DNA of 64,000 nt from Plumapathes pennacea. Its lineage: Eukaryota; Cnidaria; Anthozoa; Antipatharia; Myriopathidae. Below, piece after piece: positions 1-64,000 of the stretch; the first letter of the stretch is position 1, and every line of letters begins with the position of its first letter. The translations under genes and the position numbers were made by a program. The stretch covers positions 20,946,597 through 21,010,596 of the forward strand of contig OZ038466.1 in NCBI GenBank assembly GCA_964036295.1, given 5' to 3'. The notes below the pieces were generated by a model. It was not told where the DNA came from. It worked only from the letters and a program-made list of their open reading frames with translations, and did not search any database.

Positions 1-751
1 ACCTGGTAACTTCCTGTTTTTCAAGGTGCATTTAGTAGCAGTTTGGATTTTGAATGCTGAAGACAAGTCATGATGTACTTTGCCAAAGAAAAGACTAAAC
101 AAAGAAATGCTTTAGAAGAAAACTAAAATGAACTTCTGAGAAACATGTTATCAGCTTATTTGTACTACTGTTCATGCATGATTTCTAACGCCTTGTTTCA
201 ACACTTCCGTGCTTCCTCTATCAAGCACTAAGTCCTCTCATCTGCATGTAGTTCCCATACATAAACATTCAAGTAAACGTGTTGTGGCACAAATGAAGGA
301 AGAAAATGTTGCTGTATGAAAAAAAAAAAAAAAAAAACATATTCATGGTAATGGTTTAGAGGGATTTGCTGTTTGATAGAGCAGGAATCCAGATCATGAC
401 ATAAAGTGCTTCACCAAGCTTGTGCTGGATTTTACTGTTGTGTTAAGGATTCTCTGATCCCTTTGTCATAAAAATTAGGATTTCAGTCCCCAAACATGAT
501 CAGAATAAAACTGCTCATTTCAATGTGTGTGTAGTTTAGTATTGAGAAAATGGTTGCGATCCCTTGATGATGAGGGTTTTGATGTTTGTATATGGTGCAA
601 ATATCACATGGATGTGATTAAGTGCCCATTACAAACTACTGTATAGGAATCAACACATCTTGCTGCTGCTATGTGGTTCTATCTGTGATCTCTGATCAGT
701 GATATGGTAGTAATGGATAGATCACAGCACCAGGGTGATCCCCCATGTTGT
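1..751. other. Upstream intron or intergenic sequence, nothing recognised
   Basis: AT-rich sequence with a 19-nt A run at 319-337. I see no exon matching the upstream part of the RNF220-like gene. It is probably intronic, because the first visible exon at 1176 begins in mid-codon behind a splice acceptor. Confidence 0.4.
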
Positions 752-962
752 TTTCAAAAAGTATACAGAGTCCCTTACATCGGGTCAGTGAAGGCCGAGA
801 AACTACATGTAGGTCAACGGCTTGATGTCCCCGCCCAAGAACGGATGTACGTGTAGCTCAGACAGGAACAAAGTCCTTCCTCAGGTTCAGATTCCCAGCC
901 GGGAATCAAACTCGGGACGCATTGGTGAAAGACTGGCATACTAAAACCACTTGGCCACTTGC
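752..962 (-). repeat. tRNA-derived SINE in the RNF220-like intron
   Basis: Read on the minus strand, 957-947 is TGGCCAAGTGG, a perfect fit to the Pol III A box. About 34 nt downstream, 913-901 reads GAGTTTGATTCCC, a slightly degenerate B box. The segment between them resembles a decayed tRNA. The body continues to about 752 without coding potential. It lies antisense to the host gene, upstream of its first visible exon. The downstream limit is approximate and no target-site duplication was found. Confidence 0.65.
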
Positions 963-1175
963 TTTGCATATCCCTTGCTTATAGTACACACGTTCAGAAG
1001 TTTTAAACTGGTCATATCTCCAGTCATCTCAGACCAGTAAGGAGAAGTGTACAGTGGGATGGCCTACATGTGCATGTACAGTGCAATAGTGTAGTTATTA
1101 GGGGTTAATAATGGTCAACTATCCTGAACTATCAAATGAAGCCTAATGTTGTTTTTGTCTGTTTGGTTGTTCCAG

Positions 1176-4100
1176 AGAAGAAGGGGTCTTCAAGCCATCC
1201 ACCCAGCTGCCCAATTTGTGGCATTACCATCCGACCTGGGGAAATGGATAGTCACTTTGCTTGGGAGATAGAACGGGTTCACGAGGAGAACAAGTGAGTG
1301 CCAGCCCTTTATCCTTCCACTCTGGAACTCATACTACAGTTTCCTAAGTATTCAACAGACATAGAATTTCACACAAAATTCTGTGGAAATACAGTGGAAT
1401 TCCAGTAACTTGAACCTCCAAAGGAAAACGTACAAAAAATTGGTTCGAGTCATCAGGGGTAAAAATTACGGTGAATCAAAGGGAGTATGTCAAGAAATCT
1501 CAATCTCTGCGTTTTATTGCAAATTAAATCAGCAAAAAGTCGAAAGTGTATTTAATATGGCAAGCAGCAACAGTCAGATCGATTAGTCATAACATGGTCA
1601 CCTTGGGAAAGTTGAGCTCTGGATGTAAATATAAACATGGGTGCAGAAATCATCTATAGTGAGAGGGTTTCTTTAATTACCTTCATTGAAATTGCAGGAA
1701 GGTCAGGAAAAGTCAACGAGATTTGGCAGCACAAGCAAGAAAGGTACAGTACATGTGATGCCATGTGAATGAACCTTAAAACCTGGGCTTTCAGTGGTAA
1801 AGGTGCAAAATTCTAGGGCACGTGCCAGTACAATATGTTTGCAGGAATTATGCTATGGCATGGCCTAGATCTACCACTGGATGATGACAGAACCTTTAAA
1901 CCCAATCTAAGCAGCACTCTGTGTTTCATTTTCAGAATGTACTAGCTCCATCTGGATCAAAGAGACCAAAGCAAGAAGGAAGAAACCCAATTCCAAATGA
2001 TGATACCCCAGCAAGCACACGGCATCAGGTACAATAACCAAATTAGTCCTTCAACTTGTGAGAGTGACAAACTGATTTTTGCTTTTCATTCTTCTCATAA
2101 GGGAGCCTAAAATGTGAATATGGTCAAATGTTTCTACTGTACTCCTTGCTGACTTTTGTATCTATTATTATTCTTATGTTTCAGACTTACTTGAGGGTGT
2201 GTGCAAATAGGATGACAAGAAATGGTTAGTCTACAAAATCATCATTATTAAAATAAAATGGTTATGATTAGTATTCGTATGGACTGGGATTGTCCAGCTG
2301 GAGAGGAGCGTTCAGTCTTTATGAGCTTGTAGCTTATGTATAATAATGTTACATGTACAGTGCATGTAAGTTGAGATATAGTATTGTGAAATTAATGTGT
2401 TTTCTTTTTGTCAGGAAAACTGCTGATTGTGCCCTAACAATGAATTTTTCTTTACTTTCAGGTCGACCTTTGAGGTCCACCAGGTCAAGGAGCTCCCAAA
2501 GTATGTAATTTGGTCTCACACTAACTTGATAATTCATACAATATTCTGTAATATACAGTGAATATTATAACTGCATTGATGATACAAATACACAATTTGT
2601 CTTTCTCAGATTTCTAGTTCTGGTTCAGGTCCTCTGATTATGCTTCACTTCAAGTTCCACAATTTCTTTACTCAATTGAAATGGCCTTATTTGTCAGTGT
2701 GTAATGTTTGGTTTGAGTGTGGCATTTGAAAAGTATCTTACAAGAATACATTCTGCAAAGTTGACATTTTTATTATATTTTTATTTGCTACAAGACTTTT
2801 TCTCTTCAAGTAACAGCCATCAGACATCAAGATGTTGTAAATTTTGATCAACATTTGCCTCCTGAGAAGACGAAAGAAGAGTCAAACTTTGCATCTGCAG
2901 TTAGGTAAAGAAGTAATAGAAGCAGCATCAAAATTATTTTGTCCTTGTCCATGTAGGTTCACCTCTTCCCCAAGATGGAGAATCAGAGGAAGGCCCCTCA
3001 GCCTCAGGCATCAAGTCAGTACTGTGCCCTGTTTGTGGAGAAACCATCCATGGGAGAGGGGAAGAGCTAGATGCCCATGTGGAGGCCTGTCTGCGAAAGG
3101 TAAACAGTAGATTTGTGGGTAGTACTGCATACTGTAAAAGTCTCTCAGGTTCAGCTCTTTAGCCCATTCACTCCCAAACTCAAAATACAGATTCTTTCAA
3201 ACTTAGGAAGATAATGTGTAAGATGTGATGTGCTGAGAGTTGATAGTTTAATCAGCTTGGGTAAGGTATCAAAAGCCAAGTTCTCCTTACTGTATGATAT
3301 ATTTACATGTACTGTATGGTGGGAGAACTGTAGGAGAAAATTGAAGTTGATCATTCTGGGATTAAAAGGATACAGGTGGTGACAACTTCCTCAGGAAAGT
3401 TCAATGCTTGACATTGATGGTTGCCTGGGGCAACCAAAAAATTTGGTTGGGCAGATAAATTCAGGGCCGGGCAACCAGAAATTATGAAACATTTAATACT
3501 GCTTGAAGTCAATCTACAGTCCAAAGGGCAACCTATGTAAAACCTTAATGTTGAGCACTGCAAATTTCTCAAACTTGCTTGTAAGTACAACTCTCTTGTT
3601 TTGTGCTGCATCTTTCAGAGAGGAGGAGATTCTGAAGAAATCAATGGAAAAGAGCAAGCCACTGGAGAATTTCTGGAGTATGAATGGGCAGGACAAACAA
3701 GAATACGAGCGACAGCATTGATGGAGGGGGGATTTAGAGGTGAGTCGAACTGTGCTACAATCTAAATTCTCTCATGCTTTTGGCCAGCAGTTTGTTATAG
3801 CTCAAAATATAGCAAGAGAGTCATTTTGTTTGCAAAATATTTTCATCTTCAGGGTTGAAATGACAACAAAGTTTAGATTTAACCCAGGGTTAGCCTAGCC
3901 ATGCTTTGAGCTACTGGGCCAACCTGGACAAAGCTAGTCAAGACACAGAAATCTAAAGCCTTGTTTTCTGTGTATTGGTACTGATCAACATATTATAGAA
4001 TTATGATATCCAAACAGCATCATCTGAGAATTGCTCTGTATATCATGAAAATGGGGTAATTGCATCTAAACTGGGCCCACACTTGTTGATTCAGCTTCAG

Positions 4101-7100
4101 GATTTCAAACTGGGCAGAAGAGAAAGAGTGAAGAAGATGATGCAGACCTGAACATTGATGGTGACGATGCAGAAGAATATGGAAAAGCTCAGTATCCTTA
4201 GAAACAAAACTTTTATGAGTGGTTCGTCACTAACAATGCTTTTTGAACCCTGCTTTCAGTATATAATGTTTATATAGTGTATGTATTAGTTTTGTACAGG
4301 GATTGAGAGAATAGTTCACATTGGAAGTGATTCAATATCATGCTGCAAATTAAATCAAGATCTTATTCAACCTTAACTCAGCCTCTTTGTATAGATATAC
4401 TGAAGCGGACATAATTCCCTGTAATTTAGATGAACCAGAAGAAAACAGAGCCAGACAAGCACTGCGAGGAGCTGTTCTCAGGTTAAGCTGGGGGATTTTG
4501 TTGCTTTGTTCACAGCTTCATTGGTTTTTAGTACACTGTACAGGTGCTTCTAGGTTTCATTCAAGGTGACATTTTGAGTGTTAGCCTTTTGTTAGAGCAA
4601 GTGCCAGCAAAATAATGTGAATAGGCTTGTATCCACATCAACCTTATTTTATCTTGACAACCTTTTTTTTAAATTCTTTTTAACAGTGGAGAAAATTCTC
4701 CTGTATCCAAGAATAGCTTAACAAGAAATCGCTGGTCAGAGGATGAGAAAGGTATGTTGAACCCAAGCAAAATAGGTTATTCATATTCTTCTTATATTGG
4801 GCTACATGCAGACAAATGGACTGTATGTGTATGGAGAAATATATGAAATGTATGAAATCACAAAAGGTGGAGCAACTTTTAACTGAAAGAAAATGGGAAA
4901 GGAAGAAATAAAAGAGATTCTGTGATCACTGGATGTCCTGTATATGAAAGAAATGTTGATGCAGACAGGCAGATAACATTTAAATTATATTTGTCATTTC
5001 TCATTTTCAGAGCAAGGCACAGAGGAAGACAAGAACACAGACGGAGAAAAGACGGAAGGGTAATAAAGTTATAATATTTATGTTGAGTTGTCTAAAGTCC
5101 TTAAACTGGGCCTTGCTAGATAATAAAAGTCCCAAACTACATGTATGCTTGGTTTAGCATTAATATTATGAATCAGTTGTCCCTTGTTCGGACAAATAAA
5201 TCTTGTGGCGTGAGCTAAGAGCTGTCATGGTTTAGGTCTGGAGTTATGCCTTTACAAAAATCTGGTCTTTGAAACATCTTTTTGATACTGTTCTCTTTGC
5301 TTAGCACCAGTGTACCAAAATATATGAAGAAAATAGACCATAATGACATCTTGCAGGCAATAGTTTTTTCAAATCAGTTAAAGTATTATTCCTTCAAACT
5401 TCTTACTAGAAACAGCATTGCACCCGATGGAGAAATTCTGTGCAAAATATGTCCTTACCACACACCTAGGCCCGGTTTTTCGAAGGTCGATTAAGCTAAT
5501 CCAAGATTAACGAAATTCTTTCTCTCAACCTCTCTGTCATTAAACTGCTTGGTTTTGTTCGAAGATGGATTAGAAACCTTGTTCCAGCTTAAAACATTAT
5601 CAAGAAAGTTGTTGTGGACAAAACTTTCATGTTTTCAGGCTAAAAAAATGACAAGAAAGTTTAGACCTAATCCAGGATTAGCCTAATCGTGCTTTGAAAA
5701 ACCGGGCCCTGGTGTTCAACCAATGATGTACAGGACAGCAGTGGTGTGTTTTGTAGTGTGACTTAAGTAACTATTTCTTGACATCATGCATGCTAATGTT
5801 TTTGTAGGACTGGCGATGGTGATCTAGTCATGTCCTCGCTGAAGTCTCGCATTAAAGAACTGGTGAGTTTCATTCTGTTATAGTGAACTCTTTAAGGCAG
5901 ACACCCTCCGGACTAGTATTTAGTGTCCGCCTTAGAGAGGTGTCCGCTTTAGAGAGAGTTCAGTTACAGAGAAACAAGTGAAAATTGACAGTGACCAAAT
6001 CTGCAAGATGTCTGCCTTAGGGAGGAGACATTTTTAGATCTGTATTTGACAACTTGTGGAGATATGTTATTTTGTCTTCAGAGATGTACTGCACTCACTT
6101 GGATACTGTCCATTGAAAATCAAGATTTTCATTTTTGATTCATGGAATTCTTAAAAAAATTGTAAAACTTTGTGCATCCCAGGATGCAACAGAATGTTCT
6201 AGATACTGTACATTGTTGTGTCTGTGCAACCTTTAAAGACGAAGGGGAAATTTGTGTCATGATAGAAGAACTTTATGGGTAGGCCATTTTGTATGCTCTG
6301 TTTCCTAATTCATTTCTCGTGTTTCTTCTTGTGCAGGAGAAGAGGAAGAGTGATAAGATCAAGTGCTTGATCTGCATGGTAAGTGGAAAACCTTAGAATT
6401 GTGCTGACTTCATGTTTTTGCACATCCTCACAATCCCTGCAGTACATTCTTACATTAAAGGATTTTTAGAGAGAATATTAAAAACAAAATGTTTAAATGA
6501 CTTTGTGTGACCCTATATAAGTATGCAGTCTCACCCTCACGACCACCCCCTGCAAGTACATGTGACCCCACTTTATACAGGAGGGTAAGGTGCTTCTTGT
6601 CAGCTCTCTTGACTTTGCTTTGTTTGTTCCAGGAACCTTACTCAATGCCTCTTGTTTCGATTTCTTGTTGGCATGTTCACTGTGAAGAATGTTGGCTGCG
6701 ATCTCTGGTATGAAAGGGCCCTTTCTTATTACCCTGTATACAAACGCATCACACTCCTATCCGTTCAGCCCCCTCCCCCCCCCCCCCCCCCCCCCCCCTC
6801 CCATACACCCCACCCCGCTACAAAAAATCTATATACACCATATATGTACTATACTATACTTTTCTACCCTTGTTTCTGGATCGTTTGAGGGCAGTTTCCC
6901 ACTAAGTAAACCTTAACAAGTCGAACGTCTGATTAGTCTCATCAGACTGTTTTGCGTTTCCCCTGTGGTTTCGAGTTCTAGGGATTCTTGTATGCAGTGT
7001 AGCGACTGCATACTAATCACACCAACCATTTACCTTGGTCATTAAACCATCTGTACTCCGACACAGATGTTCTCTGTGGCTCCAGCAGCAACCATGTGTG

Positions 7101-7204
7101 AAACTCATCGTATTTCTCTCTGTGATCTGCAGGGTGTGAAAAAGCTGTGTCCACAGTGCAACATGATCACATCACCAACTGACTTAAGAAGAATTTTCCT
7201 TTAG
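1176..7204 (+). CDS. RNF220: RNF220-like RING-type E3 ubiquitin ligase, 3' portion (15 exons)
   Basis: Exons: 1176-1293, 1698-1743, 1936-2028, 2185-2224, 2462-2500, 2957-3099, 3619-3739, 4095-4191, 4395-4481, 4687-4751, 5011-5059, 5808-5862, 6337-6378, 6633-6707, 7133-7204. All have GT/AG borders and join in one frame to give about 380 C-terminal residues ending at TAG 7202-7204. Exon 1 encodes a zinc-finger-like CPICG segment and exon 6 a second one (CPVCG...HVEAC). Exons 7-9 carry the family blocks GQTRIRAT, LNIDGDDAEEYGKAQYTEAD and ALRGAVL. Exons 13-15 form a C3HC4 RING: CLIC, then CWHVHCEEC, then CPQC, ending DLRRIFL. The family (established knowledge) transfers ubiquitin from E2 enzymes and acts on Sin3B, beta-catenin and Gli signalling in vertebrates. 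Vertebrate RNF220 is about 566 residues, so roughly the first third lies outside the window. Exon 1 starts with two bases completing a split codon, which confirms missing upstream exons. Identification is firm. Confidence 0.95.
3163..3371. repeat. Interspersed 'CACTCCCA' repeat, intronic copy
   Basis: This intron segment matches 12813-13008 along most of its length, including 'TGATAGTTTAATCAGC', 'GGTATCAAAAGCCAA' and 'AAATTGAAGTTGATCA'. The ends are imperfect inverted repeats (ATTCACTCCCAA at the left, a decayed counterpart at the right). It is probably a short non-autonomous DNA element. A further end fragment sits near 58986-59035. Confidence 0.6.
3858..3920. repeat. Fragment of the GGCCCGG MITE family, diverged
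   Basis: About 60 bp here align with the right end of the MITEs at 5470-5708 and 19386-19606: the run ACAA..AAAGTTTAGA, a TTAGCCTA block and a GCTTTGA..TACTGGGCC end. Only the right end is present. It lies in the intron between exons 7 and 8 of the RNF220-like gene. Confidence 0.5.
5470..5708. mobile_element. MITE with GCCCGGTTTTTCGAA termini, in RNF220-like intron
   Basis: A 239-bp non-coding element. Its left end GCCCGGTTTTTCGAA is inverted at the right as TTTGAAAAACCGGGC. It is flanked by CTAG (5466-5469) and CTGG (5709-5712), a 4-bp target duplication with one mismatch. A second copy at 19386-19606 has an exact CTGG duplication. It encodes no transposase, so it must have been mobilised in trans. 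Confidence 0.75.
6775..6798. repeat. Poly-C tract in last intron
   Basis: A 24-nt C homopolymer lies in the intron before the last RNF220-like exon. It generates spurious proline-rich open frames in several phases. Similar homopolymers lie at 7507-7529 (T, in the 3' UTR) and about 8000-8016 (G, just past the gene). Their lengths are likely to be polymorphic or badly called. Confidence 0.8.
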
Positions 7205-7960
7205 GAAGCTGTTACCTTTTTGGGGAGAATCTGCAGTATGAACGAGGTTATGCAAGTCGTGAGAAAGTGGGATGAGCTAAAATGTACAGCTACTGTAAAT
7301 TCCGATCCAGGAGTGCTGTGTGGTTAGATGGGTTTAGAGAATTCCTCAAACTTTCAGGGGAAAAACCGTATTTCATTGTGAAGTTGTGCTGTTGCGAATC
7401 TTCCGACCACTTCGATTACTGGACATTTTGCCAAATATGTGTAGGTTCTTTAGTAGACTCGTCCATATCTCACACGGTTGTCCAACCCATTAATCGTGAA
7501 AAAAGATTTTTTTTTTTTTTTTTTTTTTTCAAGTTTTGTATATTGTTTAGTTAGTTTTCGAAAAATGTTGCAAGTCGGGTTTTGCGTCACTTCGCTCTGG
7601 TTGTTAAACGCACGTCCTGATCTTCGTGTGCTTTGTTTCTAGTGTTGTCTTTACTGGCGTTGTAATGCTTTCTTTTAAAGAACTTCAACGTACTCTCAGA
7701 GCGGAGTGTCGGGTGTGCGCCCTCAATGATTTGTTACATCGAAATGAATGTTAAATGTGTTTGGTCTTTCCTGGTCTGTTAAGAAGGGTCAGCTTGCGCA
7801 AACCTCACGAACAAATTGAGATTATCTATACTTCCTTCTGGTTGTGTATCTAAAATGCTGTGCATTGAATGTGTAGTCATATTCCCTGTACATTCATACC
7901 TTAGTAGTTTAGGTCAAATGTATGAAACAATAAACTAGTATTGGAATACCGTTTCTGTCT
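7205..7960 (+). other. 3' UTR of RNF220-like gene
   Basis: Non-coding sequence from the TAG stop to just past the AATAAA signal. It contains a long T run at 7507-7529. Small open frames here have no recognisable domain. Confidence 0.65.
7929..7934 (+). terminator. Poly(A) signal AATAAA of RNF220-like gene
   Basis: A canonical AATAAA lies 725 bp beyond the stop codon and is followed by TG-rich sequence around 7953-7965. No earlier canonical signal was noticed in the UTR. Confidence 0.65.
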
Positions 7961-8396
7961 GGTATTATTTATCTTGGCGGGGGGAAGAGGGAGGGGTGGG
8001 GGGGGGGGGGGGGGGTGATAGATTTTGGTAAAGAAACAAGTAATTCTATCTGGTTCCATCCCCCTTTAAATAACTGTTCAATTTTGATCTCGACAGCAAT
8101 ATTTCGTGGAACCCGCACCAGTGCTTTCGTTTCTTGATGCCACTGACAACTGGAACCCTTACTGATCGTAAGTTTATGGAATCGGATCCAAAAGCTACCA
8201 CTCCAACGTCATCCTCCTTCGCGTCAATGAAATGTTATCAGGTCCCTACAGTCGAGCTTTCTTCAGTTTTGTATACTAAGTATTAAGGTTAATAACGAAA
8301 TCTTTTTTGATAGAATATGTACACAAGAAAGCTTTACATTTGTTCAGTTGACCCCAACCCAGGGTGTGGAGCTCAGGATCTAAACAAACGAACATC

Positions 8397-8402
8397 TTTA
8401 TT
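8397..8402 (-). terminator. Candidate poly(A) signal of the small membrane-protein gene
   Basis: TTTATT on + reads AATAAA on the minus strand, about 345 bp downstream of the TGA at 8746-8744. It is the most plausible 3' end for the convergent gene and leaves about 460 bp between the two transcription units. Confidence 0.45.
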
Positions 8403-8743
8403 TGCTGTCAGGGAAAGATGCTCCACCCTCAACTGCAGCTAGGAGTGGTGTACAATCTGACACGTATGTTCTGACTTACACTAGCAGAAACCAGCTGCAC
8501 TAAACTAGGTACGGGGAAAAGGCACCACTCGCATTTTAGTCGCAAATACGGGCGGTCGGGTATAGCTGCACACCAGCCGGAATATAGACACATCGTCTTC
8601 TCCTGTGCAACACCCGGGATTTCCTTCTGGAAACAGCCAGTTCCCCATCCCTATCAAAATCATTTTTACAACCAGGACTCAGCGTCCACAAGAACAATAG
8701 AATAGAAATTAAGCAAATTGATTACACAGGATGAAAAATGCCC

Positions 8744-10119
8744 TCAGAGGAGGAAGCCTTTCTTCAGGCCTCCAAAGGGTGGTCGTTTTGTCACGTGGCC
8801 TCCGACTTCTCCAGGCTTCTTGGCATTCTGTACACAAAAAAAAAAAAAAGAAAGAAAAAAAAAGACGAACTTTAAATTGTGAACCAGTGGATTACTTCCT
8901 AATTCCACTTTTGTTTGTTTTTCAGATACCGAACATAATCATGTTACACATCTTCGTTTTCTAGAATATTACAACATAATATAAGTTCTTACTTGTTCGT
9001 TCTTGACCAATTGATCCTTGAAGGATCCATGGGCCACCAACAAACAAGTGAGCCATCAATGCCAACCTGAACATGAACTTCACTTACGCAGCTTCGTTTA
9101 CAAGATAATTTAATAATACGAGAATATGAGTTTCTATCATTTTGATGTTACTATTCCTGTACTTACTTCTCCGTCTTCTCCTCCATCGTCGCTGTTGGCA
9201 GAGGTCTTCTTATTCACGTCAGCCTTCAAAGATAAATGTCAGCACATCAGCACCACAAAAGATCACAACAAAGCCGTACATTCTTTGAGGTCCCCAGGAC
9301 ATCGTGGCTTTCTTATCGGGCAAGGCTTTCTAGTCTAGTTTCTATCATTTTTTCGTGTTCATGTTCCTGTACTTACTTCTCTATCTTTGTCTGCTAGTGC
9401 ATTGTTGCCGTGCTGATTGGCAGGGGGGCTGGTGCTGCCGACGTTAGCCTTCAAAAATAAATGTATCATATCAGCAACACGCAAAAGATTACAAGTATCG
9501 CCTCGGTGCTCTTACTGTTTCCTGAAAGAACACAGGTCAAATTACCGAGGACCTGTTGATCTTCGTTTCTTTGTCCGTGCTTTTTTGAGGGGCCATGGTC
9601 GCTTTCTTGTCGGGCTTACTTTGTTGCGGGCAAGGCACTGAGCGTCTTGCCAAAAAAAGAAAGCGAAGAGGAAACTATAAAGTCCCAGAAAGGATCAGCA
9701 ACACAAAATATTGCAAGCAGTATCACCTCCCGTACTGTTTTTGTTGATATACAATCAGACAAAATTGCACAATTTCTATCATTTGTGTTTGTATCGACAG
9801 GTGTAAAGATTTTTTTGCGTGCGCGATTGAAATTCCGTTCAGCGGTTTAGAAATTCGGGAATCGACCGCCAGTTTCTGAAACTTTGCTTGCAGCATTGTT
9901 TACGATTTTGTCGTGTTTTCGCCGTTATAAATGCTCTGTAAAACCGAGCGACCAGTTTCGACACTAAACGACTTCCATATAGTTGCAGGCTCTTTTTCCT
10001 TCTTCTTCTTTACTTACTTCCTTGTTTCCAGTGGCCGTCCACCATTTATAGGCTAAAAAGCCGCCAACGGCAGTAGCGCCGAGGGCACACCCGAGCATTA
10101 TTATGTTTTTGTTTAACAT
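8744..10119 (-). CDS. Small single-pass membrane protein, four exons, unrecognised
   Basis: Minus-strand exons 10119-10018, 9448-9377, 9223-9167 and 8827-8744 all begin and end at codon boundaries. Each donor is GTAAGT and each acceptor ends in AG. They join to an open frame of about 104 residues. Exon 1 starts MLNKNIIML and holds one hydrophobic helix, roughly residues 5-24, followed by YKWW: a signal-anchor. Exons 2 and 3 (24 and 19 residues; starts ANVGST and ADVNKK) are polar and acidic, suggesting disorder. Exon 4 is basic and glycine-rich and ends TKRPPFGGLKKGFLL before TGA. I do not recognise the family. Exons 2 and 3, with their flanking introns, look like a tandem duplication. The start is the first ATG before the hydrophobic helix. 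The consistent phases and consensus splice sites make this a credible gene, but its function is unknown. Confidence 0.7.
9167..9448 (-). repeat. Duplicated intron-exon unit inside the small membrane-protein gene
   Basis: Two exons (9448-9377 and 9223-9167) share acceptors of the form CATTTAT.TTTGAAG|GCT and the donor context GTAAGTACAGGAA. Their introns share blocks such as GCCTTGCCCG, GACAAGAAAGC/GATAAGAAAGC and ATCTTTTG.GTTGCTGAT. The exon interiors have diverged much more than the intron blocks. This indicates a tandem duplication of an exon with its flanking introns. Confidence 0.6.
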
Positions 10120-10904
10120 GTTTCTATCTTGTACGGTTTCAACTTAATTCACGCAAGCTTCCACTGTTCTTGACCAGATCTTTCGTTTGTGACGTTTTTA
10201 CAGTCATGTGATGTCATGTTCCATAAGTGAGAAGAGGAGAAGAAAAGAAACAGCAGAAATCGCTTGGAAACCACCCACAAACCAAGAATAGACGACAAGA
10301 CACACCTGAGGTTATTGTTACTTGCTTGCCCTAGTTTCGTGTAAAAATATTCCCACTTATCATAAACTCGACTACAGGCCCCCGTCGCTTGGTCCACGCT
10401 AGAGCCAGTACTCCTCATATCTTCTTGGAAAGCCTGGTTGTTTTTGTTATTCGCTGTCTTGGTCGGCCATTTTGTTTTACATGCATGTGTTTGTCGTGGA
10501 CTCCTGGAGGAGAGCTGCTCGGGTTTGATAGGACGTGGGAGTGAAGAGAGGTGAGGTGAGTGTTTATTTCTATGTTTTGTATTAACCGCGTTGCGTGTCT
10601 GCAGGTTTCGGCAAATCGCGTTAAATGTTTGGAGTGGATGATCTTGAAATCTTGTTTGTTTTAATTAGGGCTAGCATGACTGCAGACACAGCGGCAACTC
10701 TTCATCTTATGAAACAATTACCTAGAATGAAAATAGATCGTGGACAAACTATGTACTCTTCAGTCAGCTGTGTTCCCTAACTTCACGACCAAACAAATAA
10801 ATAACAGCTGTCCTAAAACAGTACAGTGTCATCACAGAGCTTGTCGAAGCTTCTTTGTGGTAGCATTGGATGTGAACCAACTCGTCCAATATGAACTACA
10901 GTAC
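10120..10904. other. Upstream region of the small membrane-protein gene, no clear coding
   Basis: Sequence upstream of the ATG at 10119 should hold the promoter and 5' UTR of the minus-strand gene. On + there is a possible non-coding first exon around 10450-10550, ending in a donor-like GTGAGGTGAGTG, but no partner exon could be linked. No TATA box was assigned. Confidence 0.3.
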
Positions 10905-11365
10905 TGATGATAGTCAAGGGGTTTATTATGATCTGATGATAGCCAAGGGATCTTTTGCGATCTGATTATCTGATGATAGCCAAGGGATTTATTACGATCT
11001 GATTATCTGATGATAGCCAAGGTATTTATTATGATCTGATTATTTGATGATGCCAAGGGATTTATTATATGATATGTTATTATCTGGTGATAGCCAACAG
11101 GTTTATTATGATCTGATTATCTGATGATGCCAAGGGATTTATTATTTTATGATATGTTTTTGGTAATAGCCAAGGGATTTATTATGATCAGCTGATTACC
11201 TGATAATAGCCAAGATATTTATTATGGTCTGATTATCTGATGATAGCCAAGGGGTTTATTATATGATATGTTATTATTTGGTGGTGATAGCCAAGGGGTT
11301 TGTTATGATTTGATGATAGCCAATGGATTTGTTATGATCTGATTATTAGCAGGTGTATTTTATTA
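10905..11365. repeat. About 37-bp minisatellite
   Basis: Roughly a dozen degenerate tandem copies of a unit built from TGATGATAGCCAAGGG, ATTTATTATGATC and TGATTATC. Spacing varies from about 25 to 45 bp because of internal deletions. It is non-coding. Confidence 0.85.
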
Positions 11366-12501
11366 GGTCAGATTGATAGCAAGTTCTTCTTCTAAATCTG
11401 AGCATAATTATGATGTGCTGAAAACCAGCCTGATGTTGTTCTTGGCTCAATCTCCTGTAGCAATATGTCAATTTGTACCAGTAGCTCAGCTTGTCCAAAC
11501 TTTAGGTACAACGGTGCATACTCAGTGGATGTACATGCATATAGTGTTGCATTGTTGGCACATAGTAGTCATGGCAGATGTTCTTGCTATCTCTTTTTCT
11601 TTTAAGTTGGTAGAGTTGGTAGAGAAATTCCTGTTAAACTTCTGACACTGTGCATTCCCTTCTGTATAGCAGAGTGCTGGCCAGCTTGGTTTCTTCATAT
11701 TTAAAAAACTATACCATAGAGCCGGTGCACACATGTAGTTTCTGAATTAATCTGCTTTCAAAGTTCCATTCTTGGTCAGAGTGGATCATCAACCATACTC
11801 CACATTGTACAAACTATATTTTCACTATAGGACTGCGAGCAGTTGTGGAGACTTTCTGATCACGCATAAGTGTTGTGAACTCTGTGAAGACGTCTGCCAA
11901 TCAACACAAGGTCATTTTCATGACCATGCATTCATTTACAAGCGGGGTAAAGGAGGTGAGGACCTCAAGTGGTTGAGAAGCCAGGAAGCTTAGTGGAGTG
12001 AGCAACAATACAGTGCATGGCTGGGGCATCTTTCTAAGTGTGCAGCATTCACAGACCTTCATCACGTGACGAAGACGTTACGTTAGTACTCTTTTTATTT
12101 TTATTAGTTATACCCTTGCGATAGAGGGTTTTTTAGATCCCCTCAATGTCCCACTTGTCTAGACATGTAGTAAAAAAATCCGCTAAACTAGCAAACTTTG
12201 ACGCAGAGTTAACAAGAAATGCTCGTTCAGTGCCCGACAGACTGGCAGACTTTTTTTTTCCAGACAAGTTAGCAATTGACACTGAGCAGATTGTAATGTT
12301 AAGCACAGGATTTCCCTCGATTCGGGCACTTGTGTTACCTGCTAGCCCATACCTAGTAAGGCAATATTTCGAGCCCCTAATATTGTACTGGTCATAGGTT
12401 GTTCTCTACAGTGGTTTGTCTACCCCCTTTATTTGGTCTCACTGTTTCAGGAGAGTTAGAGTCTCCTTTTGAATCTGTGCTTGTCTTTGGCATTTGGACT
12501 T
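11366..12501. other. Unassigned intergenic sequence
   Basis: I see nothing I can name here. The short open frames (up to about 90 codons) lack recognisable domains, splice context or conservation within the window. Confidence 0.4.
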
Positions 12502-12613
12502 GGTTGCATAAAACGCTGACGCCCGGGAATATAGGCGTCAATAACAATTTTTAAAAACATATCTATTGTTTTACCGCAGCCTACAGTTGTGGGCGTTGGA
12601 GTTTTATGCAACC
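12502..12613. mobile_element. Short palindromic MITE with GGTTGCATAAAAC termini
   Basis: A 112-bp element. GGTTGCATAAAACGCTGACG at the left is mirrored at the right by CGTTGGAGTTTTATGCAACC with few mismatches, and GGCGTC / GGGCGTT lie inside. The interior is AT-rich. No coding capacity and no clear target duplication. Confidence 0.6.
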
Positions 12614-12812
12614 GGGCCTTGGTTTAGAAGCACCTATCTCTTGGTCCAATACGCACGGAACTGTCTGATAGCGGACTCTTGGATCTGCTTTTGAGCAATT
12701 TGATCTTGTGATCATGACAGGAATGATGATGTTGGTCACTTTCCCGGAGGGTTAGGGTTTAGTTTGGGTGGTAGATTTCTCTTGTGTCTGGTGCTTTCTT
12801 GGATTTGTTGCA

Positions 12813-13008
12813 TCAAGCTCAAAATGCAGATTCTCCCAACCATAAAATAAGAAAATGTATGAGTGATGAAAAGAGAATATACTTTTTAATCAGCTGTCAT
12901 TTGAGCAAGGTATCAAATGCCAAATTCTCCATACTGTATAATATATCTCTGGTGGAAGACTGAAAAGAGAAAATTGAAGTTGATCACTCTTGGGAGTGAA
13001 AGGGTTAA
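12813..13008. repeat. Interspersed 'CACTCCCA' repeat, second copy
   Basis: Homologous to 3163-3371. The right end here is the better preserved one, CTTGGGAGTGAAAGGGTTAA. The shared interior includes TTTAATCAGCTG, AAGGTATCAAATGCCAA and GAAAATTGAAGTTGATCA. Confidence 0.6.
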
Positions 13009-13181
13009 CGATCCGATGTTGCCATAATGGCTCCTACTTGCTGTGTTGTTGTAGCCAGTAGAAGGGGGAACTCTGGTTGTCTTGGACGCGGTTGCTAAGG
13101 CCTAGTCTACTGTATATCCGTTCTGTCCACGTTGTTCTCCGACCGTTGATGGATTCTGACAACTGTATGATAACTCGTTAG

Positions 13182-13580
13182 GCATGCAGGACCTTAAGTC
13201 GGCATTGTAATTGCTATTTGCAGGCTTGTGCTTGACTGTGAAGTTGGACAGAGCAAGTTGAGATGCCCAGCGCTGTTTTATGGCTCTCAGATTTGCGGTC
13301 TGTAGGTGAATCTCGTACCCAGCAAATAACTGCGGAATTTCTTATTTAATTATTGCCCAAAGGAGTTCTAACTTCACGGAATTGCACTTTTTCATGTTGC
13401 GCTCGGTAGACCTCAATTGACGACTTGCATGGGCATTATCACGTGGTACTTTGGCGTTCTTCAGCTGAGAAAGAACTGCTCCTAGTCCCTTTGTAGCTGG
13501 CGTCCTAGTCTGAACGGCTTTGAGTAGTCTGGGAATCTAACGATTGGTGCAGCTGTTGTGAGTCTCTGTAAGTTCATCAA
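13182..13580 (-). pseudogene. Ty3/gypsy-type RT C-terminus and RNase H relic
   Basis: Read from 13580 down, the translation gives in order: LTTAAPIVRFPDYSKPF (end of RT), then after a frame break SYKGLGAVLSQ, HASRQLRSTERN, VKLELLWAI, and QRWASQLALSNFTVKHKP followed by a degraded NADLRS. These are the standard order and spacing of the thumb/RNase H region of Ty3/gypsy polyproteins. At least one frameshift and one in-frame stop (after LLWAIIK) show it is dead. No LTRs or integrase were found nearby. Sequence at 13600-14160, upstream of it on the minus strand, may be further degraded pol but I could not identify it. Confidence 0.8.
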
Positions 13581-14328
13581 AGTCGACTACATGTTAAACA
13601 GGCCTCATCGCTGGTTGAACAGTACTGTGAGGCGCTTGCTGGCTTTCAGCTCGGCGCGTAGACAGCTGTTTAATAACTCGTGCGATCTAGACAAATCTAC
13701 TGACAAATCGTCATTAGTGTTTCGGCAAAATCAAGGAAGGATCGGGGCTACTTCACACTGGTGGGTGTTGGTCACTGTGGCTGCTGCAATAATTAATCTT
13801 TTTTGGAGCTGGCTGAAAGTTCGTGCCCCCGGGAGTGGGAGCGATACTGGGATATCATCGGTGGTGGAGATCTTGTGTCTAAATGTGTCAGTACAGCTGA
13901 GAGATTATCTTCCATTTGGTTTCTGGGGTCGCTGATGAGATATACAGCGTACGGGTTGCCAATTGTCGTTTTTAGCTGAAGCCATATACATCATCGTGTT
14001 TGCAGTTGGCGACCCTGGTGTGCATCTGTCTGACCGTTAGTGAGGGTTTTGATGACCATTATTCCATCAGGTAAGGGTCCAACCGAATGACTGTGTACAT
14101 AATGACTCAAATACACTACATGCAAAGTGATACGCTGTCTCTGACTCTACCTCGACCTTATACATCTACATGATTTCCGCGTGTGGCCTATCTCCCGGTT
14201 ATCTCACAGATCTGTGCTGTAAGAGATCCCGCGCGTACAGTTACAACACTAGGAATGGTGACTGTCTACAACTCCCTTCGTGTCGGACTGCACTTGCTCA
14301 GAAATCGTTTGTGTATAGTAGCGATATA

Positions 14329-14747
14329 GACTCCCGATTACCACTCCCGGTTACCACTCACAATTACCACTCCCGATTGACACTCCCGATTACCACTCAC
14401 AATTACCACTCCCGATTGACACTCCCGATTACCATTCCCGATTATCACTCACAATTACCACTCCCGATTGACACTCCCGGTTACCACTCCCGATTACCAC
14501 TCCCGATTGCCACTCCCGATTGCCACTCCCGATTATCACTCTCGATTATCACTCCCGGTTATCACTCACAATTACCACTCCCGATTGACACTCCCGATTA
14601 TCACTCACAATTACCACTCCCGATTGACACTCCCGGTTACCACTCCCGATTGCCACTCCCGATTATCACTCTCGATTATCACTCCCGGTTATCACTCACA
14701 ATTACCACTCCCGATTACAACTCCCGATTGCCACTCCCGATTGCGTG
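14329..14747. repeat. 13-bp minisatellite, about 32 copies
   Basis: Tandem 13-bp units of the type ATTACCACTCCCG, with variants TCACA, GTTACC and ATTGAC. Because 13 is not divisible by 3, all frames read the same cycling peptide with a 13-residue period. That explains the long open frames in several phases (up to 198 codons). These are not genes. Some variant strings of several units recur, suggesting longer internal duplications. Confidence 0.95.
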
Positions 14748-15054
14748 TGATGCGGGCGCGTTTTAGCAAATGTTGGGCGAATCACAAGATATTTTCGATG
14801 TTTTGAATTTGTTTTGTTTATTTTTCTTTCAACTGTAATGCATGTCTTTGTCTTGCTGATTTTTTCATATTATGCTTAAATTATGCTCGAAATATGCCGG
14901 CATAATTCTCGCAGCCCGAAGTAGTAAACTATGCTCGAAATTATGCAGGCAGAAGATGAAAACACGCACAAAAAAATGAATTAACGGAACAACTCGGCAG
15001 CCTCCGTTTTTGCGTTTCTGCATTTACCGGTCTTGTGAATGTCCGGGAAACTAA

Positions 15055-16401
15055 AATTGTATTACGGCAACTAAAACATCCAGGTCAGTAACCCGAAGGG
15101 CAACCAACCTAAAACCTTAAGTGTTGAGCACTGCATGAAGAATTATTTTGTTTACGGTCATTTTCAAAGCTGTTGAGGCTGAACGCAAAGCCAAAATCGT
15201 TCCGGCATACCATTTGTAAATGATATGAGCAATCCAATAACGAATCCACAGAACTATCTACGATAGTCAAGCAACGTCCTATTCTGTACAATTTAAGTCT
15301 GTCAAGCCAATTCAATCACCCACAACTTAACCTGCGATCAGGCCCTCCTTTCCCTTCTCAGTGGCGAAAAACACGAAAAATGTAATTGGGCGTGAGAGAC
15401 TGGGGAGGGGATTGTCGGTATTGTCTTTCCTGGCAATCCCCTCCCCAGTCTTTCACGGCCAATTATATTTTTCGTGTTTTCCGCCACCGGGGAGGGAAGG
15501 AGGGCCTGATCACAGGTTACTCACATCTTAAGTTGCTCACAAGTAAATCATGCTTACTTTTCACATAACGTCATCACAAATCACGTGATCAACTACTGTA
15601 CCAATCACTGTGTGCAGATTGCCAACACAATAAAAAATAAAAATAAAAATAAAAATAAAAAACAGAAAAATATTAACCCTGTGCAAACTATGGCTCAATT
15701 GTTGCCCTTTCGGGGCATGAGTAATTAGGCCTTATTTACTTTACTGGAAATACAATAGTCGCAGATACCCCCTCGCTCTGCCACTGATGGGACTTTTACA
15801 TTGGTACTCCCAACAAGAGTAGCCTTTGTTTTATCGAAATGTTGACTCAATCTTTTCTTCGAATCAAGTGCTACACGCAAAGGAAGGAGAAAAAGAATGG
15901 TGTGTGTTATACTTTTGCGTTGAAAAAAGAGTCGATTGCGTGACGAAGTACGTATTTCCCACGGTCGGCACGTCAAATTAATTTATACAGTCTGCCAAGC
16001 ACGTTCTAAAAATTTATTACTTAAAATTTTGAAGTTGGTCGGCCGTCGTATTTTCCAATTTTGAATTCATAGGCAGTACAATTAAATAGGCTTCCTGTGC
16101 GATTTGTTTTTACTCTGGACTGCATGCACCAGACTCAGGCATGCATATTTAATGAGCTCGAATTGTTTTGTATGTGAACTCGCTCAAAACAGCATGATTT
16201 CTCCCAGAATCAAAGCAAAACTTGAACGGCTTACTTCAAATTATACACGGGCTTCAGACCTAGTCATACTTCTAAGGGTTGTGAACGGTTCTCGCTGCAA
16301 TCACCGCATGTCAGATTACAGCATTTGTTACAGTTTTAGTCTTGAAAGAAAAAATAAGACATCTGACTAAATAATTCAAGTCTCCAATTCCGATTCCGAT
16401 T
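15055..16401. mobile_element. 1.35-kb repeated element, copy 1
   Basis: Nearly identical to 54600-55940 in the same orientation. The only length difference noticed is 6 bp in an A/T-rich AAAAT-type run near 15640. Homology begins exactly at AATTGTATTACGG and ends at CCGATTCCGATT, with unrelated flanks in the two copies, so these are element or duplication borders. Inside are a hairpin at 15328-15519 and several short open frames without recognisable domains. It is a non-autonomous mobile or segmentally duplicated unit of unknown class. Confidence 0.7.
15328..15519. repeat. Hairpin: about 85-bp inverted repeat around a 19-nt loop
   Basis: Arms of about 85 bp (15328-15414 and 15434-15519) flank a 19-nt loop. 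The arms include GGCCCTCCTT, ACACGAAAAAT.TAATTGG and GACTGGGGAGGGGATTG with their complements. It reads as a foldback MITE inside the larger element. The same hairpin is present at about 54873-55064, and one arm plus loop is repeated at 16465-16572. Confidence 0.85.
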
Positions 16402-16574
16402 ACTCATGCCCCGAAAGGGCAACAATTGAGCCATAGTTTGCACAGGGTTAATATTTAAAATTCAGGCCCTCCTTCCCTCCCCGGTGGCGGAAAACACGAA
16501 AAATATAATTGGCCGTGAAAGACTGGGGAGGGGATTGCCAGGAAAGACAATACCGACAATCCCCTCCCCAGTCT
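16402..16574. repeat. Inverted partial copies of the adjacent 1.35-kb element
   Basis: 16402-16456 is the reverse complement of about 15668-15722 (GGGGCATGAG, GGGCAACAATTGAG, CACAGGGTTAATATTT). 16465-16572 is the reverse complement of the right arm, loop and inner part of the left arm of the 15328-15519 hairpin. It sits between the 1.35-kb element and the 22-bp satellite and is absent next to the second copy at 55940. Confidence 0.75.
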
Positions 16575-17020
16575 CCACCGATCAAGTTCAGAATGAACAC
16601 CAATCTCGTTCACTTTAAACACCGATCAAGTTCAGAACGAACACCGATTAAGTTCAGTTGAAATACCGATCAAGTTTAGTTGAAACACCGTTCAAGTTCA
16701 GTTGAAACACCAATCAAGTTTAGTTGAAATACCGATCAAGTTCATAACGAACACCGATCAAGTTCAGTTGAAACCCCAATTAAGTTCAGTTGAAATACCG
16801 ATCAAGTTTAGGTGAAACACCAATCCAGTTCAGTTGAAATACCGATCAAGTTTAGTTGAAACACCGTTCAAGTTCAGTTGAAACACCAATCAAGCTCAGT
16901 TTAAACACCGATCAAGTTCAGTTTTAACACCGATCAAATTAAGTTGAAGCACCCATCAAATTCAAATCGAACGCCGATTGAGTTCAGAACGAACACTGAT
17001 GAAATTCAATGTAAAAACTT
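16575..17020. repeat. 22-bp satellite (CACCGATCAAGTTCAGTTGAA)
   Basis: About 20 tandem units with a roughly 22-bp period: CACCGATCAAGTTCAG followed by TTGAAA, AACGAA or TTTAAA. The same unit forms the inner arms of the foldback element at 37635-38427 and its mirror copy at 44904-45696. It starts directly against a hairpin end. Confidence 0.9.
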
Positions 17021-17461
17021 TGATGACTCCCCCTTCAAACGTTTGTCTCCATCACATAATTGTTACCCTGAGTAACAGAGGTTCTTATTTGTCTCGTTCA
17101 TGGGGCAATACCCAGAGTACGTAATTGCCGCCCCCACCCTGCATGGATAGTGCCCACTCCATAATGTGAAGTAATGAACAAAAAATATAGAAAGAAATAC
17201 ACAAAGACCTACATCCAGATTGGAGTAAGAAAGTTGCTTTTAATTGTCAATTTCAATCAAACTACACCCCTTTGAACTTGAATCACCCTTAACACGATTA
17301 TATAAAAGAAACGAAAAAACAAGTCCTTTGACCAATTTGGAAAAGTCGCAACAAGAAATGTGTACTATGACGTTGCGCTGTTGCGCTTTTTGTTGATTTT
17401 CGACCTGGCTGTTTCTTTCTATTCAAGTTATTGGTATAAAAGTAGTCAATAATGAAGAGTT
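17021..17461. other. Unassigned sequence between satellite and Merlin relic
   Basis: Nothing recognised. On the minus strand it lies downstream of the transposase relic and may include its 3' end. Confidence 0.35.
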
Positions 17462-17971
17462 TCAAACAACGTAGAAGTGTCTTATAACCAATAGAAAATT
17501 GCTGAAAGGGTCGTTTAGACCTCGCCATTCTCTCCACATTTGTTCATCTAACCATATCTGCAATTTGTCTCCTCTTATTTCCCTACGTTTCTTTATTTTA
17601 AGCTTGAGATTGTTCCATTTTGATTCGATGTTCTGCGTATGTGCACCAGTTACGGGTCTACAAAGTTGACAGTGTGGTTTACGACATGATGTGCACCCAC
17701 GTTTGGTGCATGAACAGGCAAATCGCGGTATGCTCCCCATTCATCTGACTGGACAATACCTCCAGGCTGGAGGGATTGCTGAATTATGCGAATGAGAGTC
17801 GCCTTGTTCCTGCGTCTGACAACTTTGTAATAACCTTTTGCCGGTGAAAAGTTTGTAGACACAATTCCAAACACCCAGGATTGTTGTCTCGGGACTCTTC
17901 CCCTGCCAGCCTGCAACATAGATTAGTACCGGTGTAGCATGAAATGTGCGGTTTCCAATTTTTGCAATCAT
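17462..17971 (-). pseudogene. Merlin (IS1016/ISXO2-like) DDE transposase relic
   Basis: Read from 17971 down, the segments in three frame-shifted pieces are: FHATPVLIYVAG, then WVFGIVSTNF, KGYYKVVRRRNKATL, PGGIVQSDEWGAYRDL, HHVVNHTVNFVDP, then after a further frame change VTGAHTQNIESKWNNLKLK. These follow the order of the Merlin/ISXO2 DDE domain, including the second catalytic Asp (SDEW) and the glutamate-containing HTQ.IES.W block. At least two frameshifts (near 17885 and 17660) inactivate it, and the N-terminus is missing. Merlin elements move by cut-and-paste with short TIRs; none were located here. Confidence 0.8.
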
Positions 17972-18283
17972 CCCGCAGAAATCTCTACGCTACAATAATA
18001 CACAAAATAACAAGGAAAAAACATTGTAAATCCTCTATTTTCTATACAAACTGTTCAATAAAACAGGAACGAAAAATAACTTCGGAAATCGCTGACACAG
18101 TATTGGAGAAAAGCTCATCTTCTACACCTTACGAAAATTGAGCGATATCGACCAAACTGCTCGATAGTTTTAGTTCCCGAAAGCCATATTGACAATGTCA
18201 AGAAAATACAAATATTTAAAATATAGGAAAGATAGAAACATGAAAATCGACATTTTTCATCGTTTCCTAGTCTACGGCAATCA

Positions 18284-18605
18284 CTGTTATTTCCAGGGAG
18301 TTATTTTAACGACAAAATGGGAATTTAAAAAAAGGTACAGAACGACTCCTTTTTTGGAGTACTTTTTACTCCCACTTTTTAACTCCTTTATGAAAGTAAA
18401 ATTATCTCCCTAAATAGGAGTTGATATCACCCCTGTAAAACTCCAAAACAGGGGTGATATCAACTCCTATTTAGGGAGATAATTTTACTATCACGAGGGA
18501 GTTAAAAAGTGGGCTGTAGTAAAAAGTACTCCAAAAAAGGAGTCGTTCTGTACCTTTTTTTAACTCTCTTTTTGGCGTTAAAATAACTTCCTGAAATCAG
18601 CAGTG
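18284..18605. mobile_element. Foldback/MITE of about 320 bp, long inverted arms
   Basis: Almost the whole element is a palindrome. TTTAAAAAAAGGTACAGAAC, CTCCTTTTTTGGAGTACTTT and GAGTTGATATCACCCCTGT in the left arm are mirrored after a short central spacer near 18440-18447. The outer ends, CACTGTTATTTCCAGG and CCTGAAATCAGCAGTG, are inverted with a few mismatches. It encodes no protein. The arms differ by scattered substitutions, so it is not an assembly mirror. Confidence 0.8.
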
Positions 18606-18768
18606 ACCTTTACTTTGTGGTTGAATTTAGCTTCTTCTATTTGGAGAAACACAGAATTTCCACCGATAGGAATGAAGGGCACAGCAGTTATGTGTCGACT
18701 GCACGACAGGTTTTCTTCTCCTTGTTTTTCTCTACACTTTTGAGTTTTCCTTTCCCCTTCAAAGCCTG

Positions 18769-18912
18769 GTCCTCACTAATTAACGCGTAAGCATAAGAGA
18801 GCGAGAGTAGCGACATAAGGATCGAACTCGTACGTTCCTTGCTTCATATGTTTATGTCGCCACTGTCGCTCTCTTGTGCTTATACTTATACTTATGCACT
18901 AGTGAAGACCAG
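18769..18912. mobile_element. Foldback MITE, copy 1 (CCTGGTC termini)
   Basis: The left arm CCTGGTCCTCACTAA ... GTAAGCATAAGAGAGCGAG is mirrored by CTCTTGTGCTTATAC ... CACTAGTGAAGACCAGG. About 145 bp. Copies lie at about 25436-25591 and 27312-27461 inside copies B and C of the long repeat block, so it was probably amplified as part of the block. Confidence 0.7.
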
Positions 18913-19385
18913 GTTTAGACCTCTATAATACTGCTCCACCTTTGTAGTCTGCACCTTTGTGTCTGTGTTGCTATTTTTGTTTTGTTTAGAGTTTTGTCTT
19001 CTTCTTGTCTTTCTCTGCGTCCAATCTTCCTTTATTCCTTCTCTTCGTTCCTCCTCTATTTCATTCTTTTCCCCTCGCCCCCTTTTCTCCCATTTCTTCC
19101 CGTAAAACACGTAAATCGCATGCCGTTCTGGGTCCGTGACTTCTATCGGTAATTTCGTCCAAAGTTCTGTTTTGAGATCTAATTACTGTTAGTGCTTGCG
19201 TTCAACATACATTCCGTTCTACAGAAACCTGCCTTATCACCATCACTGCTTCTTTAGTCTATTTTATTCCAATCAGAGGGATATTTTCCTTCGGGTCTGT
19301 TTTTGAAAGATATTTGTCCTTGTATTTGATGCCCAGTTTGTAGGATACAACGTTTGATCGAAGTGTTGGACTTCTGTTTTGCTGG

Positions 19386-19606
19386 GCCCGGTTTTTCGAA
19401 AGTCGATTAACGAAATTCTTTCTCTCGACCTCTCTGCCAATATACTGCAGGATTTTGTTCGAAGATGGAATAAAAAGCCTGTTCCAGCTTACAACGTTAT
19501 CAAGAAAGTCGTTGTGGACGAAACTTTCACATTTTAGGCTTATAAATGACAAGAAAGTTTAGACCTAATCCAGGATTAGCCTAATCGTGCTTTGAAAAAC
19601 TGGGCC
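19386..19606. mobile_element. MITE with GCCCGGTTTTTCGAA termini, second copy
   Basis: A 221-bp element related to 5470-5708, with 4-bp CTGG duplications at 19382-19385 and 19607-19610. The two paralogous blocks at about 26275 and 27900 preserve the uninterrupted target TTTGCTGGACTGTA, which defines the insertion to the base. Confidence 0.85.
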
Positions 19607-20215
19607 CTGGACTGTACGTTGCCACCAATAGCGACCAGCTCAGAATGTGTGACGTTACTGTGGCTGCCAGCTGTCAGAGGGACATTGTAATAGTGTGCTG
19701 CAACGTTGGTTGTGAACCATGATGGTATAATACTAGTCACAGGCTCATAGGTACGCGACCATTTCTGAATTGCCTTCTGCCTTTATTACAAAAACGAGAC
19801 TTGATCCATAAATAAATATGTTTGGAAAGCAAATATTGTTTCTCGGAAACAGAAAAATGTTTCTGAAACAGAGGAATCAATGTTATATAGTTAGTCCCAG
19901 TGCGGCGTTTACGAAATACTGTTTCTTTGTTTAACCTCCCTAGCAAAAGAACAGTTTTCATGCTTTCCTTTTCTTATCAAAAGAAACAAGAAATGACTTT
20001 TGAACAGCTGTGTGTATGCGCACCGATAAAATCTCAGACCGATCCCAATCGAACTCGCACGCATTTTCAAATGTTAAACACTAGTGTACAATGTATATTT
20101 TTAATCTGCTATCTAAAGGTGTCCGTTTTAGTCGTCACAAGAAGTAACTATTTTCACTGACACTGAGGACATTTTAAGACTGCGGGATCAGGCCCCAATT
20201 GAAGGTGAAGGAAAG

Positions 20216-21003
20216 ATAACAAAACTTGCATAAGAAATACCGATAGATAAAGGAAGTCGCCCCAAATGTGACGAAAAGTAGCCGAAGGCTTGAAGCGGTT
20301 TCTTTATTATTGACTCAATATTCCGACTTATTTACTCTTTAGAAATACTGCGTTGTTCTTTGACTTAACAGGATGGTCTCGTTGATGGTTTAGTTGTAAA
20401 AGCGACGCAGAAGGCCCATCATAAGGTGTGTGCTGATTGGAGTCCGTACATGTACAGTACATGTTTGTTGTACTACATGCATGTTTGTGTATCTATCTAC
20501 TAGTGCATGACAGTAAGAAACTACAATGTACGTCCATTAATCTCACCAATCACCACTACTTTCAGTACATAGTAAAAGTGTATTTGTCATCCTCCCTTAA
20601 TAAAGCCGTATTTGTTTGTTTGTTTGTTTATGAGAGTATTTTTCTCATCTCCATGTTTCTGTGCTTTATCCTCTGCCGTTTATTTATTTATTTGTTTGTT
20701 TGTTTATGGGAGTATCATTTAAGTTCACAACACATTCGATGGGCCCTATTCTCTCTCTTGTTGCTACAGCGGCTGTTGTTAAATATCTTCACAACAAGAA
20801 ACAGTCTACCATGGTGGTAATGACGACGAAGACCAACCGTCCAAAGCTATGGTAAATTCATGTATTTTGTTGCTACTTCTGCACATGTGTTGAATAGAGA
20901 GATACGGCATGGGAAGGAATGGAAGCTAGGGTAATTAGTCAAGTTACCAAAATTGTATAAGGTTTATTATCCTTATGATCATCGTTTTAAACAGTAATTA
21001 TAG
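20216..21003. other. AT-rich sequence, partly repeat-block copy A
   Basis: 20440-20720 matches 26800-27040 (TACAATGTACGTCC, TCACCCTCCCTTAAT, GTTTGTTTG runs). 20955-21003 matches 27055-27100 (TTTATTATCC, GATCATCGTTTT, ACAGTAATTATAG). The 127-codon open frame is low complexity and has no domain. Confidence 0.5.
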
Positions 21004-21138
21004 CTGTGCTCTGCTTCATCCATAACTATCAGTCTCTCTGCCCTGTCCTTCTGATTTGCTTAACCACTTTCATTCCCTCACTAATTCCCCCCCAACTGAG
21101 CACGCAATCCCAAAACAACAACACACAGCACGCTTCGA

Positions 21139-21240
21139 CGTTTGGCGTAAAGGAGAGGTTTATTGGTGAAATGCGAACGAACACGAACAACAACCGTGGA
21201 CAATAAACCTCTCGGCCACCAAACCCACCGCCAAACACGA
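21139..21240. repeat. Imperfect hairpin at the 3' end of the DIRS element
   Basis: GAGAGGTTTATTG (21153-21165) and CAATAAACCTCTC (21201-21213) are exact inverted repeats around 35 nt. An outer pair GTTTGGCG / CGCCAAAC lies near 21140 and 21230. It sits just past the recombinase stop, so it may belong to the terminal repeats that DIRS elements use for circularisation. Confidence 0.6.
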
Positions 21241-21280
21241 AACGAGCTGTGTGGGGCAATTATATAAGTACATACGATAA

Positions 21281-22456
21281 TTAAATCGACTGAATAGCCT
21301 CACGGAACTGATGAGCTAGAGCTAGCTTAGCGTCAAGACTAAACTCCAGATAAAGCTTGTAGGCGTCACTTGACCAATCCCCGTACAACTGAATGAGTTC
21401 GCCAGGGACCCCCTGATTGAAAGCCCAGGAGGCTGCGCCCCGCCGAAAGGAATGACCTCGGAAAACCTGCGCATTTGGCACTCCAGCAGCCCTGAGAGAT
21501 CGGCGGAACTCAGAAATAAACCGACGTTTGGTGAGAAGCTTAAACCCCCCAGGCTTCGGCAAAAGAAATAATGCGCTCGTTGCCGGTGCAGGCAACAACT
21601 TAATCATGCGACGATATGCTTTAACTGGACATAAAGGCGAACCCGGTATCCTTAAAAAAGGAATGTGAAGCTTGCGCTCCCCAAACTGAATGGTTTTAGT
21701 AGCTTTGAAAGTCACTATTAACCCGTGAGCGTCTGAAACGACATCACCCCGAGTGAGATTGCGTTTGGTATCAAAACTATGCTGCCACTGAGGTACGATG
21801 TTGGCCAGCCGGGCCATAAGAAAAGAGGAAAACAAATATGCACAAAACAATGTACAAGAGATAGGATCCTGAGCACTAGAGCTATGAAACAACTGCAGTA
21901 AAATGACTGGGGTGACTGGAGGAGCCCGATTGGGGGTATGCAAGGTAGCGCGGGAAACACCCCGGAGGGTCAAAGAGAGAACAAAATCCTTGGTATACGG
22001 ATAGTCCGCACCCGTAAATAAGTGTAACAATTTAACACCACTAAAGTAATTACGAATAGTATCCGGACATAGTGTCCGGCTAAGGAACTGAACATACAAA
22101 CAAATAGTGTCCAACTGAGCGGGCACTGGAGTAAGACTAAAGTACGTACAGAACAAAAAGAAAGCACGGAATTGCGTCCTCAAGTTCCTGTAGGTACCGG
22201 CGCTGTACGCCGAGCGAAGCGTGGACTTCAGTTCCCGGCGCAGAACAACCATAGCATGGGACTCTGAAAGAGGCAGAGACGCTCGATCAGTAATGACGGT
22301 CGATGCCAAATACGGAGTCGGGGACTGGGATATCCACCAGGTGAGCGCGCGCGGCGCGACGGAGAAACAGTTCCTTCTGAGGCGTCCCTCCGTTCGAAGC
22401 CCAACGAGAAAGAAGGTCGGCGTCGTGGTTGAACTCCCCAGGAATGCGCACGGCAC
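21281..22456 (-). CDS. DIRS-type tyrosine recombinase (391 aa), intact frame
   Basis: The frame is uninterrupted. The N-terminal half includes a SAM-like core-binding region (SAYSAGTYRNLRTQFRAFF). The catalytic part shows an arginine in FLMARLANIVP, a beta-hairpin lysine candidate in VTFKATKTIQF, then RGHSFRRGAASWAF (HxxR) and GDWSSDAYKLYLEF, with W and the Tyr nucleophile. This is the order of phage-integrase family recombinases. In DIRS retroelements (established knowledge) the enzyme integrates circular DNA made by reverse transcription, without an integrase and usually without target duplication. The frame overlaps the RNase H frame by 170 bp, a DIRS arrangement. The true start is uncertain; the first ATG lies inside the overlap. 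The rest of the element is truncated, so the ORF is probably not autonomous. Confidence 0.88.
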   Translation of the reverse strand: MPCAFLGSSTTTPTFFLVGLRTEGRLRRNCFSVAPRALTWWISQSPTPYLASTVITDRASLPLSESHAMVVLRRELKSTLRSAYSAGTYRNLRTQFRAFFLFCTYFSLTPVPAQLDTICLYVQFLSRTLCPDTIRNYFSGVKLLHLFTGADYPYTKDFVLSLTLRGVSRATLHTPNRAPPVTPVILLQLFHSSSAQDPISCTLFCAYLFSSFLMARLANIVPQWQHSFDTKRNLTRGDVVSDAHGLIVTFKATKTIQFGERKLHIPFLRIPGSPLCPVKAYRRMIKLLPAPATSALFLLPKPGGFKLLTKRRFISEFRRSLRAAGVPNAQVFRGHSFRRGAASWAFNQGVPGELIQLYGDWSSDAYKLYLEFSLDAKLALAHQFREAIQSI

Positions 22457-23327
22457 GAAGCTCGAACTCGTACTTCGCCGCTGAATAGCAGATCTCCTGC
22501 AAACACGGGCTGAGAAAGGAGTTCCGACATCGTCCCGAATTCAGCACCGTGACGGCCCCTTCATTATCGCAACGGACTGTTAAACGCAACCCAGCCCAAC
22601 GGTGTCCCCATAACTGAAGGGCCACCACGATTGTCAAGAGTTCCAGACAATTAATGTCAAGCGATTGGACCAAAATCACGTCCAGGAAACCTACGTGGAA
22701 ATACTGGTCGTTGCAAAGTCCGCCGCCCCCAATAAGACATGCATCTATCGTAAACAACTCGCCAGGCGACGATCAGGCTGCGACACTCGCGCAAGAACTT
22801 TCACCACCAGAGGATGTCCTTCCGGAAATCCCCCGTCAAGTTCACGAGATGATGATTGAATTGAACGGTGCGTAAAAGGCGAAGGATGCGGGCGATAAAT
22901 ACACGGCTCTGACGCACACACTTGGAAACAAAAACCAACTTGCCCACTAGGGATTGGAGCGCGGATTTTGTGGTTGTCCGCCGTGTACGCCACTGGTGCA
23001 ATAACGCCTCGATCTCGGAGAGACGCTCTGGGCCAACTGACATCCCAACTCGATGCCGAGGCAAGACATTATCTCAGAAGGAGGACAGGCCTTGGACGTA
23101 GACGATCAGTTAATAAGTGCCCCAACGCCTGAAACCGGGACGAGGCGAGAGACGGCTCCGAAACGCCGATAAAGTCATCTAGATAATTGAGTGAGTGTCC
23201 TTGCTGCCGTAAAATCCAAGCGGCAGCGGACGTGGATCGTTGGCAGGCCATCGCTGCGGAACGTAAACCCATAGCCAAGACTGTGTCGAAATAATAAACG
23301 CCATTCCAGATAAACCCCAGGAGGTGA
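22287..23327 (-). pseudogene. DIRS reverse transcriptase C-terminal part and RNase H, truncated
   Basis: From 23327 down: HLLGFIWNGVYYFDTVLAMG and GLRSAAMACQR (RT core before the active site), then NYLDDFIG at about 23200, the YxDD catalytic motif. After a frame shift near 23070 come SVGPERLSEIEALLHQW and LVGKLVFVSKCVR (RT connection). RNase H follows in the 22757-22287 frame: TIDACLIGGGG, NCLELLTIVVALQLWG, VRCDNEGAVTVLN and ELRAVRIPGEFNHDADLLSRW. The motifs and the overlap with the downstream recombinase identify a DIRS element. The 5' half (gag and RT fingers) is missing: the frame is cut at about 23327 by LINE sequence. It is non-functional. Confidence 0.85.
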
Positions 23328-24047
23328 TAATTTCTAAGGATCCCACACCCCAGTCTGAGCCAGTTATATTACGGGTTGCTCTGTTTTGTAATTTTTCAAG
23401 TTTGAGTGCGAGACCTTTACCACAATTTCCCCAAACAGCACTGCAGTAGTCAAATTGCGGCAATATATGTACGTTTACTTCCAAGTGAGTGTTTCATCGA
23501 GCTCTACACCTAAACATTTATAGTTCGTGACCCTTTCGATATGTTGTCCATCTATGCTAATTTTAGGTTGACTAGGGATAGATGAGATTTTTGCATTTAG
23601 TCTTAAGAACGTTAAGGCTAAGTTTGTTAGCGCTCAGCCACTGTTTCAGTTCGACAAGGTCATGATTCATTGCTGAGACCAGTTCATCTTGGTTTTTAGC
23701 TACGTACGTGAGTCTAGTGTCATCAGCATGCACTTTGGGTTTGAATAGGAGATTGCAGTTTGGGAGGTCATTTATGTAAAATAAGAAGAGTAGGGGCCCC
23801 AAGATTAGACCCTGCATGCGGCACGCCGCAGCAAATAAAATTTGCTTTGGATTTTACTCCGTTGACCACCGTAAGCTGCGTTCTCCGCATAAGGTAGTTT
23901 CTAAAACGCTGGAAGGTTTTGGCCCTGAGGCCACACCATTCCAGCTTTTTTAGAAGAATTTCATGATCTATAGTGTCAAAAGCCTTTTTCAGATTGATGA
24001 AAAGGATGGCGTTAATGAGACCGTTATCAATATACCAGTCATTTGTT
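23328..24047 (-). pseudogene. Non-LTR retrotransposon (LINE) RT fragment
   Basis: From 24047 down: FINLKKAFDTIDHEILLKKL (first catalytic Asp block), then NYLMRRTQLTVVNG, CGVPHAGSNLG and LLFLFYINDLPNC after a frame shift near 23800, HADDTRLTY (the xADD active site), ELKQWLSANKLSLNVLKTK, and finally FDYCSAVWGNCG and KLEKLQNRATRNITG near the ORF2 end. This order is typical of CR1/L2/Jockey-like RT domains. There is no endonuclease domain and no 3' tail. The fragment stops in mid-domain against DIRS sequence on one side and ancestral repeat sequence on the other. The clade is not resolved. Confidence 0.85.
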
Positions 24048-24140
24048 ATCGTCAGCATCCCGGTGATCGCCATCGACTAATAGGGAGAGGCTTTGCTTGA
24101 AAGGGGTCCTTTTTTGCTTCTCTGGTCATGCATACGTGCA
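24048..24140. repeat. Right flank of the DIRS/LINE insertion, repeat-block sequence
   Basis: TTATCGTCAGC and CATCGACTAATAGG.AGAGGCTT match 27139-27222 in copy B. This marks where copy A resumes after the insertion. It includes degenerate CATCGT trinucleotide sequence. Confidence 0.65.
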
Positions 24141-24436
24141 CATTTAATGTTAGATACTGCTGAAGCTGATAATGCATCAAGCATTAGACTTCTAATGGAA
24201 TCATTAGATCCATCAGCACAGCGTTGTTTGTGCCATTCTGATGGTTCTCTGGTACTATAGGCTGTTTGTTGTTCCCACTTTAGACACTGACTAGCAAACA
24301 TTTGTTGCCTGCTAGCTTGTCAGATTAGCATAAACATTACCTAATGAAGGCAGATGTATCTGTGTGTCTATTTGCATGAACGTACATGTTCTGTACATGC
24401 CATGACTGGGTACAATAACACTATGGTATTTTGCAG

Positions 24437-24552
24437 ATACATGTGGAAAATATCAGGGTTTTTTCTACCAAGGGCAGATGTCCAATTTGCGGAAGAGAAT
24501 CCAGGCAAAATTGTAAGCGTGTGAAGAAGAACAGCCAAGTTTTAGCAACTTA
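24437..24552 (+). CDS. Possible terminal exon with a CPICG zinc-knuckle-like motif
   Basis: A TTTTGCAG acceptor is followed by an open frame reading IHVENIRVFSTKGRCPICG, then ESRQNCKRVKKNSQVLAT and a TAA at about 24552. The CxxC plus basic tail looks protein-like. However, no upstream exon, poly(A) signal or homologous copy links it to a gene, and a donor-like GTAAGC inside it (24513) leaves the end open. It may equally be a fragment of a mobile element. Confidence 0.25.
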
Positions 24553-25343
24553 AGCCAGCAGAAATTCACCTTTGCAAGTGGAGTGATGAAGAAGGAAAAA
24601 AAAGGTGCATACTGACTGCAGTGTATCAAGAGAGATATAAAAGGTCAGAGAAACATAATGATGAGATCTCTGAATCAGCTACAGAATGTCCAAACGTACT
24701 GAAAGTGTGATGGGTAAAAGGACACACTACTGAAACAGATACTACACAAAATGTCCAAAGAACAGTGACGTAATCCTCGCCGTGAGCTGCCAAACCAACC
24801 TGGACCGCAGACAGTCTAGGCATTGAAAATGTCCCTGAAGTTATAAAACTAATGTATCTCTGAGGAGAGCATTTTCCAGTGACATTTGAGATTTTAGACA
24901 AAGTTTTCAGAGAAGTTGAATTTTTAGTTAAGTGCTGTATTGTCAGAGTTGCTGATAAAAGTTAGGTAAATTATATATAGTCGGAGGAGGAAGCCCTTGA
25001 TCAGGGAAAATTGACATATGACATTTTTTTGAAACATTATATTGCACTATCGTTGTTTGTTAATGCCTCCTGCTTTTGTTTGCAGCTGACAACAGGTGCT
25101 CTGAGAGTGTGTGTGCATTAAGTTCATTGTGTTCACTCGGAGTCTGTCCTAACACACAGAGATGAGACAGGTTCTGACAGTGGAGAGATTCTCCACGTCC
25201 CCTTTTTTAAAAACGAAGGGAAAGTTGTTGGTGACGTTTAATCAGAACATTGTTCTGTATGATCTGGAAATACTCTCCGGCAAAACATATCAAGCAAGGT
25301 ACTGACCATATGAAAATGCCTACATATATTTAATGCTAGAGTA
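24553..25343. other. Unassigned intergenic sequence
   Basis: No recognisable coding, repeat or RNA signal. The longest frame (91 codons, minus) has no domain. Confidence 0.35.
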
Positions 25344-27224
25344 TCTGCTTTTTGTTTACTCGTCTTTTGTCTGTACGACATGTTTTCTTCTCTTTGTTTT
25401 TCTCTAGATTTTTGAGTTTTCCTTTCTTCCTCAAAGCCTGGTCCTCACTAACACATAAGCATAAGAGAGCTAGAGTAGCGATGCATGGATCAAACTCGTC
25501 CATTTCTGGCGTTTTATGTTAATGTCGCCACTGTAGCCTTCTTGTGCCTGTACTCTTATACTTATGCTTATGCACTAATGAAGACCACGTTTAGACCTTT
25601 TTTATATTGCTCCACCTTTGTAGTCTGCACCTTTGAGTCTATGTTCCTATTTTTGTTGTTGTTTGAGAGTATTGTCTTTCTCTGTGTCCAATAATCCCTT
25701 NNNNNNNNNNNNNNNNNNNNNNNNNNNNNNNNNNNNNNNNNNNNNNNNNNNNNNNNNNNNNNNNNNNNNNNNNNNNNNNNNNNNNNNNNNNNNNNNNNNN
25801 NNNNNNNNNNNNNNNNNNNNNNNNNNNNNNNNNNNNNNNNNNNNNNNNNNNNNNNNNNNNNNNNNNNNNNNNNNNNNNNNNNNNNNNNNNNNNNNNNNNN
25901 ATTCGTTCCTTTTATTTCCCTCTATTCCATTCTTCTCTCCCTCACCCCCTATTGTTTCTTTTTTTCCCGTAAAACACGTAAATCGCATGCCGTTCATGGA
26001 CCGTAACTTATATCTGTCATTTCGTTGAACGTTGTGTTTGGAGATCTTTAATGTTAGTGCTTGCGTTCAACATATTTTCCATTCTGCAGAAGCCTACCTT
26101 ATCACTATCACTGCTTCTTTAGTCTATTTCATTCCAATCAGAATATTTACAATATATACAATTAAATATATACAAACCGGATTTTTTTTTTCGGGTCTGT
26201 TTTTAAAATATAATTGTCCCTGTATTTGATGCCCAGTTTGTGAGATACAACGTCGAAGTGTTGGACTTGTGCTTTGCTGGACTGTACGTTGCCACCAATA
26301 GCGACCAGGTCAGAGTGTGTGACGTCACTGTGGCTGCCAGCTGTCAGAGGGACATTGTAATAGTGTGCTGCAACATTGGTTGTGAACCATGATGGTCTAA
26401 TGCTAGTCACAGGTTCCAAGGTACGCGACCATTTCTGAATTGCCTTCTGCCTTTATTACAAAAACGAGACTTGGTCCATAAATAAATATGTTTGGAAAAC
26501 AAATCTTGTTTCTCGGAAACAGAAAAATGTTTCTAAAACAGAGGAAACAATGTTATATAGTTAGTTCAGTGCGGCATTTACGAATTAGTGTTTCTTTGTT
26601 TAACCTCCATAGCAACAGAACACTGTTTTCATGCTCTCCTCTCCTTATCAAAAGAACCAAAAAGTGACTTTTGAACAGCGGTGTGCATGCACCAATAAAA
26701 TCTCAGACCGGTTCCAATCATACTCGCACGCATTTTCAAATGTTAAATACTAGTGTACAATGTATATAGGAGGCCCATCATAAAGTGTGTGCTGTTTGGA
26801 GTCCGTACATGTACAATACATGTTTGTTGTACTACCTACATGTTTGTGTAGCTGTCTACCAATGTATGACAGTACGAAACTACAATGTACGTCCCTTAAT
26901 CTCACCAATCCCACTACTTCCAGTACATGATGAAAACGTATTTGTCACCCTCCCTTAATTAAGCCGTGTTTGTTTGTTTATGAAAGTATTTTCCTCATAT
27001 CCTTGTTTCTGTGTTTTGTCCTTTGCTGTTTATTTATTGATTTATTATATAATGTTTATTATCCTAGTGATCATCGTTTTGAACAGTAATTATAGTCATC
27101 ATCATCGTCATCGCCATGTCTGTCATCACGACCGTCGTTATCGTCAGCTTCGCGATCATCGTCATCGACTAATAGGAAGAGGCTTCGCTTATAAGGGTCT
27201 CTTTTCGCTTCTCTGATCATGCAT
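25344..27224. repeat. Long repeat block, copy B (contains the assembly gap)
   Basis: Collinear with copy A (18693-21003) apart from the MITE and DIRS/LINE insertions in A. It includes the foldback at about 25436-25591 and a TCATCG-rich stretch at about 27094-27165. The frame at 26162-26419 is a repeat frame shared with A, not a gene. Confidence 0.8.
25701..25900. other. Assembly gap (200 N)
   Basis: Exactly 200 N. Open frames drawn through it are meaningless. Comparison with copies A and C suggests that little real sequence is missing. Confidence 0.99.
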
Positions 27225-27225
27225 G

Positions 27226-28205
27226 TATCTGTTTACTGGTCTTTTTCTGTACGACAGGCTTTCTTCTCTTTGTTTTTCTCTAGAGAATTGAGTTTTCCTT
27301 TCTTCCTCAAAGCCGGTCGTCAATAACGCATAAGCATAAGAGAGCGAGATTAGCGACGTATGGATAAAAATTGTCCATTTCTGACGTCTCATGTTTTATG
27401 TCGCCACTGTCGTTCTCTTGTGCTTATACTTATGCTTATGCGCTAGTGAAGACCAGTTTAGACCTCTATAATACTGCTCCACCTTTGTAGCCTGCACCTT
27501 TGTGTCTGTGTTCCTATTTTGTTTTTTGTTTCTTGTTTGTTTTTTTATATAGTTTTGTCTTTCTCTGCGTCCAATCTTCCTTTATCCCTTTCCTTCGTTC
27601 CTCCTCTATTCCATTCTTCTCTCCCTCACCCCCGTAAAATACGTAAGTCGCATGCCGTTCGTGGCCCGTAACTTCTATCGGTAATTTCGTTCAATTTAAC
27701 GTTGTGTTTGTAGATATTTAATGTTAGTGCTGACATTTAACAAATATTCCTTTCTGCAGAAACCTGTCTTATTACCATGACTGCTTCTTTAGTTTAATTC
27801 ATTTCAGTCTAAGAGATTTTTTCTTTAGGTCTGTTTTTAAAATGTACTTGTCCTTGTATTTGATGCCCAGTTTGTAGGATATAACGTCGAAGTGTTGTGC
27901 TTTGCTGGACTGTATGTTGCCACCAATAGCGACCAGTTCAGAGTGTGACGTCACTGTGGCTGCCAGCTGTCAGAGGGGCATTGTAATAGTGTGCTGCAAC
28001 ATTGGTTGTGAACCATGATTGTATAATGCTAGTCACAGGCTCCAAGGTACGCGACCATTTCTGAATTGCCTTCTGCCTTTATTACAAAAACGAGACTTGG
28101 TCCATATTTAATCTGGTAGCTAAAGGTGTCCGTTTTAATCGTCACAAGAAGTAACTATTTTCACTGGCACTGAGGACTGCGCGATCAGGCCCCAATTGAA
28201 GGTCA
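27226..28205. repeat. Long repeat block, copy C
   Basis: Third copy, immediately after B in tandem orientation. It contains the foldback (27312-27461) and the uninterrupted MITE target TTTGCTGGACTGTA near 27900, and ends at CAGGCCCCAATTGAAGGTCA. It lacks about 700 bp present in A between the GAGACTTG and TTAATCTG marks. Confidence 0.75.
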
Positions 28206-28880
28206 ACAAAACTTGCAAATTGCAAATTCAGAGATATTAGTCACAACACTCACCTTTCACTTCGTAATACTCTCTTTCACGCTTCGGCGATGGCATACTG
28301 CTGACGTCAAAGAGCAGGCTCGGCACAAATCCCCACCTAAGGCCCGTACCCTAGGGACTGAAATTTACCACTCACTTCAAATCCCCCACCACCTCGGGCA
28401 TTGTTTTATATCAAATCCCCCTCAGTACCCCGCTAATCCCCACATCATCCCGGGGTGGGGGTCGGGGTTTAAGTTGACTTATGTATTATGATAATTAATA
28501 TTGTCTTTCAGGCCGATTCGCGGGCAGATTTGAATACGGAGCCTTCCTGTTCAGTGGCATCATGCGTTCTAGTTTGACCTCTATGAGCATCTTCTGTCGT
28601 TCTGCGGACCTCTAAATTGGTGCGTTATGCAAGGAGGACCTTTGGCCGACTTTGTGAGCTGTAAAACGACGCATGGTCTCATTATGAGCACGAACAAGAT
28701 CAGATGCTGTGTCAAGGAAATGTTATCTCTGCTCTCTACAGAACGGCTAATGAAGTCAAGCCAGCTGCATTTCGAGGAACCTGAATGCAACGCATTGATG
28801 ACATACTCCACCCGCTACAGTGTATAATTGCATGGAACAATAGCGTATGTTCACGGCAACAGCAACATTATAGCCTCAGT
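28206..28880. other. Unassigned sequence
   Basis: Nothing recognised. A C-rich stretch at 28375-28460 gives a 92-codon frame without a domain. Confidence 0.35.
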
Positions 28881-29400
28881 ATTTCGTTGAAATACGGTCA
28901 TTTTTCGACCTTCTTTGAATCGCGTGAAACTTTCAGGAAACGTTCCGGACTATGCCGACGGTTGTTATTTTTGTAAAATTTTATCCAGCGGGTCGTGGCA
29001 TATTAAAGCAAATTAGAGCAAATCATCGACTAGTTAAACTTCAGACCTCTCGAAGTTTGAAGCGGTTTTGCTGCTAGTTTCTCTTCAGAACGGTTGAAGA
29101 TAAATAAAGCAAATGTTGCAAAAAGTCTTGTTATAGTCCCAGGAAGGTTTCCTAAAGTTTCAAGAGTTTTCCATTTTTGGCCAAAACCTTTGTATTTTGT
29201 TGAAATACGGTCATTTTTCGACCTTCTTAGAATCGTATGAAACTTTCAGGAAACGTACCTAGATTATACCGACGGTTGTCATATAGTTTTTGTAAAATTT
29301 TATCCAGCGGGTCGTGAGATATTAAAGCAAATTAGAGCAAATCATCGTCTAATTAAAACATCACACCTTTCGAAGTTTGAGGTGCTTTTGCCAAACTGTT
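28881..29400 (-). repeat. Two diverged satellite units, inverted relative to the 59.4-64 kb array
   Basis: Two units about 308 bp apart (GTTGAAATACGGTCATTTTT at 28888 and again near 29197; GTAAAATTTTATCCAGCGGG in both). The reverse complement matches the distal array: AAAAAGTCTTGTTATAGTCC and AGGAAGGTTTCCT here correspond to its AGGAAACCTTCCTAGGACTA and CGAGACTTTTTGCAA; GAAACTTTCAGGAAACG corresponds to CCTGAAAGTTTCATGTGA. Confidence 0.75.
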
Positions 29401-29506
29401 TGTCATTCATTAAGAAAAAACAAAAAAAACAAAAAAACAAAACAAACAAACAAGTATTCTTGTTGACAAATTTTTCTGGTGACGCAGATTTTCAGAGAAC
29501 GGTTTG

Positions 29507-29926
29507 GAACGTTCCGACCACCTCAGATCCACCACCTCAGGCCCCAACAATCTCAGACCCCTCGGGGGATTGGGGACCAACCACCTCAGACCCCTCGGGG
29601 GATTGGGGACCAACCACCTCAGGCCCCTCGGGGGAATGGGGACCAACCACCTCAGGCCCCTTGGGGGAATGGGGACCAGCCACCTCAGACCCCGAACAGC
29701 GGGGAACTTCTCAAATTTCGCAAATGTCTACGGTTAAATACCACAAGTTTCCGCTGTCTTGAAGAACAATTTATGCCTTTGAAATGTTTTCACAGGTCGT
29801 ATGCGCGCATGGATGTGAGTAGCTTGTTGTTTTTTTACCTTTCTTTTATTCTTGTTGCAAGTAGTGGTTGGTCCCCATTCCCTCAAGGGGCCTGAGGTGG
29901 TGGGTCTGAGATGGTCGGAACGTTCC
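29507..29926. mobile_element. Foldback element with 33-bp internal repeats
   Basis: A 420-bp element. Left end GGAACGTTCCGACCACCTCA, right end GGTCGGAACGTTCC; each terminus carries the palindrome GGAACGTTCC. Inside the left arm are four and a fraction 33-bp repeats (29552-29697; CTCAGACCCC, TCGGGGGATTGGGGACCAAC). One inverted copy lies at about 29868-29905. The repeats stay open in all frames as 11-residue cycles (for example GDWGPTTSDPS), so the apparent ORFs are artefacts. The middle (about 29700-29860) is unique sequence. Confidence 0.75.
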
Positions 29927-30112
29927 AACTGTATATGGATTTTCAAGAAAGAATACCATTACTATGCTTAATGAATGACAGAAGTTGTGCGTCTGTTGCT
30001 TTTGTACAAGAAGAGTAAAGTGCGAAATTACTTTAACTAACATCTTCTTACACGATGGCCCTGGGGACGAGGTTGTAGAAATCCGCTGAAATTCTGGAGC
30101 CCGCGTTCTTCA

Positions 30113-30184
30113 ATGGCGGACGAATGTGTTTGTAAACAGTCGCTGTTGGAATCAAAGATTATCAGGAAACTCAAGGCCAGATAA
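30113..30184 (+). other. Short ORF MADECVCK..., possible first exon, also mirrored
   Basis: ATG in good context (CTTCAATGG) opens a 23-residue frame, MADECVCKQSLLESKIIRKL plus three residues, followed by TAA and a GTACGG donor-like site. The minus-strand counterpart in the right arm at about 54410-54330 has the same translation. It looks like a host 5' exon captured by the duplication, or chance. No downstream exon was found. Confidence 0.2.
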
Positions 30185-33100
30185 CAGGTACGGACATATT
30201 TTGTGTGTGTCTATGTAACTGGTTTCACAAAAACGCGAATGTAAACGATATGGTAACACACAGCGTCAGGAAACAACGTTATACATGACCACCGTCAGCT
30301 GTGATTGTTCGTATATTTTTATCCGACCAGTACGGTTTTCATGGGAACAGAAAAGCTCTCACCGAGTTACTTAAGCATAAACATTTACTGTAATGTTTGA
30401 TTCGTCACTTGAAGTAGCTGCAAAGTCGTGGAGATCTTGTTAACATGAATCACATGCATGTCCGAGAAAAAGTTCAATGGTTCTGCGTGGATATTGATAC
30501 TATTTGTTAGTATATAAATCTAGCATGGCAAATGGTTTGAACCCAGGATTGTAAATAGTAGGTTGGTTGTGAACGTCCGGGTTAGAGTAGTCTCCAGGAA
30601 GACTGTTGTTGGTGACTGACGTTTCGACTCCCTGAGCGGAAGTAATCTTCATCTAGACCGGAAGTTAAACAAAGTACTGGGATCAGTCTAACTATCCAGG
30701 CTACCAATCAATCAATTTATTTGACTCATTATACAAAAGATAATTTACGAGATTAAGGAGAGTTTAGAAAAGTATGGATTAGTTACATAGAGAAATTTGA
30801 TTTACATATATAGTAGATAGTTTGCAGAAGAAAATAATGGTACATGTCACTGTGTTACATGTGTTACTAGTTGTGTGCCTAAAGCATTGTTGAAACGACT
30901 GGCATGGTTTTGTTTTGCGACGGCCCCAATTTCTAGGGAAATTTACTGACGTCGCTGAAATTGCAGTAAGGAATCAGGAAGCTTTGCGGCCAATTCCTTT
31001 CCCAAATTTCAGAAATCAGAAAACTACAAATTTGTAGCAATTCATAATCAGAAAACACAGCTGTCTGACCTGTGGTCTCTGCGATTTCTGAAATCAGACA
31101 TTTCCTGTCAGGGGGTGGGTGGAACATATTTTATACTTCCGGTTCTTCTTGTCTTAGCGGGTGAGGGGGGACGGGCATCCTTTTTACTTCCGGTAAACAT
31201 GACCTAAGCGGTAGAGAAAGGATAACACTTCCCTGCCTTTTTTTGATTTGGAAAAATTTGCTGAACCTGGGACAACATGATTCTTCTGCCGCTTTAATTT
31301 TAGCTTCTTTGAACATAATTTATTTGATGGCTCTGATATATAGAACCTGAATTTAATGGCATATATGAACTGATAATTCATGCTCACACTAGAAATAAAT
31401 CTGCTTCTTGTTACGCCTCGTGTTGATCGTGCTCTAATTTAAATAGAAGTCTCTTATTTGGGAGTCCATTGTTGACATAGAAGGAGAGGGAAAACCTGAG
31501 GCTCGTCAGGTCTATAATGTTTACTGGTTAGCATGCTGCTGATGTCACAGCTATGGCACTGCATTTGCCTTACTAATACCCTCATCCGATCTAGCACACA
31601 GAGTTGTGGGAGATGAGCGATGCTTTAAACAGTCATGCATGCTGTTATTGCTGCTAAATTCTGCACAAGTGGGAGTCATTATGCTTGAGGCTTTGCTGCC
31701 ATCTGTTAGGCTCAATCCCCCAAATATATGCCATAAATGCTACTGTTTTGATGTTAAATGCAAAGGGTTATGTAGGAGCTGTAAGGAGCAACTTTAAGTG
31801 ATATGTTTTGAATTAGAAGAAGTATTTTAGTCAAACCTTTCTTGAAATTTTTTGTTGTTGGTCAAGAAATTTAAGACAATGATGATCCTGGGTTAGCTTA
31901 GCCTGCCTAGCCAGCGTTACTTTTCATTTTCAGGTGAAGTTCAATTCAATTGTAAGCCTGGAGTGAGTACAAAAATCTCAGAGGGGGAGGGGGCCACTTA
32001 AAGAAGTCATGTCATAGATGGTCAGATGCAATAGATTTAAAAAATGATATTTTACTGTTTGCAGGAATTTTGTAGACAGTTTCAAATGTTATTATTATTC
32101 ATCTGCCAGGAAAATATGTATGATTCTTTCCTTTAAAATCCTCATTATTCTGGGAATCAAATCACTTTTGACTTCTTACTGAGAACCAACATTGTCTCTG
32201 CTCAACATAATTTGTTCAAGAATTTAAAACAGTATTATTTGTTTGTTATACCAATCATAAAGAGCAAAATATCTTAGTTTATAGAAATAAATTCTCCATA
32301 CTTTGAAAAGTTTTGAAATTAGTTTAATTTTAAGATATACTGTAGTTGTCCTGAGCCATTTGGCTTGTCTAGTATTCCACTTGAGAAATTAGGAAATAAG
32401 ATTTTTGATGGGAGATTGAACCTGATAATGATATTAAATACAGCAGTCAGCTTAGCTTTGCTGATAAGGGAAACCTGCTACCCTTTAACTCATTTTGTTT
32501 TCAGAACTGCTTCTCCTTTTAACCATATTGCATCCATCTGAGTAAACATGTCCTAAATATGTCTTGCTGAAATAACTTGTTCTTTGGGAGCACCCTGTTC
32601 TTCTAAATTATTAATTTAGATTGCCTCTTTCCCCTACACAAACCATTATTTTTTTGAAAAATGTCATACCCTAATACCCTGTCCTTTCAAATTATTGCTA
32701 TTGAGACACCCATTTTTCCTCTGTTTACATGACACAAGGGTATACTCTGTTGTATTCATTGCTAGGCTCCCAATAAGATATACATCCACATCAGTGGCAG
32801 TGCTGGGTGTAGGCCTTAGCTCTTCACTCTACAGTCCCCTGAAGGATCCTGGTTATGATTGGGTTGGACTACAGGCATCAAATTGCTGAAGAGTCTTGTT
32901 TAGTTGATGTTGTCAACAGGTGTGGCAAGGTGAGTGCTGCTATTTGGTCACTTGTTTATGGCTGAAATTAAGAACTCACTTAATTGCGGGTACAAAAATT
33001 ATGCTAGTAAAGTATTTTACCCTAACTTCACATACCTTTTTTAGGGATTAATCCTATTAGTAATAACACTATTTTAGCCAAATCGCTCAAGTTGTTCCAA

Positions 33101-33535
33101 GATCTCAAAAGTCAAACCAACACTATGGAGAATGTGCACAGAGAAAATCAAGACTTTTAAGAATACGTTAAGGTGATTCAATTGTTTTGCATTGTGCATC
33201 TTTACTGCGCATAACACACTTTCAAGATGGTGGACATTGAGAACCACTAAAATTTCAAGATCGAAAATATATTTTGTATGCAACGAGTTTTCATCACTTT
33301 TTACAACTCAGAATGAGTTTGCAGAAGGTTTCAGCCCACGTGTTATGACTCGCATCAGCACTGGTCCACCAGTTTGAAAATCTGGTTGTATATTACAAAA
33401 CAAGTGGAAATTCATAAATTTTTACCACTGAATACAGGGAGGAGACATGGAGTTCCTATACATGATCAAACTAACAATTCATTTTTAAAAAGGACAGAAA
33501 CACTATTTTGTTGTCAAATCAATGAATTTGTGCGT
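30185..33535. other. Left-arm sequence without recognisable genes
   Basis: Contains a dispersed repeat at 30527-30680 (GGTTGGTTGTGAACGTCCGG, GACGTTTCGACTCCCTGAGC), part of which is repeated near the palindrome centre (41446-41545). About 30829-32388 has no counterpart in the right arm. No exon structure was seen. Confidence 0.45.
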
Positions 33536-33539
33536 TTTT

Positions 33540-33740
33540 CTGTATAGGGGTCTTATGTAGACTTATGCAGACTTATGTTGACTTATGTACTAGACTTATG
33601 TAAACGTTTGTAGACTTAAATGTTGACTTTTGTTGACTTATGTTGACTTATGTAAACTTAATATGTTGACTAATGTGTAGATTTTTGTAGACTTAAGTTG
33701 ACTTATGTTGACTTATGTAGACTTCTGTTGACTTGTGTAG
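33540..33740. repeat. GACTTATGT minisatellite, left arm
   Basis: Degenerate 10-12 bp tandem units of GACTTATGTW type. The mirrored tract in the right arm at about 52303-52490 differs by substitutions and a short insertion. Confidence 0.85.
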
Positions 33741-34189
33741 TGGGTAGGGGAACCATTTTTGAAGGACATTAATTTAAGTATAAACAGTTTTTTGTAAAAA
33801 TAGTGCTTAAGATGTGCTCTTTGTGTCCATCAGTTTGTATCTGCTTACTAGTTTTAACGTTTGTATATGTCATTCAATTTTTTTGGCCACATACACAAAT
33901 TGACATCTAATGTATTAAGTGAGCCGCTCTGAAATGCGTATACTGGGGAAATTTTGGCTGACCAAAATTCCCTTATTATTATGGTGACCCCATTTTTTAT
34001 TGTGTTATTAAACTAATCCGGTATTGGTGAGCAAATAAACAGAGTTTAAAGTATTTTTTATTACAAGCTGGCAGAGGTTCGAACCTCGGAGCTATAATAT
34101 TCAACCAAACCTTATTCTTTTCTTTTTTATGGTCAAATGTCTTGGGACAACACTGTTTGAAAATCACAGACGTCTAGCAATAGTTCGCA

Positions 34190-37100
34190 TCTTTTGGACG
34201 CATAATTAATTAGGCTAGTCGAGCCCCACTGACTTCTATTCATTATGGGAAGTGCACACTGACTTCTATTCATTATGGGACCTGCACGTATCATTGAGTT
34301 TTTGTCAGCAAAAGTGAAGTGTTAATAATCGTTACTTTTGGTCCGAATAAGTTCTTAGGAGTAATAAGTATTTTGGCCGTCTTGCTCATTGTTGCAAGGG
34401 TACATTTAATATCTCTTCTTTTCGCAAGTCAACCAAAAATATACGTAGAATGCGCAAGGAAAAAGTACGAATTTTGAGAATAAATTAAAGAGTGTAAAGA
34501 GGCAGGGTTCGAAACTCAGAGTTGTAATATTCAAGCAAACCTTATTCTTTTCTTTTTTTCTTACTTTCAAGTTCACATGGAGAGTGAAGCAGACGATCGA
34601 ATGTCTTAATACAACTGTTGAATAATGACAATGAGGTCTAGCAATAGCTAGCAATTGCTTTTTTACTCAAAAGCAAATGCATAGATAGCGAAAGCAGCAT
34701 CTCAGCACAATATGAAATATCGATGTCGCAGGTAACTTGATCTAATACTCTATCTCTGTAAAAATATTGAATCAAACTTAATATATAAACCGATATTTCT
34801 CTAAGGTTAGCTTGGTAACACATCTTTTTGACGCATAATTAATTAGGCTAGTCGAGCCCCACTGACTTCTCTTCATTATGGGACGTGCACACTGACTTCT
34901 ATTCATTATGGGACCTGCACGTATCATTGAGTTTTTGTCAGCAAAAGTAAACTGTTAATACTCGTTACTTTTGACCCGAATAAATTCTTAGGAGTAATAA
35001 GTAATTCGGCCGTCTTGCTCACTGTTGCAAGGGTACATTTCACATCTCTTCTTTTCGTAAGTCAACCAAAAATATACGTAGAATGCGCACAGGGAAAAGT
35101 GCGAATTTTGAGAATAAATTAAAGAGTGTAAAGAGGCAGGGTTCGAAACTCAGAGTTGTAATATTGAACCAAACCTTATTCTTTTCTTTTTTTTTCTTCT
35201 TCTTTCAAGTTTACATGGAGGGTGAAGCAGACGATCGAATGTCTTAATACAACTGTTGAATAATCACAATGAGGTCTACCAATAGCTAGCAATTGCTTTT
35301 TTACTCAAAAGCAAATGCATAGATAGCGAAAGCAGCATCTCAGCTATATATGAAATATATGAAATAAATAAATAACAAATAATATGAAATATCGATGTCG
35401 CTGGTAACTTGATCTAATACTCTATCTCTGTAAAAATATTGAAACAAACTCAATATATAAACCGACATTTCTCTAAGGTTAGAAGTAATTTAGCTTGGTC
35501 ACACATCTTTTTGACGCATAATTAATTAGGCTAGTCGAGCCCCACTGACTTCTATTCATTATGGGACGTGCACACTGACTTCTATTCATTACGGGACCTG
35601 CACGTATCATTGAGTTTTTGTCAGCAAAAGTGAAGTGTTAATAATTGTTACTTTTGGCCCGAATAAATTCTTAGGAGTAATAAGTAATTTGGCCGTCTTG
35701 CTCATTGTTGCAAGGGTACATTTAATACCTCTTCTTTTCGCGAGTCAACCAAAAATATACGTAGAATGCGCAAGGGAAAAGTACGAATTTTGAGAATAAA
35801 TTAAAGAGTGTAAAGAGGTAGGGTTCGAAACTCAGAGTTGTAATATTCAAGCAAACCCTATTCTTTTCTTTTTTGTTTCTTACTTTCAAGTTCACATGGA
35901 GAGTGAAGCAGACGATCGAATGTCTTAATACAACTATTGAATAATCACAATGAGGTCTAGCAATAGCTAGCAATTGCTTTTTTACTCAAAAGCAAATACA
36001 TAGGTAGCGAAAACAGCATCTCAGCACAATGAAATATCAATGTCGCGGATAACTTGATCCAGTACTCTCTCTGTAAAAATATTGAAACAAACTCAATATA
36101 TAAGCCGACATTTCTCTAAGGTTAGAAGTAATTTAGCTTGGTAACACATCTTTTTGACGCATAATTAATTAGGCTAGTCGAGCCCCACTGACTTCTATTC
36201 ATTATGGGATGTGCACACTGACTTCTATTCATTATGGGACCTGCACGTATCATTGAGTTTTTGTCAGCAAAAGTGAAGTGTTAATAATCGTTACTTTTGG
36301 CCCGAATAAATTCTTAGGAGTAATACGTAATTTGGCCGTCTTGCTCATTGTTACAAGGGTACATTTAATATCTCTTCTTTTCGCAAGTCAACCAAAAATA
36401 TACGTAGAATGCGCAAGGGAAAAGTACGAATTTTGAGAATAAATTAAAGAGTGTAAAGAGGCAGGGTTCGAAACTCAGAGTTGTAATATTCAAGCAAACC
36501 CTATTCTTTTTTTTTTTTTTGTCTTACTTTCAAGTTCACATGGAGAGTGAAGCAGACGATCGAATGTCTTAATACAACTATTGAATAATCACAATGAGGT
36601 CTAGCAATAGCTAGCAATTGCTTTTTTACTCAAAAGCAAATGCATAGATAGCGAAAGCAGCATCACTGCATAATATGAAATATCGATGTTGCGGGTAACT
36701 TGATCTAATACTCTATCTCTGTAAAAATATTGAAACAAACTCAATATTTAAACCGACATTTCTCTAAGGTTAGAAGTAATTTAGCTTGGTAACACATCTT
36801 TTTGACGCATAATTAATTAGGCTAGTCGAGCCCCACTGACTTCTCTTCATTATGGGACGTGCACACTGACTTCTATTCATTATGGGACCTGCACGTATCA
36901 TTGAGTTTTTGTCAGCAAAAGTGAAGTGTTAATAATTGTTACTTTTGGCCCGAATAAATTCTTAGGAGTAATAAGTAATTTGGCCGTCTTGCTCACTGTT
37001 GCAAGGGTACATTTCATATCTCTTCTTTTCGCAAGTCAACCAAAAACATACGTAGAATGCGCACAGGGAAATGTGCGAATTTTGAGAATAAATTAAAGAG

Positions 37101-37580
37101 TGTAAAGAGGCAGGGTTCGAAACTCAGAGTTGTAATATTGAACCAAACGTTATTTTTTTCTTTTCTTTTCTTTTTTTTTCTTTAAAGTTTACATGGAGAG
37201 TGAAGCAGACGATCGAATGTCTTAATACAACTGTTGAATAATCACAATGAGGTCTACCAATATATAAACCGACATTTCTCTAAGGTTAGAAGTAATTTAG
37301 CTTGGTCACACATCTTTTTGACGCATAATTAATTAGGCTAGTCGAGCCCCACTGACTTCTGTTCATTATGGGACGTGCACACTGACTTCTATTCATTATG
37401 GGACCTGCACGTATCATTGAGTTTTTGTCAGCAAAAGTGAAGAGTTAATTATAGTTACTTTTGGCCCGAATAATCTCGTAGGAGTATTAAATATTTTGGT
37501 CGAAATGCTCATTATTGCAAGGGTACGTTTAATATCTCTTCTTTTCGCAAGTCAACCAAAAATATACGTAGAATGCGCAC
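34190..37580. repeat. About 650-bp satellite, left-arm array (6 units)
   Basis: The mark CATAATTAATTAGGCTAGTC recurs near 34200, 34834, 35519, 36161, 36809 and 37327, giving 515-685 bp spacings. Each unit holds a doubled GACTTCTATTCATTATGGGA block, a T-rich stretch and GCAGGGTTCGAAACTC, which resembles a Pol III B box. Small open frames recur once per unit and are not genes. Confidence 0.95.
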
Positions 37581-37634
37581 AGGGAGAAGTGAGAAAAGTG
37601 CCAATACTTAGGGTAGCAAAATCGGATTAAGGTA

Positions 37635-38427
37635 GGTTAACGGACCCAGCTTCTTCTGTACTTGTTCAAGTTCAGAAAGCGCACCTATTTGTTTTCTAGA
37701 TCAGAGAATGTACCGATGTTTGTTCCAAACTTGAAACTGGTTGGGACAAGGACCGGTGTTGCATGTCAATTAGATGTTTAAACACCGCTCAAGTTCAGAA
37801 CGAACACCGCCTATCAAGTTTATAGCAATGCCTAACAAGTTCAGTTTAAACACCGTTCATGTTTAGCTTAAACACCGTTCAAGTTCATATCAAACACCGA
37901 CCAAGTTCAAAACAAACACCGTTCAAGTTTATGAAATACACCGATCAATTACGATTCATGTTATGGCTCCAGTGCTTTTCAGCTTTAACTTATATAACGG
38001 GACACAGTTTCTACAAAATATGTCGCGTATTCAAATACATTATAAAAAAGATAACCAATAAATACAAATAAAACCTATGGAATTGTGCTTCTTTTGAACT
38101 TGATTGATGATTGTTGTGAATCTGAACGGTGTTCTAATTGAACTTGTTTAAACTGTTCGGTGTTTTGATTGAACTTGATCGGTGCTTGTTCTGAACCTGT
38201 TAACGGTGTTGATTATGAACTGGAACGGTGCGGATAGTGTACCTGACAGCTAACGTCACAAGTACAGGAGCAACACCGGCTTGTTTACTGTACTTGAAAG
38301 CAGACAGTGCCTTTTCTGAACCTGTTCGGTGCACTTTCTGAACTTGTCCGGTGCTTTTTCTGAACCTGATACAAGCGGTACGTTTTCTGGATCTGAACAA
38401 GAACAGAAGAAGCTGGGTCCGTTAACC
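37635..38427. mobile_element. TA-flanked foldback element carrying 22-bp repeats, left arm
   Basis: Termini GGTTAACGGACCCAGCTTCT and its inverse AGAAGCTGGGTCCGTTAACC, each flanked by TA (37633-37634, 38428-38429). Both arms are built of degenerate 22-bp units (CACCG..CAAGTTCA) facing each other around a unique middle (about 37960-38085). The TA duplication and TIRs suggest a Tc1/mariner-like non-autonomous element. No ORF of note. Confidence 0.75.
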
Positions 38428-39129
38428 TAACATGAACCGCAAAAGCAGTATGAGCGCAAGATGAAATATTGACGTCGCGGGTAACTTGAGCAACAAGGTT
38501 GGTTGAACGGATATGACACCTATAAAATTGCTTTCGTCCTGTGCATGTCTGTGTCGGAAATCTGGAAAGTTTCAGTTGCAGTGCAGTGCATGTGTTTTCT
38601 AGCCCAGTCTTGGCAGCTACCTTCGGGCCTGTTTTCATCCTGAACTTTGCGTCACTCTCGCGCTGGGGTCAACCTTCCGTTTTCTGTTTACATGTCAAAG
38701 GTTAGACTTGTCTAGGGCGACAGGATGACTTTAGCACTGGGTTCAAACTTTTTGAGAGCTGGAGTTATCCTAGCGCGAGGATTATGTTTACGTCTTTTAA
38801 ACGATTGAGTTAAGGATGAGTCGCCTACCCGGGACAAGACTTGCTCGTCCCAGACCTCTCGACTCATTGATAATAAACAATTATGACGCTCGCGCAATAT
38901 AATTCCGAGAACATTCTTTCGTACTTGTCAGCGAGCTATACTACTTTTAGCCGCCACAGGACATATTTCGACGTTCCCATCGACCTAAGCAATGAGTCCA
39001 AAATGTCTCACGATTGGAGTAAAGCTATCGAGTCACTTTGGTGGTGTTTTGAACATTTAAACATCCACCGGCGTTCTTTTGTCTCGTAGCAGCATGATCT
39101 TTTGTCTATACCGTTTGATTGCTTTGTCT

Positions 39130-39382
39130 ACGCAACATATTCTTTTGTTGTTAAACAAAAATCGTTGCTCTCCACTCTATTGTTTTACGCAGCATATTCT
39201 TTTGTTGTTAAACAAACATCGTTGCTCTTCACTCTATTGTTTTACGCAGCATATTCTTTTGTTGTTAAGCAAACATCGTTGCTCTTCACTCTATTGTTTT
39301 ACGCAGCATATTCTTTTGTTGTTAAACAAAAATCGTTGCTCTCCACTCTATTGTTTTACGCAGCATATTCTTTTGTTGTCGA
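39130..39382. repeat. 57-bp tandem repeat, 4.4 copies, left arm
   Basis: Units start at 39130, 39187, 39244, 39301 and 39358 (ACGCAGCATATTCTTTTGTT). As 57 is 3 x 19, the frame stays open as 19-residue hydrophobic repeats (YAAYSFVVKQTSLLFTLLF). The resulting 130- and 166-codon frames are repeat artefacts unless transcripts show otherwise. Mirrored at 43949-44201. Confidence 0.9.
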
Positions 39383-40914
39383 CAAAAGTAAATTCCAAAA
39401 CACGCACGCATTACACGTTTTTGCTTATGAGGTTCCATTGTCTTTCAGGTTGTGCGCGTATTTGCATTTGATATTGGACCTTCCAGATGGCTCGTTGAGA
39501 GTGATACTTCTTCTTGTTTGGACGTCTGCGAGCGATTTCTATCGTCCTATCTACTCTAAATTGGTGTCTCATGCCGTACGAAACTCTGGCTTGGATGACT
39601 GAGCAGTAAATATCGCAAAGCCTCACTCTACGCAAGAAACGTGTGTCGTTCTTCAACGGAGAGTTTAGCACAAGACGAGTCACCTGTGAAGGAATCGTTG
39701 CTCACCGCTCTTTGCAGAGTGGTTTCTATCGTTCTGTACTCCTCTAAATTGGTGTCTCATGCCGTACGAATCTCTGGCTTGGATGACTGAGCAGTAAAGA
39801 TCGCAAAGCCTCATTCTAGGCAAGAAACGTGTGTTGTTCTTCAACGGAGAGTTTAGCACAAGGCGAGTGACCTATGAAGGAACCGTTGCTCGCCGCTCTG
39901 TGCAGAATGCCCTCTTGATGTTGAACCAGTTCAATGGAAACCGGATGCAATTACTGATGACATATTGAAACTGCTACGGACAATTTGCCGTCGAACAGCA
40001 GCAAATGTTCAAGACAGCATCAAGAGACTTTTGGATTTGATGGAAGTGTTAAAGACAGCAGTATGAAGTTATGAGAAACGACGGGCACGTTAAATTACAT
40101 AGTCTTCATCACTAAAGGAGAATCAGGGAAACGCTTCGTTGCTCGTTTAAAGAGATATTGACTTGCGAGCGAACGCTCTGAACACTTTGATACATTTGTT
40201 GTGAAGGCCGAAACGAGCCAGTTTGTGAAGGATATTCCGCTTTTGAAGATTACAGAAGGTTCGTAAACTCTGCCGATTGCTGTATAAGTCGTTTGTATAA
40301 GTTGTACAAGTCATTTGAACTCTTAAAACGTGATTTGAAGCCAGCTAGCGCCGAATCTTAAGATATGTTGTGAGACTTGTACTTGAGATTTTTCATTTTT
40401 GGCTTTGTTTTTATTGGTGTAATTGCGGTGTAGCCAATAAATGATGTTCCTTTATACTTGCGTGCACTTGTTGAGTTGAGTTTGAACGTATTGAGCTAAG
40501 AATAAGTGTAGAAGTACGTGTATTTTGCGAGACTTGTACTATTATTTTTCGGAGACATGTCTTTGGTAAACAATAGGTCGTCTATGCTAATTTTATTCAG
40601 AATTATTAATGAAGCTCTGAGCCAATCAGAAGGCCGGAAATTAATTGGTTGCCATGGCAACGGGCTATTTTAGCTAAAAACGGGCCAAAATTCGTTAATG
40701 AGATGCTAATTAGGTAGTAAGCACTACTGCGCATGCGCAGTGTATATATTAATTTGTAGTCGCCATTTTGAATTTATTAATAAGCTGTATATATTATTTG
40801 AGTTCATTATACATTGATTTTTTTCTTGTTGATGTCTTTCATTTGTATTGGAATCCTATGATTCCAGCTGTCCAAGTTCTGGAACTTGGAGTTCCCCTTT
40901 TGGTAAGTGTCCCA

Positions 40915-41140
40915 CTGGTGCTGTAGCATCAGCGGTCCACCCCTCAGGGGTTTCCCTTCCACGAGAGAGCTAACCAGTGGCCCCTTAGAAGCAATGGCAG
41001 GTTTCCCTCAAAAAAGTCCCCCTCCTTAGAAGTCCAACTAGCGCCGTAGCACTAGCGGTCCACCTCAAAGGGTTCCCTTTCTGAGAGTCCTGACCAGTAC
41101 TCATCCAGAGCAATGGCTGACTCCTCTAAAGCACCTCAGC
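40915..41140. repeat. About 118-bp tandem dimer near the palindrome centre
   Basis: Two related units begin near 40910 and 41028. Shared marks: GTAGCA.CAGCGGTCCACC, CAGGGGTTTCCCTT / AAAGGGTTCCCTTT, AACCAGT / GACCAGT and GAGCAATGGC-like ends. Two short palindromes precede it (GGAATCCTATGATTCC, CCAAGTTCTGGAACTTGG). Mirrored at about 42191-42416. Function unknown. Confidence 0.6.
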
Positions 41141-41350
41141 AAAGGATCTCTTCAGTGAAGTTTTCCCAGCTGAAAGTGCTTGAAAGGCAAATCTGGCACT
41201 AAAAGAAGTGCCGCCGATTTGAAGGCAAGTGTATACCAACGACACTAGCAAAATCTGCCTTATTGGCAGCGCTCTCCTTCCACATGTGGGACTCTTGATG
41301 ACGTCATAAAAAAGGGTAATGCGCATGCGTAAACTAGGAGAAAAAGGAAA

Positions 41351-41430
41351 AAGAAAGAGCCAGGATTCGAACCCCGAACCTCTGTATTCGTTCCTGGGCG
41401 TCCTGCCGACTGCGCTGTTGCATCAGTTGA
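41351..41430 (-). repeat. tRNA-like (Pol III promoter) segment, left arm
   Basis: Minus-strand reading shows an A-box-like GCGCAGTCGGCAGGACGC and, about 30 nt later, GGGGTTCGAATCC, a perfect B box. A T-rich run follows. The acceptor stem does not pair convincingly, so this is a tRNA relic or SINE head rather than a working tRNA gene. Mirrored at 41901-41980. Confidence 0.6.
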
Positions 41431-41655
41431 GAATTAGCATGTTCAGATTTGGCAAATGCTTTGAACCCTGGAGTGTGAACAGTAAGTTGATTGTGATCGT
41501 CCAAGTGAATAAATACGTAAGTTTGCACCCGGACGATCACAACCAACCTATCGCTCAGATTTGTTGCATATAGAACAAGATCTCACGGTTCTTTCCTAAT
41601 AAAAGTTAGTTTTAAAAAAATGTATTACTTTTTCTGCGACCTCAGCTCTTTTAAT

Positions 41656-41675
41656 CAAATTGTCGCACTCCAACA
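41656..41675. other. Palindrome spacer, 20 nt
   Basis: The non-paired sequence between the arms. The flanking arms read TTTTAAT on the left and ATTAAAA on the right. It does not match a sequencing-adapter hairpin that I know of. Confidence 0.9.
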
Positions 41676-41900
41676 ATTAAAAGAGCTGAGGTCGCAGAAA
41701 AAGTAATACATTTTTTTAAAACTAACTTTTATTAGGAAAGAACCGTGAGATCTTGTTCTATATGCAACAAATCTGAGCGATAGGTTGGTTGTGATCGTCC
41801 GGGTGCAAACTTACGTATTTATTCACTTGGACGATCACAATCAACTTACTGTTCACACTCCAGGGTTCAAAGCATTTGCCAAATCTGAACATGCTAATTC

Positions 41901-41980
41901 TCAACTGATGCAACAGCGCAGTCGGCAGGACGCCCAGGAACGAATACAGAGGTTCGGGGTTCGAATCCTGGCTCTTTCTT
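41901..41980 (+). repeat. tRNA-like (Pol III promoter) segment, right arm
   Basis: Mirror copy of 41351-41430, identical as far as I can read. GGTTCGAATCC B box at about 41957-41967. Confidence 0.6.
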
Positions 41981-42190
41981 TTTCCTTTTTCTCCTAGTTT
42001 ACGCATGCGCATTACCCTTTTTTATGACGTCATCAAGAGTCCCACATGTGGAAGGAGAGCGCTGCCAATAAGGCAGATTTTGCTAGTGTCGTTGGTATAC
42101 ACTTGCCTTCAAATCGGCGGCACTTCTTTTAGTGCCAGATTTGCCTTTCAAGCACTTTCAGCTGGGAAAACTTCACTGAAGAGATCCTTT

Positions 42191-42416
42191 GCTGAGGTGC
42201 TTTAGAGGAGTCAGCCATTGCTCTGGATGAGTACTGGTCAGGACTCTCAGAAAGGGAACCCTTTGAGGTGGACCGCTAGTGCTACGGCGCTAGTTGGACT
42301 TCTAAGGAGGGGGACTTTTTTGAGGGAAACCTGCCATTGCTTCTAAGGGGCCACTGGTTAGCTCTCTCGTGGAAGGGAAACCCCTGAGGGGTGGACCGCT
42401 GATGCTACAGCACCAG
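42191..42416. repeat. About 118-bp tandem dimer, right-arm copy
   Basis: Mirror of 40915-41140. Confidence 0.6.
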
Positions 42417-43948
42417 TGGGACACTTACCAAAAGGGGAACTCCAAGTTCCAGAACTTGGACAGCTGGAATCATAGGATTCCAATACAAATGAAAGACATC
42501 AACAAGAAAAAAATCAATGTATAATGAACTCAAATAATATATACAGCTTATTAATAAATTCAAAATGGCGACTACAAATTAATATATACACTGCGCATGC
42601 GCAGTAGTGCTTACTACCTAATTAGCATCTCATTAACGAATTTTGGCCCGTTTTTAGCTAAAATAGCCCGTTGCCATGGCAACCAATTAATTTCCGGCCT
42701 TCTGATTGGCTCAGAGCTTCATTAATAATTCTGAATAAAATTAGCATAGACGACCTATTGTTTACCAAAGACATGTCTCCGAAAAATAATAGTACAAGTC
42801 TCGCAAAATACACGTACTTCTACACTTATTCTTAGCTCAATACGTTCAAACTCAACTCAACAAGTGCACGCAAGTATAAAGGAACATCATTTATTGGCTA
42901 CACCGCAATTACACCAATAAAAACAAAGCCAAAAATGAAAAATCTCAAGTACAAGTCTCACAACATATCTTAAGATTCGGCGCTAGCTGGCTTCAAATCA
43001 CGTTTTAAGAGTTCAAATGACTTGTACAACTTATACAAACGACTTATACAGCAATCGGCAGAGTTTACGAACCTTCTGTAATCTTCAAAAGCGGAATATC
43101 CTTCACAAACTGGCTCGTTTCGGCCTTCACAACAAATGTATCAAAGTGTTCAGAGCGTTCGCTCGCAAGTCAATATCTCTTTAAACGAGCAACGAAGCGT
43201 TTCCCTGATTCTCCTTTAGTGATGAAGACTATGTAATTTAACGTGCCCGTCGTTTCTCATAACTTCATACTGCTGTCTTTAACACTTCCATCAAATCCAA
43301 AAGTCTCTTGATGCTGTCTTGAACATTTGCTGCTGTTCGACGGCAAATTGTCCGTAGCAGTTTCAATATGTCATCAGTAATTGCATCCGGTTTCCATTGA
43401 ACTGGTTCAACATCAAGAGGGCATTCTGCACAGAGCGGCGAGCAACGGTTCCTTCATAGGTCACTCGCCTTGTGCTAAACTCTCCGTTGAAGAACAACAC
43501 ACGTTTCTTGCCTAGAATGAGGCTTTGCGATCTTTACTGCTCAGTCATCCAAGCCAGAGATTCGTACGGCATGAGACACCAATTTAGAGGAGTACAGAAC
43601 GATAGAAACCACTCTGCAAAGAGCGGTGAGCAACGATTCCTTCACAGGTGACTCGTCTTGTGCTAAACTCTCCGTTGAAGAACGACACACGTTTCTTGCG
43701 TAGAGTGAGGCTTTGCGATATTTACTGCTCAGTCATCCAAGCCAGAGTTTCGTACGGCATGAGACACCAATTTAGAGTAGATAGGACGATAGAAATCGCT
43801 CGCAGACGTCCAAACAAGAAGAAGTATCACTCTCAACGAGCCATCTGGAAGGTCCAATATCAAATGCAAATACGCGCACAACCTGAAAGACAATGGAACC
43901 TCATAAGCAAAAACGTGTAATGCGTGCGTGTTTTGGAATTTACTTTTG

Positions 43949-44201
43949 TCGACAACAAAAGAATATGCTGCGTAAAACAATAGAGTGGAGAGCAACGATT
44001 TTTGTTTAACAACAAAAGAATATGCTGCGTAAAACAATAGAGTGAAGAGCAACGATGTTTGCTTAACAACAAAAGAATATGCTGCGTAAAACAATAGAGT
44101 GAAGAGCAACGATGTTTGTTTAACAACAAAAGAATATGCTGCGTAAAACAATAGAGTGGAGAGCAACGATTTTTGTTTAACAACAAAAGAATATGTTGCG
44201 T
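43949..44201. repeat. 57-bp tandem repeat, right-arm copy
   Basis: Mirror of 39130-39382 with the same unit count and the same variants in mirrored order. Confidence 0.9.
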
Positions 44202-44903
44202 AGACAAAGCAATCAAACGGTATAGACAAAAGATCATGCTGCTACGAGACAAAAGAACGCCGGTGGATGTTTAAATGTTCAAAACACCACCAAAGTGACT
44301 CGATAGCTTTACTCCAATCGTGAGACATTTTGGACTCATTGCTTAGGTCGATGGGAACGTCGAAATATGTCCTGTGGCGGCTAAAAGTAGTATAGCTCGC
44401 TGACAAGTACGAAAGAATGTTCTCGGAATTATATTGCGCGAGCGTCATAATTGTTTATTATCAATGAGTCGAGAGGTCTGGGACGAGCAAGTCTTGTCCC
44501 GGGTAGGCGACTCATCCTTAACTCAATCGTTTAAAAGACGTAAACATAATCCTCGCGCTAGGATAACTCCAGCTCTCAAAAAGTTTGAACCCAGTGCTAA
44601 AGTCATCCTGTCGCCCTAGACAAGTCTAACCTTTGACATGTAAACAGAAAACGGAAGGTTGACCCCAGCGCGAGAGTGACGCAAAGTTCAGGATGAAAAC
44701 AGGCCCGAAGGTAGCTGCCAAGACTGGGCTAGAAAACACATGCACTGCACTGCAACTGAAACTTTCCAGATTTCCGACACAGACATGCACAGGACGAAAG
44801 CAATTTTATAGGTGTCATATCCGTTCAACCAACCTTGTTGCTCAAGTTACCCGCGACGTCAATATTTCATCTTGCGCTCATACTGCTTTTGCGGTTCATG
44901 TTA

Positions 44904-45696
44904 GGTTAACGGACCCAGCTTCTTCTGTTCTTGTTCAGATCCAGAAAACGTACCGCTTGTATCAGGTTCAGAAAAAGCACCGGACAAGTTCAGAAAGTGC
45001 ACCGAACAGGTTCAGAAAAGGCACTGTCTGCTTTCAAGTACAGTAAACAAGCCGGTGTTGCTCCTGTACTTGTGACGTTAGCTGTCAGGTACACTATCCG
45101 CACCGTTCCAGTTCATAATCAACACCGTTAACAGGTTCAGAACAAGCACCGATCAAGTTCAATCAAAACACCGAACAGTTTAAACAAGTTCAATTAGAAC
45201 ACCGTTCAGATTCACAACAATCATCAATCAAGTTCAAAAGAAGCACAATTCCATAGGTTTTATTTGTATTTATTGGTTATCTTTTTTATAATGTATTTGA
45301 ATACGCGACATATTTTGTAGAAACTGTGTCCCGTTATATAAGTTAAAGCTGAAAAGCACTGGAGCCATAACATGAATCGTAATTGATCGGTGTATTTCAT
45401 AAACTTGAACGGTGTTTGTTTTGAACTTGGTCGGTGTTTGATATGAACTTGAACGGTGTTTAAGCTAAACATGAACGGTGTTTAAACTGAACTTGTTAGG
45501 CATTGCTATAAACTTGATAGGCGGTGTTCGTTCTGAACTTGAGCGGTGTTTAAACATCTAATTGACATGCAACACCGGTCCTTGTCCCAACCAGTTTCAA
45601 GTTTGGAACAAACATCGGTACATTCTCTGATCTAGAAAACAAATAGGTGCGCTTTCTGAACTTGAACAAGTACAGAAGAAGCTGGGTCCGTTAACC
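44904..45696. mobile_element. TA-flanked foldback element, right-arm copy
   Basis: Mirror of 37635-38427, flanked by TA at 44902-44903 and 45697-45698. Translations of chance frames are identical to the left copy, so the two copies arose by the inverted duplication, not by separate insertions. Confidence 0.75.
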
Positions 45697-45749
45697 TACT
45701 TTAATCCGATTTTGCTACCCTAAGTATTGGCACTTTTCTCACTTCTCCC

Positions 45750-48700
45750 TGTGCGCATTCTACGTATATTTTTGGTTGACTTGCGAAAAGAAGAGATATT
45801 AAACGTACCCTTGCAATAATGAGCATTTCGACCAAAATATTTAATACTCCTAAGAGATTATTCGGGCCAAAAGTAGCTATAATTAACTCTTCACTTTTGC
45901 TGACAAAAACTCAATGATACGTGCAGTTCCCATAATGAATAGAAGTCAGTGTGCACATCCCATAATGAAGAGAAGTCAGTGGGGCTCGACTAGCCTAATT
46001 AATTATGCGTCAAAAAGATGTGTTACCAAGCTAAATTACTTCTAACCTTAGAGACATGTCGGTTTATATATTGAGTTTGTTTCAATATTTTTACAGAGAG
46101 AGTACTGGATCAAGTTATCCGCGACATCGATATTTCATATTGTGCTGAGATGCTGCTTTCGCTACCTATACATTTGCTTTTGAGTAGAAAGCAATATTGC
46201 TAGCTATTGCTAGACCTCATTGTGATTATTCAACAGTTGTATTAAGACATTCGATCGTCTGCTTCACTCTCCATGTAAACTTTAAAGAAAAAAAAAGAAA
46301 AGAAAAGAAAAGAAAGAATAAGGTTTGGTTCAATATTACAACTCTGAGTTTCGAACCCTGCCTCTTTACACTCTTTAATTTATTCTCAAAATTCGCACAT
46401 TTCCCTGTGCACATTCTACGTATATTTTTGGTTGACTTGCGAAAAGAAGAGATATGAAATGTACCCTTGCAACAGTGAGCAAGACGGCCAAATTACGTAT
46501 TACTCCTAAGAATTTATTCGGGCCAAAAGTAACGATTACTAACACTTCACTTTTGCTGACAAAAACTCAATGATACGTGCAGGTCCCATAATGAATAGAA
46601 GTCAGTGTGCACGTCCCATAATGAACAGAAGTCAGTGGGGCTCGACTAGCCTAATTAATTATGCGTCAAAAAGATGTGTTACCAAGCTAAATTACTTCTA
46701 AACTTAGAGAAATGGCGACTTATATATTGAGTTTGTTTCAATATTTTTACAGAGAGAGTATTGGATCAAGTTAACCGCGACATTGATATTTCATATTGTG
46801 CTGAGATGCTCCTTTCGCTATCTACGTATTTGCTTTTGAGTAAAAAAGCAATTGCTAGCTATTGCTAGAACTCATTGTAATTATTCAATAGTTGTATTAA
46901 GACATTCGATCGTCTGCTTCACTCTTCATGTGAACTTGAAAGTAAGAAAAAAAAAAAAGAAAAGAATAGGGTTTGCTTGAATATTACAACTCTGAGTTTC
47001 GAACCCTGCCTCTTTACACTCTTTAATTTATTCTCAAAATTCGTACTTTTCCCTTGCGCATTCTACGTATATTTTTGGTTGACTTGCGAAAAGAAGAGGT
47101 ATTAAATGTACCCTTGCAACAGTGAGGAAGACGGCCAAATTACGTATTACTCCTAAGAATTTATTCGGGCCAAAAGTAAGAATTATTAACACTTCACTTT
47201 TGCTGACAAAAACTCAATGATACGTGCAGGTCCCATAATGAATAGAAGTCAGTGTGCACGTCCCATAATGAATAGAAGTCAGTGGGGCTCGACTAGCCTA
47301 ATTAATTATGCGTCAAAAAGATGTGTTACCAAGCTAAATTACTTCTAACCTTAGAGAAATGTCGGTTTATATATTGAGTTTGTTTCAATATTTTTACAGA
47401 GATAGAGTATTAGATCAAGTTACCTGCGACATCGATATTTTATATTGTGCTGAGATGCTGCTTTCGCTATCTATGCATTTGCTTTTGAGTAAAAAAGCAA
47501 TATTGCTAGCTATTGCTAGACCTCATTGTGATTATTCAACAGTTGTATTAAGACATTCGATCGTCTGCTTCACTCTCCATGTAAACTTTAAAGAAAAAAA
47601 AAGAAAAGAAAAGAAAAGAATAAGGTTTGGTTCAATATTACAACTCTGAGTTTCGAACCCTGCCTCTTTACACTCTTTAATTTATTCTCAAAATTCGCAC
47701 ATTTCCCTGTGCACATTCTACGTATATTTTTGGTTGACTTGCGAAAAGAAGAGATATGAAATGTACCCTTGCAACAGTGAGCAATACGGCCAAATTACGT
47801 ATTACTCCTAAGAATTTATTCGGGCCAAAAGTAACGATTATTAACACTTCACTTTTGCTGACAAAAACTCAATGATACGTGCAGGTCCCATAATGAATAG
47901 AAGTCAGTGTGCACGTCCCATAATGAACAGAAGTCAGTGGGGCTCGACTAGCCTAATTAATTATGCGTCAAAAAGATGTGTTACCAAGCTAAATTACTTC
48001 TAAACTTAGAGAAATGTCGGTTTATATATTGAGTTTGTTTCAATATTTTTACAGAGATAGAGTATTAGATCAAGTTACCTGCGACATCGATATTTCATAT
48101 TGTGCTGAGATGCTGCTTTCGCTATCTGTGCATTTGCTTTTGAGTAAAAAAGCAATTGCTAGCTATTGCTAGACCTCATTGTGATTATTCAACAGTTGTA
48201 TTAAGACATTCGATCGTCTGCTTCACTCTCCATGTAAACTTTAAAGAAAAAAAAGAAAAGAAAAGAAAAGAATAAGGTTTGGTTCAATATTACAACTCTG
48301 AGTTTCGAACCCTGCCTCTTTACACTCTTTAATTTATTCTCAAAATTCGCACATTTCCCTGTGCGCATTCTACGTATATTTTTGGTTGACTTGCGAAAAG
48401 AAGAGATATGAAATGTACCCTTGCAACAGTGAGCAATACGGCCAAATTACGTATTACTCCTAAGAATTTATTCGGGCCAAAAGTAATGATTATTAACACT
48501 TCACTTTTGCTGACAAAAACTCAATGATACGTGCAGGTCCCATAATGAATAGAAGTCAGTGTGCACGTCCCATAATGAACAGAAGTCAGTGGGGCTCGAC
48601 TAGCCTAATTAATTATGCGTCAAAAAGATGTGTTACCAAGCTAAATTACTTCTAAACTTAGAGAAATGGCGGCTTATATATTGAGTTTGTTTCAATATTT

Positions 48701-51700
48701 TTACAGAGAGAGTATTGGATCAAGTTAACTGCGACATCGATATTTCATATTGTGCTGAGATGCTGCTTTCACTATCTATGTATTTGCTTTTGAGTAAAAA
48801 AGCAATTGCTAGCTATTGCTAGACCTCATTGTGATTATTCAATAGTTGTATTAAGACATTCGATCGTCTGCTTCACTCTTCATGTGAACTTGAAAGTAAG
48901 AAAAAAAAAAAGAAAAGAATAGGGTTTGCTTGAATATTACAACTCTGAGTTTCGAACCCTGCCTCTTTACACTCTTTAATTTATTCTCAAAATTCGTACT
49001 TTTCCCTTGCGCATTCTACGTATATTTTTGGTTGACTTGCGAAAAGAAGAGGTATTAAATGTACCCTTGCAACAGTGAGGAAGACGGCCAAATTACGTAT
49101 TACTCCTAAGAATTTATTCGGGCCAAAAGTAACAATTATTAACACTTCACTTTTGCTGACAAAAACTCAATGATACGTGCAGGTCCCATAATGAATAGAA
49201 GTCAGTGTGCACGTCCCATAATGAATAGAAGTCAGTGGGGCTCGACTAGCCTAATTAATTATGCGTCAAAAAGATGTGTTACCAAGCTAAATTACTTCTA
49301 ACCTTAGAGAAATGTCGGTTTATATATTGAGTTTGTTTCAATATTTTTACAGAGATAGAGTATTAGATCAAGTTACCTGCGACATCGATATTTTATATTG
49401 TGCTGAGATGCTGCTTTCGCTATCTATGCATTTGCTTTTGAGTAAAAAAGCAATATTGCTAGCTATTGCTAGACCTCATTGTGATTATTCAACAGTTGTA
49501 TTAAGACATTCGATCGTCTGCTTCACTCTCCATGTAAACTTTAAAGAAAAAAAAAGAAAAGAAAAGAAAAGAATAAGGTTTGGTTCAATATTACAACTCT
49601 GAGTTTCGAACCCTGCCTCTTTACACTCTTTAATTTATTCTCAAAATTCGCACATTTCCCTGTGCACATTCTACGTATATTTTTGGTTGACTTGCGAAAA
49701 GAAGAGATATGAAATGTACCCTTGCAACAGTGAGCAATACGGCCAATTTACGTATTACTCCTAAGAATTTATTCGGGCCAAAAGTAACGATTATTAACAC
49801 TTCACTTTTGCTGACAAAAACTCAATGATACGTGCAGGTCCCATAATGAATAGAAGTCAGTGTGCACGTCCCATAATGAACAGAAGTCAGTGGGGCTCGA
49901 CTAGCCTAATTAATTATGCGTCAAAAAGATGTGTTACCAAGCTAAATTACTTCTAAACTTAGAGAAATGTCGGTTTATATATTGAGTTTGTTTCAATATT
50001 TTTACAGAGATAGAGTATTAGATCAAGTTACCTGCGACATCGATATTTCATATTGTGCTGAGATGCTGCTTTCGCTATCTGTGCATTTGCTTTTGAGTAA
50101 AAAAGCAATTGCTAGCTATTGCTAGACCTCATTGTGATTATTCAACAGTTGTATTAAGACATTCGATCGTCTGCTTCACTCTCCATGTAAACTTTAAAGA
50201 AAAAAAAGAAAAGAAAAGAAAAGAATAAGGTTTGGTTCAATATTACAACTCTGAGTTTCGAACCCTGCCTCTTTACACTCTTTAATTTATTCTCAAAATT
50301 CGCACATTTCCCTGTGCGCATTCTACGTATATTTTTGGTTGACTTGCGAAAAGAAGAGATATGAAATGTACCCTTGCAACAGTGAGCAATACGGCCAAAT
50401 TACGTATTACTCCTAAGAATTTATTCGGGCCAAAAGTAACGATTATTAACACTTCACTTTTGCTGACAAAAACTCAATGATACGTGCAGGTCCCATAATG
50501 AATAGAAGTCAGTGTGCACGTCCCATAATGAACAGAAGTCAGTGGGGCTCGACTAGCCTAATTAATTATGCGTCAAAAAGATGTGTTACCAAGCTAAATT
50601 ACTTCTAAACTTAGAGAAATGGCGGCTTATATATTGAGTTTGTTTCAATATTTTTACAGAGAGAGTATTGGATCAAGTTAACTGCGACATCGATATTTCA
50701 TATTGTGCTGAGATGCTGCTTTCGCTATCTATGTATTTGCTTTTGAGTAAAAAAGCAATTGCTAGCTATTGCTAGACCTCATTGTGATTATTCAATAGTT
50801 GTATTAAGACATTCGATCGTCTGCTTCACTCTTCATGTGAACTTGAAAGTAAGAAAAAAAAAAAGAAAAGAATAGGGTTTGCTTGAATATTACAACTCTG
50901 AGTTTCGAACCCTGCCTCTTTACACTCTTTAATTTATTCTCAAAATTCGTACTTTTCCCTCGCGCATTCTACGTATATTTTTGGTTGACTTGCGAAAAGA
51001 AGAGGTGTTAAATGTACCCTTGCAACAATGAGCAATACGGCCAAATTACTTATTACTCCTAAGAATTTATTCGGGCCAAAAGTAAGAATTATTAACACTT
51101 CACTTTTGCTGACAAAAACTCAATGATACGTGCAGGTCCCATAATGAATAGAAGTCAGTGTGCAAGTCCCATAATGAACAGAAGTCAGTGGGGCTCGACT
51201 AGCCTAATTAATTATGCATCAAAAAGATGTGTTACCAAGCTAAATTACTTCTAACCTTAGAGAAATGTCGGTTTATATATTGAGTTTGTTTCAATATTTT
51301 TACAGAGATAGAGTATTAGATCAAGTTACCTACGACATCGATATTTCATATTGTGCTGAGATGCTGCTTTCGCTACCTATGCATTTGCTTTTGAGTAAAA
51401 AAGCAATTGCTAGCTATTGGTACACCTCATTGTGATTATTCAACAGTTGTATTAAGACATTCGATCATCTGCTTCACTCTCCATGTGAACTTCAAAGTAA
51501 GAAAAAAGAAAAGAATAAGGTTTGCTTGAATATTACAACTCTGAGTTTCGAACCCTGCCTCTTTACACTCTTTAATTTATTCTCAAAATTCGTACTTTTT
51601 CCTTGCGCATTCTAGGTATATTTTTGGTTGACTTGCGAAAAGAAGAGATATGAAATGTACCCTTGCAACAATGAGCAAGACAGCCAAAATACTTATTACT

Positions 51701-51870
51701 CCTAAGAACTTATTCAGACCAAAAGTAACGATTATTAACACTTCACTTTTGCTGACAAAAACTCAATGATACGTGCAGGTCCCATAATGAATAGAAGTCA
51801 GTGTGCACGTCCCATAATGAATAGAAGTCAGTAGGGTTCGACTAGCCTAATTAATTATGCGTCAAAAAGA
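45750..51870. repeat. About 650-bp satellite, right-arm array (10 units, trimer HOR)
   Basis: GCCTAATTAATTATGCGTC recurs near 45990, 46650, 47299, 47954, 48607, 49252, 49911, 50567, 51210 and 51850. Units three apart resemble each other most. The 96-codon frames at 47359 and 49312 are identical and exactly 1953 bp apart, and the GAGAAATGGC variant recurs near 46710, 48662 and 50617. This is a three-unit higher-order repeat, present about 2.5 times. Confidence 0.95.
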
Positions 51871-52302
51871 TGCTAACTATTGCTAGACGTCTGTGATTAT
51901 CAAACAGTGTTGTACTAAGACATTTGATCATAAAAAAGATTTGGTTGAATATTATAGCTCCGAGGTTCGAACCTCTGCCAGCTTGTAATAAAAAATACTT
52001 TAAACTCTGTTTATTTGCTCACCAATACCGGATTAGTTTAATAACACAATAAAAAATGGGGTTACCATAATAATAAGGAAATTTTGGTCAGCCAAAATTT
52101 CCCCAGTATACGCATTTCAGAGCGGCTCACTTAATACATTACATGTCAATTTGTGTATGTGGCCAAAAAAATTGAATGACATATACAAACGTTAAAACTA
52201 GTAAGCAGATACAAATTGATAGAGCACATCTTAAGCACTATTTTTACAAAAAACTGTTTATACTTGAATTAATGTCCTTCAAAAATGGTTCCCCTACCCA
52301 CT

Positions 52303-52490
52303 ACACAAGTCAACATAAGTCTACATAAGTCAACATAAGTCAACTTAAGTCTACAAAAATCTACACATTAGTCAACATATTAAGTTTACATAAGTTAACA
52401 TAAGTCAACAAAAGTCAACATTTAAGTCTACAAACGTTTATATAAGTCTAGTACATAAGTCTGCATAAGTCTACATAAAAAGACCCCTAT
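52303..52490. repeat. GACTTATGT minisatellite, right arm
   Basis: Reverse complement of the 33540-33740 tract with scattered substitutions and a short AAAA insertion near 52478. Confidence 0.85.
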
Positions 52491-54599
52491 ACAGAAAAAT
52501 GCACAAATTCATTGATTTGACAACAAAATAGTGTTTCTGTCCTTTTTAAAAATGAATCTTTTGTTAGTTTGATTATGTATAGGAACTCCATGTCTCCTCC
52601 CTGTATTCAGTGGTAAAAAATTATGAATTTCCACTTGTTTTGTAATATACAACCAGATTTTCATACTGGCGGACCAGTGCTGATGCGAGTCATAACACGT
52701 GGGCTGAAACCTTCTGCAAACTCATTCTGAGTTGTAAAAAATGATGAAAACTCGTTGCATACAAAATATAAATATTTTCGATCTTGAAATTTTAGTGGTT
52801 CTCAATGTCCACCATCTTGAAAGTGTGTTATGCGCAGTAAAGATGCACAATGCAAAACAATTGAATCACCTTAATGTATTCTTAAAAGTCTTGATTTTCT
52901 CTGTGCACATTCTCCATAGTGTTGGTTTGACTTGTGAAACAAAGAGATCTTGCAACAATGAGCGATTTGGCTAAAATAGTGTTATTACTAATAGGATTAA
53001 TCCCTAAAAAAGGTTGCATGTGAAGTTGGGGTAAAATATTTTACTAGCATAATTTTTGTACCCGCAATTAAGTGAGTTCTTAATTTCAGCCATAAACAAG
53101 TGACCAAATAGCAGCACTCACCTTGCCACACCTGTTGACAACATCAACTAAACAAGACTCTTCAGCAATTTGATGCCTATAGTCCAACCCAATCATAACC
53201 AGGATCCTTCAGGGGACTGTAGAGTGAAGAGCTAAGGCCTACACCCAGCACTGCCACTGATGTGGATGTATATCCTATTGGGAGCCTAGCAATGAATACA
53301 ACAGAGTATACTCTTGTGTCATGTAAACAGAGGAAAAATGGGTGTCTCAATAGCAATAATTTGAAAGGACAGGGTATTAGGGTATGACATTTTTCAAAAA
53401 AATGATGGTTTGTGTAGGGGGAAGAGGCAATCTAAATTAATAATTTAGAAGAACAGGGTGCTCCCAAAGAACAAATTATTTCAAAAAGACATATTTAGGA
53501 CATGTTTACCCAGATGGATGCAATATGGTTAAAAGGAGAAGCAGTTCTGCAAACAAAATGAGTTAAAAGGGTAGCAGGTTTCCCTTATCAGCAAAGCTAA
53601 GCTGACTGCTGTATTTAATATCATTATCAGGTTCAATCTCCCATCAAAAATCTTATTTCCTAATCGTCAAATAGTTTTCTTCTGCAAACTATCTACTATA
53701 TGTAAATCAAATTTCTCTAAGTATGTAACTAATCCATACTTTTCTAAACTCTCCTTAATCTCATAAATTATCTTTTGTATAATGAGTCAAATAAATTGAT
53801 TGATTGGTAGCCTGGATAGTTAGACTGATCCCAGTACTTTGTTTAACTTCCGGTCTAGATGAAGATTACTTCCGCTCAGGGAGTCGAAACGTCAGTCACC
53901 AACAACAGTCTTCCTGGAGACTACTCTAACCCGGACGTTCACAACCAACCTACTATTTACAATCCTGGGTTCAAACCATTTGCCATGCTAGATTTATATA
54001 CTAACAAATAGTATCAATATCCACGCAGAACCATTGAACTTTTTCTCGGACATGCATGTGATTCATGTTAACAAGATCTTGACACGACTTTGCAGCTACT
54101 TCAAGTGACGAATCAAACATTACAGTAAATGTTTATGCTTAAGTAACTCGGTGAGAGCTTTTCTGTTCCCATGAAAACTGTACTGGTCGGATAAAAATAT
54201 ACGAACAATCACAGCTGACGGTGGTCATGTATAACGTTTGTTTCCTGACGCTGTGTGTTACCATATCGTTTACATTCGCGTTTTTGTGAAACCAGTTACA
54301 TAGACACACACAAAATATGTCCGTACCTGTTATCTGGCCTTGAGTTTCCTGATAATCTTTGATTCCAACAGCGACTGTTTACAAACACATTCGTCCGCCA
54401 TTGAAGAACGCGGGCTCCAGAATTTCAGCGGATTTCTACAACCTCGTCCCCGGGACCATCGTGTATTAAAGAAGATGTTAGTTAAAGTAATTTCGCGCTT
54501 TACTCTTCTTGTACAAAAGCAACAGACGCACAACTTCTGTCATTCATTAAGCATAGTAATGGTATTCTTTCTTGAAAATCCATATACAGTTGGAACGTT

Positions 54600-55940
54600 A
54601 ATTGTATTACGGCAACTAAAACATCCAGGTCAGTAACCCGAAGGGCAACCAACCTAAAACCTTAAGTGTTGAGCACTGCATGAAGAATTATTTTGTTTAC
54701 GGTCATTTTCAAAGCTGTTGAGGCTGAACGCAAAGCCAAAATCGTTCCGGCATACCATTTGTAAATGATATGAGCAATCCAATAACGAATCCACAGAACT
54801 ATCTACGATAGTCAAGCAACGTCCTATTCTGTACAATTTAAGTCTGTCAAGCCAATTCAATCACCCACAACTTAACCTGCGATCAGGCCCTCCTTTCCCT
54901 TCTCAGTGGCGAAAAACACGAAAAATGTAATTGGGCGTGAGAGACTGGGGAGGGGATTGTCGGTATTGTCTTTCCTGGCAATCCCCTCCCCAGTCTTTCA
55001 CGGCCAATTATATTTTTCGTGTTTTCCGCCACTGGGGAGGGAAGGAGGGCCTGATCACAGGTTACTCACATCTTAAGTTGCTCACAAGTAAATCATGCTT
55101 ACTTTTCACATAACGTCATCACAAATCACGTGATCAACTACTGTACCAATCACTGTGTGCAGATTGCCAACACAATAAAAAATAAAAATAAAAATAAAAA
55201 ACAGAAAAATATTAACCCTGTGCAAACTATGACTCAATTGTTGCCCTTTCGGGGCATGAGTAATTAGGCCTTATTTACTTTACTGGAAATACAATAATCG
55301 CAGATACCCCCTCGCTCTGCCACTGATGGGACTTTTACATTGGTACTCCCAACAAGAGTAGCCTTTGTTTTATCGAAATGTTGACTCAATCTTTTCTTCG
55401 AATCAAGTGCTACACGCAAAGGAAGGAGAAAAAGAATGGTGTGTGTTATACTTTTGCGTTGAAAAAAGAGTCGATTGCGTGACGAAGTACGTATTTCCCA
55501 CGGTCGGCACGTCAAATTAATTTATACAGTCTGCCAAGCACGTTCTAAAAATTTATTACTTAAAATTTTGAAGTTGGTCGGCCGTCGTATTTTCCAATTT
55601 TGAATTCATAGGCAGTACAATTAAATAGGCTTCCTGTGCGATTTGTTTTTACTCTGGACTGCATGCACCAGACTCAGGCATGCATATTTAATGAGCTCGA
55701 ATTGTTTTGTATGTGAACTCGCTCAAAACAGCATGATTTCTCCCAGAATCAAAGCAAAACTTGAACGGCTTACTTCAAATTATACACGGGCTTCAGACCT
55801 AGTCATACTTCTAAGGGTTGTGAACGATTCTCGCTGCAATCACCGCATGTCAGATTACAGCATTTGTTACAGTTTTAGTCTTGAAAGAAAAAATAAGACA
55901 TCTGACTAAATAATTCAAGTCTCCAATTCCGATTCCGATT
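54600..55940. mobile_element. 1.35-kb repeated element, copy 2
   Basis: Same orientation and nearly the same sequence as 15055-16401, including the hairpin (about 54873-55064). It begins exactly where the giant palindrome ends, and its right flank (CCTCTGAGCG) is unrelated to that of copy 1. No clear terminal inverted repeats or target duplication. Confidence 0.75.
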
Positions 55941-55983
55941 CCTCTGAGCGAATACGGTAGCCGAAACTGGCGACAGAAGCGTA

Positions 55984-56331
55984 TTAAAACAATACTTCGA
56001 GGGAAAATGATCGAGTTACAAGATACGGGTAGAATATATTTGTCACGGTGATTGTAAGATTTCCACTGACTAACCTTCGTTGCTTGTCTTTTCTGAATAA
56101 GTATCTGAGTTTAACACAAAACGGCGTCTGAAGCTCCCGATTTACTTTCAAGCGCTGTTCCCTTTGCGGAGCTGTTTCTTCGGCACGCTTTCGTTCATGA
56201 TGCTGTCGGTTATAACATGTTTGTCGTCTTTTCTCTAGACATATTTGGCGTTGTTCGATCGTTTCACGATTTCGCCTTGCCCGTGCCTGTTCCCTTCTCT
56301 TTTGAAGACGAGCTTCGCGAGACCGTTCTGT
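55984..56331 (-). pseudogene. ORF with Arg/Glu-rich 23-residue (STPR-like) repeats, no start codon
   Basis: An open frame of 115 codons, bounded upstream by TAA (56334-56332) and downstream by TAA (55986-55984), lacks a usable ATG at its 5' end. Its first 60 residues consist of repeats like REARLQKRREQARARRNRET, IEQRQICLEKRRQ and APQREQRLKVNRE, fitting the 23-residue STPR pattern known from silkworm FMBP-1 and often seen in cnidarian and Helitron-type element proteins. The rest (LQTPFCVKLRYLFRKDK onward) is not recognised. It may be one exon of a split gene or, more likely, a fragment of a mobile-element protein. Confidence 0.45.
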
Positions 56332-56507
56332 TTAAAGTTTTTCAGTTTTCAAATTCATTTTCGTGAATGCAGTTACGTACAATTATTGCTTCGTTCAGAT
56401 CTTTGATTTTCCGAATGTCAGTAAAAACACTGGCGGAGACGCTAATCGATAATTATTACGTCATTGCCCTAGGCACCTGGCCTAAAAAGTCGTACGTAAC
56501 ACTGACT

Positions 56508-56612
56508 GACTGACTGACGAACATTAAATTTCGAGATGGCGACACGATTGGAGTCTTCAAATAAGGCAATTTTGCTGCATTAGCGTCGTGATTATTACCC
56601 TCGCTTCGCTCG
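56508..56612 (-). repeat. Inverted partner of 57996-58112
   Basis: The minus-strand reading (GGTAATAATCACGACGCTAA, GGAGACTCCAA-like, CATCTCGAAATTTAATGTTC, GTCAGTCAGT) matches 57996-58112 on + with substitutions. The pair brackets 1.4 kb, including the TIR element at 57254-57885. Confidence 0.65.
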
Positions 56613-56639
56613 GGGACAAACAACATTGAGCCAGAACCC

Positions 56640-57060
56640 ACAAAGGGAGGGGGTGGGGATACTCCCTACAACGGACTATATGGGGGAGGCTCCACCCAAA
56701 AGGGGTACCTTTTTCAGGCCGAAGGTACATGAAAGGGGTGCCTCTTGTCTAGAGTATCTTGACTCTCGCAATAAAGTGAACTGAATAAATGAAACTGTTT
56801 TGCTTCAACACCTCTATGTGTAAAACTTCATGTTCTTGATGTTCCCTAAGTTAATTCTAAGGGTACAGAAAAGGGATAGAGTGTTTGTGCTGCAAGTGTA
56901 TGAAAGGGGTAACATTTTTATGAAAGGAGTGTTAAAGGGGTACCTTTTGCTTTCAAAAATGGTATGTGAAATGGTAAGTGTTTGGACCTCGGGCCAGAGC
57001 CTCCCTGTATAAAACTTTACTGAGTACCCCAACCCGCCCCCAACCCCAGAGGAAAGACTA
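56640..57060. repeat. Degenerate GAAAGGGGT-rich repeat
   Basis: Recurring AAAGGGGTACCTTTT / GAAAGGGGTGCCTCT / GAAAGGGGTAACATTTT / AAAGGGGTACCTTTTGC motifs at irregular spacing. Non-coding; probably a decayed interspersed repeat. Confidence 0.4.
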
Positions 57061-57253
57061 TAGCAATGATCACACTGATGTCACCTATCGTTACTACTGT
57101 GCCATCCAGAGATCTATTGGCTGTTAAAACAAAGAGTTCGTTTGTTTCATGGTTGGCAAAATTACAATATATACCACTAATAATGATAAAACACTAACAC
57201 CATCTCATGCGCACATAGCTAAAATATTGCCTTTGACCTTTATTGTAGTCAAA

Positions 57254-57885
57254 TTTATGGTTCACGGCCGAAGGCTGAACTTAAATAATAAATTATGCGA
57301 AGTTAATTATGCATGACGTCATAGCGCGAGCATTTGGCCGGAAAGCGGTCAATATTTTCACGCTAAATAGCATCACGGAGGCAAATTAAAGCATCGTTTG
57401 GATTGATGATATGTAAAGTAAGTCTTGTTTGAAAGAAAGTTATCGTTTCTGTTTTCAGAATTTTGGTTTAAAAAGGTGCAAAATGAAGTGTCGTGTTGTT
57501 AAAAGGCAAAATTTCAGTGGCAAACTTTTGAATTTTGAAATTATGGAACGACAATTTCTTGAGAAATGTACTCAGTTTGCTTCTGGTGGTGAAAGTAACA
57601 CAGTGAATAGTTCCCTCAACCTTCCATTTCGATTTACGTTCAACTGGTTCGTGCGTTTCTTCGACGTGAATCCGAACCATGCAGCATCGAAAGACGACAA
57701 GAAGAATCGAAACCACAACACCACACAAGATGTTGAAAAGTTTACTTTTTATATTTCGCGCGGAGCAATTTGTTGCCATAGTTATTATGCTGGCAACCGC
57801 GGCCAAATCGCAGGCGCGAACTTTCATGACGTCATGTACAAATTCAAGACTGCATCCGATTTGCCCACAGGCCGTGAACCATAAA
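57254..57885. mobile_element. 632-bp element with 16-bp perfect TIRs
   Basis: TTTATGGTTCACGGCC at 57254-57269 is exactly inverted at 57870-57885. Sub-terminal TGACGTCAT palindromes occur near both ends. The interior has overlapping open frames on both strands (151 codons on +, 172 on -). Neither shows a transposase motif I recognise, so I read it as a non-autonomous DNA transposon. Confidence 0.65.
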
Positions 57886-57995
57886 ATTGCATGTACTGTA
57901 GGATATGAAAAATGGAGAATTGGTTTACCTTCGCATTTAAAGTTCTCTTGCTTTGTAGATAAAATATTTTCAAAATATAATCCCAAGCTCCACGA

Positions 57996-58112
57996 GGGTA
58001 ATAATCACCACACTAAATGCTGTAGTATCACGCTATTTGGAGACTCCAAGCGGGTCACCATCTCGAAATCTAATGTTCGTGTGTCAGTCAGTAAGTCAGC
58101 ATCCACATTTAA
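57996..58112 (+). repeat. Inverted partner of 56508-56612
   Basis: GAGGGTAATAATCACCACAC, TTTGGAGACTCCAAGCGGG and CATCTCGAAATCTAATGTTC mirror the segment at 56508-56612. Confidence 0.65.
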
Positions 58113-59400
58113 TTCATTACGGTAAACAAGATGCAGATACAAGGCCAAGCATTTTGACCGACGACTGTAAATGACCCGGGTATTATGCCATTGCATGAGA
58201 GGCAAGCCCACTAGCCGTAAAATGAGTGAAATGATTTCTTTAAGGTGTCGACTGGAGCTGACCTGACCACAATCCCAGATGCCAACATTGTGCTAAAACT
58301 TGAATACTTCTTCAGAAAGGACAACTAAAATACAGTCAGTGGAAATTGAACAGCCACCGTGACAAATTTCACCCTCTGACCGTTCACAGGATGATCCAAG
58401 TTTTGACAAGATTGCCACGGGTGCTCAATGCAATGGAGATTGGAATTTTCGAACTGTATGAGGGCTGCTCTATATTTTGAAATCACTGAAGGATAACGTA
58501 GACGATAATATTTGGGGTTTTGTTTCATTTGCAGGAAAAGAAACACTATGACTCTCAGGAATCAGTGAGTTCTTAATAAATACAGCTGACTACAATATGC
58601 TATTTGCAAACGTCTTTCATGTACTTCAATAGTTGCCCTATTATCGTATTTCTAGTTACATGATCAATAGTTGAAGAAAGACCCAAACAATGCCATAAAT
58701 CCATGGCATTGAAGAAGTCATAATCTGTAGCTGCTTTGCAATTCCAGGTCGAGCAATCTTGATATTAGATAAAATAATGCCACTTTTGCTAAAGTCGGTT
58801 TTGAGGGATTTTCGGCCAATACAGGTTTTCAAACTTTCCGCCATAAAATTCAGTATTTCTAAAACCAACCACGCCCTGGTTTGCTCCTCTCTAAGGATAT
58901 TTTTCAGACACAAAACTTGAGGAAAATCAATTTTGTGACTAATATGTGCCGGCCGTTTGATCGATTCGGACAGTCATTCACTTTTAACCCCTTCATTCCC
59001 AAGAGTGATCAACTCTCCCAGGCATATAGAATATAATATGTCAAGCAAAAACTCACCTTCATTACTGAGAGAATCCGTTTTTCGCTGTTCAATCCTATGC
59101 GCCCTCAGTGAGTTCATGGGCGACCATTTTCTTTGTTTGAGCCATTGCCGACGGCGTGACATTTTCACCCAAGTATATTCGAGTCCCAGGTCATAATATT
59201 GTCGCTAACAATGCAGATATTAGGGGAAATCTTCAGTTCAACCTAAAACTGAATACGTCCGCCATTTTGTCCACAGAGCCTTGGGTTAGTACTTGGTGTA
59301 ACCCTATTGTAGTGTTTCTATAATTGTATATAAACTATCTATGATACTACACGCGTTCTGATTGACTAATAACCGTGTAAAATGAGAGTTCATTACACGC
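58113..59400. other. Unassigned sequence before the distal satellite
   Basis: No gene or RNA recognised. 58986-59035 carries an end fragment of the CACTCCCA repeat (TTCATTCCCAAGAGTGATCA). Confidence 0.4.
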
Positions 59401-62400
59401 TGACGTGATGTATAGTATTGACTATTTATACATGGAGATTTTGAGGTAGGCAAAAAATGCCCATTTTTCGATAAAATGGTAAGGCTAGGACCCATGCTTT
59501 TTGTCAAAAATAGCCGATTTTGACGACAAATTTAAAACTATTCAAACTTAAAGGAAACCTTCTTGGGACTATAACGAGACTTTTTGTCGATAAATTTGTC
59601 TTATTTTTCAATTCTTCGGCCGCAATTAAGAAAATTATGCATTTTTATGATCTTTTGATTGTAAGCATTGTAAGTAGTAAATTCTGAGGAACACTAGATT
59701 TGCTCTTATTACTCGCGACCCGCTCTATAAGATCACACAGCTCATATCCAAAACTTTGTTATACATCCAGAAACAATTATTTCTAAAAGATTCATGAGAT
59801 TCTAATGTAGGCTCTACTTTGATTTTGAGACTGGGCCAAAAATGGCCGTTTTTTCCATAAAATGGTAAGGCTATAGTCCATGCTTTTGGTTCAAAACAGC
59901 CGATTTTGACGACAAGTAAAAACCCTTAATAATTTCAGGAAACCTTCCTAAAACTATAACGAGACTTTTTGCAATACATTTGTCTTATTTTACTTCAGCC
60001 GTTGACGAGATATAGCAAGAACACTAAGCAATTTTATGTTGCTTTGTTTGAAAAAGGCGAATTTTTAGGCAAAGTTTTGCTGCTATTATTCGCACCCCGC
60101 TCAATATACTATTACCATTTTGATATCAAAACCTTCTTTATACATCTAGAAACAATTCCTAAAAGTTCCATGTGATTCTAATTTAAGGCCGAGGTTCTAC
60201 TTTCTTTTGAGACTGGGCCAAAAATGGCCGTTTTCTCCATAAAATGGTAAGGCTATAGTCCATGCTTTTGGTTCAAAACAGCCGATTTTGACCACAAATT
60301 AAAAACCCTTAATAATTTCAGGAAACCTTCCTAGAGCTATAGCGAGACTATTTGCAATACATTTGTCTTATTTTACTTCAGTCGTTGACGTCAGATATAG
60401 CAAGAACACCACGCATTTTTATGTTGCTTTGATTGAAAAGAGTAAACTTTTAAGCAAAGTTTTACTGCTATTACTCGCGCCCCGCTCAATATATTATTAT
60501 TAGTTTGATATTAAAATCTTCTTTATACATCTAGAAACAATTCCTGAACGTTTCATGTGATTCTGATCTAAGGCCGAGGCTCTACTTCGATTTTGAGATT
60601 GAGCCAAAAATGGCCGCTTTTCCATAAAATGGTAAGGCTATAGCCCATGCTTTTTCTCCGAAAATAGCCGATTTTGACGAAAAATTAAAAACTCCTAAAA
60701 CGTTCGAGAAACCTTCCTAGGACTATAAGGAGACCTTTTGCAATACATTTGTCATATTTTACTTCAACCGTTGACGAGATATAGCAAGAACATTACGCAA
60801 TTTTATGATGTTTGGTTGAAAAAGGTGAATTTTTAAGTAAAGTTTTGCTGCTATTACTCGCGCCCCGCTCAATAAACTATTATTATTTTGATATCAAAAC
60901 GTTCTTTATACATCCAGAAACAATTCCTAAAAGTATCATGTGATTCTGATGTAAGACCGAGGCTCCACGTCGGTTTTTACACTGGGCCAAAATTGGCCGT
61001 TTCTTCCATAAATTGGTGAGGCTATAGTCAATGCTTTTGGTTCAAAACAGACGGTTTTGATGACAAATTGAAAACCCTTAATAATGACAGGAAACCTTTC
61101 TAGGACTAAAACGAAACTTTTTGCAATACACTTGTCTGATTTTTCTTCAGCAGTTGACGAGATATAGCAAGAACACTACGCATTTTTATGCTGCTTTGAT
61201 TGAAAAGGGTGATTTTTTTTATGCGAAATTATGTTGCTATTACTCGCGCCCCGCTCAATATACTATTATTATTTTGATCTCACAACCTTCTTTATAAATC
61301 CAGAACCAATTCCTGAAAGTTTCATGTGATTCTGATCTAAGGCCGAGGCTCTACTTCGATTTTGAGATTGAGCCAAAAATGGCCGCTTTTCCATAAAATG
61401 GTAAGGCTATAGCCCATGCTTTTTCTCCGAAAAAGTCGATTTTGACGAAAAATTAAAAACTCCTAAAACGTTCAAGAAACCTTCCTAAGACTATAAGGAG
61501 ACCTTTTACAATACATTTGTCTGATTTTTCTTCAGCAGTTGACGAGATGTACCAAGAACATTACGCATTTTTATGCTTCTTTGATTGAAAAGGGTGATTT
61601 TTTCGGCAAAGTTTTGCTGCTATTACTCGCGCCCCTCTCAATACATTATTACTATTTTGATATCAAAACCTTATTTATACATCCAGAAACAATTCCTAAA
61701 AGTATCATGTGATTCTGATGTAAGGCCGAGGCTCTACTTCGATTTTGAGACTGGGCCAAAGTGGCCGTTTTTCCCATAAAATGGTAAGGCTATAGCCCAT
61801 GCTTTTTGTCCGAAAATAGCCGATTTTGACGAAAAATTAAAAACTCCTAAAACGTTCGAGAAAACTTCCTAGGACTATAAGGAGACCTTTTGCTATACAT
61901 TTGTCATATTTTACTTCAACCGTTGACGAGATATAGCAAGAACATTACGCAATTTTATGCTGCTTTGATTGAAAAGGGTGAATTTTTAAGCAAAGTTTTG
62001 CTGCTATTATTCGCACCCCGCTCAATATATTATTACCATTTTGATATCAAAACCTTCTTTATACATCTAGAAACAATTCCTAAAAGTATCATGTGATTCT
62101 GATGTAAGACCGAGGCTCCACGTCGGTTTTTACACTGGGCCAAAATTGGCCGTTTTTTCCATAAAATGGTAAGGCTATAGCCCATGCTTTTTCTCTGAAA
62201 ATAGCCAATTTTGACGAAAAATTAAAAACTCCTAAAACGTTCGAGAAACCTTCCTAGGACTATAAGGAGACCTTTTGCAATACATTTGTCTTATTTTACT
62301 TCAGCCGTTGACGAGATATAGCAAGAACACTAAGCAATTTTATGTTGCTTTGATTGAAAAAGGTGAATTTTTAGGCAAAGTTTTGCTGCTATTATTTGCA

Positions 62401-64000
62401 CCCCGCTCAATATACTATTACCATTTTGATATCAAAACCTTCTTTATACATCTAGAAACAATTCCTAAAAGTTCCATGTGATTCTAATTTAAGGCCGAGG
62501 TTCTACTTTCTTTTGAGACTGGGCCAAAAATTGTAAGGCTATAGTCCATGCTTTTGGTTCAAAACAGCCGATTTTGACCACAAATTAAAAACCCTTAATA
62601 ATTTCAGGAAACCTTCCTAAGGCTATAGCGAGACTATTTGCAATACATTTGTCTTATTTTACTTCAAACGTTGACGTCAGATATAGCAAGAACACCACGC
62701 ATTTTTATGTTGCTTTGATTGAAAAGAGTGAACTTTTAAGCAAAGCTTGGCTTCTATTATTCGCGCCCCACTCAATATACTATTATTATTTTGATCTCAA
62801 AACCTTCTTTATACATCTAGAAACAATTCCTAAAAGTTTCATGTGATTCCGATGTAAGGCCGAGGCTCTACTTCGATTTTGAGATTGAGCCAAAAATGGC
62901 CGCTTTTCCATAAAATGGTAAATGGCCCATGCTTTTTCTCCGAAAATAGCCGATTTTGACGAAAAATTAAAAACTCCTAAAACGTTCAAGAAACCTTCCT
63001 AGGACTATAAGGAGACCTTTTACAATACATTTGTCAGAGTTTTCTTCAGCAGTTGACGAGATGTAGCAAGAAAATTACGCATTTTTATGCTTCTTTGATT
63101 GAAAAGGGTGATTTTTTCGGCAAAGTTTTGCTGCTATTACTCGCGCCCCTCTCAATAAATTGTTATTATTTTGATATCAAAACCTTATTTATACATCCAG
63201 AAACAATTCCTAAAAGTATCATGTGATTCTGATGTAAGACCGAGGCTCCACTTCGGTTTTTACACTGGGCCAAAAACATACATCCAGAAACAATTCCTAA
63301 AAGTTTTATGTGATTCTCTTGTAAGACCGAGGCTCTACTTTGATTTCGAGACTGGGCCAAAAATGGCCGTTTCTTCCATAAATTGGTGAGGCTTTATTCA
63401 ATGCTTTTGGTTCAAAACAGACGGTTTTGATGACAAATTGAAAACCCTTAATAATTACAGGAAACCTTTCTAGGACTAAAACGAAACTTTTTGCAATACA
63501 CTTGTCTGATTTTTCTTCAGCAGTTGACGAGATATAGCAAGAACACTACGCATTTTTATGCTGCTTTGATTGAAAAAGGTGATTATTTTATGCGAAATTA
63601 TGCTGCTATTACTCGCGCCCCGCTCAATATACTATTATTATTTTGATCTCAAAACCGGAAACCTTTCTAGGACTAAAACGAAACTTTTTGCAATACATTT
63701 GTCTGATTTTTCTTCAGCCGTTGATGAGATATAGCAAGAACACTACGTATTTTTATGCTGCTTTGACTGAAAAGGGTGAACTTTTAAGCAAAGTTTTGCT
63801 GCTATTACTCGCGCCCCGCTCAATATACTATTATTATTTTGATCTCAAAACGTTCTTTATACATCTAGAAACAATTCCTAAACGTTTCATGGGATTCTGA
63901 TCTAAGGCCGAGGCTCTACTTCGATTTTTAGATTGAGCCAAAAATGGCCGCTTTTCCATAAAATGTTAAGGCTATAGCCCATGCTTTCTCTCCGAAAATA
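59400..64000 (+). repeat. About 384-bp satellite array, runs past the window end
   Basis: About 12 units. The mark GTTGACGAGATATAGCAAGA recurs near 59999, 60383, 60770, 61153, 61537, 61921, 62307, 62668, 63052, 63525 and 63722. Spacing is 383-388 bp except for local deletions and a 199-bp truncated unit near 63520-63720. Each unit also carries TGGGCCAAAAATGGCCGTTT and ATGGTAAGGCTATAG. Repeated 65-70 codon frames (e.g. 59969, 61890, 62275) are satellite frames. Units near 60.0-60.7 and 62.3-63.0 kb are closest relatives, six units apart. Confidence 0.95.

Follow-up and report, generated by a model that had tools for sequence, protein, structure and literature searches.

We found that a giant palindrome on contig C5 belongs to a family of evenly spaced loci that carry a nearly unchanged, promoter-like block. 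(The window is the whole stretch that we analysed, 64,000 nucleotides at positions 20946597-21010596 of C5, in a 290-Mb genome assembly of 24 contigs.) We lean towards the reading that the palindrome is real and that it branched off recently, as an isolated copy, from a family of at least 90 non-coding, promoter-like loci that the host has kept, some of them as palindromes. The geometry of the palindrome, the family of related loci, the conservation of the block, the even spacing, and the concordance of the arms are direct observations. From its sequence, the block is probably a promoter, and its product may be a non-coding RNA or a chromosome-organising activity.

Geometry of the palindrome

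A first-pass annotation of the window had described an inverted duplication of about 24.7 kb with arms of 11.7 and 12.9 kb, a 20-nt spacer, and an axis at 41665.5. Self-alignment confirmed this description. The duplication spans 24,681 bp (29919-54599), its arms are 11,737 bp and 12,924 bp long (Table 1), and the axis is exact: position 41655 is mirrored by 41676. Between the inner arms (37258-41655 and 41676-46073), identity is 99.66% over the inner 8.8 kb, spacer included. Excluding the spacer, there are 8 differences between them, of which seven fall within 37258-37497 and the eighth lies near 37631, and the innermost 4,055 bases of each arm have 1 mismatch. A perfect inverted repeat of 4 kb cannot have arisen by chance.

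Farther out, the arms have 95-98% identity in gapped alignments (2-5% divergence). Left of about 37165, the ungapped mirror identity falls to chance level because the tandem arrays of ~650-bp units are unequal and because positions 30835-32387 are unmatched. Beyond the inner core, the arms still match by homology, but the position-wise mirror is lost. The unmatched stretch is present in a related palindrome at 18.6 Mb on C4, so the right arm's copy was probably deleted. (Minisatellites of 22 bp, about 81% alike, lie both outside the arms, at 16576-16996, and inside, at 37780-37948.)

Table 1. Coordinates of features in and beside the palindrome.
Feature	Positions	Strand	Remarks
Palindrome left arm	29919..41655	+	Self-alignment
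Left-arm stretch without right-arm counterpart	30835..32387	+	Present in the C4 18.6-Mb relative
Left tandem array	34188..37262	+	~650-bp units, ~4.7 copies; broken at 35359-35380
Inner core	37258..46073	none	99.66% self-inverse, spacer counted
41-bp conserved block, left arm	40621..40661	+	Cross-copy alignment
Palindromic word CTGCGCATGCGCAG	40727..40740		Mirror 42591-42604
TATA-like word	40742..40751	+	Centre-facing side of block; mirror 42580-42589
Word ATGACGTCAT	41298..41307		Mirror 42024-42033
tRNA-like A box (41406-41416) and B box (41363-41373)	41363..41416	-	Mirror 41915-41968
Spacer	41656..41675	none	20 nt, between arms
Palindrome right arm	41676..54599	-	Self-alignment
41-bp conserved block, right arm	42670..42710	-	Mirror
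Right tandem array	45736..51872	-	~650-bp units, ~9.4 copies; self-alignment
A', copy of A (15055-16405)	54600..55944	+	99.2%; abuts and cuts the right arm

Edges and flanks

The arm limits in the first-pass annotation also held, as homology between the arms ends at 29919 and 54599. These positions are rearrangement edges and do not mark the natural ends of an element. In the C4 18.6-Mb palindrome, the arms stay 99.8% symmetric over 588 bp across the equivalent edge, and the symmetry runs at least ~490 bp past it, up to the end of the piece that we fetched. In the window, A' cuts the right arm. The edges were therefore made by rearrangement. No target-site duplication is present at 29919/54599 in the flanks of the window copy. 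A terminal-inverted-repeat (TIR) element with its ends at those two positions was rejected, since there is no duplication and the symmetry on C4 runs on. The left flank (29504-29918) contains remnants of the same edge sequence, partly inverted. In the other C4 copies, similarity is lost at varied points and the ends are not shared.

A and A' form a direct duplication of 1.35 kb. Among the matches listed, the first ~670 bases of A are full-length only at A and A', and the remainder of A is a dispersed repeat. Inverted partial copies of A lie near 16399-16578. Elsewhere in the window, a run of 200 Ns (25701-25900) shows where scaffolds were joined, 4 kb to the left of the palindrome, and a long tandem array of ~385-bp units (59437-64000) reaches the window's end. 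At 21281-22772 on the minus strand, there are adjacent frames, one of which has a weak match to Phage_integrase below the curated cut-off; we presume that these resemble a DIRS-type retroelement.

A family of related loci

Comparing pieces of the arms to the window's own genome identified relatives mainly on C4, C9, and C12. We also searched the whole genome for the 41-base block as a pattern, with up to 3 mismatches and with the backward pattern as a control. The 41-base block gave 113 sites and its 26-base core gave 117; the backward controls gave 0 in both cases. We placed 108 of the 117 core sites, which make up 90 loci: 50 on C9 (spread between 0.7 and 16.5 Mb of its 17.4 Mb), 21 on C4, 12 on C6, 5 on C12, and 1 each on C5 and C11. 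Among the sites listed, the block occurs only on these six contigs (diverged units elsewhere could be missed). The block was found in 0 viral contigs and 0 prokaryote contigs, and a literature search found no such locus family among its listings. The C11 site (C11:2742667), the lone copy on its contig among the sites listed, is 73% identical to the window arm.

Nineteen of the loci are pairs of inward-facing blocks (1 on C5, 2 on C4, 11 on C6, and 5 on C12) and so are palindromic; the remaining loci are single arms. In all 19 pairs, the first block is on the + strand and the second is on the - strand, so the same side of the block always faces the centre. For C6 and C12, one palindrome each was read in sequence, and the others rest on paired matches. 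(One C6 block site is listed without a partner.) The palindromes at 18.6 and 19.0 Mb on C4 and at five places on C12 were apparent from paired matches or matches in both orientations, and their block-to-block distances are 1.7-2.4 kb, in line with 1.8 kb in the window. The first-pass annotation was right about a large, near-perfect palindrome, but this palindrome is not alone: the assembly has at least 19 paired loci and about 90 loci with the core block.

We fetched ten of the C4 and C9 loci. Their likeness is confined to the element, about 20 kb, and the surrounding chromosome is not common to them. All ten (10/10) have a tandem array of 650-680-bp units about 3-5 kb upstream of the block. 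At these fetched loci, an arm consists of this array of ~650-680-bp units, then 3-5 kb to the promoter-like block, then ~0.6-0.7 kb to the CRE-like and tRNA-like words, and then a tip. At the 19 paired loci, two such arms are joined at their tips with a short spacer in between. On our reading, palindromes are a recurrent form of the family of promoter loci.

The relatives' DNA contains BEL/Pao, GIY-YIG, and rhodopsin-type GPCR genes, which fits an animal-like genome. Its intronless GPCRs and its retroelements may point to a cnidarian-like source. We considered whether the loci are enhancers of GPCR clusters and rejected this: among the 150 matches listed, PF00001 is spread over many contigs and, by eye, is not concentrated in the blocks of loci.

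Conservation of the block

The conserved block contains what we take to be CCAAT-, ETS-, RFX-, and POU-like words, with GTTGCCATGGCAAC as the RFX-like word. Towards the centre, it is followed by CTGCGCATGCGCAG, which is presumably NRF1-like, and by a word that we take to be TATA-like. About 0.6-0.7 kb farther on are ATGACGTCAT, presumably a CRE-like word with the core TGACGTCA, and, on the opposite strand, the boxes that we recognised as tRNA-like A and B boxes. In the ten copies that were found by similarity, the stretch at about 40621-40710 is nearly unchanged. The RFX-like and CRE-like words are exact in 10/10 copies (the core TGACGTCA is kept in 10/10 aligned copies), the NRF1-like core is present in 9/10, and the TATA-like word is changed or missing in some.

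Our first test of invariance used 11 of the 19 aligned rows; the eight that were dropped were mostly second arms and close C4 copies. The longest run of invariant columns was 40, and none of 20,000 column shuffles reached this. This test is biased, since the motif itself had led us to the C6 and C11 rows, and we therefore repeated it on the other rows: in the 9 similarity-found rows, the longest run was 42 (0/10,000 shuffles). With all 19 rows, it was 40 (0/10,000). A caveat is that column shuffles ignore local variation in rate.

This invariance contrasts with the divergence around it. Over the same ~340 bases, identity to the window is 63% for C6, 75% for C11, 79-82% for C9, and 85% for C12; overall identity to the window is down to 63-85% in C6, C11, C12, C9, and C4 at 13.9 Mb. 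Eleven C9 loci that are 80-84% alike overall have the 41-mer exactly. Besides host function, gene conversion or a very recent spread could give an invariant block, although the neighbouring sequence differs by up to 37%. In single-arm loci, another non-coding stretch is conserved beyond the tip (C4 and C9 copies are 82-89% identical), located in locus L011 at ~5040-5550, or 9040-9550 in joined coordinates, and also in its relatives.

The loci appear to be non-coding

No coding signal was found over the palindrome, where the longest stop-free frame is 170 amino acids and repetitive. The first-pass annotation had noted that the core mirrors itself with identical translations; the mirroring is exact around 41665.5, but given these frames the translations are uninformative. 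Substitutions between copies lack an excess at third positions, and frames shift or break. The absence of codon periodicity and the frame shifts among copies rule out a protein-coding core. Similarly, an exon-like frame that we had picked out by eye at about 39.97-40.1 kb is broken in other copies.

Known RNAs were not found either. In the window and 15 loci, no Rfam family reached its gathering score; four weak microRNA matches in the core (E = 0.023-0.43) were all far below the cut-offs. A tRNA gene was also rejected, as ARAGORN, run on the window and on 23 loci, called none despite the tRNA-like boxes.

Arm-to-arm evolution and the origin of the fold

In a tree of 16 rows over ~810 bp, the left and right arms are identical to each other in the C5, C4 19.0-Mb, and C12 1.08-Mb palindromes, and they are sisters in the C4 18.6-Mb palindrome. 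C5 groups with C4 18.6 and C4 19.78 (support of 80/86 for the group, with an open fork). On our best reading, the window copy would be a recent offshoot of the C4 group that stands alone on C5.

Of the sites in the outer segment, 17 unite the C5 arms with each other and set them apart from both C4 arms, as compared to 1 and 1 for the two cross-groupings. Arm-to-arm divergence in this segment is 2.1% for C5 and 1.4% for C4, while in the core it is 0.02% and 0.3%. In other palindromes, the C12 1.08-Mb arms are 99.68% identical, and the C6 12.45-Mb arms are identical at 1370/1370 positions (the C6 copy aligns to the window in short stretches only). The concordance of the arms is as expected if there were arm-to-arm gene conversion, and the gradient in divergence would fit conversion that is strongest near the centre. 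Such conversion may keep the inner kilobases alike while the outer parts drift.

How might the palindromes form? Single-arm C4 copies have a flipped spacer, then ~0.2 kb with a second tRNA-like stretch, and then an inverted copy of the tip, 81-83 bp long. In the C4 18.6-Mb palindrome, a tip unit of ~222 bp is repeated three times. From the flipped spacer, the inverted tip copy, and the triplicated tip, we infer that palindromes may arise at the tip through template switching or fold-back. A palindrome that had lost one of its arms would end in the same nub, so the direction from single arm to palindrome is presumed. The single arms with their nubs, the palindromes with short spacers, and the triplicated tips would offer a natural series in which to study the formation and persistence of giant palindromes.

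Spacing along chromosomes

The loci occur in runs with a mean step of 200-330 kb (coefficient of variation, CV, of 0.28-0.52), or roughly one locus every 250 kb; this stepping is most complete on C9. Pooled over the 108 of 117 sites that were placed, the normalised standard deviation of the steps is 0.41, as compared to 0.93 for random placement, and none of 20,000 simulations was as even, where C4 and C9 had been split before the test at their two wide stretches without sites (2.8 and 3.7 Mb), a choice that tips the result towards evenness. The numbers of simulations, out of 5,000, with a CV at or below the observed value were 24 for C4a, 0 for C4b, 1 for C6, 0 for C9a, 7 for C9b, and 712 for C12, so evenness on C12 alone is not significant and that of C4a is weaker. 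Using fewer of the C6 loci gave the same picture. Among the sites listed, block-free gaps lie at 7.49-11.17 Mb on C9 and at 14.07-16.85 Mb on C4, inside regions that are otherwise evenly filled.

What the loci might do

If the loci are a host-maintained family of non-coding promoters, this would account for the invariance of the block, the absence of frames, the shared architecture, and the even spacing. With promoter-like blocks that face inwards, a hairpin transcript, which the first-pass annotation suggested might feed small-RNA pathways, is geometrically possible.

A bolder idea, which we offer as speculation and consider rather unlikely, is that these ~90 promoter-bearing, often palindromic sites, at ~250-kb steps over entire chromosome regions, are a sequence-coded system for organising chromosomes in an animal that would lack CTCF if it is a cnidarian. 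They might partition or mark chromatin via RFX-, NF-Y-, or NRF1-type factors, and perhaps TFIIIC-type factors. If so, the palindromic form and the conversion between arms would keep each site intact, and the single copy on C5 would be a site that was seeded recently.

Alternative explanations

The palindrome could instead be a very long foldback or TIR transposable element that is non-coding and moved as a unit, with the evenness due to insertion immunity or to purging of close neighbours. We consider this unlikely. The inverted arms do have internal tandem repeats, the family has spread to several chromosomes without the surrounding DNA, and the C5 copy clusters inside the C4 group, all of which a transposon would explain. 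But the supposed ends lack a target-site duplication and are crossed by homology on C4, and we found no transposase-like frame in the window arms. Nor does exclusion give the observed spacing: with a 50-kb exclusion between random sites, 0 of 3,000 simulations were as even. Also, a dead element would not be expected to hold a 40-base block invariant in its old copies.

We are equally doubtful that the block serves as a normal promoter for a large family of paralogous coding genes, with the loci as gene starts, with exons far off, and with the spacing of the loci reflecting that of the genes. Under this explanation, the promoter-like words, including a TATA-like word on one side, would be unsurprising, and so would the conserved non-coding stretch past the tip of single-arm loci. 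However, using Pfam on open reading frames of over 200 amino acids, we found no common coding sequence within the 20 kb around 10 fetched loci, nor in the 50 kb that we sampled from one interval, and in the palindromes, the path past the tip leads into the other arm.

The third explanation is an artefact of the assembly or library (a fold-back chimera or a false duplication), a worry that the first-pass annotation had raised and that is now weakened. The inner arms are nearly identical and a scaffold gap of 200 Ns lies 4 kb to the left of the palindrome, as might be seen in an artefact. Against this, the C5 arms diverge by 0.02% at the centre and by 2.1% in the outer segment, and this gradient from the centre outwards argues against a fold-back chimera. 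Outside the core, the arms are 2-5% apart, with arrays of ~4.7 and ~9.4 units and a stretch that is missing on one side. Furthermore, the pairing has one and the same orientation at 19 loci, the centres that we compared are homologous, and the palindromes on C12 and C6 have diverged sequence of their own. The palindrome thus seems to be a real part of the C5 assembly, and we regard an artefact as very improbable.

Finally, that the arms are the terminal-repeat junction of an integrated giant DNA virus of ~300 kb is barely credible: inverted arms ~300 kb apart had suggested it, but five samples of 10 kb from between two arms on C4 (19.54-19.76 Mb) are ordinary DNA with few open reading frames of over 200 amino acids, and the frames with Pfam matches are three rhodopsin-type GPCRs and one BEL/Pao frame, with no virus genes, and on these samples we rejected a virus with terminal repeats.

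Comparison with known systems

Large palindromes have mainly been described on sex chromosomes and as accidents that are unstable. At 19 loci of this genome, they share one core and one inward orientation, within an evenly spaced family whose 40-base block is unchanged. As in the ampliconic palindromes of the mammalian X and Y chromosomes, the inverted arms are large, the centre is nearly identical, and the arms evolve in concert. The arm identity of over 99% that marks ampliconic palindromes is seen in the inner 8.8 kb (99.66%), with 95-98% farther out. A signature of gene conversion is seen as well: the arms of four palindromes are identical or sisters, and the sites split 17 to 1 and 1. Unlike the ampliconic palindromes, the arms here have no genes that we could find, and there are tens of related loci, evenly spaced, on several chromosomes.

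Foldback and TIR transposons (such as FB and Galileo) have inverted arms that contain tandem repeats, which is also the form seen here, but precise ends and a target-site duplication were not found, nor was a transposase in the window arms.

Two other systems resemble the family in how its members are distributed. The Tyba holocentromere of Rhynchospora consists of regularly spaced, repeat-bearing units of 15-25 kb, according to PMC10264360. Our units are about 20 kb and, within their runs, are regularly spaced (0/20,000 when pooled; not significant for C12 alone). They differ in forming runs on a few chromosomes, in carrying a promoter-like block, and in their mixed orientation, and a holocentromere would be present on every chromosome while the placed sites are on C4, C5, C6, C9, C11, and C12 only. 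The rex sites of the C. elegans X chromosome recruit by sequence, and the strongest ones mark regularly spaced domain boundaries, as stated in PMC8825453. Our loci are likewise specified by sequence and spread along a chromosome, with 50/90 on C9 alone. However, rex sites are short, and they are not palindromes tens of kb in length.

In sea anemones, CTCF is absent and TADs are undetectable, as given in PMC10719294. If this genome belongs with that group, then the loci would be direct candidates for a different organising element. The family would offer a sequence-defined handle on the 250-kb scale along animal chromosomes.
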